Shown here one piece after another: positions 1-64,000 of a stretch of 64,000 nucleotides of DNA; the first letter of the stretch is position 1, and every line of letters begins with the position of its first letter. The notes beneath the pieces were generated by a model. It worked only from the letters and a program-made list of their open reading frames with translations, did no database searches and was not told where the DNA came from. This DNA is from Periplaneta americana (lineage: Eukaryota > Arthropoda > Insecta > Blattodea > Blattidae). The stretch is taken from assembly GCF_040183065.1 (NCBI RefSeq), contig NC_091132.1, forward strand, positions 160,167,602 through 160,231,601. Reading direction: 5' to 3'. Made by a program: the position numbers and the translations under genes.

Positions 1-902
1 TGTATTAATGGAATAAGCACTCAAAAATAATCACAGAGAAGAAATATTACAATGAAAAAAATAGTCATTTTTTTAAACGTAACTTCGTTTGTGCATCCTA
101 GTAGTAATATCACTAACAAATACTAATATCACCTTCTAAGAAGCTAACCTAATCTAACTAATAATGATGATTTTACCTTGAAGACTTCGGCCATAGAGTC
201 TACTGATATTTTGCTAAATCTTTACAGTTCCGTTACCAAAGCAAGCAGGACAGCAAAAAGAGCATATTCTATGCCAATTTTGAGTATATGCAAGCCATGC
301 CAAAAGCCTAAATTGACCTAACATTCACCGATTCATTCATGCCAGACATAACAAAAGCCTTAAGACACCTAACCTGCCACAGCTTCCAATATACAAGGAA
401 TATCAAAAGTATAAGGTATCCTAACCTAACTTGTATTAGATTCGTAACAAAAATACGAAAGAACTGTATCGTGATTTTAACATATACAGAATATAAAAAA
501 AAAAAAATTCGTGTGTACGCTATTGTGAAACTTTCTAGGCTAAGTTATGTTGGTATGAATGAGGAAACAGTAGCAGTGATGTCAACATTATAAACATTTT
601 AGTATAGAGCACAATGAACAGTAGAAGATGTATAAGCCGAGAGGGAAGTGAAATATCTATTCGGTATTTTAAAAAAAATGGCAAAAATTGAACAAAATAT
701 ATCCCTATTACTTCAACAATGACTGTGCATAAATAAAATTAAGGACCGCATTAATAGTTAATCTATTTAAAAATGAATTAATCTAATTACAGCTGAAATC
801 TAGGAGATAGTAGAGGAAGCAATATTCACAATTAATATTATCATCAGGATACTGAAAATATTGATTACTTATAGCTATTCCATGTGGAAAGGCAGCACTC
901 AC

Positions 903-995
903 CCCAGTTTCACATCTTACTATGGGAAAAGTGATCAGCACTGGAGATTCTTCAGATTTTCTCTCTGATAGGTTATCATAAATGTGGCTATCCAT
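903..995 (-). CDS. Linker exon N1 of a C2H2 zinc-finger gene
   Basis: On the minus strand an ATG at 995 opens 31 codons (MDSHIYDNLSERK... ending IVRCETG). They stop at a good splice donor, GG|GTGAGTGC, in phase 0. The paralogue at 30537-30629 has the same length, the same start codon and the same donor phase. The acidic SERKSEESPVLITF section aligns with the SEVKSEEDPEAISF section of the other linker exons in this window. By analogy these encode the disordered N-terminal part of insect zinc-finger proteins. I see no clear acceptor, so this may be a first coding exon. The zinc-finger exon it would serve lies to the left of the window. Confidence 0.6.
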
Positions 996-1338
996 CTTAA
1001 TCTCAATGCAACTGCGGGAAATTCTCCTTTTCAAAGTCACAAACACTTCACATAAAACATCGAGTTAGAAAGAGAAAACATGCAATCGACATTTTCGCAG
1101 TAGCTAATTGGCAGGAAGCCGACTGTAGTTAGGATCAGTGTTGCCAATGTTTGCAAATGGAATTACGTGCACAAAATCGTCAAATGACCCGATTTTGCAT
1201 CAAATATACTCTGCGTTTCAAAAAAAATTACAGCGAAGCATACAAATAAGAAAAATGAACACAAGTTGTACATTATGTTAAAATTTAAATTTTTTTGCTT
1301 ACCTAATCCGAGTTTCTTACTGTTGAACGAAGCCATAA

Positions 1339-1967
1339 GGGTAAGCGATCACTACATCGTATCGCAATCATCAGACGAATCGCACGGCTAGGAAAAAGAC
1401 TATTTTTGCTGTAATTGTCATGTAACCGCGTTCACTACATCGTATCGGACGCATCGCCTCTGGGCAAATCCGTCTACATTTCTCGGATGAGCAACTTTTC
1501 CGATGCGTCCGATCATGGCCTTCTTAATAAGTCAATTTTAATTGGTCAACAGTTACTATTATGTTGTGCCATGTACAGTGTCGCGCCAAAATGACAGACG
1601 GGAAACTTATTTCGCTTGTAGAATATTGGGAAGAATTATATAATTTGAGGCGTTCCCATTACAGTAATCAAGTCGTTTCTTAAATATATATTATTTAACA
1701 AATATATCTTTCGTTTCTTCCTCTTCAATTAAGACGCATGAAGCAATTACAAATTCTTATTCGCTAACAGACGTAATTAATAGACCTAACCTCAACTCCT
1801 CTGTATTCAGCAATGTCAATATCTTACGACGTCATGTTTTAATCAGCTGATAGGGGAATCCGGTAAGGCGATGATGTGGAGCCGTTAAAGTGAACGCACT
1901 GCACTTAAAATATCCGTTGCGTGCGATTCGTACGAGGAGTGCCATACGATGTAGTGAACGCTTACCT
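1339..1967. mobile_element. MITE with about 48-bp inverted ends, TAA target duplication (PIF/Harbinger-like)
   Basis: The left end GGGTAAGCGATCACTACATC pairs with the reverse complement of the right end, AGGTAAGCGTTCACTACATC. The pairing continues for about 48 bp with few mismatches. TAA flanks both sides (1336-1338 and 1968-1970). The matching block at 30950-30975 has one TAA and no insert, which is an empty site. The core TTCACTACATCGTATCG occurs a third time near 1430, inside the left half. There is no coding capacity. A 3-bp TWA duplication is the habit of PIF/Harbinger elements, so that family is the best guess. Confidence 0.85.
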
Positions 1968-1970
1968 TAA

Positions 1971-2700
1971 ATGTACACTGCTCAACATATCTGTCGTCGG
2001 TTCGAAGAAAACACACTTTGTTTTGACTTCTATTCACGAGGCGTTACAGCGTGAGTGGCAGTGAGATCTGTAATAAACTGAAGGCACTACCTGGATAAAT
2101 ATATAACCAATGTGGCATAATATTAAGCATGTATATAGACAACTTTTTTAAGATCTGAAGATGGCATAAATATGCCGAAAACGTTCATCAATAAAATGTC
2201 ATACATTAATACTACATTTTAAGATAAGCAATAGACGGCCCCATTCATTCCAAACCTATTATATTTAAAATAGTTTTCTAAAAGAAACACTTTTCACAGA
2301 TATCAAGCTTGAAATGGTTCTCGCCTATAGTGTTCATGGTTTATTAAAATACCAGACCAGGAGAAAACCACAAAAATCGCATTACAAAGGTTTCTTACAA
2401 TATGTTAGAGTACTTTGATAATTAAGATACATCTACTAGACAGACAAAGATGACAGCCATCACATTTAGGAGTTTCGTTGCCAGGGCGTAGGAAGAGTTA
2501 ATGGATTTTTACAGTTCTATGCGGAGAGAAGAATAAAATAATTGATATTAATACACAAACAATTTTTATTATTTCAAGGAAAATATATTCTTGATTAAAT
2601 AAGAATAGGTCATTAATTCTTGCATGAGAAACACTTGCCACAAACATAATCAAATTATATTAATTCAATATAAAAAACCCAAATCACACAACACGAACAT
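1971..2700. other. Non-coding stretch between block A and the zinc-finger exon
   Basis: The end of block A homology is followed at about 2262 by the start of block B homology, which pairs with 47269 onward. Around 2150-2215 lies a retroposon-like 3' signature (CTGAAGATGGCATAAATATG followed by a GCCGAAAACGTTC motif). Reverse-strand scraps of zinc-finger linker are already visible from about 2270. I see no gene. Confidence 0.5.
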
Positions 2701-4945
2701 TTGATATTTTTCTGTGACGAAGGTCGTGGATTTTTAGATTACCCGACTGAAAGCAACATTTACCACAAACATCAAATTTATAAGGTTTCTCGCCTATGTG
2801 CAGCGCCGTAGATGGGATTTTAATTTACGTAACTGCGAAAAATTTACCAGAAACATTACATTTGAAAGGTTTCTTGCCCCTGTGCAGTGCCGTAGATGGA
2901 ATTTTCAATTACGTAACAACCAAAAAACTATTACAATCATTACATTTGGAAGGTTTCTCGCCTGAGTGCAAGCGTAGATGGGATTTTAAATTAACTTCGA
3001 AAAACAAATACCACATAGATCACATTTGAAGGTTTCTCCCCTCTGTAGAGCCGTAGATGGGATTTTAAATTACGTAACTGCGAAAAACAATTACCACAAA
3101 TATCATATTTGAAACGTCCTCGCATGTGTGAAGTCGTAGATGGGATTTTAAATTCAGTAACTGCGAAAAACAATTACCGAATAATATCACATTTTAAAGT
3201 TTTCTCATCTATGTACAGTCGTAGATGCGATTTTAAATTACGTAACAGCGAAAAACAATCACGATAATAATCACATTTTAAAGATTTCTCGCCTGTGTGC
3301 AGTTGTAGATGGGATTTAAACTGCGAAAAACAATTACCACAAACATCACTGCCTGTGTGCAGTTGTAGATAGATTTTAATTACGCAACTGCGACAAACAA
3401 TTACCACAAACATCTCATTTGAAAGGTTTTTCGCCTGTATGTAATTGTAGACGGGATTTTAAATTACGTAACTGTGAAAACCAATTACCACAAACATCAC
3501 ATTTGAAAGGTTTCGTGCCTGAGTTGAGTTCTAGATGAGATTTTAAATTATGTAACACCGAGAAACAATTACCATAAACGTCTCATTTCAGAGTTTTCTC
3601 GCCTGAGTTGACTTCTAGTTGGGATTTTAAATTACGTAACAGCGAAAAACAATTACCACAAACATCACACTTGAAAAGCTTCTCTCCTCTCTGCAGGTAT
3701 TCATGGTATCATAGGCCTCTCAACTGAGAGATACACTAGCGACAAACACATTTGAAAAGTTTCACGCCCGTGCACTGCCGTACATGGGACTACGAAGTAT
3801 GTAGCAGACCACAAAATTGAAATTTGAAGTTAATATCTCCCGTGTGCCGGAGTTCATGGTATCTGATGCTACTCACGTTAGAGACACATTAACCATAAAC
3901 ATTACACTTGAAATGTCTCTCCACTGTGTGCTGGCATAATGGCTCTGTATGAATATTAACAGCAAAAAAATATTACCACGAACACATCATTTCAAATATT
4001 TGTAGACTGTGTGCCGAAGTTTAATGAAGTTTTACACTACTCGTATTACAGAAAGCCTTGTCACAAACAATACACTAGAAAGGTCTCTCCCCAATGTGCT
4101 GGCGCAAATGGCCTTTTAATGATTTTAACTTTCCGAAGCACTTAACACAAACATCGCATTTGAAAGGTTTCTCGCCTGTATACACGCCTTTACGCCTCTT
4201 CAGATGAAGTGAAGAGAAACTATTGCCACACCCATCACACTTGAAAGGTTTCTCGCCTGTATGCAAGAGTTTATGCGTCTTTAGGTAATTTGAACGCGAG
4301 AAACGAACGTCACACACATCACACCTGAAAGGTTTGTCGCCTGTGTGCACGCGTTTATGCCTATTCAGATGATGTGAAAAAGAGAAACGAATGCCACACA
4401 CACATCACACTTGAAGGATTTCTCGCCCGTATGCAGGACTTTATGCGCCTTTAGGTTATTTTTACGCGAGAAATGAATGCCACAAACATTACACTTGAAA
4501 GGTTTCTAGTCTGTATGCACGCGTTTATGAGACCTTAAATGGTCAGAACGCGAAACAAGATTGCCACAATGATTCCACTTGAACGGTTTCTCGCCTGTAT
4601 GTATCAGTTTATGCCTTTTTACGTTACTCGATTGCAAGCTCTTGCCAAAAAACATTACACTCGAAAGGTTTCTCGCTATTGTGCTGGCTTTCATGAGTTT
4701 TTAGGTAACTTGACCTTGAAAAACTTATTACAAACATCGCATTTGAAAGGTTTCTTGCCTGCGTCCTTGGGTGAATGTCCGCTCAAGTTTGCAGAATTCG
4801 AGACAGATATTTTAGACGATTCAGATTCGTATTTCTTTCCGTCTTCACGAGTCCGCGAAGGTTTTCCCGACGAACCTGAATTCTTGCGAATCTCACACAC
4901 AATCTCGTTGTCTTCAAGTAAAAGACTGTCGAATTCTGATGACAC
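2700..4945 (-). pseudogene. C2H2 zinc-finger terminal exon, broken copy
   Basis: The minus strand reads as zinc fingers joined by TGEKPFKCD linkers, but spread over several frames (pieces at 4691-4945, 4506-4694 and 4075-4401, then 2991-3413). The first piece carries the acidic leader SSEFDSLLLEDNEIVCE, which is also found in the intact paralogue at 48404-49438. Below 3700 come about eleven degenerate 84-bp units, with a repeated GTAGATGGGATTTTAAATTA core on the plus strand, at roughly 2806, 2890, 2972, 3050 and onward. Many cysteines, histidines and frames are lost. The intact version would be a nuclear DNA-binding protein. This copy looks like a pseudogene, although the fingers nearest the leader are only lightly damaged. 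The partner linker exons would be those at 23-31 kb. Confidence 0.85.
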
Positions 4946-5573
4946 GTTCCTCTCATTGGTTGCTGCAATCCTAAAGGAAAGATACTCTGAGTCTAGAAAA
5001 CAATCGCAACAAATTTACACACAATTAAATCAGGGATTGCAGAAACAGCACAAGTCACTATTTGTGGCGAAATGAGTTTATTCGAGTTCATGGACTGCAT
5101 ATATATGACTATCATTCCATGCTGAAACAACGTAAGTCAGTATGGCCGTCTCAAATTTGGAGACCTGAGAAATCCTGCAAACGCGCAAAAACAACACGTG
5201 TCAAAGACATGTGCGAACATATTGGTTCCGATTTCAGACTGCAGACATCTACGACACAAGGATACAAAAATTGATCCCACTGAATGACAAATGTCTCTAT
5301 TCTGGTGGTGAATACGGTGAAAAGAACTCAATAATTGCTGTACCTCTGCCAATATAACTTTTCATGAAATTTTGTTCTCTTTTTGTAAACAGCCCCAGAG
5401 AAATTAATTTTTACAGCCTTCGTAATTACGCTCGAGTGGCCAAAATTATGACGTCATTAAAATGATGGAAGGAAAAAGGACCAATTCTTTTAACTGTGGC
5501 CTTGAGATTGCTTGCTTGTAAGTACAAAGGAGAATATTTACCTTCTTCATTGGCATATTAACACAAAATCTTG

Positions 5574-5684
5574 TCAATTCAAAAAGGGAAGCTTGACGAT
5601 ATACGCAAACTTATGCGTTACATACCACATGAATATAAAGAATTTTACAATAATATTGTTCAGTGGCCTATTGTGGAAGAATAA
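5574..5684 (+). pseudogene. Short conserved C-terminal ORF tail of an unassigned transposon
   Basis: Read from 5574, this frame gives 36 codons to a stop: SIQKGKLDDIRKLMRYIPHE, then YKEFYNNIVQWPIVEE. The paralogue at 50000-50110 keeps the frame and the stop with three substitutions. A terminal section of the type IPxEYxxFY at the end of an ORF is something I associate with arthropod transposon proteins, but I cannot name the family. Upstream sequence is not open. The rest of 4946-6288 shows no supported gene. Confidence 0.35.
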
Positions 5685-6367
5685 ATTCATTTGTATCCTG
5701 AACATAAGTATCAAGTACACAGTAGGCCTATGTATGTATTATTTCCCTAATTTGACAAATAAACTTTTGTTGAACTCAATTACACTAGAAATTTGATTAC
5801 TCGGAGACACAGTAAATGTCATGCTAATATATATTGGTTTATTTCATTAACAATTCATTAGATTCCCATAAATTTGGTATAAAACGACACATTTATTAGG
5901 CTTCTGTCTGAAGAAGCCAGTACTATAACCAGTGGTGTGAACTACCACCAGTAATACCGGTGTTTGTGTCTACTGAAAAATTCAGCTTTCATGGCATGTG
6001 CAGTTACTGCAAACCCCGATTCAATTATTGGATATTTAAAACAATACAAACCTATCTCACCAGGAGGTACAATAGCATTGGTGATGCATCCGTGTAATAT
6101 ATTTGTGAGTAATTTTGGATGTCTCTAAATTGTCTCGCCAATTTGGTCCTTATCTGTACAACCTCTTTGTTCAAAGTCACCTTTCTCGACAGGAGTGTGC
6201 TATTTTCTGCGATTGTTTCGAAATTCGGGATTGCAAATGTGCTATAACTTTTTCTACCCTTATACTTGTCATATATACGATGTTTATACGAGGGTCACGT
6301 CAAATGTCATGCACCTTTTTATTTAAAAATTAGGTTTTTGTCCTACAGCTCTGTTATTTTCACAGTA

Positions 6368-9301
6368 CCGTAAAATGAGGTGAAGTTGACCACAGGGGTG
6401 AAGTTGACCACAGGGGTGAAGTTGACCAAAACTCCCGAATAAGTTTCAGAGGCCATTAATGCCCAGAAGTAAAATTTCTAATTTTTTCAAAAAATGGTAT
6501 TTTATATGTTGTACTTCTCTTTTCATATTTGACACATTGACAAAATTTTAAAATATGTTTCGTTTCAACTAGAATATTTTATTTAAGTCTACAATATTTA
6601 ACATTTTTTATACATGGGATAAACTTTAAAGCTGCAGGTGACTCCAAAGAGGATATTATCACACAACCATTGATTTCAGCATCTTTGAGCATCTCTGAAC
6701 ACACACATAATTTGGTTTCCTATCCTGAATTACTTAGTAGTCTACTGGAGGGAAAAATAAAAAAAAAGGGAAATTTACATGTTTCTAGGGGTGAAGTTGA
6801 CCACACTGTAGGAATTCACTGCATTTGTTATAGTACTGAGTATAGATACAATTTTGAGGTTAGAAAGTTATTTTTTTGCCCTTTTTTGTAGTCTCAAGAC
6901 AGTGTTAGTTGGAAATGCCTAGAAAGTATGTATCAGTTGGTAAACAGAACTGCCAATATAGTAAACAAGATTTAGAAGATGCTCTAAAAGACTATTTAGA
7001 TGGGAAATTGAGCATGAAACGGGCATGTGAGAAGTACCATATTCCAAAGGGAACACTTTTCAATAGGGTGCATGGATTGAAAGGAAAATCGTATGGTGGT
7101 CCAACGGTTTTTCAGCTGGTGAGGAAAATATAATGGTAAACTGCTTGCTGGCATGCGCATCTTGGGGTTTTCCCTTAAATACCCTTGATGTGAGGTTGTT
7201 TGCCAAGGAATATCTAGACAGAATAGGTAGGGAAGAAAAGAAATTTGTAAACAACATGCCTGGTGTTGAATGGGCTAAAAGCTTTTTGCAGCGACATTCT
7301 GAAAAATTGTCAGAGCGCCTGGCAAACAACATTAAAAGAGCAAGAGCAAACGTCAGTGAAGATGTAATTAGGGATTATCATGTAAATCTTTCTGACACAA
7401 TAGAAGGGTTACCAGCAGAAAATGTTTTCAACTACGATGAAAGCAACTTGTCAGACGACCCAGGAAGAAGCAAGATGATTTTCAAGAGGGGTGTTAAGTA
7501 TCCTGACAATGTTATAAATCATTCTAAGAGCTCCGTATCATTTATGATGTGTGTGTCAGCTGATGGAACTGCTCTTCCGCCATACGTGGTGTACAAATCA
7601 GTTCATTTATATGACACCTGGAGGGAAGGAGGACCAAAGGGAGCTCCATTTTGTACAAAACCATGCTGCAGTAGAGGGACACGTTACAATAGAACTTCTC
7701 ATGGGTGGTTTGATACAATCACGTTTGCAGATTGGTTCAAATCAATGTTCCTCCCACATGCTAGTCGTCTCCCTGGAAAGAAAGCCCTCATAGGTGATAA
7801 TTTATCATCACACTTTAATGAGGAAGTGCTTCAGCTGTGTGAAAAGAACAATATTTTTTTTGTATGTCTTCCAGCCAATGCTACTCATCTATGCCAACCT
7901 CTAGATATCAGCTTTTTTGGACCATTAAAGAAAGCATGGAGGAAAATCCTAAACAGCTGGAAGAAATGTCACTCCAAGCACTCTGCTGTGGAAAAGAGCT
8001 TGTTTCCAAAGTTGTTTAAACAGTTGTTCAATGAAGTGCCAAATATGCACCAGAATATTATCAGTGGCTTTGAAGCCACAGGAATCCATCCTCTGAACTT
8101 AGATAAGCTCTTAAAAAGAATTCCCAGGAAGGAAACACTCACACCTTCGAAACACCCTGACACTCCTATGATGATAACAGAAACACTTGTAGAGTTTTTG
8201 AGCCAGCAGCGACATCCAGTGCACACTTCATCAGGTTGTAATACAGAGAAGAAAGCCAGAAGACGACTGACATTGACTCCTGGTCAATCAGTTGCATCAG
8301 AGGACTCTCCTCTGAAGAATAATAGTGCCACTTCAATACCAGTATCCAAGCAATCAGGATCAGCTAGAAAGTTATTTGTTTCTCCTGGAAAGTCATTGAC
8401 ACTGACTTCCAACACAAGAAGAGCTGCCGAAACTGCTCAAAAAGAACCTCCACATTCTGCAACAGTGCCGAAAGAAAATGACTTTGTGTTGGTGAAATTC
8501 AAACAAACAAAAAGTGTCCTTTATTATGTGGGTCAAGTCATGGGGAAGATGAATGAAAGTGGTGACCTGGAAGTCAAATTCATGCGCCGTAGTAATAAGA
8601 TTCCAGGTTCATTTCATTTCCCAAATGTGGAAGATATTTCTTTCGTAAAATTTGATGATGTAGTGAGAGTATTAAGTGAGGTTTCTGCTCCTAAAAGGCT
8701 AACCTCACGACAGAAATCATATTTTAATTTTGTGTTAGATGAGGACAATGTTCACTGAAATGTAAAAGTGGAACTGGCTTCGTAACACCTACTCACACAC
8801 GGTACCGGTATTTTATTGTAATTATAAATTTGTTTAAAATTTTCTAATGTTTTTAATGTGTTTGAAGTCAATTATGGCACTTTTCTTAGAAATTGCTCTG
8901 TTAAAATTCAAATTTCAATAAAAATTACGTTTGATAAGGTATTATGTGTTGTGTATAGGTACTGGGTACTCTTTTCTTGGTGTTTTAATCACTGTGGTAT
9001 AAAAGCAATGGTTAACCTTCATTTTCATAAGGTCACCTTCATCCCATGCCTTAAAGAACTTATTTCTACATGAAATACTTATGTGTGGTCACCTTCACCC
9101 CATGCGGGGAGAAGGTGACCAAATAATGTTTTTTTAAAATTAAGACTACTTGTAATAGCGAAAGTATGTTTGCTCTGATTAAATTCTATTCTTCAGATAC
9201 GCACCTTTCTTTATATGCTTTTACAAAAAAAATTAAAAAATAATCCTGAACGCCACAGTTATGCAAAGTTCAGAATTGGTCACCTTCACCCCGTTTTACG
9301 G
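6368..9301 (+). mobile_element. pogo/Tigger-like transposon, 2934 bp, nested in the mariner
   Basis: The inverted ends of 24 bp begin CCGTAAAATGAGGTGAAG on the left. The reverse complement of the right end begins CCGTAAAACGGGGTGAAG. TA is duplicated at 6366-6367 and 9302-9303. The orthologous position in B' has a single TA at 50797-50798 and no insert, which proves the boundaries. Copies of GGGGTGAAGTTGACCACA follow the left end in tandem and recur near 6788. Inverted relatives (GGTCACCTTCACCCC) sit near 9030, 9089 and 9279. These are probable transposase-binding sites. It inserted after the segmental duplication. Confidence 0.96.
6915..8758 (+). CDS. pogo-like transposase with one frameshift
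   Basis: The ATG at 6915 starts MPRKYVSVGKQN. It follows a strong acceptor-like tract (TTTTTTTGCCCTTTTTTGTA then G at 6891), so a 5' UTR intron is possible. The N-terminus has a pipsqueak/CENP-B-type helix-turn-helix (SKQDLEDALKDYLDGKLSMK... HIPKGTLFNRV). A one-base shortening of the T run at 7108-7112 breaks the frame. The open part continues from 7133 for 541 residues. A Tc5/CENP-B HTH spans residues 20-75. A DDE_1 catalytic core follows, with D102 (NYDES), D222 (GDNLSSH) and D258 (QPLDISF), giving a DD35D spacing. The last 100 residues (FVLVKFKQTK, YYVGQVMGKM) resemble a small SH3/Tudor-like barrel. A polyadenylation signal AATAAA lies near 8917. Only one break is evident, so the copy is young. 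Confidence 0.93.
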
Positions 9302-10509
9302 TATGTAGATACATTCTTTAGGCACAAAATCTCTTTTCCACATCATCTCCGTCCCTTTCAACTGTCTTACGCCACCTCTGAACGAGGGCTTGTATAGCTG
9401 CACGGTAAAAGTCTGGAGCAACACGACTGAGCCTGTTTTTCCAGCGTGCACGAGGGGCTTGTCATCTTCAAACCTCGTTCTGCGAAGAGATTCTTTCAGT
9501 TTACCTAAGAGATGTTAGTTTATGGTGCCAGATCAGGACAGTAAGGCGTGTTTCAGTGTTATCCATCCAATTTTCCTGATCTGGTCTGTGGCCCTGTGAC
9601 TGACATGTGGCCGTGCGTTGTCGTGCAATAGGAGAACATTATGCTTCTCCTGATGTGGTCGAACACGACTCAGTTGAGCTTGACGTTTGCTGAGAATTAA
9701 TGATGGTTCCGTGTGGCATGATGTCCAAAAGAGTCCTCCTCAATCGAAAAAAACACAGTGGTCATAACTCTTCCTGCTGAAGGCACAGATTTGAATTCCT
9801 TTTTCTTTGGTGAATTTGCATGATGCCATTGTCTGCCTCTTTGCCTCCAGTTGAAAATGGTGGAGCCATGTATCATATCCTGTCAATTTTTGCAAGAAAG
9901 TCATCCCTACCATTCTCATAATTGTCCAAATTACGCAGGACACTCTTTTTCGGGTTTCTCTGTGGGCTTCTGTCAACATCCTCGGAAGCCACCTGGCACA
10001 AAGCATTTTTAAACCCAACTGTTTCAATATTCTGCACACACTTGCTTCTCCTATTCCAACTTGGAGTGACAATTCTTTCACTGTTACGCTTTTGTCAGCC
10101 ACAACCGTGTTGTTAACGCGCTGCACATTGTCAGGACTTCGTGCAGTGCAGGGTCAGCCGCTGCAAGGAGTATCCCGAATATTGGCGTGCCCTCTTTCAC
10201 CAGATAATCTGCTTGCCCACAAACTAACCGTACTGTGATCGACAGGTATACCTCCATGCTATTTTTTCAACTTCTTGTGAATGCTTCCCTGTGTCTCGTT
10301 CTCACAACACAGGAACGCGACAACAGCACGTTGCTTCTGAAGAATGTCAAGTACAGCAGTCATCCTAAAGGAGTGCTATCACGGGAAGGACTTATATTAA
10401 ATTTGAATACAAGCGGGGAGGATGCATCTATGATCTCCATAAATTGCAATGGTGTAGAAAAGAAAATAAATTAAAACACTGCTGTGCATTATTTTTGGAG
10501 TCACACTCG

Positions 10510-11394
10510 TGTGGTTTGTTAATTTTGTCACTTTAAAATTTTGAAAATTTGGAGGACATTACTGATTTGATTTCATAAAAATCGTTATCATAATAAAATT
10601 TGTATTGTTATTATCGGTGTTTGTTGTTTTGCCAACATTAAACCAGTAACATTTCTTTCAGACTTCTTCAACAATGTAATTTTCAATTCTAAAGGAATAT
10701 AGGCTCAGTAAATATATTTTTCTCTGTTTTAATGACAAGTGTATTCACACATAATGACATAAAAACATAAATTGACTCAATTGAGAGAAGTATTGGAGAT
10801 GTCTGTAGCAATATATTCTCCTACTGAATGCATTATGGTTGAGGAGCAACTTTCATCTCTACGTGGATGATGTCATTTCCAGTTATTATCAGAACCAAAC
10901 CCTGGAAATTTGGTATAAATACAGATGCACAGGGTGTGATTTAAGATTTCAGATGGGGAGAGGGATAGAATCCTAGATAGACAATGCCATACATAAAATT
11001 ATTATTATCCTCATTCAAGACAGCTCGATGCTTGGTCGCACTGAGTTGCTTGTCTTGCATCTTGGTCATAATAATAATATATCCATGAGCAGGCTTAAGA
11101 TAGGATGTGTAATTCTTCAGTTCTTGATTGTTGTCAGCTTGCCAATGATGATAATACATCGATATTATTCTCTTTGCTTAGTTTATACTTCATACAGTAC
11201 ATATACTCGTATTAAAACAATTATATTTTTTAAGGGGGGATAGGAGTTATCCCTGGCAGGAATGTTAATATGAATTTATTAGAAGGGGATAACTTTTCAA
11301 CAGGGAAAAATCCTCCCCATCCTGCCCTTTAATTCGAATCCTGCAGATGCAAATACCTGTCACGTCATAACATGCAAGTATACACAGTAGGGAA
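10510..11394. other. Non-coding interval missing from the second copy
   Basis: The sequence between the mariner end and the piggyBac remnant has no supported gene. Short frames at 10941-11159 and 11028-11243 overlap on opposite strands and show no family motif. In B' the whole interval is absent: homology jumps from the equivalent of 9776 straight to the equivalent of 11398. Confidence 0.6.
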
Positions 11395-12200
11395 ACCAGA
11401 TGAGTCTCCAGAGAACAGTCAAGAACCAAGGAATGAGAACTGTCCAAGATGTTATATTAGCTTTCTAGGGTATAGGACGAAGGGTGATACCGGACAATTC
11501 TTCACAAGCTGTAATTTGATAGAGAACATTTTAGCTCAAAACCTAGCCCTCACTGGCGAGGAAAAAAATTATAGTTGAGATTCTTAAACGTACAAAGTAG
11601 GCAAAGGAAGAGAAGTTCGTTCTGTGCGTTTTTTTTTTTTTTTTTTAGTATATTGGTCATTTGACTGACTGTCTATAATCCAAACAAAAGAACAAGAAGA
11701 AAAAGGAGAAGAAGAAGAAGAAGAAGATGAAGAAGAAGAAGAAGAAGAAGACTGTGTTGTGCTATTGCCATCACAGCATCATGACATGTGTTGCTTAAAG
11801 TACTGTGAATAAATTTACTAGAGAATACACAACTTCTGAGGCAGTCTGTACGACTCTTCTCCAACATAAATGACGTCAGTTGTGTGAACGACTCTAGACT
11901 CCTGAGAGGAAAATGAAGCAGAAAGATCATAGGCTTCTATTCCTGCTTGAACCAGGTGACCAGAAGGTACGTCCCTCCATCACCCAGAGATCTACAACTG
12001 TAGCACTGAGAAAGCCAGAGGGTGTTTGTATGGAAGTGCCAGACACACACTCCATAGAATGAGCGCTGCATTATCCACTATATCACCTGGAAATGGAAGA
12101 AAAGTGGATACTGCCACATGTTCTCAAGTTTTCCGGACAGGAAACTGACTGGAACCTTCAGACAACAGACGACACTGACACACATGGGTTGAAGGAGGAG
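11395..12200 (+). pseudogene. piggyBac transposase remnant (first copy)
   Basis: Frame 11372-11578 contains QFFTSCNLIENILAQNLALT, the piggyBac segment after the second catalytic aspartate (compare NFFTS...L...G.TLVGT). A simple AAG expansion at 11697-11751 follows, then the YCHHSIMTC section and a C-terminal FLLEPGDQKV section. Frames are interrupted several times and the N-terminal half is not visible. The B' copy at 51270-52170 is better preserved and carries the diagnostic YNKSKAGVDTVDK motif. Confidence 0.75.
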
Positions 12201-13856
12201 TCTATGAGAAAGGCGGAAATTAAGAAAGATTGGGGAATACTGGGTTTGCAAAGACAGATCTGCCCTTGAGTAGAACAGTATGAAAGAATGAACGATTATG
12301 AGTGTTTGTTTGATGAATACAGTATAAGTTTGGTTCAGTGTCTCTTATGAGCTTCCCCATGGTACTCAACTCTAGCACTTGATTAGGGTTGATCTGTTTC
12401 TTACGCTATTATTGATGTTTAAGGAAAGTGGCATTCCAAATTTTATAGAATTTCTAGTCTTAAGTATAGGCAGATGTTGATTAGACTCATTTTTGATAAT
12501 GGAAAACAAACAGGCAGGACAAAGTAATGAAAAAAAATCGGGACAACAATGACTATATACCGCACAGCACAATAAAGAATCATATTATAGATCACTAATG
12601 ATTTCACATTATGAAATGCATGCTTCGCAGTAAAAAGAATGGGCCGACTAGTGATAGTTAACAATTCACACGTGTAAACGAACTGCACTTAAAGGTACTG
12701 CTGTTCTGTTTGTTCATTGAAACTCGTCCGTCTACAATGTAGGTAACCATACGAGGTGTGTGTGACATAGGGATAAGATGTCTGCTTTCCTGCCATGGGC
12801 TGTATGTTACCTCATAGTAGCGCAAAATTATTCCTTATTTTAGTTCAAATTAACTAATTTTAAATGTTACATGGCGTTTGTTAATAAACTTTGTGCTGCC
12901 TGTCTTGTAATCTATTACTGCCCAACACCTGTAGACTCTTAATAGGTGAGACCTGGTCTTTATAAACAAAATTAATATTTGTTTTAGTTTATAAAAAAAT
13001 GAAAAACACATCAGATATAAATAAACAAAATCAAATATATAAAAAAGTCTATGTATTTAACAATCATCCCATTTAATTTTATATGTGGTATATGACTATT
13101 GTTAAGAGTGCTACCTACAAACACTTGAACAAAATTTGAATTATTTCTTCATCATTTTGTCCAGTGTGCTGTCTTCAGGAAGAAATGGATTGCAAACATT
13201 TACAGCGATGTCCAGCCCTTTCCTCTAAACTAGCGACCTCATCCCATTCCCGTTGTCTTACGTGCTGTTCTTCAATTTTCTTCCAGCACAGCACGTGCTC
13301 AAACCTTACCTCCCCTGATATCCCTCTCCTACCTGCAGTTTTATACCAGACGTCACAGCAAAATACAAATTTAATACAGTGAATCACTCGACTTCATGCT
13401 AAAAAGTAAAGAGCATTGAAGCCATCATCACATTATCTTCAATTACTTCAATTTTTACATTTCGTTTTAAATAATAAAATTAAAATATGTTTCAGAAACA
13501 ATATCAATGTTCGACAATACATATACGTGTAACCAGTTTTTCCTTTGATGAAACTTTACAAATTTAGGCTAAGGAGTCGGCGAATAGTCAATAATTTATG
13601 TTCAGTTTTAAGGACTGCACTGCTAACGTAGTATTACCTTATATAGAGAATGTTATATCTAAAAATAAACTTTAAACATCATGCATGTGCTGCAGGGCGT
13701 TCAAATGAGAAAAATGAACTCTTGTAATACAAGAAAATGGTTTCCGACAATGTAAGTATACATTGCAATTCTAACAAATAACTAATAGAATAAAAGCTTA
13801 GGAAATAACTACTTATTTATTTATTTATTTATTTATTTATTTTTTGCTGTTCAATA
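12200..13856. other. Non-coding duplicated sequence
   Basis: This aligns with about 52170-53575 in B'. I see no coding signal on either strand. The opposed frames at 12372-12688 and 13164-13387 are shadows without motifs. A TTTA microsatellite at 13813-13842 ends just before the foldback element. Confidence 0.55.
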
Positions 13857-13862
13857 TCTACA

Positions 13863-14254
13863 GTAGTGGTAAAAAAACCAGACCGACCCTTTTAGGTGAT
13901 TTCAGAGCCTTGTTCAGTCCAGAGCACGATAGACTGGTAACTAAGACTTTCGTGGTTCGAATCCTGCCTCGGAAAGAAACTTTTTTTTGTTCCTAATTCA
14001 AATTTATTCCCAATACTTCTTTACGATTGCAGCAATATTTTACTACTTAATTAGCTTATTATTCCCAGAACATGAATTTTACCAGGAATCGAAAAGTATT
14101 GGGAATAAATCTGAATAATATGGAACAAAATAAACTCTCTTTCCCAGGCAGGATTCGAACCACGAAAGTCTTAGTTACAAGTCTATCGTGCTCTGGAGTG
14201 AACAAGGCTCTGAAATCAGCTACTAGGGTGGGTCCGATTTCTTGTTGCCACTAC
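13863..14254. mobile_element. Foldback element with tRNA-like arms, 392 bp
   Basis: Two arms of about 180 bp are inverted repeats of each other around a short centre near 14050. The left arm starts GTAGTGGTAAAAAAACC. The right arm in reverse starts GTAGTGGCAACAAGAAATC. TCTACA is repeated exactly at both edges (13857-13862 and 14255-14260), a 6-bp target duplication. B' lacks the element near 53575-53584. Each arm holds a pol III B-box-like GGTTCGAATCC preceded by AGACTTTCGT, so each arm looks like part of a tRNA or tRNA-derived SINE. No ORF is credible. Confidence 0.88.
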
Positions 14255-14260
14255 TCTACA

Positions 14261-15743
14261 TGTGTTTATGTACAAGTATATGTATCTTTCTTGCAACATT
14301 TCGTAACGCAACATAATTCATGTAATTTACATATAGTACATATAATTTTCGCCTAGAAGAATATGCTATATTATTTAACGTGAAATACTGTTAATTTATA
14401 CAGAAACAGCCAAGAAATTATAAGTGTATAATATCACAAATATTTCAAATTTAAAATTATTATTATTATGCCTTATTCCTTTGTCTTTTGTAGAAGTTGT
14501 TTTATAAAATCATTATACTTTTTTATAGCTAATTATTATTGTGCATGACGTATCTCAGGAACAAAGAACATAAATTGTCTGTTTATTATGATTGTGATTT
14601 CCTGTACAACTACAATCCCTAACTGACTGTAACAAGTTGTACAACCCTGCCTGTACGCAGGGTAGTCGTACAGTTATGTGCAGTCTTTTACACAGAACCA
14701 CGCGGCTATCCTGTTACTTCAAATTCTTAAGTTGCTGTGCTGATTTCGTGACAGCACTGCTCTAAACTCTCTATGTGTGAGAAATATTGGAGAGTAAGAA
14801 AGTTAATGGCTTTACTGCTAAGTTCTCTGGATTAGTTAATAACAACACCAACAGTTTTTTTTGTGTAAGTGGGACAGTAGGGCTAGGTCTACATACTCGA
14901 AAAGTACAGAGTGGCGAAAAGAAAGAAATCAGAACCTGGTGAAACAACATTTTTCAACATCAATCGTATGTATTATTGTAATTATATTTATAGTGGCGTG
15001 AAAGTCACAGACTGATCCTTTAACTACGCAAGATTTCATGAACGAAAGGACAAACAAATAAATAAACAAACAAACAAGAAAATAAATAAATAAAATGAGA
15101 AAATCAATGCTACACAGAGAGTTTGTACACATGATAACTGGTACACAGAAAAACTCTTGGAATGGACTCAAAATGGTACTTCATAATTTCTTAGAGAATT
15201 AGAAGGTCCTCAATTATAAAGAAACTGTATGAATTAAACTGGAGTGTTTCAAGACCCTGGGCTGCAATATGAGTGTAAAGGTCCACTTCTGGCATGTACA
15301 TCTACATTATTTTATTGAAAACCTAGACACTTTTAGTGAAGAACAACAAGAAAGGTTTGAACAGTACTTATGGAAACCAGAAACCAAGGGAAGTGGAGTG
15401 TGAATGTGATAACTGATTATTGCTGGACGATTCAGACAGACAGTTCTCCTGTAAAAACTTCCACACAGTCAAGAAAACGGAAACTTCAAACACAATGAAC
15501 TCTTTACGTGAAGACTCACACATCACACTCACCTTTCGGTCAAAACCTCGTTGTCCTGTGCCGTTACTTCTGCCCTTGGCTCCTCATTCACTGTGTGCGA
15601 GTCAATCTGCTCTTCCTAAAAATACAGAGCAAATAAAACAGAAAGATAGCACAATTTACACTGACAAAAGCGCATCGATTTTAGAAACCACAGAACAGCT
15701 TATGAATGGTACTCGGCCCAGTAGAATTTCACCTAACAGAAGA
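14261..15743 (+). pseudogene. Unassigned transposon ORF remnant (first copy)
   Basis: From about 15100 the plus strand spells, over several frames, a recognisable ORF tail: TLGCNMSVKVHFWHVHLHYF, then ENLDTFSEEQQERFEQ and ITDYCWTIQ. The pattern HFLHxHLxxFPENLGxxSEEQGERFHQD is one I know from many arthropod repeat proteins but cannot assign to a superfamily. The 15420-15842 frame continues the region without motifs. B' has the same remnant around 54305-54690. The 14261-15090 part shows nothing else. It does contain a small stretch near 14620-14710 that B' lacks. Confidence 0.5.
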
Positions 15744-16317
15744 CAATTCTTGACACAGATTTTACATGGGCTAAATCCTTTCCTTATAGAACAGCATTTT
15801 TTAACTTTTTTCAGCATGTGGCTTACTAAAAGCGTAATTTAAAGTCCTGCAATCCACTCATATAATCTAAAGTTGTTGTTCCCAAGCAGGAGGGTAATTT
15901 TAAGGGTTGTAGGAGTGAATTTGGCCTATAAAATACAAATAAATGAGATAATTGTATATGTATCAATATAACGTTGTAAAATATTTTCAATTTTATATGA
16001 ATTAATTTTTTTTATCTGGCTCCCTTTGCACAATTCTTGACACAGATTTTACATGGGCTAAATCCTTTCCTTATAGAACAGCATTTTTTAACTTTTTTCA
16101 GCATGTGGCTTACTAAAAGCGTAATTTAAAGTCCTGCAATTCACTCATATAATCTAAAGTTGTTATTCCCAAGCAGGAGGGTAATTTTAAGGGTTGTAGG
16201 AGTGAATTTGGCCTATAAAATACAAATAAATGAGATAATTGTATATGTATCAATATAACGTTGTAAAATATTTTCAATTTTATATGAATTAATTTTTTTT
16301 ATCTGGCTCCCTTTGCA
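15744..16317. repeat. 287-bp tandem duplication
   Basis: The unit 15744-16030 is followed immediately by 16031-16317, almost base for base, both opening CAATTCTTGACACAGATTTT and closing at CTCCCTTTGCA. I noticed only about two differences by eye. B' has one, more diverged, unit near 54955-55235. The duplication is therefore recent and specific to this copy. Confidence 0.95.
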
Positions 16318-16320
16318 CTT

Positions 16321-17935
16321 AAAACCAATGCTTGCATTTCAACTCATGGATAGAAGTGTTGCTGATGGAATAAAATTTTTTCGACAAACCGAGTCTGTGG
16401 GTTTTCAGGGCTCTGAACAAACTAAAAAATTCATAAAAATTTTAATAAATTTTCAAACGCATTAAATTCACGCATACCATCAAAAGCTTTCTACAAGAAT
16501 GATGACTCACACAATATTCTATGTAATTTTCTACAGCTTCTAAAAACTACCAGCTATAGTTTCGCATCGTCTAGAGCAGACGTATCAATAGGGCCTTCTC
16601 AGAGCACTTCCTCCTCTTTCTCTTTTTCAATGTAAGAGTGGAACAAGATGCAGGAGAAGTTCGTGTATCTCCGGATGACGTCATTGACCGCGACGTTTGA
16701 ATAGACATCTGCAACCGCTACGATGTAACAGTCAGCCATTGTGTCCATCTCCGAGGAAAGAATGTTCTTATTACCGCAAATGTATGAAGAAATAAAAGCT
16801 TTCATAGGGAAAGCGAAATTGTGGGAGACGCAAGTTTCAGTGGCTAACTGTTACCACTTTATTAATCTAAAATTGTCACCTGATTTGAATCAAGACCAGT
16901 GTAACAAATATAATGAAATACTGAAGAACTTGAGAAAAGAATTTCAGATCAGATTTAAGATTTGAATAGTTCTAATTTAAAATAATTGCTTGTGAATTTC
17001 TAAGGTGTTTAGGTTATATTTAATTATTGAAAACATTACGAAATATATTATTTAACTATTATTGTAATTAATATATTAATATTAGCGTAACGTAAGAACA
17101 CTTACTTTAACAACCAATAAGTTTTTATTGTAAATTTATTATTATTATTTAATTGAATTTTATTTTATTAAATATAGTATAAACTTAAAAAAAGAGCGAT
17201 ACCAAAAACCTTTATTAGAAATGAAATATTGTTATTGTTTGGTCAACTGTTCGAAGACAGGTCTGAACCTCACAAGTGATACCAACAAGGCACCACTTAT
17301 GAGTCAACTAGGCCAGGAGATAATGGAATTAGGTGGCCAGTTCCTGATGCTTAAATAATTACGTAACATGTATGGTTCTTCATGCTTCAGATGTCTTCTT
17401 TTTACTCATAGATAGTATATAATTAGAAAAAAAATGTATTATTATTATTATTATTATTACTGCAAACTACTTAAGAAATTCCTTCCGAAAACAACCGTCT
17501 ATTGTGACAGTACAACTCAAAAGTGCAGCTTTGTGGCATTTCTCTCGCGACAGTTCAACTTAGCTCGCTCATGCGTGTGACATTAATCAGCGATCAGTCC
17601 TCTGCAGTTATGTGAATGGCTAGGGAACAAAGGGCACAAATATATTTTGACGACTAAACTTAGCCAAGATCCTTTAGAACGTCATTTAGGGATTATGCGG
17701 TCTTTCACCTGTGACGACCAACCATCTGTAGCAAATTTTCTTTATTTACATTTACTGTAGTGTATTTACGTCCCTATTAAGCAAACTTTGTTATCTCGAT
17801 GGAAATGTGAGTTTAGAGTTGATACACCACTCACTTCTGGTGTAAATCACATGAGACTAGTTGCTAGAAAAGAAGAGCAACGTAATAAGGACTTATCAGA
17901 TATGTGGAATGATCACTGAAAGATAGGATTATAAT
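16321..17935 (+). pseudogene. P-element/THAP9-like transposase remnant (first copy), split by an insertion
   Basis: The frame from about 16321 reads MLAFQLMDRSVADGIKFFRQ then SEQTKKFIK, matching the P-type GxxFYRxxxxxGSExT section. After a 1.0-kb interruption (16573-17585), the sequence resumes near 17605 with the part that in B' reads YILTSKLSQDPFERHLGIL, the conserved P-element stretch around LTSxLxQDxxENxF. Frames are broken and only the C-terminal half is visible. Confidence 0.65.
16573..17585 (+). mobile_element. Composite insertion: hAT-type transposase scrap plus retroposon fragment
   Basis: This block is absent from B', where the P-element remnant runs through near 55485. It replaces about 30 bases there. 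Frame 16741-16965 reads MYEEIKAFIGKAKLWETQVS, with NCYHFINL and NEILKNLRKEFQIRF. That resembles the IKAFxxKLxLWxxQ...FxHFxNL section of GTF2IRD2/ZBED-type hAT proteins. A different repeat piece follows at about 17225-17350 (TTTGGTCAACTGTTCGAAGA). I associate it with cockroach retroposon 3' ends. An ATT microsatellite lies at about 17433-17460. I could not define target duplications. Confidence 0.55.
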
Positions 17936-19232
17936 TCGGGAATAGAAATCACATTACCAAGATTGGAAGAGTTCATGTACCAGAATTAGAAATATCTACT
18001 GTTGAGCTTAATACTAGAGAGAGATGTTTATTAACAATTTGGCTAGATACGTGCTAAAATATTCTACCAATTTATTCATTGCAAACTATGATCACAACTT
18101 TTTCGTGAACAATGTCAAGTGCACACAAGTGATTCCAACCTTAGTGAAATAAGAGATTTTGGCTCCAATAGTGGCATTTTCTTTCTAACTAGGCCATCCC
18201 AAATTGTTTATGAAGTGTTTCTTGAGACTGAAATCAACATGAAACAAAAGCAGCATTCTGAAAGTGAAATGTGGAGTGACTTTTTTTTAGTGCTTACAAA
18301 GTTTTGAAAATGTTGTGATTCGGCCCTCTGAAGCGGGTTGCAGTTTGGAACATAAAAAAGATGCAATTTCAAAACCATTTCAATATTACATGGAGAGTAG
18401 ATTCTTCTTCCGAGTGGAAAAAAATTCGCAGAGAACTGCAAGCTTAGAAATCACTAAAGTCAACGAAGTTTCGAAAATTTCACACAAGTTGTCTCGGTAA
18501 GTTACTACCATCATTGCCACCACGACCGACACAACCACCACCACCATTATTATGCTATACAAATATTTTTTCCCTTCTTCCATTATTGGCAGATAAAAAC
18601 TTACAACAATAGCGCACATTACTGTAAGAAGCAAGAATGTCATAATCAAGTATTTTAACAGCCCAAAAGTACGCAAGTGCCGTGATGCGGCGATCCCATG
18701 CGTTAATGTGAGTCGGGACACTATGTACTTCTATCTGCCCACACTGTGTTTACTGTAGACTGACTTGAACCGCTTTCGCTATTCTGCCGCACACCAGCAG
18801 ATCTTTAGAGTGTGGCACGGCAAACTGGTGGAAAATGTCTGTTAGAGAATAGCTATTTAACTACTATATTAGCAGAAATTATCTATGAACGAATAACTCA
18901 ATTACAAGTCACTAATTTGGTGGACTTTGTAAGTGATTTATTTTACGACACTTTATCAACTGCAATGGGAAAATTGAAGGTGATAATGCCAGCAGAATGA
19001 TTTCAGTGTTCAGCGGCGGAAGCTACACAGCATTTGCTCACAAAGGCTTAAGAAATAAACCCAGAAAAAACTTCAACCTGGTTATTTGCCCCAACCAGTA
19101 TTTGGACACTGGTTAGCTAAATTCAAGGTCAGACATGCTAATTGTAACTCCACACTTTTGGACGAAATTGGTAAAATCTGCATGTCTTATACTATGTCAT
19201 TTTCAAGGCACAAATTTTTGCATTAGCAGGTA
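17936..19232. other. Duplicated non-coding sequence
   Basis: This aligns with about 55841-57139 in B'. The frames at 18386-18721 (minus) and 18812-19000 (plus) show no family signature and are not preserved in B'. Low-complexity CCACCACCA tracts near 18505-18545 and 56385-56425 create spurious ORFs. Confidence 0.5.
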
Positions 19233-19234
19233 TA

Positions 19235-19764
19235 CAGGGTGCAAGTGAAATAGCCTTGCAGAGTGAATAGCTCATGTTGTATGAAACAACAAACTATTAT
19301 ATCACATTGGTGGAAAGTTCACAGTTTTTTCATTAAAAAAAATATTATTTCCCTAATGTTTAACAACCTCTTACTCGGTAACTGTTGTGAGCAAGATGGT
19401 GATTTTTGATAGGATATCTAATAAAGAATAATTTATCCCTCTGGCCTATTTGAATAGCGTGGACGGTTTTTGTGTAAATTTAATTTTAAAAACCTCTAAT
19501 TTCAAGCCACTGCACGAATCAAACTTGTAGCAATGTCGAGGCAGAAAGCAGTTCACGTACCCAAACACATCGAGTTCATTGACCTCTTACATCTATATCA
19601 TGAGTAGAGTGTGTTAGCGACGATGATGCTGTACTGATGAAACTTCAAACTTAATTTTTTTATTAACCGTGCATTTATTCACAAAACGTAATATAGATTT
19701 TCTATTCATTTATGTGTACCGTATTGTCCCTTTCAATCTGCAAGGTTATTTCACTGCCATTCTG
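19235..19764. mobile_element. Tc1/mariner-type MITE, 530 bp
   Basis: The left end CAGGGTGCAAGTGAAATAGC pairs with the reverse complement of the right end, CAGAATGGCAGTGAAATAAC. Both continue CCTTGCAGA, giving about 33 bp of inverted terminal repeat. TA flanks both sides (19233-19234 and 19765-19766). It is also present in B' at 57140-57677, so it predates the duplication. It has no transposase. Confidence 0.8.
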
Positions 19765-20165
19765 TAAATGGTCTGGTTCAGTTTGCTCTTCAAAGTAATT
19801 TTGTGCTCATAATACCAGCAGTTGACAAACATATTCTACTGATAATTAAATGTTTCGCATATGTACATAACAATGTTAATACTGACTAATTTATTCCAGT
19901 TTAGCTCCATAATTTCTGCCAGGCAAAATCATATACTATACAATTATACTAAAGTACACAAAGATTCCTTTGACATGACAAAAATGATCATTATATCGTA
20001 CAGAAAAAATTTGTTAGAAAATTCGTTCAACTACTTCGTGAATTTGATGATCCTCCCGAGAATTTTAAGTAAGTTGGAATCTACTCATAAGAAGTAGTAG
20101 AAAATTAAAATATATTATGTTTAGTTTTAGTAATTTGAAAATTGACAATTGAAGTTTCTAATTTC

Positions 20166-21357
20166 ATTCAAATGAGGAAACATGCAAATGTTCAGTCTTT
20201 TGACTTATTTTAATGTAAAATACTGAAATAGTTATTTTACAATTACATTATTAGTGTTAACGTTTTCGCCCAATTGTGGGCATCGTCAGACATAAAATTC
20301 GATATCCAGATAATAAATAAGCAATACATATTAAATATTCACAAATATAAAGACATGTCCAAGATTACATTAATGGAAAATGATATAAGTTTCAAAACAG
20401 TATAAAAGGCAACATTGTCCCGTGCTGTGGCGTCGTGGTCTAAAGCATCCTGCCTAGGACTCGCGTTATAGAATGCACGCTGGTTCGAGTCCTCAGGAAG
20501 GAAGAAATTTTCTCATGAAATTTCGGCCAGTGTATGGGACCGGTGCCCACCCAGCATCGTGATGCACTTGGGGACCTATGATAGGTAGCTAAATCCGGTT
20601 GTGAATACCAGTTATAACGGCTGGGTGGATCATCGTGCTAACCACACGATATCTCCATTGTGGTTGGATGATCGTCCACCTCTGCTTCGGCATGTGGGCG
20701 TGAGGCCAGCAGCCAGCTGGTCAGTCTAGGCCCTTCACGGGTTGTAGCGCCACGGATTATTATAAAAGACATTATTACATGTGGTGTATATATGCATGTT
20801 GAAATAAAACAGTGTATGAAAAATAATACGTGTTATTACTATTCATTGGTGAAAATGTGACCAGGAATAAAATCAACTGTTTTATACGAATGACACCGTT
20901 ATGAATAAAAACTTATTAAATATGCATATTTTTACATGTGTACTAGGTTAACATGTGTAAAATAAAATAAAATAAAATATGTGGTATGAAACAGATCTTA
21001 TGGGTGAAGATATATGATAAATGAAATAAAGAATAAATATACATAAAAAATATACGTAATGTAAATTAACTGGAAAATATGACTTTTTTAACTGGGATAG
21101 AATAAAGGTAAAGTAAAAAATATTTGTGGAAAAAAATGAATGTAAATTAAATACTATGGATTGATAAATATTAACTGAATGTGAGTTGGTGTAAGTGGCT
21201 AATATTCAAACTCAATTGTACCTGTAAAAGCATTCGAGGATTACATTAGATATGAAATTTAAGCTGTATTATAACTATTTCAGTATTATAAAAATTTCAG
21301 TATTTTACATTAAAATAAGTCAAAAGACTGAACATTTGAATGTTTTCTCTTTTGAAT
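20166..21357. mobile_element. Long-TIR element of unknown class (first copy)
   Basis: Inverted ends of roughly 75 bp enclose an AT-rich interior. The left arm contains CAAATGTTCAGTCTTTTGAC and the right arm carries its exact reverse complement near 21316-21335. Both continue into TTATTTTAATGTAAAATACT. The interior has a stem-loop signature (CGCCCAATTGTGGGC near 20268) seen in some retroposon tails, and a AAAAT microsatellite near 20960. A SINE sits inside at 20417-20760. B' carries the element at about 58079-58947 without the SINE. Confidence 0.7.
20417..20760 (+). mobile_element. tRNA-derived SINE, 344 bp
   Basis: The head has A-box-like GGCGTCGTGGTCTAAAGC and B-box GGTTCGAGTCC. The body follows (GGGACCGGTGCCCACCCAGC and CTCTGCTTCGGCATGTGGGC). 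Imperfect 16-bp target duplications flank it: TATAAAAGGCAACATT at 20401-20416 and TATAAAAGACATTATT at 20761-20776. B' has the single empty site at 58311-58326. It therefore inserted after the duplication. A truncated relative lies inverted at about 44027-44095. Confidence 0.92.
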
Positions 21358-21943
21358 ATATTTGACCTATTGTAACTCAAAAATGAATTCAAAGTTTGTA
21401 ATTTTACTTTTCTCTACATATATATCCGAATATTTTACAAAATTTAGAACGTACTCTGGAATACACTCAAAACTAGCTACATAATTAATCATAAAGTTAC
21501 AAAATATCTTTCCTATACGGGTAAGATACAATAATATTCTACAAAGCATATGTTGTCAATAAGTAAATACTAAAAAACAATGGGTGAAAAAGAAACGAAG
21601 ACAGGCGATAATCTTTGTACCTACATCTAAAACAAAATCAGTTATTTGAAAATGATAAATATTGTGTTGGGAATTTCAGACAAAGACACACAGAAGACAA
21701 AAAGAAGTCGTGTCCTCAAGATCAACATTTTTCAAACGCACTGTGAGAATGTGTAGCTTGGGAACCATTAAGAGTATGGTAAGCGTATCAAGCAATTTCA
21801 TTTTCATATTTCAAACATAAACCGAGATAACGGTTCAACATTAGCTCTCTGCAACATGATATAACTTGTAATAGCAAATAGTGATGAGTGTTTTTTAGTC
21901 TCTATCATAGAGTGAAAGGCATTGCAAGTACTGTTGTTAAGAC

Positions 21944-23214
21944 TGTGCCGTTTTTATTTCGGCACGTCATTCTTTTCCTTTCCATTTCTTTCCTGTTCTT
22001 CTATTCTTATGCTTTTCTCTGTTTGGTTTGGTTATTCTAACTCTTCATAGATGGCTTGTAGTTTTATCCTTTCTGATCTAGTTCTCGTTACTTTTCATAG
22101 ATGGCTTACTTCCTCTCACTTTTCCGTTTTTCCATATTCTCTGTTTTTGTTGCTTTAATCTGTGATGAGTTGAAACCGGGGGGCCAGTTAATATCTGGCT
22201 GGGGAGCGGTTAGTATTTTACGCTGATTGGTTGAGACCAGGGGTCCAGTTAATATCTGACTAGGGAGCAGTTAGTATTTTATAATATCATTTGCCGATTG
22301 GTTCTGACTGTAGCTCTAGTTTGAATTTCGCCTGAGAAGCTTGTTGTATTTCGGTTCTAGCGTGTCTGCGACATGGACTCATTGAGGTCGGGTGTGTGCA
22401 GGCAGGCCCAGTAAAGTGAACATTGTTGGGGCGTCAGTGGGCGTCGTATCTTCATGAGGAGAGTTGAGGATTTGGTGAATACGTTCCATTGGAAGTTTAT
22501 AGTGTATGTTGCTACTGATGTGCAAATCTTTAGTACGTGATTACCGTCATTATTCGTAGTGGGTGGTAACATTTACTCTCTCGTAGTTGGAAAGTTTAGA
22601 CTCAGCGGGTTTTGATGGGCTACTAACCTTGAACTGCATTCGATTTTCTGTGGCTATCGTGCAGTCAATTCTGGCCAAATACCGGTCGGTATTTTATTCG
22701 ATGTTATTGAATCTCAAGCTGTGATGTAACTAAAAGTCTACCAAAAACTACAAGAAGTTCAGTTACTTAGTTTTGGTTTACGTTTTACTTAGTCATTACA
22801 GCAGAACGTATTTGACTAGTATGGAATTCGAAATGGAGGCATCCATTGTTGTGTGAAGTTTAAGGGGTGACCAATTTGAGTGTAACACTTATGTGTGTGC
22901 TGAGTATTGGTTATGCGTGAGATGCGTCGACAAGATGGATGTCAGCAAGGAGGAGTAACTATCAATGTAAGGTAACTAGTTGGGTTCGATTAACATGAGC
23001 CTGTTACGAAGATATATTCTGTGTGAAGAAGTTATTTTGTTGTCTATTCTAAATGTTTGTCTTAAACATAGGGAATGTGTGTTGTTACTCAATTACCTCG
23101 ACATGCAGATTACCAACCTCATCATAACGTTTCAGGGCAGGGTTATTTGGTATAATTAAGATACTTATCATTTATTTCAGCAATCAAAAGTCCTACCAGA
23201 CCCAGCGACGGCCC
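21944..23214. mobile_element. 1271-bp insertion with 5-bp target duplication, possible solo LTR
   Basis: AAGAC flanks both sides (21939-21943 and 23215-23219), with a single AAGAC in B' at 59520-59524. The insert opens TGTGCCG and ends GGCCC. It contains a roughly 65-bp tandem pair near 22170-22310 (shared core CCAGTTAATATCTG) followed by inverted CCAAT motifs (ATTGGTT). There is no ORF. The size, the 5-bp duplication and the promoter-like interior suggest an isolated long terminal repeat of an old retroelement. It lacks the canonical CA end, so the family is unproven. It entered after the duplication. Confidence 0.55.
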
Positions 23215-23296
23215 AAGACGTAGTGTCCATTACAATGAAAATACAAGATAAACACTGGAAGAAGAATACACAGTGCATTCCTTGTGCTGCACTCAC

Positions 23297-23434
23297 CTCT
23301 GGTTCACGTTTCACCACAGGGAATGAAATTGGCTCAGGATCTTTCTCTAATTTTATCTCAGATGTGAGATCTGGGCTCTGGTTCACGTTTTCCTTCTTTC
23401 TGCCAGTCACATGTAGATTCAAGAAATTCCTTTC
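23297..23434 (-). CDS. Linker exon E2 of a zinc-finger gene
   Basis: On the minus strand an acceptor (GGAATGCAG|GAAAGG) and a donor (CCAGAG|GTGAGTGC) bound 138 bp. This makes 46 codons, phase 0 at both ends: ERNFLNLHVTGRKKENVNQS, then PDLTSEIKLEKDPEPISFPV and VKREPE. The B' counterpart at 59602-59739 has the same length with intact splice sites. The acidic KxEP motif fits the linker region of insect C2H2 proteins, which is transcribed as separate small exons before the finger exon. Its natural downstream partner here is the broken finger exon at 2700-4945. Confidence 0.78.
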
Positions 23435-23899
23435 CTGCATTCCAAAGAGACATCTTAAAAGAGGAATTTATTACAGGCTGTTAGAAGACGACTTCTAACA
23501 TTACAAGCTGCTCTCTATATGTTCGCATGCAACAGCTTGATTGCAAAACCATTTTTTAGACATATTATGAATGTCTGGGACGACACGAAAGGCTAAAGAT
23601 GCACTTTTTTTGCATATTTCGCCCATTACTGCATATAAAGTACTACTGAATATATATTGTAGCATATATTTAAGATTGTGATGAATTACATCCAAAATTT
23701 GTATACTTTTGTAAAACAAATACAGAAAGACTTTGGATTGTTCAGTACATAAGATTTTTTTCTTGCCTGTACTGGGTGGCTAGAAATTACTTGTGTATGA
23801 AGGAAAGCTGTGAAAATCGACCATCGTCTGCTTTTGTTTCACTGAACTGCCTGCTGCAGAAAAAGAAACTTTCCCAAACATTTCTACCTACCTGACTGT

Positions 23900-25590
23900 A
23901 ACACCCCTACCCTCCCTTTATTGGTTTCACTTATTCTGAGTTGGCATATTAGCAGCCTTTTATTTCGTACCGGTAAGTGCTCAAACATTATACCGTTGAG
24001 CTACCACATACTTTGAAAACAAGCCTTTGGGAATGTCCTTTCAACATGTATGAGTGAGGAACATTGTGAACTTGAATATTATTCATTGTCAAATTCGTGT
24101 AATTGGAAGATTCTGGAAGTGGCCTGAATTTATGTTTTCCTGAATTTGTCTTGCAAATTCTTCTGTATTGTCATTTTTTTTTTATTATAATGGCAATTAT
24201 TCCTTTAATCATCCTATCAGTCTTTGGTAGACTACACGTTTTTCCTGTAGTTGATTTGACATATTGGAAAGTTCTTCTATATCATCACCAAAAAAATAGT
24301 TCGATCGAGAAGAAATTCCTATGATGTTAGCTATTTCAACAGCTGCATGAACCTTGTCTTTTCTTGACCCTTTTCTCCCTCTACTATTTTTTCAAAATGC
24401 TTTGTAGTAGGTCTGTAAGAGTTCCACACAGACAAAGTTGTTCTAGAGCTACTGCAAACCAAACGAATATAAAATATTTGCCGATTTCATTAAACTGCAT
24501 TCCTAGTTCAGTGGCTACACTTTCAAGTCCCCTTATGTTTTTGGTGATTGGCTACTAATAACGTGTAATGAAATTTATCCATGTAAGCCTCGAAGAGATA
24601 GATGGAATTTTTGTCACAGACTGTGCCACTAATTGCAAGCTCAAGCCTATAGTTAAGGCAGTTCCATAAAACAATGTTTGGAAATTGTTCCTTTAACAAA
24701 GTACCCACTTCAGATTTGCCTCCAAGATTTACATATGGGCCATCACTAACATAGCACATTAATGACTTTTGAAGAAGTCCTTCATCTAAACCGTAAGAAA
24801 CTAAGCACTTCAAAAAATCTTTCTTTATTGTCGTAGTTTTTTTATTTTCTAGCTCACATAATTCCATAAAAATAATAATGGCTTCTCCATTTAAGATTGT
24901 TCATATTTACGTCATCGAACTTGTCTTTTTACTTAAGCTAGTGCATTTCTCAGCTAAAATTTTCACATCTTTACTCTCTTCCACCACTTTCTTCCTAACA
25001 GTATTCTGAATCAGAGCCTACGTGCTAAATTATCTGGATGGTCACAGTAAGGACAATCTTCTTTCACTAAATAGTATGGAATATTTAACACTGCGAATTT
25101 TTTTTTTTTTCGAAATAACAAATTTAAGGGTTCGCAAAAGGTGCATAATGGTGCCACAATTTGGCACAAAAAATATGACCTCCTAGAAGCACCTTTAAAC
25201 CAGCCGCAGAGCAGTTCTTTTTCATTATCTTATTTTTTTCATAACATAAGCATGTCTGCAGATCTTCGCTTGATGCATATAGTTATGATTTGTCATGATT
25301 TTATGATAAAAGAAAAGGATTATATATTTAAGTTCCAAGTGATAGCAGGAATGCAAAACAAGACGAACAAATATGTTACAGGAGGCAACAACGTTTTCAT
25401 TTTGCTCTCCATCAAAAATAATCTATCTTCTTCTCACAGGGCCGGAGTTGCTTTCTTGTATCCAGAGTGGACCCAATAAAAGCATCTGCCTTTCTCACCA
25501 TATACAGTAGCTCAAACATCGCAGACTGTCTTACCCAGTCTTTCAACCGTTTGTGTGTGTCATAAGAAAGGACGAAGGTCTCTCTCAGGA
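23900..25590 (-). pseudogene. hAT-superfamily transposase remnant (first copy)
   Basis: Frame 24523-24867 contains YVSDGPYVNLGGKSEVGTLL and FPNIVLWNCLNYRLELA. These correspond to the hAT motifs CSDGAxVMxGxxSGV and WHCxNHRLELAV, in the style of KIAA1586-like proteins. Upstream (higher coordinates), fragments around 25141-25500 match the B' frame 61582-61806. The reading frame is broken repeatedly and the element ends were not found. It is present in both B copies, so it is older than the duplication. Confidence 0.7.
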
Positions 25591-25592
25591 AA

Positions 25593-26689
25593 TTCTTAAA
25601 CAGCGGATGTTCTGGTATTATGAATTTTATAAGAAGGGAAAGACAAAATACGAGATCTTACTGCTCATTCGTTATTTAAATTTATTAAACATTGTTATAT
25701 ACTCAGTTGTTTTCTTACGTGTGTTATTAATTTATTCTATTTGATTTCGTTCTATTTATTTACTTATCTGTATTAACTGTATCAAATGTATTAAATAAAC
25801 AGCACAACTACACTTCACTTGTTTTAAAGTATGTTTTCACGTCTGTTGCTGGGAGGCGCTACTCTAGTGCTTGGCCTTTTACTCTGAACGGCATGTTCAA
25901 CAAATTACTCATATTTATACAATACACTTCAGAAACAGATGTTTGCATACGTACCCTATGCTAATTGATGTGAAAATTGTAATCGTTGGTTACATTACTT
26001 TGTTTTTCAAATTATTTTCTTTTCTAGATCTGATGCTTTTGCTTTTTCATTGGTGACATATTTTGCAATAAATGCAACCCTGTTATCACCAATACTGCGC
26101 AGCCACTATTCTGGAAAAGGATGTTTTTCTAATATTTTTCAGAACTAGAATGCATTCTATCAAGTGGTTTCATTTTCCTAGCATGTACTTCCTATCACCA
26201 ACATTAACGTTTAATTACCAAGCATTTGCAAAATGTGCTCAATCTATAAGCAATGCTTTTGCCCAAGGACGATGTGAAGTTTACTCGATTCATCATTTCC
26301 ATTGATAGTAGAAAAATGTTCAACTTCATCTTTCGAAGCAGATGTGTATATTACAGTTAGGGGGAGCTAAATTCACTGAGTACATCACGAATTTGCACGA
26401 GAGGTCATAATAGATGAATGCACATTCTGTATTACAACATTATGCTATCTTTGAGAGTGAAATAATTGGGTCTGTTCGGCATTAATGTCTAACAACGAGT
26501 TCAGAATTAAAATAATGACACAAACAATTTCGATATTATTCACAATTGACAGAACCCATGCTGCGGAGTGAAAGGAGACACTTTAAGCATTTTAAAATAT
26601 TTTTTTGTACCTTCGCCAAAGACAAAGTAACAATATTTTATTGATTTATATATTATTCCTGTTGGGTATTACCATTTGTTTATGATACT
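25593..26689. other. Non-coding stretch right of block B
   Basis: Homology to B' stops at 25592. I see no motif-bearing ORF. The frames at 25871-26305 and 25141-25479 are AT-rich reading noise. From about 26690 the sequence again resembles the intron around exon E2 (compare 23600-23760 with 26690-26760). Confidence 0.5.
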
Positions 26690-27828
26690 ATTGTGCATAT
26701 TTTGTAGCATATTTTCAAGATTGTGTTGTATTAACCCAAAAATTTGAACAGTTTTGTAAAAAAAAAAAAAGAATACAATAAGAATCGGGACTGTTCTGTT
26801 GTTAGCACATAGTATCTTTTGGTCGAATGTTCTCGATTGCCAAAAATTCCTTGTGCATGAAGAGAAACTGCGGGAAAACCACCACTGCCTGATATTGTTT
26901 CATTGAACACTTGCACAAAAATAAACTTTCACAAGCATTCCTACCTAATTGACTCTATCATCCCTGCCCTTCTTTTACATGTTTCACTTATTCTGAGCTG
27001 GTGCAATAGCATCATTTTTTTTAAATTTAGAACCTATTCTGGAATCGACTCATATTCAGCTACATAATTTATCATAAAGTAACAAAATATCTTTTCACAA
27101 TGGGTGAGACAATGTTCTATAAAGAATATATTGAAAATAGGTACCTAAATACATAGAGACAATGGGTGACAAACAAATGACGACAGGTGATAATGTATGT
27201 ACATACATCTAGAACATAATCAATTACTTGGAAACGGTAAAAAGTGTTAAGAATATTACAAAAAGACACAGAGAAGACAAAAAGAAGTCGTGTGCTTAAG
27301 AACATTTTTTAAACAAACTGTAGGAGTGTGTAACGGCGAAACAATTAAGAATAACGTAATAAGCAACTTCGTTTTCACATTTAAGCATAAAACAAGATAA
27401 CTCTCCAAAATTAGTTCCTTGCAACATGACATAACTTGTAATAGTAAATGTGATAAGTGTCTTTTGTCTCTATCACAGAGTAAAATTCACTGCAAGGACT
27501 GTTGTAATGAGGTAGTGTCCGTAACAATCAAAATACAATATAAACAATGGAAGAAGAAAACACAGTGCATTCCTTGTGCACCACTTACCTCTGATTCACG
27601 TTTCACCACAGGGAAAGAAATTGGCTCCGAATCTTTCTCAGATTTCACTTTAAATTTGAGACCACGGCTGTGCTCAGCATATTCCTCCTTTACACAAGTC
27701 AAAAGATTCTGTTCCTGCAGTAAAACGAGACAATTTAATTGGACACTTTGGGTTTCTTTTATTACTCGACCGAGGCGAGTGCAGCCGCGGGCGAAATGTG
27801 AACTATCGCAATGACGTATTACCAACAC
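26690..27828. repeat. Paralogous intron-plus-exon block carrying exon E3
   Basis: This stretch parallels 21390-21940 joined to 23220-23720, and also 59000-60000. Shared pieces include AAAAGAAGTCGTGT, GCAACATGACATAACTTGTA and AAAATACAATATAAACAATG. A third, shorter version lies at about 28300-28830. The linker exons were therefore duplicated together with about 0.5-1 kb of flanking intron. Confidence 0.75.
27589..27714 (-). CDS. Linker exon E3 of a zinc-finger gene
   Basis: The minus strand reads TTTTACTGCAG|GAACAG at the acceptor and TCAGAG|GTAAGTGG at the donor. They bound 126 bp (42 codons, phase 0 at both ends): EQNLLTCVKEEYAEHS, then RGLKFKVKSEKDSEPISFPV and VKRESE. It is four codons shorter than E1, E2 and E4. 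Splice signals and frame are intact, so it could be used as an alternative to E2 or E4. Whether it is transcribed cannot be told from sequence. Confidence 0.75.
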
Positions 27829-27885
27829 AGCAACAGTGCAAGTGGCGTTCAGGATTGCAAGACTCCACCGGCCTCGGTCATATAA
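27762..27885. mobile_element. Short MITE-like insertion
   Basis: Compared with the paralogous intron at 28825-28855, about 124 bp are inserted here. The ends are inverted: TTACTCGACCGAGGC on the left and, in reverse, TTATATGACCGAGGC on the right. The insert is GC-richer than its surroundings. Target duplication is not clear and the class is unknown. Confidence 0.6.
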
Positions 27886-28647
27886 TAAATTCGAATATCG
27901 CTTTATTTTGGTAATGTTTAACTAAGGATAATGTCACATAGCTGCAAAGACGTAACAACATGGCCGACGTAACGACGACATAACAATTATGAAAACAAAG
28001 TCAATGTTATGAAAAGAATAAATAGCCAAATTTCACGATATTCCACAACCGCACCAATTTACAATTTATCAACACCCAAATTAGGACTGTAAGAAAAAAT
28101 GTAATGCCTGTGATTTAACTTTAATAGATTTGTTCTGTTGTAGAATGTAATAGGACCATTTACCTATTCTGAAATAATCTGGACATTCTATTTTGGTCGC
28201 AATATTAGGTAGTGTGATTTATGAAAATTTTAAAAGAAAGCCTAGTTCTTTATAAAGCAATGGCGATAAGAGCTGTACATAGACCTACAAATGAAACAAA
28301 ATTTCTTATTTTAAACCGGAAAAGTATTCAGAATTTTAGATAAAGGCACAGAGAAAACAGAAACATGTTGTTTGCGTAAGCACAACATACTATACCAAAC
28401 TCACTGTAGGAATGTGTAGTTTGGCAACCATTAAGAGCGAGTGTAGCAGGCAATTTCGTATCAAAAAAAAAAAAAGCTAAACAGAGTTTAACATAAGACT
28501 TGTCTACAATATGACATTACCCGTAATAGCAAATAGTGACGAGATTTTTTTGTCTCTATCATAGACCAAAGACGCAGTGTATATGCCAATCAAAATATAA
28601 GATAAACACAGGAAGAACACACAGTGCATTCATTGTTCTCCACTAAC

Positions 28648-28785
28648 CTCTGGTTCACGTTTCATCACAGGGAACGAAATTGCCTCCGGATCTTCCTCAG
28701 ATTTCACTTCAGATGTGAGATCATGGCTTTGGTCAACATGTTCCCCCTTAATACGAGTCGCATTCTGATACAGAAGATTTCGTTC
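28648..28785 (-). CDS. Linker exon E4 of a zinc-finger gene
   Basis: The minus strand shows acceptor TTTTATTGCAG|GAACGA and donor CCAGAG|GTTAGTGG around 138 bp (46 codons, phase 0): ERNLLYQNATRIKGEHVDQS, then HDLTSEVKSEEDPEAISFPV and MKREPE. The donor GTTAG is slightly weaker than those of the other copies. The exon aligns end to end with E1 and E2. It sits about 0.9 kb upstream (in the minus sense) of E3. Confidence 0.75.
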
Positions 28786-28821
28786 CTGCAATAAAACGAG
28801 ACAATTTATTGGATACGGCAC

Positions 28822-29635
28822 TTTGGGATTATTTTACATTTGAATATCGCATTATTTTGACGTCACATAGTCGACATAAAGATGACATAGCAATAAGTAA
28901 ACAAAATTAATATCATGAAAACAATAATTACACACAATTTCATGATATCCCATATCCGCACCAATTTACCGACACCGAAATTGCGATTGTAAGAAATAAT
29001 ATAACGCGTGCCATTTAACTATAATTGTCTACTTCAGTTTGGATATAGTACTTAATTACAGTATTCAGAATTCACTCCATGCACACTTGTGAATCACATT
29101 CGATGGTTATCATTTGAGAAGAACAACTAAAAAACCCGATAGATTTTTTAAAAATTAGTGAGTGTTACTAATTGTTCGTATCACATCTTCGGTACATTAA
29201 ATTCCTTTTTGTACATTGCAGATCATTCCTACATCGACTAAATATACCAAGTATATCAATACATTTTTATTAATTTATTGAGTATAAATTGTTTTGCATA
29301 TTTTCTGGCTTCCAGGATGATCGAGAGTTCTACGTTCTTCTTGCGTCAGCATGGTATGCAAACGAATTCACAAAAAGAAATTACGGAGAATCTAGCGCAG
29401 GGGTGCCTTTGGTGATTTTGGAAGCGAAAACTGCTGAATTTGTAAGGGATTTAAAGTGAAGCTGGAGTTGAAAATGGAAGAATTTTACAGCGATATATTT
29501 TGGAGGAAAAAATTATTAGAATGTCCAGTGAATTACGTTTCCAATCAGAGGTGTGTCGTAATGGAACTGAATATGTTGCGTTAGGAAAGGTAGGTACCAA
29601 AGACACAATGCGCTGTAATGTGAAGACCGTATAAC
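28822..29635. other. Non-coding stretch left of the second block A
   Basis: I see no supported gene or repeat boundary. The first part repeats the intron after E3 (ACATTTGAATATCGCATTAT against the similar string near 27890). The 29451-29702 minus frame has no motif. Confidence 0.45.
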
Positions 29636-31090
29636 TTGTATTAATGGAATAAGGACTCAAAATTAAGCACAGAGAAAAAAAGTATAATGAAAAAATACAC
29701 ATTTTTCGAAATGTAACTTCGTTTGTACATTCCCCACTAGGATAACTTCTCAGTCATCAGTATTGACAACGTCACTAACAAAATGTCACCACCACACCAC
29801 CTTAAAAGACTGCACTCAATCACTTGTCACCTTCTAAGAAGCTAACTTAATCTACCTAATAATGATGGTATTACCTTGTAGACTACGGTCATAGAGTATA
29901 CTGATTTTTTCCTAAATCTTTACAACTGCGTTATCTTAGGAAGGAGAACAGCAACAAAAGGCATATTCTTAGTCAATTTTGAGTATATGCAAACCCTACC
30001 AAGAGCCTAAATTAACCTAACATAACCTGTCACCGATTCATAAATGCAGAACACAACAAAAGCATTAAAATAACCTAACCTGTCAGAGCTTCGTATATGC
30101 AAGGCATACCAAATGCATTAGGTATCCTAACCTAACTATTAGATTCGTAACAGAAATACGAAAGAACTGTATCGTGATATTAACACAATATAAAAAAAAT
30201 TGAAGTGCACGCTAATATGAAGCTTTCTAAGTTATGTTGGTGTGAAGAAGGAAACAGTTGTAAAACAGTTGAAGATGTATACGCAGTAAGGGAAGTGAAA
30301 TATCCATTCGATATTTTTTTCCAAAATGACAAGAATTTAACAATATACACCTATTACTTGAACAGTGTCTTATATAAACAAAATGAAGGACCATATAAAC
30401 AGTTAATTTATTTCAAAGTAAATTAATCAAATTGCGGTTGAAATCTACGACATAGTAGAGGAAACAATATTACTATTATAATCAGGATACTGAAAAAATT
30501 ACTTATAGCTATTCCATGCGGAAAGGCAGCACTTACCTCAGTTTCACACCTTACTATGAGAAAAGTGATCAGCACTGGAGAATCTTCAGATTTTCTTTCT
30601 GATACGTTATCATAATTGTGGCAATCCATTTTTATCTCAACGCAATTGCAATAATTTCTTCTCTTCTAGGTCTCAAACACAGCACACAAAACATGCGATC
30701 GGCACTTTCGCGGACCTCAACTGTAGTATCAGTGTTGACAATGCTTACTAATGAAATTACCTACACGAGATCGTCAAATGACCCCATATAGCACCAAAAT
30801 ACCCTGGGTTCAAAAAATAAATACAGCGAACAACGAGTTTTTCCTACTCGTTGACAGCGAAGTATACATAAAGACAAATCAACACAAATTATACATTATG
30901 TTAAAAGTGAAACTTTTTTTGCTTGACGAATCTGAGTTTCCTGGTGTTGAACGAAGCCATAACGGTGCAATGCTTATCATATATTCTGTCGCCAGTTCGA
31001 AGAAAAAACACCTTTACTTGTCTTCTATCCTGTCCTTTGCATTCATCAATGCTACCATTTTTTCTGTTTTCAGCCTGTTCCTATGAGCGG
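29636..31090. repeat. Block A of the tandem unit (second copy)
   Basis: This pairs with 1-2050 in the same orientation and lacks the 629-bp MITE. It carries exon N2. The offset of 29635 bases between the two A copies gives the length of the older repeat unit. Confidence 0.85.
30537..30629 (-). CDS. Linker exon N2 of a zinc-finger gene
   Basis: On the minus strand an ATG at 30629 opens 31 codons: MDCHNYDNVSERKSEDSPVL, then ITFLIVRCETE. They end at GAG|GTAAGTGC in phase 0. It is the same length as N1 (903-995). Upstream in frame is VEIK, and I find no convincing acceptor nearby, so the ATG may be the true start of a protein whose later exons lie to the left (E4, E3, E2, then fingers at 4945-2700). 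Compatible donor and acceptor phases allow that chain. Confidence 0.6.
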
Positions 31091-32470
31091 TTTTTAAGTT
31101 TTTCAATGTACAGAAAACTCATCCAACTGAGGCATTTAATCATATTATACCTTTATGATATATAAGAGATATTTGTTTCACCTAAGCATACTTCGTTCCT
31201 ATTTTAGGGTCCATTACTGATGTTAAGTGGGTATTTTGAATTTTTACATTGACAGAGATGTTTATTTTTTAAGAATATTTCTTCGTTATGTAAGCCATAT
31301 ACAATGTAATGGTAACGGGATTATAATTCACGGTAATGGAATTTCATTGAAGTCCTTCTTTTTAACTTAACATATAAGCATACATGGGCACAGGCGCCTC
31401 ATTTGAAAATTGGTGCCTCAACGGCTTTGGCAATGCTTATCGCAATGTTATATGTTCAGTTAACAGTGGTGGAATCATGGTTTATCAAAGCAGTGTGTAC
31501 GAGCTGAAAACGATTTTCATGTGGAATGGGAAAAGTTCTTTTGCTGTTTAGAAGGATAGAACATACGGTACAATGTCTGTTAAGCTCGAAAATCGTAGCT
31601 TCTGGATTGACCGTGTAAATTATATGTACATATTTTATGCATATGTTAAACGTATTTTACGTAGCGTCAGAAAACTAATTTTTACGCGGCGTAACAAATT
31701 AATTTAATTTAATAAAATGTCATCACAATATAACTGGAAAGCATTTGTTTTAAATAAATTAATTTATAATGACAGAGAGGAAAATAATTTGAGTGGTGAA
31801 ATGTAATATACATACGAGATGTTTAGAAAAAGAATATAATATTTTGAAATGTGGTAGTAGGTCCATTCGTAAAGACAAGCAAAAAGTGTAATATACATGG
31901 GTACTAAATTAAATATTTTTGAAGAAACAAGGACTGTGAAATTCGTACTGTAACAACATCTAACATTAATTTATTTCAAGAAACAAGGACTGTGAAATTG
32001 GTACTTTAACAACACAGTATCTTCTAATGTCAGCATTTTGCTTGTATCCTATTGTAATACAGTACACTAAAGTGTAAACAGATGGGACATATCCAAAGAG
32101 AAAAGAGTAAAGAGATCACATGAAAATATATGCTGTTGTTACAATAGGCTCAGGCTTACCTACCAATTTAAGAGTCCTCGTTTCTTCAAAGATATTAAAT
32201 TTTGGACGCATATTTATTATACTTTTTATCTTGTTTGTATGAATTATTCTACATCTTCACAACATATTATACGCTTTTTTTTCCTAACACCGTGCATGAC
32301 TAGACTATCAGAGTACTATATGATCACGAACAATCTAGAAGTGTGTAGTAAATGTCAAAGGTGTCGCCTCTGGGAAAGTGTGCACAGAGAGTTCTCAAAA
32401 GGACAATAGATTCTGTTTTTTCTGTTTTAATATTGGCTCTATAAATACGACTTCTTCTGTCAGCAGTTGG
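31091..32470. other. Non-coding AT-rich stretch
   Basis: There is no gene. One local direct repeat is visible: GAAACAAGGACTGTGAAATT occurs near 31925 and again near 31980, each followed by a similar CGTACT/GGTACT...AACAACA string. Confidence 0.5.
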
Positions 32471-32660
32471 AACAAGTTACCTAGTTGAGGTTTCCCGATA
32501 TTTTCCCTCAACCCATTAAGAGCAAATGCTGGGTAACTTTCGGCGTTGCATTGGACCCTGGATCCATTTCGCCGACATTATCACCATCTCATACAGACAC
32601 TATATAACCATAGCAGTTGAAAAAGTGTTGTAAAATAATCAATTAAATAATTCGTCGAGA
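32470..32660 (+). mobile_element. Retroposon 3' fragment
   Basis: The string CTAGTTGAGGTTTCCCGATA, followed by CCCTCAACCCATTAAGAGCA and AATGCTGGGTAACTTTCGG, ends in a TGTAAAATAATCAATTAAAT tail. I recall this as a very common repeat 3' end in cockroach sequence. The family assignment rests on memory. The 5' end is truncated and target duplications were not found. Confidence 0.5.
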
Positions 32661-33770
32661 ACTTTGATGACTAATACGAGTAAACTCCGGTAATTGAATC
32701 AGTGTGGCGATTAGCTAAGCAAAACGCGGAAACACTGTGAGGTATCGGGGAATCGTTTCAAATGATAGAAGATATTATAACACTTGATATGACGTACACG
32801 TATGAATTACAGAAAGTAACGCACGTGATAGCCTGGGAACTCAAGTTAACAATTATTTAACTAATTGATTACCTAGCGGACTTACTCGTGTTAATTATGT
32901 AAGTCCGCTAGGTAATCAATTAATTATATTCAAGTGTTAAAAGTAGTGTACGCAAGATTCAAAATGAATTATTTAACACTTTATATATATAATTTGTTAG
33001 AGCAAGATGTGATTTTATTCCTTCATTTTACATTTATAGCAAATTACACATTTTACGCGTACTGTACGCATCGTGTAGAAATTAATTTTACCTGCAACTT
33101 CCCACGTCTGCCTAATGCGCACTAATAAATCTAATACATTATTCCTTAAACACACTGGATTAAGAGGTACGAGGAATTGAATATTGTTTGTACGTACTAT
33201 TTCCCAAAGAAATTTATAAATTTCAAATGCGCGTAGAAAACGAAATATGATTTTCTGAAATTATTTTTAGGTTGAGAATGTTCACATCTATTAAGTAATC
33301 TTCAGAAACGCCAGAATATTCAAGAGAATAAATGTAGACAACGTGACGGAATATTATTGGCTAGTTACGCAATTACTTGGGCACTCGCCTGTGATTTAAA
33401 TCAATTCAGTGACGAAGAAACAGTAAAGAGGTTTATGATTACAGCTGCCGAATTAATTTGCCTAAGTAAAATAAATGTTTTCGAGAGTCTCGCGTTAACC
33501 AGGCGCTTTCCTAATAATACGCCACTGACTACCTTAGCGATTACTATAATGTGACGCAGGTCACAGCAGTTTATATTCCTCATCCTATTTTGCAGTCTGT
33601 TCTCCTAGTAAACGAACTATTTCAAATCGAGTGTCTCACGTAACAGAAAATTGTGCCCATATATGACATACAGTAATCCCCCTCTTACCAGAGGAATCAG
33701 TATACACATTTTCAGTCATACGCAACCAAACTCTGCCATCATTTTCGTATGTTCTTCAGAGCATACAAGC
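32661..33770. other. Non-coding stretch with a perfect hairpin
   Basis: The opposed frames at 33357-33583 have no motif. A 23-bp perfect inverted repeat lies at 32862-32922 and is described among the findings. I see no gene. Confidence 0.5.
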
Positions 33771-33773
33771 CTA

Positions 33774-34817
33774 GGCTCGTAACACACTTGAATAGTTTTC
33801 GCTAGCGAGAAATGTGTCGCGACAAAATTGGAAGATTCAAATGGACGCCCACAAACTGGAAGAGATTCTCGTTCGGGAGAAAAAACCTCGCGCTAGTTTC
33901 TCGCTGGAATCGGTAGCTCAGCGAATTTTCTTGACACATTTATCAAAGAAGTTTGACATTTATACTCTTTATGACGATTGAATGCAGAAAAAGGTATCAC
34001 AGGTGGCAATGAATTGTACTGTTTTATTTGAAAATGAGGAAAGATAGCTGATAATTGCAGTCAGAAACTTACCGAACTTGTATGATGTCACCTGTAGGCC
34101 TATTTATATGATACACGGGATGAAAACTATAAAAACACGAAACCTAAAGAAGAAATCTGGGGACAAATATCAGATTATCTGAAAAGAAATAGGGCTATAT
34201 TTTATTTTGATGAGACTTAATAGTATTAATTATAACATTTGAAATAATGTTTCTATATGTCTTAACAGTTAACGTAATTTTAATCAGAATATAGCAAAGA
34301 ATTCTCTATCATATCATGAATGGAAAAAAAACTGACGTCTATTCAACCTGAGAACCCCTAAACGTACAATATCATCAACCAAATGGAAATCAGTGACCGA
34401 AACTTGCCTTTATCTTCGTGAGATACAATATGATTTCCAGATATTTCTGGCTTTAATTTTATGCAAACTTTTTCTTTTCATTAACAAAATATGTTCTTAT
34501 AACTCCATTTCCTCATCATTTGAATACTCAGATTCAACATAGCGTTCGTACGTAATTCGTGAAGTACGACAATATACTTACAGGTTATACATTTAAGTAC
34601 AGCAATATACGTAAATACATAACCTATAATATTTCCCCCGACGAGTGATTACTATAATCAGAAAAATGCTTCCTGCATGAAGATAGTGCATAGAAGATCA
34701 TTGCGAGGTGTGATCTGTGATAGCGAGAACTCGCCAAGTTTGTGGAGGAACGCTCTTCGCCTCTTTGTCGCAACACATTTCTCGCTAGCGAAAACTCTTC
34801 AAGTGTGTTGGCGGGCC
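33774..34817 (+). mobile_element. PIF/Harbinger-like element, 1044 bp, with MADF relic
   Basis: The left end GGCTCGTAACACACTTGAAT and the reverse complement of the right end, GGCCCGCCAACACACTTGAA, are inverted repeats. Both continue through AGTTTTCGCTAGCGAGAAAT and GTGT-GCGACAAA, about 55 bp. CTA (33771-33773) and TTA (34818-34820) may be a decayed 3-bp TWA duplication. Inside, near 34030-34205, the plus strand reads LIIAVRNLPNLYD, then LYDTRDENYKNTKPKEEIWG and QISDYLKRN. That is a MADF domain, the DNA-binding accessory protein of PIF/Harbinger. Stops interrupt it and the DDE transposase is absent. Confidence 0.75.
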
Positions 34818-34820
34818 TTA

Positions 34821-36463
34821 ATGAAGAGTTTTATAGAGAATGTAGAATTTAGTTGTACCATATACGTATAATGAAATAAAGTGAACATTTTATTGGTCAA
34901 GGTAGAATATCCAGCGGTCACTGAACGAATATTGCAAACTTTTATCACTGCCAATCGTTATAAACCAATTTTCAATACTTTTATCACAGTCACGAGACAT
35001 TTCAATTCTTATTGTACGGTATTATATATATATATATATATATATATAATCCCTACATTAACACATTTACCATATCACAAAACAACCATGTAATAGTTTA
35101 ACATTAGACTTAGTTGCAACATGACATAAATAATAAATAATTATAAAGATACAATGGAAAGTTACGTTGTCATTGACGATGTTACAATGGAGTTATAATA
35201 TAATATACCGTCATGTTTATTTTCTTTTAATTCACGATTTGATTATATATTATAGATTAATACGATTAAGTTGAGTGTACATAATATTTAGTACTCACCA
35301 TTTTGTTTTATTCACCATTCGCTTCGACTCTATTCCTCGAATAGTATAAGCTTTTGTACTTAATTTCTGTTTGCTGTATCCTGGATACTTCTTTTAAGAA
35401 AGTCGGTAAAATTTGAAAAGGCGTGTTCAAATCGGTAAGGAGTCGAATTATTGGTCGTTGTTACGTAACAAAATTGTCTACAAAAACTGAAATAATCACA
35501 TACGGTAACTATGCTAAAGTTAGTTTCACTACTAGCTATTTCTAAAGTTATTCCATAAAGCCAATAATATAAAAGAACGATGTTCTGCAAAATTGAAACT
35601 GTACACTCTCCAAACCAAGTATTTTTTGTGATAGCAGTATTTTTCTTACAGTTACTGCAGTGTAGTTCAAAAGCAAAAAAACACTTTTGACGATCGTTTG
35701 TGAGTTTTAAATGTCAATTGTTCTTCACAATGCACACGATTCTTTGGTTCTTCTGATGGACGTCAGTAAGTTATATTCCCTATAAAACTGAACAATTTTT
35801 TCTACACTTTTTAGTAATGATATAATATCTATCCACGTTAAATTCTGTCGTATATTTTCGTCATATTGCACAATTCTACTACCACTCGTTTTCATACTGG
35901 TACTCGAAATAATGTCTGCTACGAATGTACAAATTTATAACCTGTCAACCTTATCAGGACTACGTATTCTGACACCTATTATTTTGTTTATAGACTATTG
36001 TCATAAAATTGTAATTATAATTCTACAGATAAATGACCGTTGATTTATAACTTGTCTCCTTCGCTAAGGTGTCGGACAAATAATGAGATGTAAAGGTTCT
36101 TGGGTCGAATCTGAATGTCAGCAGTGTTTAGTAAATAAATTGTAGAAATGTAATACTGTATAATGTATAAATGAGTGTGTGTGTATATATGTATACATAT
36201 ATAATTAGAGTGTAATTGTAAACATGTAAAATATGTAGAAATGAAGAACATAAAAGAGAAAGATAGGAGTAAAGGGAACTAAGTAGATAGAGAAGAAAGA
36301 GAGATAAGTTAAGACAATAATTTTAATTAAATACTAATATTTTGTTAGAAGTGATATCATCAATGACATCATACATTTCCATCGTATATTTAAATTTACC
36401 GACTTAGTGTCTGTAAAAGTCAAAACACAAGATAAACATTTAAATTCCTTGCACTCCTCTCAC
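34821..36463. other. Non-coding stretch with TA microsatellite
   Basis: A TA run lies at about 35023-35049. From about 35090 the string GTTTAACATTAGACTTAGTT, then GCAACATGACATAA, recalls the intron 3' of the other linker exons. This is probably the decayed intron of E5. No gene is supported. The 36045-36251 minus frame is low complexity. Confidence 0.45.
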
Positions 36464-36577
36464 CTGTGATTCACGTTTCACCACAGGGAACGAAATTGGC
36501 ATTGGATCTTCCTCAACTTCCACCTCAGACGTGAAAGCTTTTCCCTGGTTCACATATTCTTCCGAGTAATAAGACAT
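36464..36577 (-). CDS. Linker exon E5 of a zinc-finger gene (5' part diverged)
   Basis: The donor TCACAG|GTGAGAGG is intact on the minus strand. Reading back from it gives MSYYSEEYVNQGKAFTSEVE and VEEDPMPISFPVVKRESQ, 38 codons from an ATG at 36577. The upstream acceptor found in E1, E2 and E4 is not recognisable, and an in-frame stop lies just before the ATG. It is either a first coding exon or a decaying copy. It belongs to the same family as E1-E4 and lies between the two finger exons. Confidence 0.55.
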
Positions 36578-36708
36578 CTTTGCTTATGCCTACGAATTGT
36601 AACATAGAGAGCCATTAAATTGCTGCATGCAGTATCTCCTTCCTCGTTACGACACAAGCACTGCCGTCTGGATTGTACGCCGTGGTCTCAAGGAAGGACA
36701 GGGGGTCA

Positions 36709-36742
36709 GGGTAGACTCTCTTTCTAACTCGTTGGGGTAGAC
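36709..36742. other. hAT excision scar
   Basis: GGGTAGAC is repeated at 36709-36716 and 36735-36742. Between them lie exactly 18 bp, TCTCTTTCTAACTCGTTG. These are identical to the last 18 bp of the hAT-type element ending at 44696. An 8-bp duplication enclosing only one terminal fragment is what an incomplete excision or large internal deletion leaves. Confidence 0.75.
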
Positions 36743-37391
36743 TAAATCATTAAGAAAGTATTTTCAAGACGGCCGTGTTCAAACAGACGTACGTGGTTCT
36801 GAATGACTGTAATAAATTTCATGTTTTATACTTTTTTGTAATAATTTTTAGCATTATTATTTTTCTTCTATTATTACTTATTAATACTATTAATAGTAAG
36901 CGCTGATAGTATTTAATAGGTAAAATGAAACAATCAGTTACTGTTTCTCCATACTAATACTAGATCGATGACGCGATATATCATGTCATGTGGGCTACGA
37001 TGGAAATAATTCAAAATATTAATGTTTCCTGGTTTCCTTTCTCCCAACCTACACCATATCACTGCATTTGCTTCCTCACATATAGTGCTCTACTTGTCTC
37101 TTTCCCCGCAACTTACTTTATTCTTGTTACTACTTTATATTAGATTGGAATATCCCACTTACCTTTAAATACGCCGGGAAATCCTAGAACCTTTCATTTA
37201 GTAAACCACTATAATACCCATTACGCTATGAATTCGTTTGAACAAACCCTTAAAAATTATGTTTACGTACAATTAACATCTAATACTTCCAAAGGAATTA
37301 AGCATATGACTTTATTATTATATAGTAGAACTTAATTCATTATTTTGCTATTAACTTGATTACACTTAATATGTCATATAGATAATTAATT

Positions 37392-37605
37392 GTCGGCCTG
37401 GGTGGCGCAGTCGGTACAGTCCTTGCCTTCTGTGCCCGAGGTTGCGGGTGCGATCCCGGCCCAGGTCGATGGCATGTGCTTAAATGCGACACGCTCATGT
37501 CAGTAGATTTACTGGCATGTAAAATAACTCTTGCGAGAGAAATTTCCGATACACCGGAGACGCCGATATAACATCGGCAGTTACGAGCGTCGTTAAATAT
37601 AACAA
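37392..37605 (+). mobile_element. tRNA-derived SINE
   Basis: The head reads GGCCTGGGTGGCGCAGTCGG (A box) and GGTTGCGGGTGCGATCCCGG (B box). The body includes CTCATGTCAGTAGATTTACT. The 3' end is ACATCGGCAGTTACGAGCGT followed by a short A/T tail. The architecture is typical of insect tRNA SINEs and I recall close relatives in cockroaches. Target duplication is uncertain. Confidence 0.85.
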
Positions 37606-37879
37606 TTTAAAAGAATTAAATCATTAAATCACTGATCCATTAACTTAATATTATACAAGGATCCAAGATGATGGCATTATTACGCTTATCCACTATCTAT
37701 TGTGTCATTGTATGTATATTAAATATATTGAGGAAGTCAAATTGCCTCATTTTCTTTAAAACAGTTTTTCGAACGTGGAATGTAATCTTCGGACATACCG
37801 GTACGTAACGTCATATAGGCATATTATATCATCCAACTTATTTATCAGAAAACAGCGACTCTTCCTTGGATACTACCAG

Positions 37880-38770
37880 TTAATTATGTACCGTGTATCG
37901 AAGTCTAAGCCAGCTAGATCGCCATTACCTTCCTTTTATGACCAGACAGGAACTCGTAAAAATAAGTTAGGGAAGTGTTGTGTTTTTCAGGATGTGTGGT
38001 TAACAGAGAGGAGAAATCGGCTTCAGATGAGTAACACTACTGCCAAATTTAGGTTATCAACCGGTATATAAAGGATTAATGTAAGATATGAAGGAAAACG
38101 CGCAGTGGAAGCTGTCTTTAAAAAAAAAAAATTATAGGCCTAATACAGGTGGTGTGACAAATGTTAGGCAGTCTCTTATTATGTTCAGATTCTTTATAAA
38201 GAAAGAGTCGAAAGAAGAAAATCTTGTGTAGCATAAGTTGCATCGCCTTACCATGGCGTTGTCCACAGTGTAAGTTACAATACTCATCATTGTGCAAATA
38301 AACTGGTTCCAAAACTCGCACCTCAATCCGAAATTGCTTGCGAAATATCGAGTGTGTGCACAAAAGCTGCCAGTATTGTTGAGAGTGTTCTGGACTACAT
38401 ACTCAGGATTGAGTCATTCAAGATATCAAAAACAGTTATTTTACTTCTTAGTAGCATATTAGTTGAAATTATTGTAGTTCAACGCTTACGAAGTCGTACT
38501 TCTTATCTCAAGGGGAAGAAGAGTGCAGGAGTATGTTGCAGTCTGTTTTGAGTGAAGATGGCGATATTTCAGTATATTTGTGCACTTTATGCTTCCTTCA
38601 CAATGCACTTAAAGTGTTTCACAGAATCACTGAAGAGCTGGAACATAAGTCATTTACATCAACTCAATTGATACCGTTATATTAAAACTGAAATCTGAGC
38701 TTGACAATAGGCAAGTTGTTAAATTTTGTGGTAGTGAAGTCAATAAAATATTTAAGCACATGGTAGGATT
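37880..38770 (+). pseudogene. hAT-type transposase remnant, KIAA1586-like
   Basis: Plus-strand pieces in shifting frames are KLGKCCVFQDVWLTE near 37965, LAPQSEIACEISSVCTKAAS near 38320, and LKVFHRITEELEHKSFTSTQ near 38615. They resemble the zinc-knuckle/WL, the SxIAKKLSxxRTKAxAIV and the later helical sections of KIAA1586-like hAT proteins, in the right order. Large parts are missing and the catalytic residues are not visible. The call rests on remembered family patterns. Confidence 0.45.
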
Positions 38771-38908
38771 AAGATAAACACAAGTTTCTTTCTAGTGCAT
38801 CGCTTTTTTTCGACAAAGCTCTGCAATATCATGTAAATCATATGACCTTGAAGTTTTAGTAAAAAAATAAAGACAACTTTCGAGTTTGAAAATTCCGCCT
38901 CAGGCTTG

Positions 38909-38946
38909 GCAGGCAGGCAGGCAGGCAGGCGGGCGGGCAGGCAGGC
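38909..38946. repeat. GGCA microsatellite
   Basis: About nine copies of GGCA with two GGCG variants. Confidence 0.9.
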
Positions 38947-38993
38947 ATTTATTGGCCTTAGGAAATACAATGATTTCATGGCATCGTCAGAGT

Positions 38994-38995
38994 CA

Positions 38996-39039
<44 letters not shown>

Positions 39040-39172
39040 CATTATTATTTCTGAAGCTTTCATGAGCTTTCTGCTCTCTTCTTTTCATGCTTAGCTAAGC
39101 GTCAAGTTTCAGTGTTTGGGGCCGGTGGCCTTGCGAGCCATAGCTCGCTGATCCCTGAAGCATCGGACTCCC
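38994..39172 (-). mobile_element. Short retroposon, minus strand, 14-bp target duplication
   Basis: GGCATCGTCAGAGT is repeated exactly at 38980-38993 and 39173-39186. The 179-bp insert starts on the plus strand with CATTTTTT and an ATT repeat, which is an AAT-rich 3' tail seen from the minus strand. It ends at CTGAAGCATCGGACTCCC. This is target-primed retroposition of a short, probably 5'-truncated, SINE or LINE end. Confidence 0.85.
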
Positions 39173-39719
39173 GGCATCGTCAGAGTGAATACATAATAAA
39201 ATTAATTGATAATACGGAAACGGTTAATAATAAGCTTATACAAAAAATTATGTACACTAATTTATTAATCGACAATTTCAAGAAGCAGTAGAAGTAAACG
39301 AAGGGCAATATGTAATAATTCGGTTACATGAATATTCTCCACGTCCCAATAATTTGAAACTGAAACGGAAACTGAAAGTAGTACCAGTGGGCTGTGTGCT
39401 ATTATTAAGCAAGGCTTTCCTTGAATGTCTCATTATTTTTGTGAACATTACAGCTACTTTTGCATCATGATATTGTCATAGCATGAGTGATAGTGCTTCT
39501 AATGCATTAAAGAAAACGAGGAAGCAAGGACAAGATCCTACGCAGTCCGGTCGGAAAAATATGCGTGTGTCAGTGAATGCATATAGAACAAATTATAAAT
39601 TTCGTTCTTATTTCAATTAACAATCGCAATTGAATAAGGCAATATACCATAATAGCTCTATTTAATACAGGAAAAATTGTACATTTAACACATATTCAAA
39701 TTTGTTAGTAATGTTTTAA

Positions 39720-42013
39720 TTCTTAACTACTATCGTCGGGTCAATAATGACCCAGTCACTTTAATTTCTTAAATATCTGTGCGAGTTTTAATAATTCATT
39801 GTTGTGGCTTTCTGTATTCTTCCACGGCGGTGTTCTGCATCAGTTAAAGCTTGCTTGTCGTCAGAAAAAGTTGTATCTTGCTCACAAGGAGCAAGTCGGT
39901 TCAGCAGTGACCCGACGATAGTAGTTAATGCAACTTTCTTTGCGATTAGTGTTTTTATATTGTATTTTCTTTTGTGAATAATTCCACCATGAGTGAGGAA
40001 GAAAATTACTGCTTGGTTAGACGAAGTGTCTGACAATGATTTAAGTGATGCAGAAACTATAGTAAGTGATCATGATAAACAGAGTGAGGAAGAAATTCCA
40101 GTTGAAGATCTCTGGGAAATATTACATTCCTCAACAGAAAATTCAAGTGAACTGGATCAACCAGAGATATTTGCGTGCCGGAGGGTAAGTCATGCACATT
40201 AACAGTGACGTCTCTTGAAATAGAATTAGTAGCGGCTTGTGAAGCAGGATTAGTGGCGGCTCGTGAAGAGGATTCATCTGAATTTCTACAACGTGAACCA
40301 GCTATAACTATAGGACTAACTCAAGAACCAGAGGCATCTACATTGACAGAACGTGAACTAGAGGTATGTGCAGTGGGAGATTGTGAACCAGAGATATTTC
40401 AAACATAATATACAGGAAATGGAGAACGTGTTTATGGAAAAAATTGATACAAATGGTTTACTGCACCTTTCCACAGTTCGCGGACCAGACAACATACCGT
40501 AATATAGTTAGGATAAAATTGCCTCAACTTAGAGGTGCAACAAGAACGATTCATTCTAATGAACCAATTGATTTTTGGAAGTTACTTTTTGACGATAAAA
40601 TTCTGAATTTGATTGTTACTAATACAAATGCAAAAATAACAGAACTTTCTGCAAACTATGGTAAAACAGCTTCATCCACTAATCACACCGATACTGTGGA
40701 ACTGAATGCTTTTCTGGGGCTACTGTTTTGGAGTGGAGTTTTCAAGTCTGGCAATGACGACGCAAAGGGTTTGTGGTATGCTGACGGTACCGGCAGAGAT
40801 ATTTTCAGAGCTACAATGAGTTTAGATCGATTTCTGTTTCTAGTGATTTCAATACGGTTTGATGATCCTGCTTGTCTTTTTTCTTCAGTGCATCATGACA
40901 GCAACATTGCCGAAAATGGAAAGCCAGAAATTATTGAAGATTGCAACAGAACTAAAGGAGAGGTAGATTCATTGGACCAAAAGTGTGCAAACTACACTGT
41001 TCAGAGAAGAAAGAGAAGATGGCCACTTGCAATTTTCATGGCATTAATGGACATTGCTTCTGTCAATGCCCATGTGCTTTTCACATCGAAAGACATACAT
41101 GCTAACATAAGTCGTAGGGATTTCGGTGTAAATTTAGGGAAAACTTTAGTTAGCCCACATATTCAACGCAGGATGCTTGAATCTAGACTTCCTAGAACAT
41201 TATGAGCAACCATGAAGAAAATTGTTGGAGAGAAGGATAAACCTGAGAGAAGAGAGGAGCCACCTACGAAAAGGAGACGGTGTTAGGTTTGCCCACCTTC
41301 TGTTGACAACAGGCATTCCACAGTCTGCAGTGAATGCAATAGCACTGTTTGCAAGAAATATTGCACTGTTAAGATCATCTGTAATCCTTGCAGTGAAGAG
41401 ATACTTAGCACTGATAATGATGAGTGAAAGTGTCAATGAAGATGAATATTGTAGTGCCTGGTGACATTGGTCATGGATTATTCATATGTCTCTTAGCTAT
41501 TCTTTCATGTATTCAGTGCTTTTTTATCGTAGGAACATTTTTTATTTTATGTTTAATGGCCAAATAATGAAAATGATAATTTTGATTTTCTTTCTTTTTC
41601 ATTCACAGCTTTTGTTATACAAGTATATTAGTTGCTTGCAATTTTGTTTAAAGAAATTATACTTTCGCCAATTTCCTTGACAGTTTTGTTGTTACATGCT
41701 TCAATAACAGTAATAATGCATATGTATAGTGAATAAATTATTAATTATATATGTTTTGTATGTATTTACAAATCATTGAAAATGTACGATAAAAATTTGA
41801 TTAACATTTAAACATGATGTATTAGAGAAGGTAAATTGGATAATTTCAATGAATGTTATGAATACGGTCTTTAAAACCTCCAAAAATACTGTGTGCTTTA
41901 ATAGAAAGTTCAAAACTTTCCTCAGTCTCGCAATATATAGAAAAATGTTTTCAGGTCAGATTTGACTCGATGATAGTACTTGTGATCCACAAAAGGACAA
42001 TAGTAGTTAAGGG
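39720..42013 (+). mobile_element. piggyBac element with internal deletion, 2294 bp
   Basis: TTAA target duplications lie at 39716-39719 and 42014-42017. The inverted ends are TTCTTAACTACTATCGTC on the left and, reversed, CCCTTAACTACTATTGTC on the right. An inverted copy of the left end (GTGACCCGACGATAGTAGTT) lies inside near 39906-39930. The TTAA target is diagnostic of piggyBac. The coding region is present but shortened, so the element could only move with help. Confidence 0.95.
39989..41420 (+). pseudogene. piggyBac transposase, internally deleted
   Basis: The ATG at 39989 gives MSEEEN, and a one-base shift near 40000 leads into ITAWLDEVSDNDLSDAE, the acidic N-terminus usual for the family. 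The main frame runs 40444-41205. It has IVRIKLPQLRG, NAFLGLLFWSGVFKS and MSLDRFLFLVISIRFDD, then jumps at about residue 140 to KPEIIEDCNRTKGEVDSLDQ. The stretch with the first two catalytic aspartates is gone, while the third, in EVDSLDQ, is kept. After a stop at 41203 the same frame spells a cysteine-rich zinc-binding tail (RRRC, VCPPSV, VCSECNSTVCKKYC, CNPC) with another stop inside it. Confidence 0.9.
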
Positions 42014-42017
42014 TTAA

Positions 42018-43174
42018 AGGTTTGTAATCAAGATTTATAAAAATATGTTATTGTTATTGTGGCTTTACCTCATACCTAACGGATTTATTGATGAAAATGG
42101 CCAAAAAACACCTCTTTCTTAAGCCATGACCGAGCTTTTGCACAAAACGAAAAATGCAAGCTTAAGTGCGATTTTCAGGTACCAGTAGATTTAATAAAAG
42201 TAAATATTGTTTCATAAAAACATTAACCTTATGTACGTTGCATGTATCTCACTCATCTCAGCTCTGTAACTTTAAAACTGCTTCTCAACACACTCTTCCA
42301 ACAACTAGGCTAAACTTCAGAGCTCGAAAACTTAGTGGATAAGAATAACAAAGGCGTAGTGATGACTCGAACAACTTTTCAGTTATTTAGAACACTGGAC
42401 TGAGAGTGGCTATTTCAGCAAGAAAGTGAATTTGAACAATATTACCACTTCTCTTTAGACTTTAGTTGTACCAGCAAGCTTCTAGCCGGAAAGGGAGGGA
42501 TTTGCGAGATATGATGAATTGTCTAAAGGATGAAAATAAACCTTTTTATAAATTCCTCAGGAGATATTATTTCAAATATAATATATTTGACAGAACAATG
42601 GTTCATTCATGAAAGATTTGCTTCAATTAATTTATATTTACCTATGTTCATTTTTTGAGGAAAATATATTCTTTATTGTATTCGTATAGGTTATTAATTG
42701 TTGTATGTAGGAGTTGGAAGAAATTAATCTGTTTCCATATTGATATTGATTGATTTTATTCAACAATTATACTTAGTACAGTATAGTTCACAAAGCCCGT
42801 TACATTATGTAGTCTTGTATCACAAACCGACGTTGCACTATATTTTTCATGGTCATGACTTAGTATACATAAGAAATAACATGATACATATGTAAAACTA
42901 TGGTTACTTTAATAAAATGTTTACAAGTAGTCTGATTATATGTCTACAAAAGTTTTTTTCTGATTCACAACAAACCAAGAACGGAAACGGCAATGCTTAT
43001 AGATGTCAGTAACAACACGTATTTCGATATAACTCATTGATATTATATGTGCATAATTGACCAACGGCTAACATATACACACGTTCACCACCTTGAAAAT
43101 TTAGGACCTAAAATATATATGAATTCAATTCACGTGGTAACATGTTCAGGTAAGTGTAGCATAACACCGAAAAT
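42018..43174. other. Non-coding stretch
   Basis: No supported gene. Around 42660-42705 a string (GGAAAATATATTCTTTATTG, then GGTTATTAATTGTTG) weakly resembles the sequence 3' of the finger exons at 2580-2625 and 47460-47510. It may be a relic of a third copy. Confidence 0.4.
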
Positions 43175-43182
43175 GATTCTAC

Positions 43183-44696
43183 CAACGAGTTAGAAAGAGA
43201 AGACTATAGAGTGGCCATGTTGTCCTGTACAGCGCTCTTTGCGGTGTCACCGCGAAACACGGCAGACCTGAGCTAAGCGCCCACATTTGTAAAAATTCGT
43301 CTGCTTACAATATTGTATAACGGAGGTAAGAAGTACAAAAAACCGAAGAAAAAACATGCCTGTTGTGTGCTGCATATAACTGCAATGTCAAAAGGAAAAA
43401 GACAACTGATATATCATATTTCATGTAAATTTTATGAAGTTAAGTCCATAGTTTTGTTAATTAGCAGCACTTTTTTTTTCATGCATAAATGTGTAACAAC
43501 GCCCGGCATAAACAAAATAAATGGTTCACTGGTAATGTACTTAAACTAAATACGGATAAAACCAATACAATTTCGTTCCAGACCCAGTGAAAAACAAATA
43601 GCAATACAATATTAAAACTGTATTTCGACACCGGCATCCTTTATTTCTGCTCCTTCTGTCCCTACTGCTTATACAAGAAGACGATGAGCTGTAGCTTATA
43701 AGAAGTCGGCCTATTTCGAAGACAAACGATTAATCAAATAAATGGTTCACTAGTAATAAAGTTAAACTAAATACGGATAAAACCGCTACAATTCCGTTTC
43801 AAACCTAGTAATAGCAATCAAATATTAAAATTGTATTTCGACACTAGCATCCAAAATAACGCAAAACTCTGGGGTAGGTCGTATTGTTGTTAGTATTTTG
43901 GCTGGAAGGACATGAAAGAACATAATTGAGCACCCATGTGCAATAATGGGGTAAGTATGAATATATTTCGTAACTACTTACCCCATTATTGTACGTGGGT
44001 GCTCAATTATACACTAATAATTATCTGTGGTGCCACAGCCCTTGAAAGGCTCAGACAGACCAGCCGGCTGTTGGCCTCACGTTCACATTTCGATAATAAT
44101 AATTATACTTTACTGTAACAAAAAAAAAAAACTGAAAGCGTGTTTTGTCATGTTTCACCCACGTTACAAGCTTGGAGGTAAAGGTTGTTTACTACAGATA
44201 GGGCCTACTTTCATTCTATATCTTATGGTATAGTAAATAGTTTTGCAACCTGTAGAGACTGGGAAAACAATTTAATAAAATCATCCGAATCATACTCGTT
44301 CATTTTATAGGCAATCTTGCAGGTCACATTTAAAAGAACCTAGGAATATTAACATTTTCTTCAGTATATTTGCTAGGACTTCTTGTCATACTACATGACA
44401 ATTTTGCTTAGGTTATTCTTTAAAGCATTCCTTCTAGGAATAGCTCAAGTGTTTTAAATTTAGCGTACGTAAGTTTAGATTAAGTTCTTAGCACGTATTT
44501 GACGAAATACTAGGTTTTTCCACTTCAGTTTAACTGATTTATGCAAACGAAATTAAGACAGCTGACGATTCTAATGTCAGTTATCACCACGCCCACTTTG
44601 TTTTGGGCGCATAAGTTCATTACCGACGGCCGTTCAATTTTCTTCAAACATGGCGGAGCAATGACCACTCTATATCTTTCTCTTTCTAACTCGTTG
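43183..44696. mobile_element. hAT-type non-autonomous element, 1514 bp
   Basis: GATTCTAC is repeated exactly outside both ends (43175-43182 and 44697-44704), the 8-bp duplication of hAT elements. The inverted ends of 36 bp begin CAACGAGTTAGAAAGAGA on both sides, with about four mismatches further in. There is no transposase. The interior holds two direct copies of a 120-bp segment (43513-43639, 43735-43852), a 36-bp hairpin (43922-44010) and a truncated inverted SINE (about 44027-44095). Confidence 0.92.
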
Positions 44697-44954
44697 GATT
44701 CTACTGAATTGTTTAGATAGTTAGACTCACTGTATGAAGAAGATTTCATGTCACGGCCTCCTTACTAGAGAAAATACGAGGAAAAAGCATATGACGACGA
44801 CAAAATGTATCCACTTTCACGTTCTGTGCAAGTTCATTAATTACGAATGGTCACATTTCAATGTAGCCTACGTATTTGAAAATTATTTCCGTTCTCGTTT
44901 CAGATCCCGGTTTATTGTGAACAAGGCCTAAAAGATTACTTACGTGTGCTAGGG

Positions 44955-45404
44955 CCCATGAAGGTTTAGCTTACAGGACTGAAAGAAACACATTCCAAAG
45001 ACATCATTACAAAATCGCCATGACACAATACTAACAATACCATTCCATCGCACCTCCTCATATTCATCCTCTTTCACAATAGCCCTGCCAAGACTCTGGA
45101 ATTCGTTTCCTGCTAGCATCAGGGACTGTCGAAATAAACTTGAATTCAACCGCAAACTTACTAGGCACTTGGTCAGTAATTGAGACTTGTTCAGACATGG
45201 TTTCCTGTATATAGTTCTCTTAACCTATCACAAAATATTTCAATATCCGGTAATTTCATCACTATAGAATTTTGTTATTGTAGGTTTAATTTGTAATTCA
45301 GTAAATACAAAAATATTCTTTGTTCTTAACTTCTATGATAAAATGTCTAGCTTTCATTAATCAGGCAATCTTGTCGTACTTTAATTTTTATTGTAATTGT
45401 AATT
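44955..45404 (+). pseudogene. 3' part of an older LINE ORF2
   Basis: The frame 45040-45183 reads PFHRTSSYSSSFTIALPRLW, then NSFPASIRDCRNKLEFNRKL and TRHLVSN, and stops. This is the C-terminal section of Jockey/CR1-group LINE ORF2 (HRTxxYxNSFxxxAIRLWNSLP...LEFKxxLxxHL). The element resumes after the inserted RTE-like LINE and ends at about 46885 with GTAGACGGGCAGAAGAGGCC and an AAATAAATA tail. Confidence 0.75.
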
Positions 45405-46720
45405 TAAGAAGGGGGACAAAACCAACTGTGGTAACTTTCGAGGAATATCACTTTTGTTGACGTCGTAAAAAATTTTGTCCAATATTCTTTTGAGAAGATT
45501 AACTCCGTACGTAGATGAAATTATTGGGGATCATCAGTGTGGTTTTAGGCGTAATAAATCGAGTATTGATCAGATTTTTTGGTATTCGACAGATAATGGA
45601 GATAAAATGGGAGTATAAGGGTACAGTACATCAGTTACTCATAGATTTCAAAAAGGCATATGACTCTGTTAAGACGGAGGTATTATATGATATTCTTATT
45701 GAATTTGGTATTCCCAAGAAACTAGTTCGATTAATTAAAATGTGTCTCAGTGAAACATACAGCAGAGCCCGTATAGGTCAGTTTCTATCTGATGCTTTTC
45801 CAATTCACTGCGGGCTAAAGCAAGGAGATGCACTATCACCTTTACTTTTTAACTTTGCTTTAGAATATGCCATTAGGAAAGTTCAGAATAACAGGCAGGG
45901 TTTGGAATTCAACGGGTTAAATCAGCTTGCCTATGCGGATGACGTGAATATGTTAGGAGAAAATCCACAAATGATTAGGGAAAACACGGAAATTTTACTT
46001 GAGGCAAGTAAAGCAATCGGTTTGGAAGTAAATCCCGAAAAGACAAAGTATATGATTATGGCTAGTGAACAGAATATTGTACGAAATGGAAATATAAACA
46101 TTGGAGAGATATCCTTCGAAGGGGTGGAAAAATTCAAAAATCTTGGAGCAACAGTAACAAATATAAATGACACTCGCGAGGAAATTAAACACAGAATAAA
46201 TATGGGAAATGCGTGTTATTATTCGGTTGAGAAGCTTTTATCATCTAGTCTGCTGTCAAAAAATCTGAAAGTTAGAATTTATAAAACAGTTATATTACCG
46301 GTTGTTCTGTATGGCTGTGAAACTTGGACTCTCGCTTTGAGAGAGGAAAAGAGATTAAGGGTGTTTGAGAATAAGGTGCTTAAGAAAATATTTGGGGCTA
46401 AGAGGGATGAAGTTACAGGAGAATGGAGAAAGTTACACAACACGGAACTGCACGCATTGTATTCTTCACCTGACATAATAAGGAACATTAAATCCAGACG
46501 TTTGAGATGGGCAGGGCATGTACTACGTATAGGCGAATTCAGAAATGCATGTAGTATGTTAGTTGGGAGGCCGGAGGGAAAAAGACCTTTGGGGAGGCCG
46601 AGACGTAGATGGGAATATATTATTAAAATGGATTTGATGGAGGTGGATATGATGATAGAGACTGGATTAATCTTGCACAAGATAGGGACCGATGGCTGGC
46701 TTATGCGAGGGTTGCAATGA
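45405..46720 (+). pseudogene. LINE reverse transcriptase fragment
   Basis: The long frame 45515-46720 has the RT motifs in order: [13 protein letters not shown] (motif A), [18 protein letters not shown] (motif B), [10 protein letters not shown] (YADD, motif C) and [14 protein letters not shown] (motif D). The C-terminal section [24 protein letters not shown] follows. The first 20 or so codons of that frame are out of register: the true protein ([20 protein letters not shown]) runs in another frame up to a one-base insertion near 45580. A stop interrupts it near 45463. The endonuclease is missing. It is inactive but fairly young, with one frameshift and one stop. Confidence 0.88.
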
Positions 46721-46758
46721 ACCTTCGGGTTCCTTAAAAGCCACTTTTAAGTAAGTAA
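45405..46758 (+). mobile_element. RTE-like LINE, 5'-truncated, inserted in the older LINE
   Basis: The sequence begins inside the reverse transcriptase (KKGDKTNCGNFRGISLL). After the stop codon comes GAACCTTCGGGTTCCTTAAA and a short GTAAGTAA tail, the microsatellite ending usual for RTE. The flanks at 45404 and 46759 belong to a single older LINE (3' tail at 46759-46885), so this copy is nested. No clean target duplication was found. Confidence 0.8.
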
Positions 46759-46885
46759 TTGAAAATTTAATATTAATTGTAATCTTATTGTTCATACTAT
46801 AGTTGTAATCCCCTGGTAGACGGGCAGAAGAGGCCTGACGGCCTTATCTCTACTAGGTTAAATAAATAAATATTAAATACTATAT
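46759..46885 (+). mobile_element. 3' tail of the older LINE
   Basis: AT-rich sequence, then CCCCTGGTAGACGGGCAGAA, then CTGACGGCCTTATCTCTACT and AGGTTAAATAAATAAATA. I recognise this as a common LINE 3' end in cockroach sequence. It continues the ORF2 tail found at 44955-45404. Confidence 0.65.
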
Positions 46886-46893
46886 ACTAAAAT

Positions 46894-47235
46894 CGACCAG
46901 CCTCATGGTCTAGTGGTCAGAGCTTCTGGCTATAGTCCATGAGGTCCCGGGTTCGATTCCAGGTTAGAGCACAGGAATTTTTCCTTAAAGTGGATTATTC
47001 CTGTGTTCGTCCATGGTCTGGAATTTAGGTTAAGTTTAGATTTAAGACATCTCCTGGCACTACATTATCATAATCATCCTATCACATCAACAGGGTAATG
47101 TAACTCCGCCTTCCAGGCGCCCCAACCTCAGAAGTGGTTACAATTAAGCCACAGCCAGGAGAGAAGACCAGAAATGTTGAAAAGACATCCTGGTGGCATT
47201 GGATATATATATGTATATATATATATATATATAAT
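46894..47235 (+). mobile_element. tRNA-derived SINE with TA-rich end
   Basis: The head has TCATGGTCTAGTGGTCAGAG (A box) and CCCGGGTTCGATTCCAGG (B box). The body (CACAGGAATTTTTCCTTAAA, then TCCGCCTTCCAGGCGCCCCA) runs to GGTGGCATTGG and a TA microsatellite at 47204-47235. Acceptor-stem pairing is absent, so it is not a working tRNA gene. Confidence 0.85.
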
Positions 47236-47589
47236 AAAATCTTTCACTTCTATATGTTAGAAGACATATTTAAAATAGTTTTCTAAACGAAACACATTAT
47301 TACAGATATCAAACTTGAAAGGTTTCTCTTCTACAGGTGTTCATGGTTTTTTAGGCTACCTGACCAGTGCGTAAGAAGACCTCCTGGATACCAGTTCTAT
47401 GCCGATAGAAGAAGAAGGTAACTGATATCAATACACAAACAATTTTTTTCTTATTTCATGGAAAATATATCCATGATTAAATAAGAATAGGTCATTAATT
47501 CTTGCATGAGAAGCACTTGCTACACACATAATCAAATTAATTAATACCATATAAAAAAAACAATATCACACAGCACGAACAAATGATGT

Positions 47590-48403
47590 TTCTGTGCCGA
47601 AGTCATGAATTTTTAGAGTACCCGACTGAAAGAAACATAAACCACAAACATCACACTTGAAAAGTTTCTCGCCTCTGTGCAGCCGAAGATGGGTTTTTAA
47701 ATTACGTAACTGCGAAAAACAATTACCGCAAACATTACATTTGAAAGGTTTGTAGCCTGTGTGCAGCTGTAGATGAAATGTTAAATTACGTAATTGCGAA
47801 ATGCAATTACCATAATCATAACATTTGAAAGGTTTTTTGCTTCTGTGCAGCCCTAAATGGGATTATAAATTACATAACAGCGAAAAACTATTAACACAAT
47901 CATCACATTTGAAAGGATTCTCGCCTGTGTGGAGTTGTATTTGGGATTTGAAATTACGTAACTGCGAAAAATAATTACCAAAAACACACATTTGAAAGGT
48001 TCGTCGCCTGTGTGCGGTTCTCTATGACGTTTTAAATTACTTAAATGCGAAAAACAATTGCCACAAACATCATATTTGAAAAGCTTCTCTCCCGTCTGCA
48101 AGTGTTCATGGAAACATAGGCCTTTCGGCTGAGAGATACAGTAGGGACAAACACATTTGAAAAGTTTCACGCCCGTGCGCTGCCATAAATGGGTCTTTAA
48201 AGAATGTAGCAGACAAAAACCAAATACCACAAAATAAAAATTTGAAAGAATTATCTCCAGAGTGCCGGAGTTCATGGCATCTGATGCTACCCACGTTAGA
48301 GAAACATTAACCAAAACAGTACACTTGAAATGTCTCTCCACTGTGTGCTGGCAGAATTGGCTCTGTATGGATAAAAACAGCAAAAAATATAACCACAAAC
48401 ACA
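47590..48403 (-). pseudogene. Degenerate zinc-finger tail beyond the stop codon
   Basis: Minus-strand finger units continue after the stop of the intact exon but with frame breaks and lost residues: for example CGNCFSHLSNLKRHREPHTG near 48000-48080 within the 47853-48407 frame. About five 84-bp units are visible here, against about eleven in the first copy. This could be 3' UTR derived from old coding sequence, or a relic of a longer ancestral protein. Confidence 0.7.
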
Positions 48404-49438
48404 TCATTTCAAATGTTTGTCGCCTGTGTGCCGAAGTTCATGGACTTTTATGCTACTCATATTACAGAAAGTCCTACCACAAACTATACACTTGAAAGGT
48501 TTCTCCCCTGTGTGCTGGCGCAAATGAGATTTTAATGTTTTTAACATTGCGAAGCACTTACCACAAACATCGCATGTGAAAGGTTTCTCGCCTGTATGCA
48601 CAAGTTTATGCGTCTTCAGATGATGTGAAAGAGAGAAACGAATGCCACAAACATCACATCTGAAAGGCCTCTCGCCTGTGTGCACGCGTTTATGCCTCTT
48701 TAGGTCACTTGATTGAGAGAAACGAATGCCACACACATCACACTTGAAAGGTTTCTCGCCTGTGTGCCGGCGCATATGGGCTTTTAATGTTTTTAACATT
48801 GCGAAGCACTTACCACAAACATCGCATTTGAAACGTTTCTCGCCTGTATGCACGAGTTTATGCGTCTTTAAATGATGTGAATGAGAGTAACGAATGCCAC
48901 AAACATCACATATGAAAGGCTTCTCGCCTGTGTGCACGCGTTTATGCCTCTTTAAGCTACTTGAATGAGAGAAACGAATGCCACAAACATCACACTTGAA
49001 CGGTTTCTCGCCTGCATGCATTAGTTTATGCATTCTTATGCTACTCGATTGCAAGCTCTTGCCACAAACATTACACTTCAAAGGTTTCTCGCCTTTGTGC
49101 TGGCGTTCATGAGTTTTTAGGTAACTTGAGCTTGAAAAACACTTATTACAAAGATCGCATTTTAAAAGTTTCTTGCCTGTATCCTTGGGTGAAAGTCCGC
49201 TCAACTTTGCAGAATTCAAGACAGATATTTTAGACATTTGGGATTCGTATTTCTTCCCGTCTTCACGAGTCAGCGAAGGTTCACCCGAGGAAACTGAATT
49301 CTTGGGAACCTCACACAGAGTCTCATTCTCTTCAAGTGCAAGACTGTCGAATTCTGATGACACATTCCTCTCATTGGTAGCTGCAATCCTAAAGGAAAGA
49401 TACTGTGAGTCTACACAACAATCGCAACAAATATACAT
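48404..49438 (-). CDS. C2H2 zinc-finger protein, terminal exon, nine fingers
   Basis: This is a 344-codon open frame on the minus strand. Residues about 25-90 are an acidic, disordered leader (SSEFDSLALEENETLCEVPK). Fingers begin at C94, C122, C149, C177, C205, C233, C261, C289 and C317. They are joined by TGEKPF/TGERPF linkers, typical of sequence-specific DNA binding in the nucleus. Finger 2 has 11 rather than 12 residues between its second cysteine and first histidine. The ATG at 49438 may not be the real start: in-frame CAG|TATCTTTCC near 49407 would be a phase-0 acceptor matching the phase-0 donor of linker exon E1 at 59602, across a 10-kb intron. Regulation is unknown. The target sequence cannot be told by eye. 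Confidence 0.85.
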   Translation of the reverse strand: MYICCDCCVDSQYLSFRIAATNERNVSSEFDSLALEENETLCEVPKNSVSSGEPSLTREDGKKYESQMSKISVLNSAKLSGLSPKDTGKKLLKCDLCNKCFSSSSYLKTHERQHKGEKPLKCNVCGKSLQSSSIRMHKLMHAGEKPFKCDVCGIRFSHSSSLKRHKRVHTGEKPFICDVCGIRYSHSHHLKTHKLVHTGEKRFKCDVCGKCFAMLKTLKAHMRRHTGEKPFKCDVCGIRFSQSSDLKRHKRVHTGERPFRCDVCGIRFSLSHHLKTHKLVHTGEKPFTCDVCGKCFAMLKTLKSHLRQHTGEKPFKCIVCGRTFCNMSSIKVHELRHTGDKHLK

Positions 49439-49999
49439 ACAATTGAATCAGGGATTGCAGAAACAGCATATGTCACTATTTGTGGCGAAATGAGTTTATT
49501 CGAGTTTCATGGACTGCTGATATAGGACTATCATTCCAAGCTGAAAACAACATACGTCAGTATAGTCGTCTCACATTTGGAGACCTGAGAAATCCTGGAA
49601 ACGTGCAGAAACAACACGTGTCAAAGACATGTGCCAACACAATGGTTCCGATTTCACACGGCAGATATCTACGACAGAAGGATACAAAAATTGATCCCAC
49701 TCAATGAGAAATGTCTCTATTCTGGTGGTGAATACGTTGAAAAATGACTCAATAATTGCTATATCTCTTTCAATAAAACTTTCCATGATAATTTGTTCTC
49801 TTTTTGTAAACGGCCCCAGAGTAATTAATTTTTACAGCCTTCGTAATTGCGCTCGAGTGGCCAAAATTATGACATCATTAAAATGATGGAAGAAAAAAAG
49901 ATTAATTCTTATATCTGTGCCCATGAGAATGCTTCCTTGTAAGTACAAAGGAGAATGCCATATTTACCTCCTTCATTGGCATATTAACACAAAATCTTG

Positions 50000-50110
50000 T
50001 CAATTCAAAAAGGGAAGCTTGACGATATACGCAAACTTATGCGTTACATACCACATGAATATCAAGAATTTTACAATAATATTCTTCAGTGGCATATTGT
50101 AGAAGAATAA
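50000..50110 (+). pseudogene. Short conserved transposon ORF tail (second copy)
   Basis: Thirty-six codons to a stop, SIQKGKLDDIRKLMRYIPHE and then YQEFYNNILQWHIVEE, correspond to 5574-5684. Retention of frame and stop in both copies, and the IPHEYQEFY pattern, argue that this was the end of a real protein. The family is unknown to me. Confidence 0.35.
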
Positions 50111-50718
50111 GTTCATATATATCCTGAAATTATGCATAAAGTAGACAGTAGGGCTTAGCATATATTATATCCCTAATTTGACAAATAAACGTTTGTAGAA
50201 CTGAAATTATTACACTATAATTTTGATTACTTGCAGAAACAGCAAATGTCAAGCTAATATATATTGGTTTATTTCATGAACAATTCATTAGATTCCGATA
50301 AATTTGGTATAAAACGAGGCATTTATTAGGTTTCTGTTTGAAGAAGCCAGTACTATAACCAATGATGTCAACTACCCCCAGTAATACCGGTGTTTGTGTA
50401 TACTGAAAAATTCAGCTGTCATGACATGTGCAGTTACTGCACTCCCCGAATCAATTATTGGATATTTAAAACAAAACAAACCCATTTCACCAGGAGGTAC
50501 AATAGCATTAGTGATGCATCCGTGTAATATATTTGTGAGTAATTTTGGATGTCTCTAAATTGTCTCGCCAATTTGGTCCTTATCTCTACAACCTCTTTGT
50601 CCAAAGTCATATTTTTCGACAGGAATGTGCTATTTTCTGCGATTGTTTAGAAATTCGGGAATGCAAATGTGCTATAACTTTTTCTACCCTTATACTTGTC
50701 ATATTTACGATGTTTATA

Positions 50719-51268
50719 CTAGGATCACGTCAAGTGTCATGCACAACATTTATTTAAAAATTAGGTTTTTGTCCTACAGCTCTGTTATTTTCACAGTATG
50801 TAAATACATTCTTTCGGCACAAAATATCTCTTTTCCACATCATCCCCGTCCCTTTCAACTGTCTTACGCCACCTTTGAACGAGGGTTCGTATACCTGAAC
50901 GGTAAAAGTATGGACCAACATGTCTGAACCAGACTTTACCAGCGTGCACGAGGGAGTCGTCATCTTCAAACCTCGTTCTGCGAAGAGATTCTTTCAATTT
51001 ACCAGAGAGATGTTAGTGGTATGGTTCCAGATCGGGACTGTAAGGCGTTTTTGAGTGTTATCCATCCAACTTTTCTGATCTGGTCTGTGGTCCTGTGACT
51101 GACTGCGTTGTCGTGCAATAGGAGAACATTATGCTTCTCCTGATGTGGTCGTACACGACTCGGTTGAGCTTGAAGTTTCTTTAGAATTAATGGTGGTTCC
51201 GTGTGGCATGATGTCCACAAGGGCCCTCCAGAATCGAAAAAAAAAACAGTAGTCATAGCTTTTCCTGA
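50719..51268 (-). pseudogene. mariner remnant (second copy), truncated
   Basis: The right end lies after TA at 50717-50718 (CTAGGATCACGTCAAGTGTC). The transposase C-terminal section (near 50850-50900) and the middle section match the first copy. The element is cut off at about 51268 by the deletion that joins it to piggyBac sequence. TA at 50797-50798 is the unoccupied pogo target. Confidence 0.85.
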
Positions 51269-51269
51269 T

Positions 51270-52170
51270 GAGACTCCAGAGAACAGACAAGAACCCAGGA
51301 AAGAGAACTGTCCATGATGTTATATTAGCTTTCTAGGGTATTGGACGAAGGGTAACAACGAAGAACTCTTCACAGGCTGTAATTTGACAGAGAACATTTT
51401 AACTCAAAACCTAGCCCTCACTGGCGAGGAAAAAAAAGGAAGTTGATATTCCCAAACGTACACGGTAGGGAAAGGAAGAGAAGATCTCTCTGTTTCTTTT
51501 GGGGTATTGGTCATTTGACTGACAGTCTACAATCCAAAACAAAAGAAAAAGAAGAAGAAGACGAAGAAGAAGGAGAAGAAGAAGACCGTGTTCTGCTACT
51601 GCCATCACAGCATCATGACATGTCTAATTCGAAGAAAGACAACAATTTAAAGCCACAAATAATACTCGACTATAACAAATCCAAAGCAGGGGTGGATACT
51701 GTGGACAAAACTGCTAGTGAATATACAATTCCTGAGGTGATCTGTGCTAATATTCTCCAACATAAATAAATGACGTCAGTTGTGTGAACGATCTCTAAAC
51801 TCCTGAGTGGAAAATGAAGCATAAAGATCATAGGCGTCTATTCCTGCTTGAACCAGGTGACCAGAAGGTATGTCCCTGCATCACTCAGAGATCTACAACT
51901 GTAGCAATGAGAAAGCCAGAGTGTGTTTGTATGGAAGTGCCTGATAACACACTCCATAGAATGAGCGCTGCATTATCCACTATATCACCTGGAAATGGAA
52001 GGAAAAGTGGATACTGCCACATGTTCTCAAGTTTGCCGGACAGGAAACTGACCAGTACCTTCAGACAACAGACGACATTGAGACATATGAGTTGAAAGCG
52101 GAGACTATGAGAAAGGCGGAAATTAGGAAAGATTGGAGAATACTGGGTTTGCAAAGACAGATCTGCCCTT
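51270..52170 (+). pseudogene. piggyBac transposase remnant (second copy)
   Basis: Frame 51443-51769 ends with MSNSKKDNNLKPQIILDYNK, then SKAGVDTVDKTASEYTIPE. This is the piggyBac segment bearing the third catalytic aspartate (YNKTKGGVDTxDQ). Preceding it are LFTGCNLTENILTQNLALTG and an AAG expansion at 51546-51590. Following it, 51814-52095 has FLLEPGDQKVCPCITQRSTT and a KSGYCHMFSSLPDRKL section like the cysteine-rich tail. Several frame breaks. It is a different lineage from the element at 39720-42013. Confidence 0.8.
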
Positions 52171-54304
52171 GAGTAGAACAGTATGAAAGAATGAACGATT
52201 TTGAGTGTTTGTTTGATGAATACAGTATAAGTTTGGTTCAGTGTCTCTTATGAGCTTCCCCTGTTACTCAACTCTAGCACTTGATTAGGGTTGATCTGTT
52301 TCTTACGCTATTAGTGATGTTGTTTAAGGAAAGAGGCATTCCAAATTTTTTAGAATTTCGAGTCTTAAGTATATGCAGATGTTGATCAGCCTCATTTTTG
52401 ATAATGGAAAATAAACAGGCAGGACAAATTAATGAAACCATTCGGAATAACAATTACTATATACAGCACGGCACAATAAAGAATCATATTATAGGTCACT
52501 AATGATTTCACATTATAGAATATATGCTTCACAGCAAAAAGTATGGGTCGACTCTTGATAGTTAGAAATTCTAAGTTCTACGAGCATTTCACACTTGTTA
52601 ACGAACTGCACTTAAAGGTTTTGCTCTTCTGTTTGTTTATTGAAACTCGTCCGTCTACAATGTAGGTAACCATACGAGGTGTGTGTGACGTAGGGATAAG
52701 ATGTCTGCTTTTCCTACAATGGCTTGTGTGCTGACCTCCTAGTAGCGTAAAATTATTCTGTATTTTAGGTTTAATTAATTAATTTTAAATGTTACATGGC
52801 GTTTGTTAATAAACTTTGTGACGTCTGTCTTGTAAAATATTACTGCCCAACAGCTGTAGGCTCTTAATAGGTAAGACCTGGTCTTTATAAACAAAATCAA
52901 TATTTGTTTCAGTTCCTAAAGGAATAAAAAACACGTCAGACATAAATAAACAAAAACAAATATATAAAAAAAGTCTATGTATTTAACAATAATCCCATTT
53001 AATTTTATACCTACAAACACTTGAACAAAAATTTGAATTATTTCTTCACCATTTTGTCCAGTGTGCTGTCTGCAGGAAGAAATGGATTAGAAACATTTAC
53101 AGCGATGTCCAGCCCTTTCGTCTAAACTAGCGACATCATCCCACTCTCGTTCTCTTACTGCTGTTCAATTTCCTTCCAGCACAGCACGCGCTCAAACCTT
53201 ACCTCCCCTGATATCCCTCTGCTACGTGCAGTTTTATGCCAGACGTCATAGCAAAGTACATATTTAATACAGTGCATCACTCGACTTCCTGCTAAAAAGT
53301 AAAGAGCATTGAAGTAATCATCACATTATCTTCAATTAATGAAATTTTTACTTTTTACTTTAGAGAATGAAATAAAAATATGTTTCAAAAGTAATATCAA
53401 TGTACGGCAGTACATAGAGGTATAACCAGTTTTTTTTTTTTCATGAAACTTAACAAATATTAGCTCTTGTGATATAAGAAAATGGTTTTCGACATTATAT
53501 GTAAGCATTGCAATTGCAACAAATAAACAAAGAAATAAAAGCTTACGAAATAATTACTTTTCTTTGTTGTTCATTTTGTGCATGCATTTACATACCAGTA
53601 TATGCCTCTTTCTTCCAATGTTTCTTGACAATATAATTCAAGTACAGTACGTACAATTTTAGCCTAGAAGAATATGCTATATTATTTAACGTGAAGTACT
53701 GTTAATTTATAAAGAAATAGTCATAGAAACATAATTATATAGTAACCCAAATATTTGAATTTTTAAATAATTATTATGCCTTATTCATTTGTCTTTTGTA
53801 GAAGTTGTTATATAAATTCATTACACCTTTTTTTTACTGGTGATCATTATTATTCATTACGTACCTCAGGGACGAAGAACATAAATTCTCTCACTTATGT
53901 GATTGTTATTTCCCGTACAATTACAATCCCTTACTCACTGCAAACCCGTGACTTCAAAATCACAAGTTCCTATGCTGACACTGCTCTAAACTCACTATGT
54001 GTGAGAAATATTGGACAATAAGAGATTATTGATAAGAACGCTGCATTAGTTAATAACAACACCAACGTATTTCTTATGTGGATGGGAGAGTAGGGCTAGG
54101 TCTGTACATTGGAAGACGAAACAGTGGCCACACAGAAAGAAATCAGAACCTGGTGAAACAACATTGTTCAAGAACCATTGTATGTATTAATGTAATTGTA
54201 TTTCTAGTGGTGTGAAAGAGATAGAATAATGCCCTTAATTACACCGGAATGCATGAACGAAAGAACAGACAGACACACGAACAAACAAATAAACAAAGGA
54301 ACAA

Positions 54305-54690
54305 ATGAATAAAATGGGAAAGATAATTTTACACAGTGAGTTTGTAAACGTGATAACTGGTCCACAGAAAAAGTCTTCCAATGCACTCAAAATGGCAGGT
54401 CATAATTTCCTAGGGAATAAGAAGGGCCTCAATTATAAGGAAACTGTAGAAATTAAATTGGAACATTTGAAGACCCTGGGCTGCAATATGAGTGTAAACG
54501 TCCACTTCTTGCATTTTATTATTATTTTACTGCAAACCTAGACACTTTTAGTGAAGAACAAGAAGAAAAGTTTGAACAGTACTTATGGAAACCAGAGACA
54601 AAGGGAAGTGGAGTGTTAAAGTGGTAACTGATTATTGCTGGGTGATTCAGACAGACAGTTCTTCTGCAGGTGCTTTCAACAGTAAAGAAA
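54305..54690 (+). pseudogene. Unassigned transposon ORF remnant (second copy)
   Basis: Frame 54305-54541 reads ITGPQKKSSNALKMAGHNFL, GNKKGLNYKETVE and KTLGCNMSVNVHFLHF. The next section (TFSEEQEEKFEQ) follows in another frame. These fit the order GPQIRxL...NFLGNxKAxNYxExV...LGCxMSxKxHFLHxHL...FSEEQGERFHQD of a widespread arthropod repeat protein. The superfamily is not known to me. Confidence 0.5.
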
Positions 54691-55214
54691 ACGAAACTTC
54701 AAACACAATGAACTCTCTACGTGAAAACTCACACACACACTCACCTTTCGGTTAAAACCTCGTTGTCCTGTTCCGTTACTTCCCCCCTTGGCTCCTCAAT
54801 CTCTGTGTGCAAGTCACTCTGCTCTTCCTAAAAATACAGTACAAATAAAACAGAAAGATAGCACAACTTACATTGACAAAAGCGCATCGATTTTAGATAC
54901 CACAGAACAGCATATGGATCATACTCGGCCTAGTAAATTTCACCTAACAGAAGACAATTGTTGACACAGATTTTACAAGGCGTATTTCTTTTCAATGAAG
55001 AAGAATACTTCTGAAATAATAAATAGGATTATACCTCACCGTAATCCTTTTGTTACTATTTTGGTATGTAATCCCAGATATATACCAGGACGGAAATTTC
55101 AAGGGTCGTAGGAGTGATTTTGGCCTATAAAATACAAATAAATGAGATAATTGTATAAGCACCTATATACCATAGTAAAATATTTTCAATTTTATATGAA
55201 TTAATTTTTATTTA

Positions 55215-55840
55215 CCTGGCTCCCATTGGACTTAAAACCAATGCTTACATTTAAACTCAAGAGTAGAGGTGTTGCTGATGGAATAAAATTTTTTCGACAA
55301 ACGGAGTCGGTGGGTTTTGAGGCCTCTGAAAGTACTAAAAAGTTCATAAAAATTTAAATACAGTTTCAAACAGATTAAATTCACGCATACCATCAAAGCA
55401 TTCTACAAGAATGATGACTCACACAATATCCACGTAATTTTCTACAGCTTCTAAAAACTACCAGCAATAGTTTCGCATCTTCTAGAACAATGGAATCCCT
55501 GTTACTATCCATTCTGAGTCCTCTGCAACTAAGTGAATGGCTAGAGGACAAAGGGTACAAATATATTTTGACGTCTAAACTTAGCCAAGATCCTTTTGAA
55601 CGCCATTTAGGGATTTTGTGGTCTTTCACCTGTGACGAACACCCATCTGTAGTAAAGTTTCTTTATTTACATTTACTGTAGTGTATTTACGTCCCTATTA
55701 AGCAAACTTTGTCATCTGGAGGGAACTGTGAGTTTAGAGTTGATACACCACTCACTTCTTGTGTAAATCAAATGCGACTACTTGCTAGAAAAGAAGAGCA
55801 ACGTAATAAGGACTTATCAGATATGTGGAATCATCACTGA
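55215..55840 (+). pseudogene. P-element/THAP9-like transposase remnant (second copy)
   Basis: Pieces in order are GVADGIKFFRQTESVGFEAS, then (frame 55490-55681) LSEWLEDKGYKYILTSKLSQ and DPFERHLGILWSFTCDEHPS. After a stop come VPIKQTLSSGGNCEFRVDTP and NQMRLLARKEEQRN. LTSKLxQDPxExxxGIxxS...HP is the hallmark of the P-type C-terminal region. It is uninterrupted by the 1.0-kb insertion seen in the first copy. The N-terminal THAP domain was not found. Confidence 0.72.
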
Positions 55841-57139
55841 AAGATAGGATTATATTTCGGGAATAGAAACCACATTATCAAGATTGGAAGAGTTCATGGA
55901 CCAGAATTATAAATATCTTAATACTAGAGAGAGATGTTTATTAACAATTTGGTTAGATACGTGCTAAAACATTCTACCAATTTATTCATTGTAAACTATG
56001 AGCACAACTTTTTCGTGAACAAAGTCAAGTGCCCACAAGTGATTCCAACCTTAGTGAAATAAGAGATTTCGGCTCCAATAGTGGCATTTCCTTTTTAACT
56101 AGGCCATCCCTAATTGTTTACGAAGTTTTTCTTCAGACTGAAATCAAAATAAAACAAAAACTGCATTCTGAAAGTGAAATGTAGAGTGACTTTTTTTTTA
56201 GAGCTTAGACAGTGAGTTGCAGTTTGGAACATAAAAAAGATGCAATTTCAAAACCATTATTACATTACATGAAGTGCAGATTCTTCTTCCGAGTGGAAAA
56301 ATATTCGCAGAGAACTGCAAGCTTAGAAATCACCACGTCAACTAAGTTTCGAAATATTCACATAAGTTGTCTCGGTAAGTCACCACCACCATCGCCACCA
56401 CAGCCGCCGCGACCACCACCACCACCATTATTATGCTATACAAATATTTTTTCCGTTTTTCCATTGGTGGCAAATAGCAAAATCTTACTATAATAGTGCA
56501 CATTAGTGTAAGAACCAAGAATATCGTAACCAGGTATTTTAACAGCCCAAAAGTACAAAAGCGCTCTGCTGCGGTTATTCCATGCATTAACGTGAGTCGG
56601 GACACTATGTACTTCTATCTGCCCACACTGTGTTTACTGTAGAATGACTTGAGCCGCATTCGCTATTCTGCCGCACACCAGCAGATCTCTAGGGTGTGGG
56701 ACGGCAAAATGGTGGGGAATGGCTGGTATATAATAACTCTTTAACTACTATTTAATAGCAAAAATTATCTATGAACGAATAACTCAATTTCAAGTCACTA
56801 ATTTGGTGGACTTTGTAAGTGGCTTATTTTACGACAGTTTATCAACTCCAATGGATATCTAGTGTCTGGGTAAATTGAAGGTGATAATGCCAGCAGAATG
56901 ATTTCAGTGTTCAGCGGCGGAAGTTACAAAGCATTTGCTCACAATGGGTTAAGAAATAGACTCAGAAGAAACTTCAACCAGGTTACTTGTCCCATCCAGT
57001 ATTTGGACACTGGTTAGCTAGGTTAACGGTCAGACATGCTAATTGTAACTCCACATCTTTGGACGAAATTGGTAAAATCCCCATTTTTCTGACAATGTCG
57101 CATACTATGTCATTGTCAAGCCACAAATTTTTGCATTAA

Positions 57140-57677
57140 CAGGTGCAAGTGAAATAGCCTTGCAAACTTTCAGAGTGAATAGCTCATGTTGTATGTAACA
57201 ACAAACTATATCATATTGGTGGAAATTTCATAGTTTTTTTCATAAAACAAATGTTATTTCCCAAATGTTTAACAACCTCTTACTCGGTAACTATTGTGAG
57301 TAAGATCGTGATTTTTGATAGGATATCTAATAAAGAATAATTTATCCCTCTGGCCTATTTGAATAGCGTGGACGGTTTTTGTGTAAACTTAATTTTAAAA
57401 ACCTCTAATTTCAAGCCACTGCACGAATCAAACTAGTGGCAATGTCGAGGCAGAAAGCAGTTCACCTACCCAAACACACCGAGTTCATTGAGCTCTTACA
57501 TCTGCATCATGAGTGGGGTGTTAGCGACGATGATTGCATACTGCTGAAAATACAAACTTAGTTCTTTTATTAACCGTGCATTTAATCACAAACCGTAATA
57601 TAGATTTTCTATTCATTTATATGTACCAGTACCGTATTGTACTTTTCAATCTGCAAGGTTATTTCACTGCCATTCTG
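57140..57677. mobile_element. Tc1/mariner-type MITE (second copy)
   Basis: Same element as 19235-19764, with the left end lightly damaged (CAGGTGCAAGTGAAATAGCC) and the right end intact before TA at 57678-57679. No coding capacity. Confidence 0.75.
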
Positions 57678-58078
57678 TAAATGATCTGGTTCGGTTTGCT
57701 CTTGATAGTAATTATGTGCTTATAATACCAGCAGTTAACAAATATATTCTATCGATAATTAAATGTTGCGCATATTTACATAACAATGTTAATAATGTCT
57801 AATTTATTCCAGTTCTGCTCCATTATTTCTGCCAGGCAAAATCATGTATCATATAATTACACTAAAGTACACAAAAATTCCTATGACATGACCATAATGA
57901 TCATTATATCGTAGAGAAAAAATTTGGTAGAAAATTTGTTCAACCATTTCGTCAACTTGATGACTTTCCTGAGAATTTTAAGTAAGTTGGAATCTACTCA
58001 TAAGAAGTAAATGAAAAATTGAAATATATAATGTTTAGTTTTAGTAATTTCAAAATCGCCAATTGAATTTTGTAATTT

Positions 58079-58947
58079 TACTCAAATAACAAAACATGCA
58101 AATGTTCAGTCTTTTCACTTATTTTAATGTAAAATACTGAAATAATTATTTTACAATTGCATTAGTGTTAACGTTTTTGCCCAATTGTGGGCATCTTTAG
58201 ACATAAAATTTGACATCTATAGAATATATAAGCAATACATATTAATATTGAAAAATATAAAGACATGTCCAAGGTTAAAATAATGGAAAATGATATAAGT
58301 TTAAAAATACTATAAAAGGCATCATTACATGTGGTGTATACAATTATGCATATTTAAATAAAACGGCATATGAAAGAAAATAATACGAGTTATTATTATT
58401 AATTGGTGAACTGGAATAACATCAACTGATTTGTAGGAATGACACCGTTATGAATAAATACTTATTAAATATGCATATTTTTACATGTGTACTAGGTTAA
58501 CATGTGTAAAATAAAATAAAATGTGTGGTATGAAAAAGATCTTGTAGTTCAAGAATATGGTATATGAAATAAGGAACAAATATACATTAAAAATAAACGT
58601 AATGTAAAGTAGCTGGAAAATATGACCTTTTAAACTGGTATACAAAAATTTTTAAAGTAATAAATTTTGGTAGAAAAAAAATGAATGTAAATTAAATTCT
58701 ATGGATTGATAACCATTAAATAAATGTGAGTTGGCATAAATGGCTAATATTCAAACTCAATTGTACCTGAAAAAGCTTTCGTGGATTACATTAGAAATGA
58801 AATTTAGGCTGCATTATATATTATGTTATTGGGTACAGATTAATGTAGCATATTAATGAAGCAGGATAATGTAAAATAACTATTTCAGTATTTTACATTA
58901 AAATAAGTCAAAAGTCTGAACATTTGCATGTGTTTTCGTTTGAATAA
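58079..58947. mobile_element. Long-TIR element (second copy)
   Basis: Inverted ends around CAAATGTTCAGTCTTTTCAC on the left and its near reverse complement at about 58905-58924. The interior is AT-rich. It lacks the SINE of the first copy, and TATAAAAGGCATCATT at 58311-58326 is the empty target. Confidence 0.7.
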
Positions 58948-59601
58948 ATTTGACTTATTGTATCTCAAAAATGAATTCAAAGTTTGTAATTTTACGTTTC
59001 TCTACATATTTATCTGAATATTTTGTAAATTTTATAACCTACTCTGGAATCCACTCAAAATTAGCTACATAATTTATCGCGAAATTACAAAATATGTTTT
59101 CTCTACGGGTAAGATACAGTAATGTTCCACAAAGGATAAGTTGTCAATACGTAAATACGAAAAAACATGGGTGCAAAACAAAGAGAGGTGATAATGTTTG
59201 TAACCATATCTAAAACAAAGTCAATTATTTGAAAATAATGAATAGTGTTGGGTATTTTAGACAAAGACGCAGAGAAGACAGAAAGAAGTCGTGTAATTAA
59301 AAACAACATTTTTCAAACGCAATGTGGGAGTGTGTAGCTTGGGAACCATTAGGAGTACAGTAAGCATGACTAGCAATTTTGTTTTCATATTTAAAACATA
59401 AACAGAGATAACAGTTGAACATTAGTTCTCTGCAACATGACATAACTTGTAATAGTAAATACTGACAACTGTTTTTTAGTCTCTATCGTAGAGTGAAAGG
59501 CACTGCAAGTACCGTTATTAAGACGTAGTGTCCGTTATAATGAAAATACAATATAAACAATGGAAGAAGAATAAACAGTGCATTCCTTGTGCTCCACTCA
59601 C

Positions 59602-59739
59602 CTTTGGTTCACGTTTCACCACAGGGAACGAAATTGGCTCCGGATCTTTCTCTAATTTTATAACAGATGTGAGATCAGGGCTCTGGTTGACGTATTCCTT
59701 CTTTATGCCAGTCACATGTTGATTCAAGAAATTCCTTTC
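59602..59739 (-). CDS. Linker exon E1 of the intact zinc-finger gene
   Basis: The minus strand shows acceptor TTTTTTAATGCAG|GAAAGG and donor CCAAAG|GTGAGTGG around 138 bp (46 codons, phase 0 at both ends): ERNFLNQHVTGIKKEYVNQS, then PDLTSVIKLEKDPEPISFPV and VKREPK. Strong splice sites, an open frame and a position upstream of the intact finger exon on the same strand make it the likely penultimate exon of that gene. The first exon would lie beyond the window or in unrecognised sequence. Confidence 0.8.
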
Positions 59740-60830
59740 CTGCATTAAAAAAGAGACGCCTTAAAAGATCAATTTATTGCAGAGTGATAGAAGACCATTT
59801 CTAACATAACAAGCTGCTCTCTATATGTCCGCATGCAACAACTTGATTGCAAAAGCATCTTTTTGACATGCTATGAATGTCTGTGATGACACGAAATCTA
59901 ATTTTGCATATTTTTTTGTGCATATTTTGGGCCATTACTGCATATATTGTACTTTGAATATATACTGTAGCATATTTTTAAGATTATGTTGAATTACATC
60001 CAAAATTTGTGTACTTTTGTAAAACAAAAACAGAAAGACTTAGGATTATTCAGTACATATGATTATTTTGTTGCCTGTACTGGATGGCTAGAAATTACTT
60101 GTGTATGAAGGAAAACTGTGAAAATCGACCATCGTCTGCTTTTGTTTCATTGAACTGCCTCCTGGAAAAAAAGAAACATTCCCAAACATTCCTACCTACC
60201 TGACTGGTACACCCCTACCCTCCTTTTATAAGTTTCTCTTATTCTGAGTTTGCACACTAGCAGCATTTTGTTTCGTACTGGTAAGTACTCAAACATTATA
60301 CTGTAGAGCTACCAAATACATCGAAAAGAAGCCTTTGGTAATGTCCTTTTAACATATATGAGTGAGGAACATTCTGAAGTTGGATATTATTCATTGTCAA
60401 ATTCGTATATTTTGAAGATTCTGGATCTAGCCTGAATTTATATTTTCCTGAAATTGTCTTGCTAATTTTTCTGTATTGTCTTTTTTGTTGTTTATAATGA
60501 CAATTATTCTTTTAATTATCTTATCAGCCTTTGATAGGCTACACGTTCTTTCCTGTAGTTGATTTGACATATTGGAAAGTTCTACTAAAACATCATAAAA
60601 AAAACAGTTCGATCAAGAAGAAATTCCTGTGATGTTAACTATGTCAACAGCTCCGTGAACCTTGACTTTTCTTGTCTCTTTTCTCCCTCTATAATTTTTT
60701 CAAAATGCTTTGCTGTAGCACTGTAACAGTTCTACACAGACAAATTTGTTCCAGAGCTACTGCAAACCAAACGAATATAAGATATTTATCAATTTCTTTA
60801 AACTGCACTCTCAGTTCAGCGGCTGCACTT

Positions 60831-61860
60831 TCAAGTCCCCTTAAGTTTTTGGTGATTGGCTACTAATATCGTATAATAAAATTTACCCATGTAAGCCTGG
60901 AAGAGAAAGATGGAAATTTTGTCACAGACAGTGCCACTAGTTGCAAGCTCAAGCCTACGGTTAAGGCAGGGCCATAAAATAATGTTTGGAAATTGTTCCT
61001 TTAACAAAGTACCCACTTGAGATTTCACTCCAAGCCTTACATCTGCACATCACTAACAAAGCACACTAATGACTTTTGAAGAAATCCTTCATCTAAAATG
61101 TAAGAAGCTAAGTACTTCAAAAAAACTTCCTTTATTTTTGTTGTTTATTTTATAGCTCACTTAATTCCATAAAAATAATAATGGCTTCTCCATCTAAGAT
61201 AGTACTAATTTACGTGATCGAAGTTGTCTTTTTACTTAAGGTAGTGAATTGTCAGCTAAAATTTACAGATTTTTATCTCTTCCACCAGTTTCTTCCCTAA
61301 TCGTTTTCTGAATCAGAGCCTACGTGCTCTATTATCTGGATGGTCACAGTAAGGACAATTTTCTTTCACTGAATAGTAGGGAATATTTGAAATGGCGATT
61401 TTTTTTTTTACGAAATAAAAAATTTAAGAGTTCGCAAAAGTTGCATAATGGTGCCAGAAACTGGCACAAAAATTATGACCTCCTAGAAGCAACTTTAACC
61501 CAGCCGCAGAGCAGTTCTTTTTCATTATCTTATTTTTTCCTAACATAAGCATGTCTGCAGATCTTCGCTTGATCCAGATTGCTATGATTTGTTATTGTTG
61601 ACACATGAAAGAAAAGGATAGCAAGTGATAGCAGGAATGCAAAACAAGTCGAACAAATATGTTACAGGAGGCAACAAAGTTTTCATTTTGCTCTCCATAA
61701 AAAAATAATCTGCCTTCTTCTCACAGCCCTGGAGTTGCTTTCTTGTATCCAGTATGGACCTGATAAAAGCGTCTGTCTTTTTCACCACAAATAGTAGCTC
61801 AAACATCGCAGACTATATTACCCAGTCTTTCACCCCTTTGCGTGTGCCATAAGAAAGGAT
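60831..61860 (-). pseudogene. hAT-superfamily transposase remnant (second copy)
   Basis: Frame 60831-61028 has VGTLLKEQFPNIILWPCLNR and RLELATSG, the hAT WHCxNHRLELAV region with histidine replaced by proline. Frame 61582-61806 adds MFELLFVVKKTDAFIRSILD and TRKQLQGCEKK. This parallels 23900-25590. Frames are broken. Confidence 0.65.
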
Positions 61861-62647
61861 GAACTTCTCTCTCAGGAAATTCTTAAGTTAGGCCAATTCC
61901 ACTGTGACGGGTGTTACGTTCAGAAAGAGATTCTTCGAAGTTTAACTGGAATACAATAATTAATAAACTATTTATACTAGTTCTTTTGTACTTCAATGAA
62001 TCTCCACTTCTTGCTTGTTAGACACAAGTAATTATTTTCTTCTAACCATTATTCGTCAGGTGATATAAGTGAAATAAACAATATGACGGGTGTAACATGA
62101 AAAAGACATGCATAAATTAATGATACAGTTTAACTGATACCTGTGTGAAGTTCACAGTTTGAATTAATTAATTAATTGTTTTCAGTGAGAGGAAAGTTAA
62201 AGGAATCGAGTGATATTATGGATGTAATTAAAATATTAAGTCTTCTACTTACAATTCAATTAATTTTATGTGACAGGTGTTACTTAATAATGTGACGGGT
62301 GTTATTTGTCTGAAGAAATTTCTCCTTTTTTTTTTTTTTTGTTCAAATCATAGAACACTTGCTCTGAACATACATTTTCTGTAGTCCACCACATAGGCTT
62401 AAGAGTACTGGTAGCCTAATATCAAGGGTAGACATATGTTTTAAAAGTGTGCAATTTTTTAAAGTTAACTTTCACTTTGTACATTACAAATATGATGTTG
62501 ACAGGTTCAAAATTGTACTTCTGACGCTTTAAAGTAAATTAATACAAACATTTAGTTTTATAGAAACAATAAAAAATACATCCATAAAATCAAAAGTGTG
62601 TGGCTAGAAAAACAGATACGCTTTTGATATTACTCTTTTGTTCCTGG

Positions 62648-62915
62648 CAGCAGGGTAGCTCAGTTGGTAGAGCAGCTGGCTACGGACAGGAAGTTCCGAG
62701 GTTCGCTACCGAGTGGTGACGGGATTTTTCTCATTGCCAAACTTTCAGAACAGCCCCAAGGTTCACTCAGCCTCCTATAAAATTGAGTACCAGGGCTTTC
62801 CTGGGGGTAAAAGGAAGTCAGAGCGTGGTGCCGACCATACCACCTCATTGTAGTGCCGAGGTCATGGAAAGCATGGGGCTCAACCTCCATGCCTCCCCCC
62901 CAAGTACCTTTTTTT
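62648..62915 (+). mobile_element. tRNA-derived SINE
   Basis: The head reads GCAGGGTAGCTCAGTTGGTA (A box) and CCGAGGTTCGCTACCG (B box). It resembles a tRNA up to the B box and then diverges into a body (AAGGTTCACTCAGCCTCCTA, CATACCACCTCATTGTAGTG). A T-rich stretch follows near 62910. The 62660-62935 minus frame is a shadow of it. Not a working tRNA. Confidence 0.8.
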
Positions 62916-63032
62916 TTTCCTGTTGTTCCTAACATAAATTTACTTTTTTGTATATATGCTCACTTAAACAAATGCTAAATATAAATTTATAATTCTCAAA
63001 ATAGAATTTGATAAATTTTACTAAAACTGTAA

Positions 63033-63303
63033 TTACAAAACAAAATGCAATAACTTAAGCAGCATCATACTCAGAGCTGTCTCAATTTTTACTCTTCGGA
63101 CAGCTTTTCCTAGTGACTGTGGAATTTCGTACAGAGGCGAATCACTGAAAATACTAGTGTTCATAAATGCAACTTTTCTTGCCCTGTAGTTTCGAACTTT
63201 CAGTTTTGTTTTCCTACTGTGAGCAGTAAGTTCTTTTCTTGATAGCATCTGTGTTCTCCTAAGCTTTTCCTTCTCTCTCTCCTTCTGCAAATAGTCTTCA
63301 TAT
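63033..63303 (-). CDS. Basic coiled-coil protein piece, second exon of a possible transposon gene
   Basis: After an acceptor-like AACTCAG|ATATGA at 63304-63306 the minus strand reads YEDYLQKEREKEKLRRTQML, SRKELTAHSRKTKLKV and RNYRARKVAFMNTS, and stops at 63033. The highly charged KERxxxKLRR pattern is typical of the N-terminal part of some arthropod transposon ORFs (SAAERQxxYRRRxxLxxDPxKYxxYLxKxRER). The preceding exon at 63530-63603 supplies the matching start. I cannot name the family, and a host gene is not excluded. Confidence 0.45.
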
Positions 63304-63529
63304 CTGAGTTGTTTGGGTAAAGGGAGATAAGTCATAAAATGAGCTTGCAGATAAATGAACATTAAACTTGGAAATCTTACTGAAAATACTTTCCTACACA
63401 AAACACATCAACTGCTAGTATTTTTTTCATGTTTTGCACACTCACTTGTATAATTTAGCTTGTGTGTTCATCTGGGGAACAAAATTCCATCTGCACAAAA
63501 AAATTACTTATCCCCCTATACTCGAAAAC

Positions 63530-63603
63530 CACATAATTTTATCTTTATTTAATTTTCTTCGCCTACGGCATTCAGCTTGCCTCTCAGCTGCTGATTTCCC
63601 CAT
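63530..63603 (-). CDS. First exon of the same possible gene
   Basis: The ATG at 63603 on the minus strand gives MGKSAAERQAECRRRRKLNK then DKI, followed by a GT near 63530. Joined in phase to 63303 it continues as ...DKI-YEDYLQKER. SAAERQAEYRRRRKL is a sequence style seen at the start of several arthropod repeat proteins. The exact donor is uncertain. Without a splice the frame closes about seven codons later. Confidence 0.4.
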
Positions 63604-64000
63604 TCTGCAATTAAATATAAACGTATCCAGCTATCTCAAAACGTTAAAATAATTAACTGCATGGTTAACATGCAACTTCGTATATCCTTAAAAAAAATGC
63701 AGCAGCTCAATCTACATTTGTTATTTTTAGGTTATGCTGGTGGTTAATATCTTCAGTAATTCATTCCTTGTTAACTAAGCAAGAAATAATGTTACAGAAT
63801 AAAAAAGTAATATGATTAACTAAAATAGAATATAGGCTAAGTACATTTACCTTTGTAGCCTACAATTTTTAAGTAAATAAGAACTTTCGACCAAACATTC
63901 AGCTTAATGTAAATTTGCTGGGAAATCTTTCAGACAAGCTTTTGGAGGAAACAGGTATTGACGACTGTTGATAACTTAAAATTCAGTTTTACCAACATTT

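Follow-up and report, generated by a model that had tools for sequence, protein, structure and literature searches.

Do the homologous exons strung along one strand of this locus form a single splice array in front of one zinc-finger domain, or do they belong to several genes? The window (the whole 64,000-nucleotide stretch that was analysed) comes from the Periplaneta americana assembly PAMFEO1 (PMC12774602, which also names the BioProject PRJNA1105088). A preliminary description had proposed seven paralogous phase-0 linker exons, possibly mutually exclusive or cassette exons, that change an acidic linker before a constant finger domain. We consider it likely that the region is a head-to-tail row of C2H2 zinc-finger gene copies with modular exons, whose linkers would be spliced in series and may form a SUMO-recruiting arm; this is the best explanation of the observations below. 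The exons, their phases and splice sites, their positional relationships, and their repetition across the genome can be read directly from the sequence.

Gene copies and their exons

All copies lie on the minus strand (Table 1). Genes B (84.4–48.4 kb in window coordinates, its 5′ part lying outside the window) and C (36.6–4.7 kb) contain every kind of exon. Copy D is a third, apparently incomplete copy, for which only the start exon N1 and one linker were found; up to the following start exon, at −14645, neither an adapter nor a finger exon was detected. In a self-comparison, eleven colinear pieces of 2481–25599 matched 47364–61886 at 79–89%, and the same exon order recurs in a 264-kb stretch. 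A gene of this kind would consist of a start-codon exon, which may be of the E5 or the N type, at least one symmetric 0-0 linker (three each in B and C), an 83-bp adapter, and a finger exon.

Table 1. Exons of the locus in window coordinates (values below 1 or above 64,000 lie outside the window)
Feature	Position	Strand	Description
E1, gene B third linker	59602..59739	-	138 bp, 0-0, AG/GT, open frame; groups with E2 and L145
E4, gene C first linker	28648..28785	-	138 bp, 0-0, AG/GT, open; splice and frame check, tree
E3, gene C second linker	27589..27714	-	126 bp, 0-0, AG/GT, open; splice and frame check, tree
E2, gene C third linker	23297..23434	-	138 bp, 0-0, AG/GT, open; splice and frame check, tree
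Copy D linker (L019)	-881 to -1018		only linker found for D
E5, gene C start-codon exon (coding part)	36464..36577	-	phase-0 donor
N2, gene C start-codon exon, second kind	30537..30629	-	phase-0 donor
N1, copy D start-codon exon	903..995	-	phase-0 GT donor
Gene B adapter	54745..54827	-	83 bp, phase 0 in, phase 2 out
Gene C adapter	15533..15615	-	83 bp, phase 0 in, phase 2 out
Gene B finger exon	48404..49388	-	phase-2 acceptor; 8 perfect in-frame C2H2 fingers; stop 48406-48404
Gene C finger exon	4691..4970	-	phase-2 acceptor; stop 4693-4691
Linkers outside the window, same kind	66742 (L66), 75492 (L75), 145900 (L145), -881 (Lm881, the linker of copy D)
Start exons outside the window	77355, 84410, 160386
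Adapter exons outside the window	111071, 141028

All seven exons of the preliminary description exist on the minus strand, and their lengths, phases, and splice sites are as claimed. E1–E4 (126–138 bp) are open and symmetric, with AG before and GT after each, and can therefore be skipped without frame loss; N1, N2, and E5 have their 3′ half in common and each end at a GT donor in phase 0; and E5, N2, E4, E3, and E2 do lie in that order between the intact and the broken finger exons. The exons are also paralogous, acidic, and placed before the fingers, as described, but three of them (E5, N1, and N2) are not linkers: they are exons that carry the start codon. The list was incomplete, having omitted the two adapters in the window as well as linkers, start exons, and adapters outside it. 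Nor do the exons form one array before one constant finger domain: E1 belongs to B; E5, N2, E4, E3, and E2 to C; and N1 to D.

The start codon of the E5 type was conserved in 12 of 12 aligned copies (40 places scored, the best of 376 candidates). We rejected the idea that E5 is a linker without its original 5′ half, given that the ATG and its context were conserved in all 12. The N2 type kept its ATG in all nine copies found in 10 loci, a set to which N2 and three or more of its neighbours belong.

Among 25 linker exons (eight from the locus and 17 chosen among the best matches elsewhere), the stated frame was free of stops in every one and the other two frames were open in none (0/25), indicating that the linkers are not chance open frames. 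In the tree, E2, E1, and L145 grouped at 100/99, E3 paired with L66 at 100/100, and E4 paired weakly with L75 (88/53). The linkers thus cluster by their place along the gene, although the clustering is weak for one pair, which fits the prediction of whole-gene duplication.

When a linker was joined directly to the finger exon, as tried for both genes B and C, a stop appeared at the sixth codon, because the finger exon accepts phase 2. The linker-to-finger junctions anticipated in the preliminary description are therefore out of frame, and the adapter exon that it overlooked is needed. The adapter would switch the reading from phase 0 to the phase-2 acceptor of the finger exon; AG and a phase-2 GT were present in 10 of 10 adapter copies fetched elsewhere in the genome. 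The phase-2 junction was likewise conserved in all 10 finger exons fetched elsewhere (AG followed by G in nine and by A in one). Another AG lies upstream (in the window copies TAG followed by AC, phase 1), but we do not take it for the acceptor, since an AG at that place is absent from two of those 10 copies (L072 and L078), whereas the phase-2 AG is kept in all of them.

With the adapter in place, the exons of gene B join into a single open frame of 531 residues, comprising six exons with three linkers in series, and the predicted gene looks usable. The junctions predicted for it are 84297 to 75492, 75355 to 66742, 66605 to 59739, 59602 to 54827, and 54745 to 49388. Its fingers form a C2H2 series with H2C2 linkers (Pfam matches of 48404–49447 to PF13465 at 2.4e-66 and to PF00096 at 1.3e-35), and two further perfect fingers follow in a different frame. 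Gene C, which is broken in its fingers, has no perfect finger in frame, and perfect fingers occur in other frames at 4493, 4323, 4158, and 4074.

Repetition across the genome

In this one genome, 150 places each were listed for linkers, adapters, and finger starts, these being the best 150 of 1375, 303, and 265 candidates, respectively. The selection of the best 150 of 1375 biases the linker list toward intact copies, and the weakest entries of the adapter list (E-values near 1–2) are unsure. For the best 150 adapters, the nearest listed finger start on the same strand within 30 kb lay downstream in 88 cases and upstream in 21, while 41 adapters had none. As for linkers, the nearest listed one lay upstream of 77 adapters and downstream of 22 and was absent for 51. 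At another locus (L039), three linkers encoding identical proteins are spaced 852 and 861 bp apart, with a fourth place listed 859 bp beyond. The adapter is also of practical use, in that a gene model fusing linkers and fingers directly would lose the frame.

Spliced retrocopies were found neither with a 146-residue joined protein query (best 150 of 2246 candidates scored) nor with a 301-base joined DNA query (best 40 of 746 candidates scored). The DNA matches were each confined to one exon and ended within about ten bases of its edges; some protein matches extended up to 13 residues beyond the exon end, and none spanned two exons.

Alternative splicing or pseudogenes

The homology and equal phase of the exons on a single strand would be expected of a mutually exclusive cluster, in which one of E1–E5 per transcript is joined to a shared finger exon. 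However, the two finger exons and two adapters divide these exons among separate genes, so that B and C each have their own constant exons, and the linkers group by position across gene copies. Neither frame nor short introns bar joint inclusion: because every linker is symmetric, double inclusion preserves the frame, and the introns between linkers are 0.9–8.6 kb (in gene C, 933 bp for E4–E3 and 4154 bp for E3–E2; in gene B, 8612 and 6865 bp), leaving no steric block. Nothing seen here supports mutual exclusion, no mechanism for it is visible in the frame or the intron lengths, and we regard it as highly improbable. Cassette use within each gene, with inclusion or skipping of linkers altering the length of the arm, is a considerably better candidate, although we still think it somewhat doubtful; it could overlie the tandem-gene structure. 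The linkers of the locus are 0-0 and multiples of three, and their number varies, from three in B and C to the one found in D and the three plus a listed fourth place at L039. Such symmetry, however, is equally expected of duplicated exons that are constitutively included.

A different reading is that the whole locus is dead, consisting of tandem pseudogenes held open through recent duplication or gene conversion. The broken fingers of gene C, the AT found where a GT donor is expected in the N-type start exon of gene B, and copy D, with no adapter or fingers as far as searched, are all compatible with this. So is the divergence of E2, E4, and N2 at the intron rate in some comparisons, the pairs E4/L75, E2/L145, and N2/N160 being no more similar than their introns. 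In three comparisons between adapters, the differences fell mostly at the second codon position (6 of 8, 4 of 5, and 5 of 9). The initial stretch of the finger exon showed no third-position excess of differences (8, 10, 7 and 7, 9, 8), so that purifying selection was not seen in these parts. Against this stand gene B, open across six exons, and two linker pairs that are far more conserved than their flanks: E1/L145 diverge by 2.9% versus 11.6–12.8%, and L66/Lm881 by 2.2% versus 28.7–30.2%. A codon-substitution test of the kind suggested in the preliminary description bore out constraint for the eight local linkers (dN/dS 0.52, range 0.33–0.84, excluding 1), but not for 17 family exons (0.61, 0.38–1.04), E3 versus the family (0.93, 0.54–1.74), or E3/L66 (2.07, 0.51–6.24), for which the ranges include 1. 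Selection on the linkers thus appears moderate or unclear, and a wholly dead locus seems to us quite unlikely.

A possible SUMO-recruiting arm

Under the tandem-gene reading, the linkers would be spliced in series to form an N-terminal arm of approximately 46-residue repeats. The SUMO consensus psi-K-x-E occurred 79 times in 28 linker exons taken from the top of the best-150 list (that is, in the best-matching copies), against 4.8 (sd 2.1) in 2000 residue shuffles, and none of 5000 column shuffles reached 79. The sites fell in three main columns, 12 (24/28), 27 (24/28), and 41 (27/28), with column 23 occupied in 4/28, and the lysines of the main sites stand at columns 13, 28, and 42; in this sample of best-matching linkers, the motif is thus both conserved and above chance. 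The proline-flanked synergy-control form fits 17 of the 28.

The repeated linker exons therefore carry possible SUMO-attachment sites. Judging from the motif, each repeat may offer up to three lysines for SUMO, and the arm would bring SUMO-dependent repressors to whatever DNA the fingers select, at a dose set by how many linker exons there are. A more speculative proposal, which we hold to be unlikely as it stands, is that a repression arm arose within a large cockroach zinc-finger family from a duplicable exon. Each symmetric 46-residue exon would then serve as a three-lysine SUMO-acceptor cassette, and exon gain, loss, or skipping would tune the SUMO dose and hence how strongly the rapidly diverging finger arrays silence. 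Whether the repeat exons do work as SUMO cassettes, with repression set by their number, is a testable question.

Comparison with known systems

Among cockroach, termite, and C2H2-expansion papers judged by title, we found no publication on a P. americana zinc-finger family or its exons. What had appeared to be a splice array becomes the exon grammar of a very large cockroach zinc-finger family. As in the SUMO synergy-control motifs of the glucocorticoid and progesterone receptors (PMC3373386), the psi-K-x-E lysines lie outside the DNA-binding domain. Unlike in those receptors, the predicted sites here mostly come in threes within one exon, and it is this exon that is duplicated as a unit.

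Tandem exon duplications of the Dscam type yield mutually exclusive exons. The locus resembles them in its adjacent homologous exons of equal phase, but its exons are in separate genes and symmetric, with no exclusion through frame or a short intron.

The KRAB-ZNF genes of mammals and the ZAD-ZNF genes of flies form C2H2 gene clusters with an N-terminal effector arm. No Pfam family, KRAB and ZAD included, scored above its cut-off when the N-terminal arms of gene B and one neighbouring gene, joined from exons other than the N-type start exon, were searched. The cockroach genes share with both groups tandem copies, a single many-finger exon, short upstream effector exons, and the loss of copies, and differ in that the arm is made up of successive repeat exons, all of equal phase and rich in psi-K-x-E. 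If the proposal is true, the SUMO-cassette arm would be an insect counterpart to KRAB, with an output that can be counted.

Organization of the tandem zinc-finger genes

The minus strand carries all seven exons of the preliminary description, and their lengths, phases, and splice sites agree with those reported there. Rather than forming one switchable exon array, as had been proposed, they belong to a set of tandem zinc-finger genes, whose layout was read from the window and 100 kb of flank on each side. The proposed linker-to-finger junctions skip an 83-bp exon, missed in that description, that follows the last linker and precedes the finger exon. This adapter has a phase-0 acceptor and a phase-2 donor (...ACC GAA AG/GT), and the finger exon starts in phase 2 (TTTAG/G ATT GCA). 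All 10 adapters and all 10 finger exons fetched elsewhere in the genome retained the arrangement (in one of the latter, the AG is followed by A in place of G). Direct linker–finger junctions would therefore shift the frame into a stop: gene B would read DCSYQ-stop and gene C DCSNQ-stop. A rival AG upstream at the finger exon was absent in 2 of the 10 fetched copies, whereas the phase-2 AG was present in all 10. Skipping of linkers within one gene is possible.

Exons of the zinc-finger genes in and around the window (window coordinates; values that are negative or above 64000 lie in the flanks)
Unit	Exon	Position	Strand	Remark
Upstream of gene B	N start exon (N160)	160386	minus	
Upstream of gene B	linker (L145)	145900	minus	
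Upstream of gene B	adapter	141028	minus	
Upstream neighbor	start exon	130124	minus	
Upstream neighbor	linker (L127)	127277	minus	
Upstream neighbor	linker (L122)	122852	minus	
Upstream neighbor	adapter	111071	minus	
Upstream neighbor	fingers (L012)	103933 (102828-103933)	minus	
Gene B	start exon E5b	84410-84297	minus	
Gene B	second start exon, N (N77)	77355-77263	minus	donor AT, not GT
Gene B	linker (L75)	75492	minus	
Gene B	linker (L66)	66742	minus	
Gene B	linker E1	59739	minus	
Gene B	adapter	54827-54745	minus	precedes finger exon at 49 kb
Gene B	fingers	49388	minus	
Gene C	start exon E5	36577	minus	
Gene C	start exon N2	30629	minus	
Gene C	linker E4	28785	minus	
Gene C	linker E3	27714	minus	
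Gene C	linker E2	23434	minus	
Gene C	adapter	15615-15533	minus	precedes finger exon at 4.97 kb
Gene C	fingers	4970	minus	broken
Copy D	start exon N1	995	minus	
Copy D	linker (Lm881)	-881	minus	

When joined, the six exons of gene B give a single open frame that spans 531 residues and contains three successive linkers and 8 perfect fingers. In gene C the joined frame breaks off after 292 residues and includes no perfect finger. Copy D looks incomplete, because exon queries matched neither an adapter nor a finger exon ahead of the following start exon, which is of another type (-14645). Similarly, for the adapter upstream of gene B, no finger exon was detected ahead of the start exon at 130124, again of another type. 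The finger exon of the upstream neighbor is open, with 9 perfect fingers ahead of the first stop, and the linkers upstream of it are of a different subfamily.

The start codons are conserved in both types of start exon. In the coding part of the E5 type, ATG and the following TCTTAT were retained in 12 of 12 exons (E5, E5b, and ten genome relatives, the latter being ten of 40 places scored among 376 candidates), and ATGGA was kept in all 9 N-type copies (N2 and N1 among them) found by BLAST in 10 loci. Two kinds of start exon are therefore present in both gene B and gene C, although the N donor is lost in gene B, and these kinds could be alternative promoters.

Several mobile elements and repeats accompany these exons. 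On the plus strand, a 563-residue open frame with a DDE_1 transposase domain (PF03184, 5.8e-23) occupies 7067-8758 within the final intron of gene C; a reverse transcriptase domain (PF00078), probably from a LINE-type element, is encoded in a 401-residue open frame between genes B and C (45515-46720); and a DDE_Tnp_1_7 transposase domain (PF13843), of the piggyBac type, is encoded in a 272-residue frame at 40387-41205. Two tandem copies of a 287-bp unit, 99% identical, lie at 15743-16318, with the gene C adapter approximately 130 bp downstream. The stretch at 13856-14261, in the same final intron of gene C as the DDE_1 frame, aligns with its own reverse complement at 79.5% and is perhaps a hairpin-type mobile element.

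Duplication and selection

Self-comparison aligned 2481-25599 with 47364-61886 in eleven colinear pieces of 79–89% identity. A tree was built from 28 linkers, each with 100 bases of flank, and 13 of its 25 inner branches were poorly supported. In it, E2 grouped with E1 and L145 (100/99), E3 with L66 (100/100), and, weakly, E4 with L75 (88/53). These groupings track the place that each linker holds in its gene, the pattern expected from whole-gene duplication.

In codon-substitution tests, dN/dS was 0.50 (0.31–0.89) for E1–E4 alone and 0.93 (0.54–1.74) for E3 against the family. It was 0.52 (bootstrap 0.33–0.84) for the 8 local linkers pooled, 0.61 (0.38–1.04) for 17 family exons, and 2.07 (0.51–6.24) for the pair E3/L66. 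Divergence of exons and flanks was set side by side in 15 comparisons, flanks at 40–54% being left out as probably non-homologous. Exons differed far less than both flanks in E1/L145 (2.9% versus 11.6–12.8%), L66/Lm881 (2.2% versus 28.7–30.2%), and N2/N77 (5.4% versus 14.7–15.9%), whereas they were not more alike in E4/L75 (12.3% versus 9.8–10.3%), E2/L145 (8.7% versus 7.5% in the upstream flank), and N2/N160 (9.7% versus 7.3–11.0%). Counting against our reading, adapter differences fell mostly at second codon positions (6 of 8, 4 of 5, and 5 of 9), and over the initial 221 bases of the finger exons the three codon positions had similar numbers of differences (8, 10, 7; 7, 9, 8). Taken together, these sequence comparisons suggest moderate constraint on the linkers and little visible constraint on the adapter and the start of the finger exon. 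Selection on gene C is perhaps relaxed, which would fit its broken fingers.

The family across the genome

Among the top-scoring matches, which are for that reason biased to intact copies, 149 of the best 150 linkers (of 1375 candidates) lacked a stop and 1 had a TAG, none of the 150 listed adapters (of 303; weakest E 1.9) contained a stop, and 1 of the 150 listed finger starts (of 265) did. C16, on which the window itself lies (160167602-160231601), holds 124, 116, and 115 of these linkers, adapters, and finger starts, respectively, and C17 holds 24, 29, and 30. The nearest listed finger start on the same strand within 30 kb was downstream of 88 of the listed adapters, upstream of 21, and absent for 41; the nearest listed linker was upstream of 77, downstream of 22, and absent for 51. 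Of 19 linkers fetched singly, two identical-protein pairs included, 18 had both AG and GT, and L042 lacked the AG.

At one locus (L039, C16:182961900-182964500), three linkers encoding identical proteins are spaced 852 and 861 bp apart, indicating that linker number changes by local duplication. The 800-base stretches around them are 92–99.7% identical, and a fourth linker place is listed another 859 bp along. This is a very recent exon multiplication and a promising site at which to seek alternative splicing. Identical linker proteins were also encoded on C16 at approximately 180.1 Mb and C17 at approximately 0.56 Mb (L048/L049), and at 159.9 and 179.8 Mb of C16 (L050/L051); several listed places at 180–181 Mb of C16 have an equal-score twin on C17 below 1.1 Mb. 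Such repeated places may reflect a large recent duplication or redundant assembly sequence.

A repeated motif in the linkers

The motif psi-K-x-E, given as the SUMO attachment consensus in PMC3373386, recurs in the linkers at columns 12 (24 of 28), 27 (24), 41 (27), and 23 (4). The total was 79, compared with 4.8 (sd 2.1) in 2000 residue shuffles, in 28 linkers (10 local and 18 taken from among the best-scoring matches) that are related and form a sample favoring the pattern. Four rows were excluded from this count: L049 and L051, whose proteins duplicate those of L048 and L050, together with all but one of the three L039 copies. None of 5000 column shuffles, which allow for kinship among the linkers but not for the choice of sample, reached 79. 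Motif and conservation together suggest that the repeated linker arm is a putative SUMO-dependent repression arm. This exon-encoded, countable SUMO-consensus arm is the feature most worth following. In PMC3373386, SUMO-consensus sites are described as synergy-control motifs, which damp transcription on multiple response elements.
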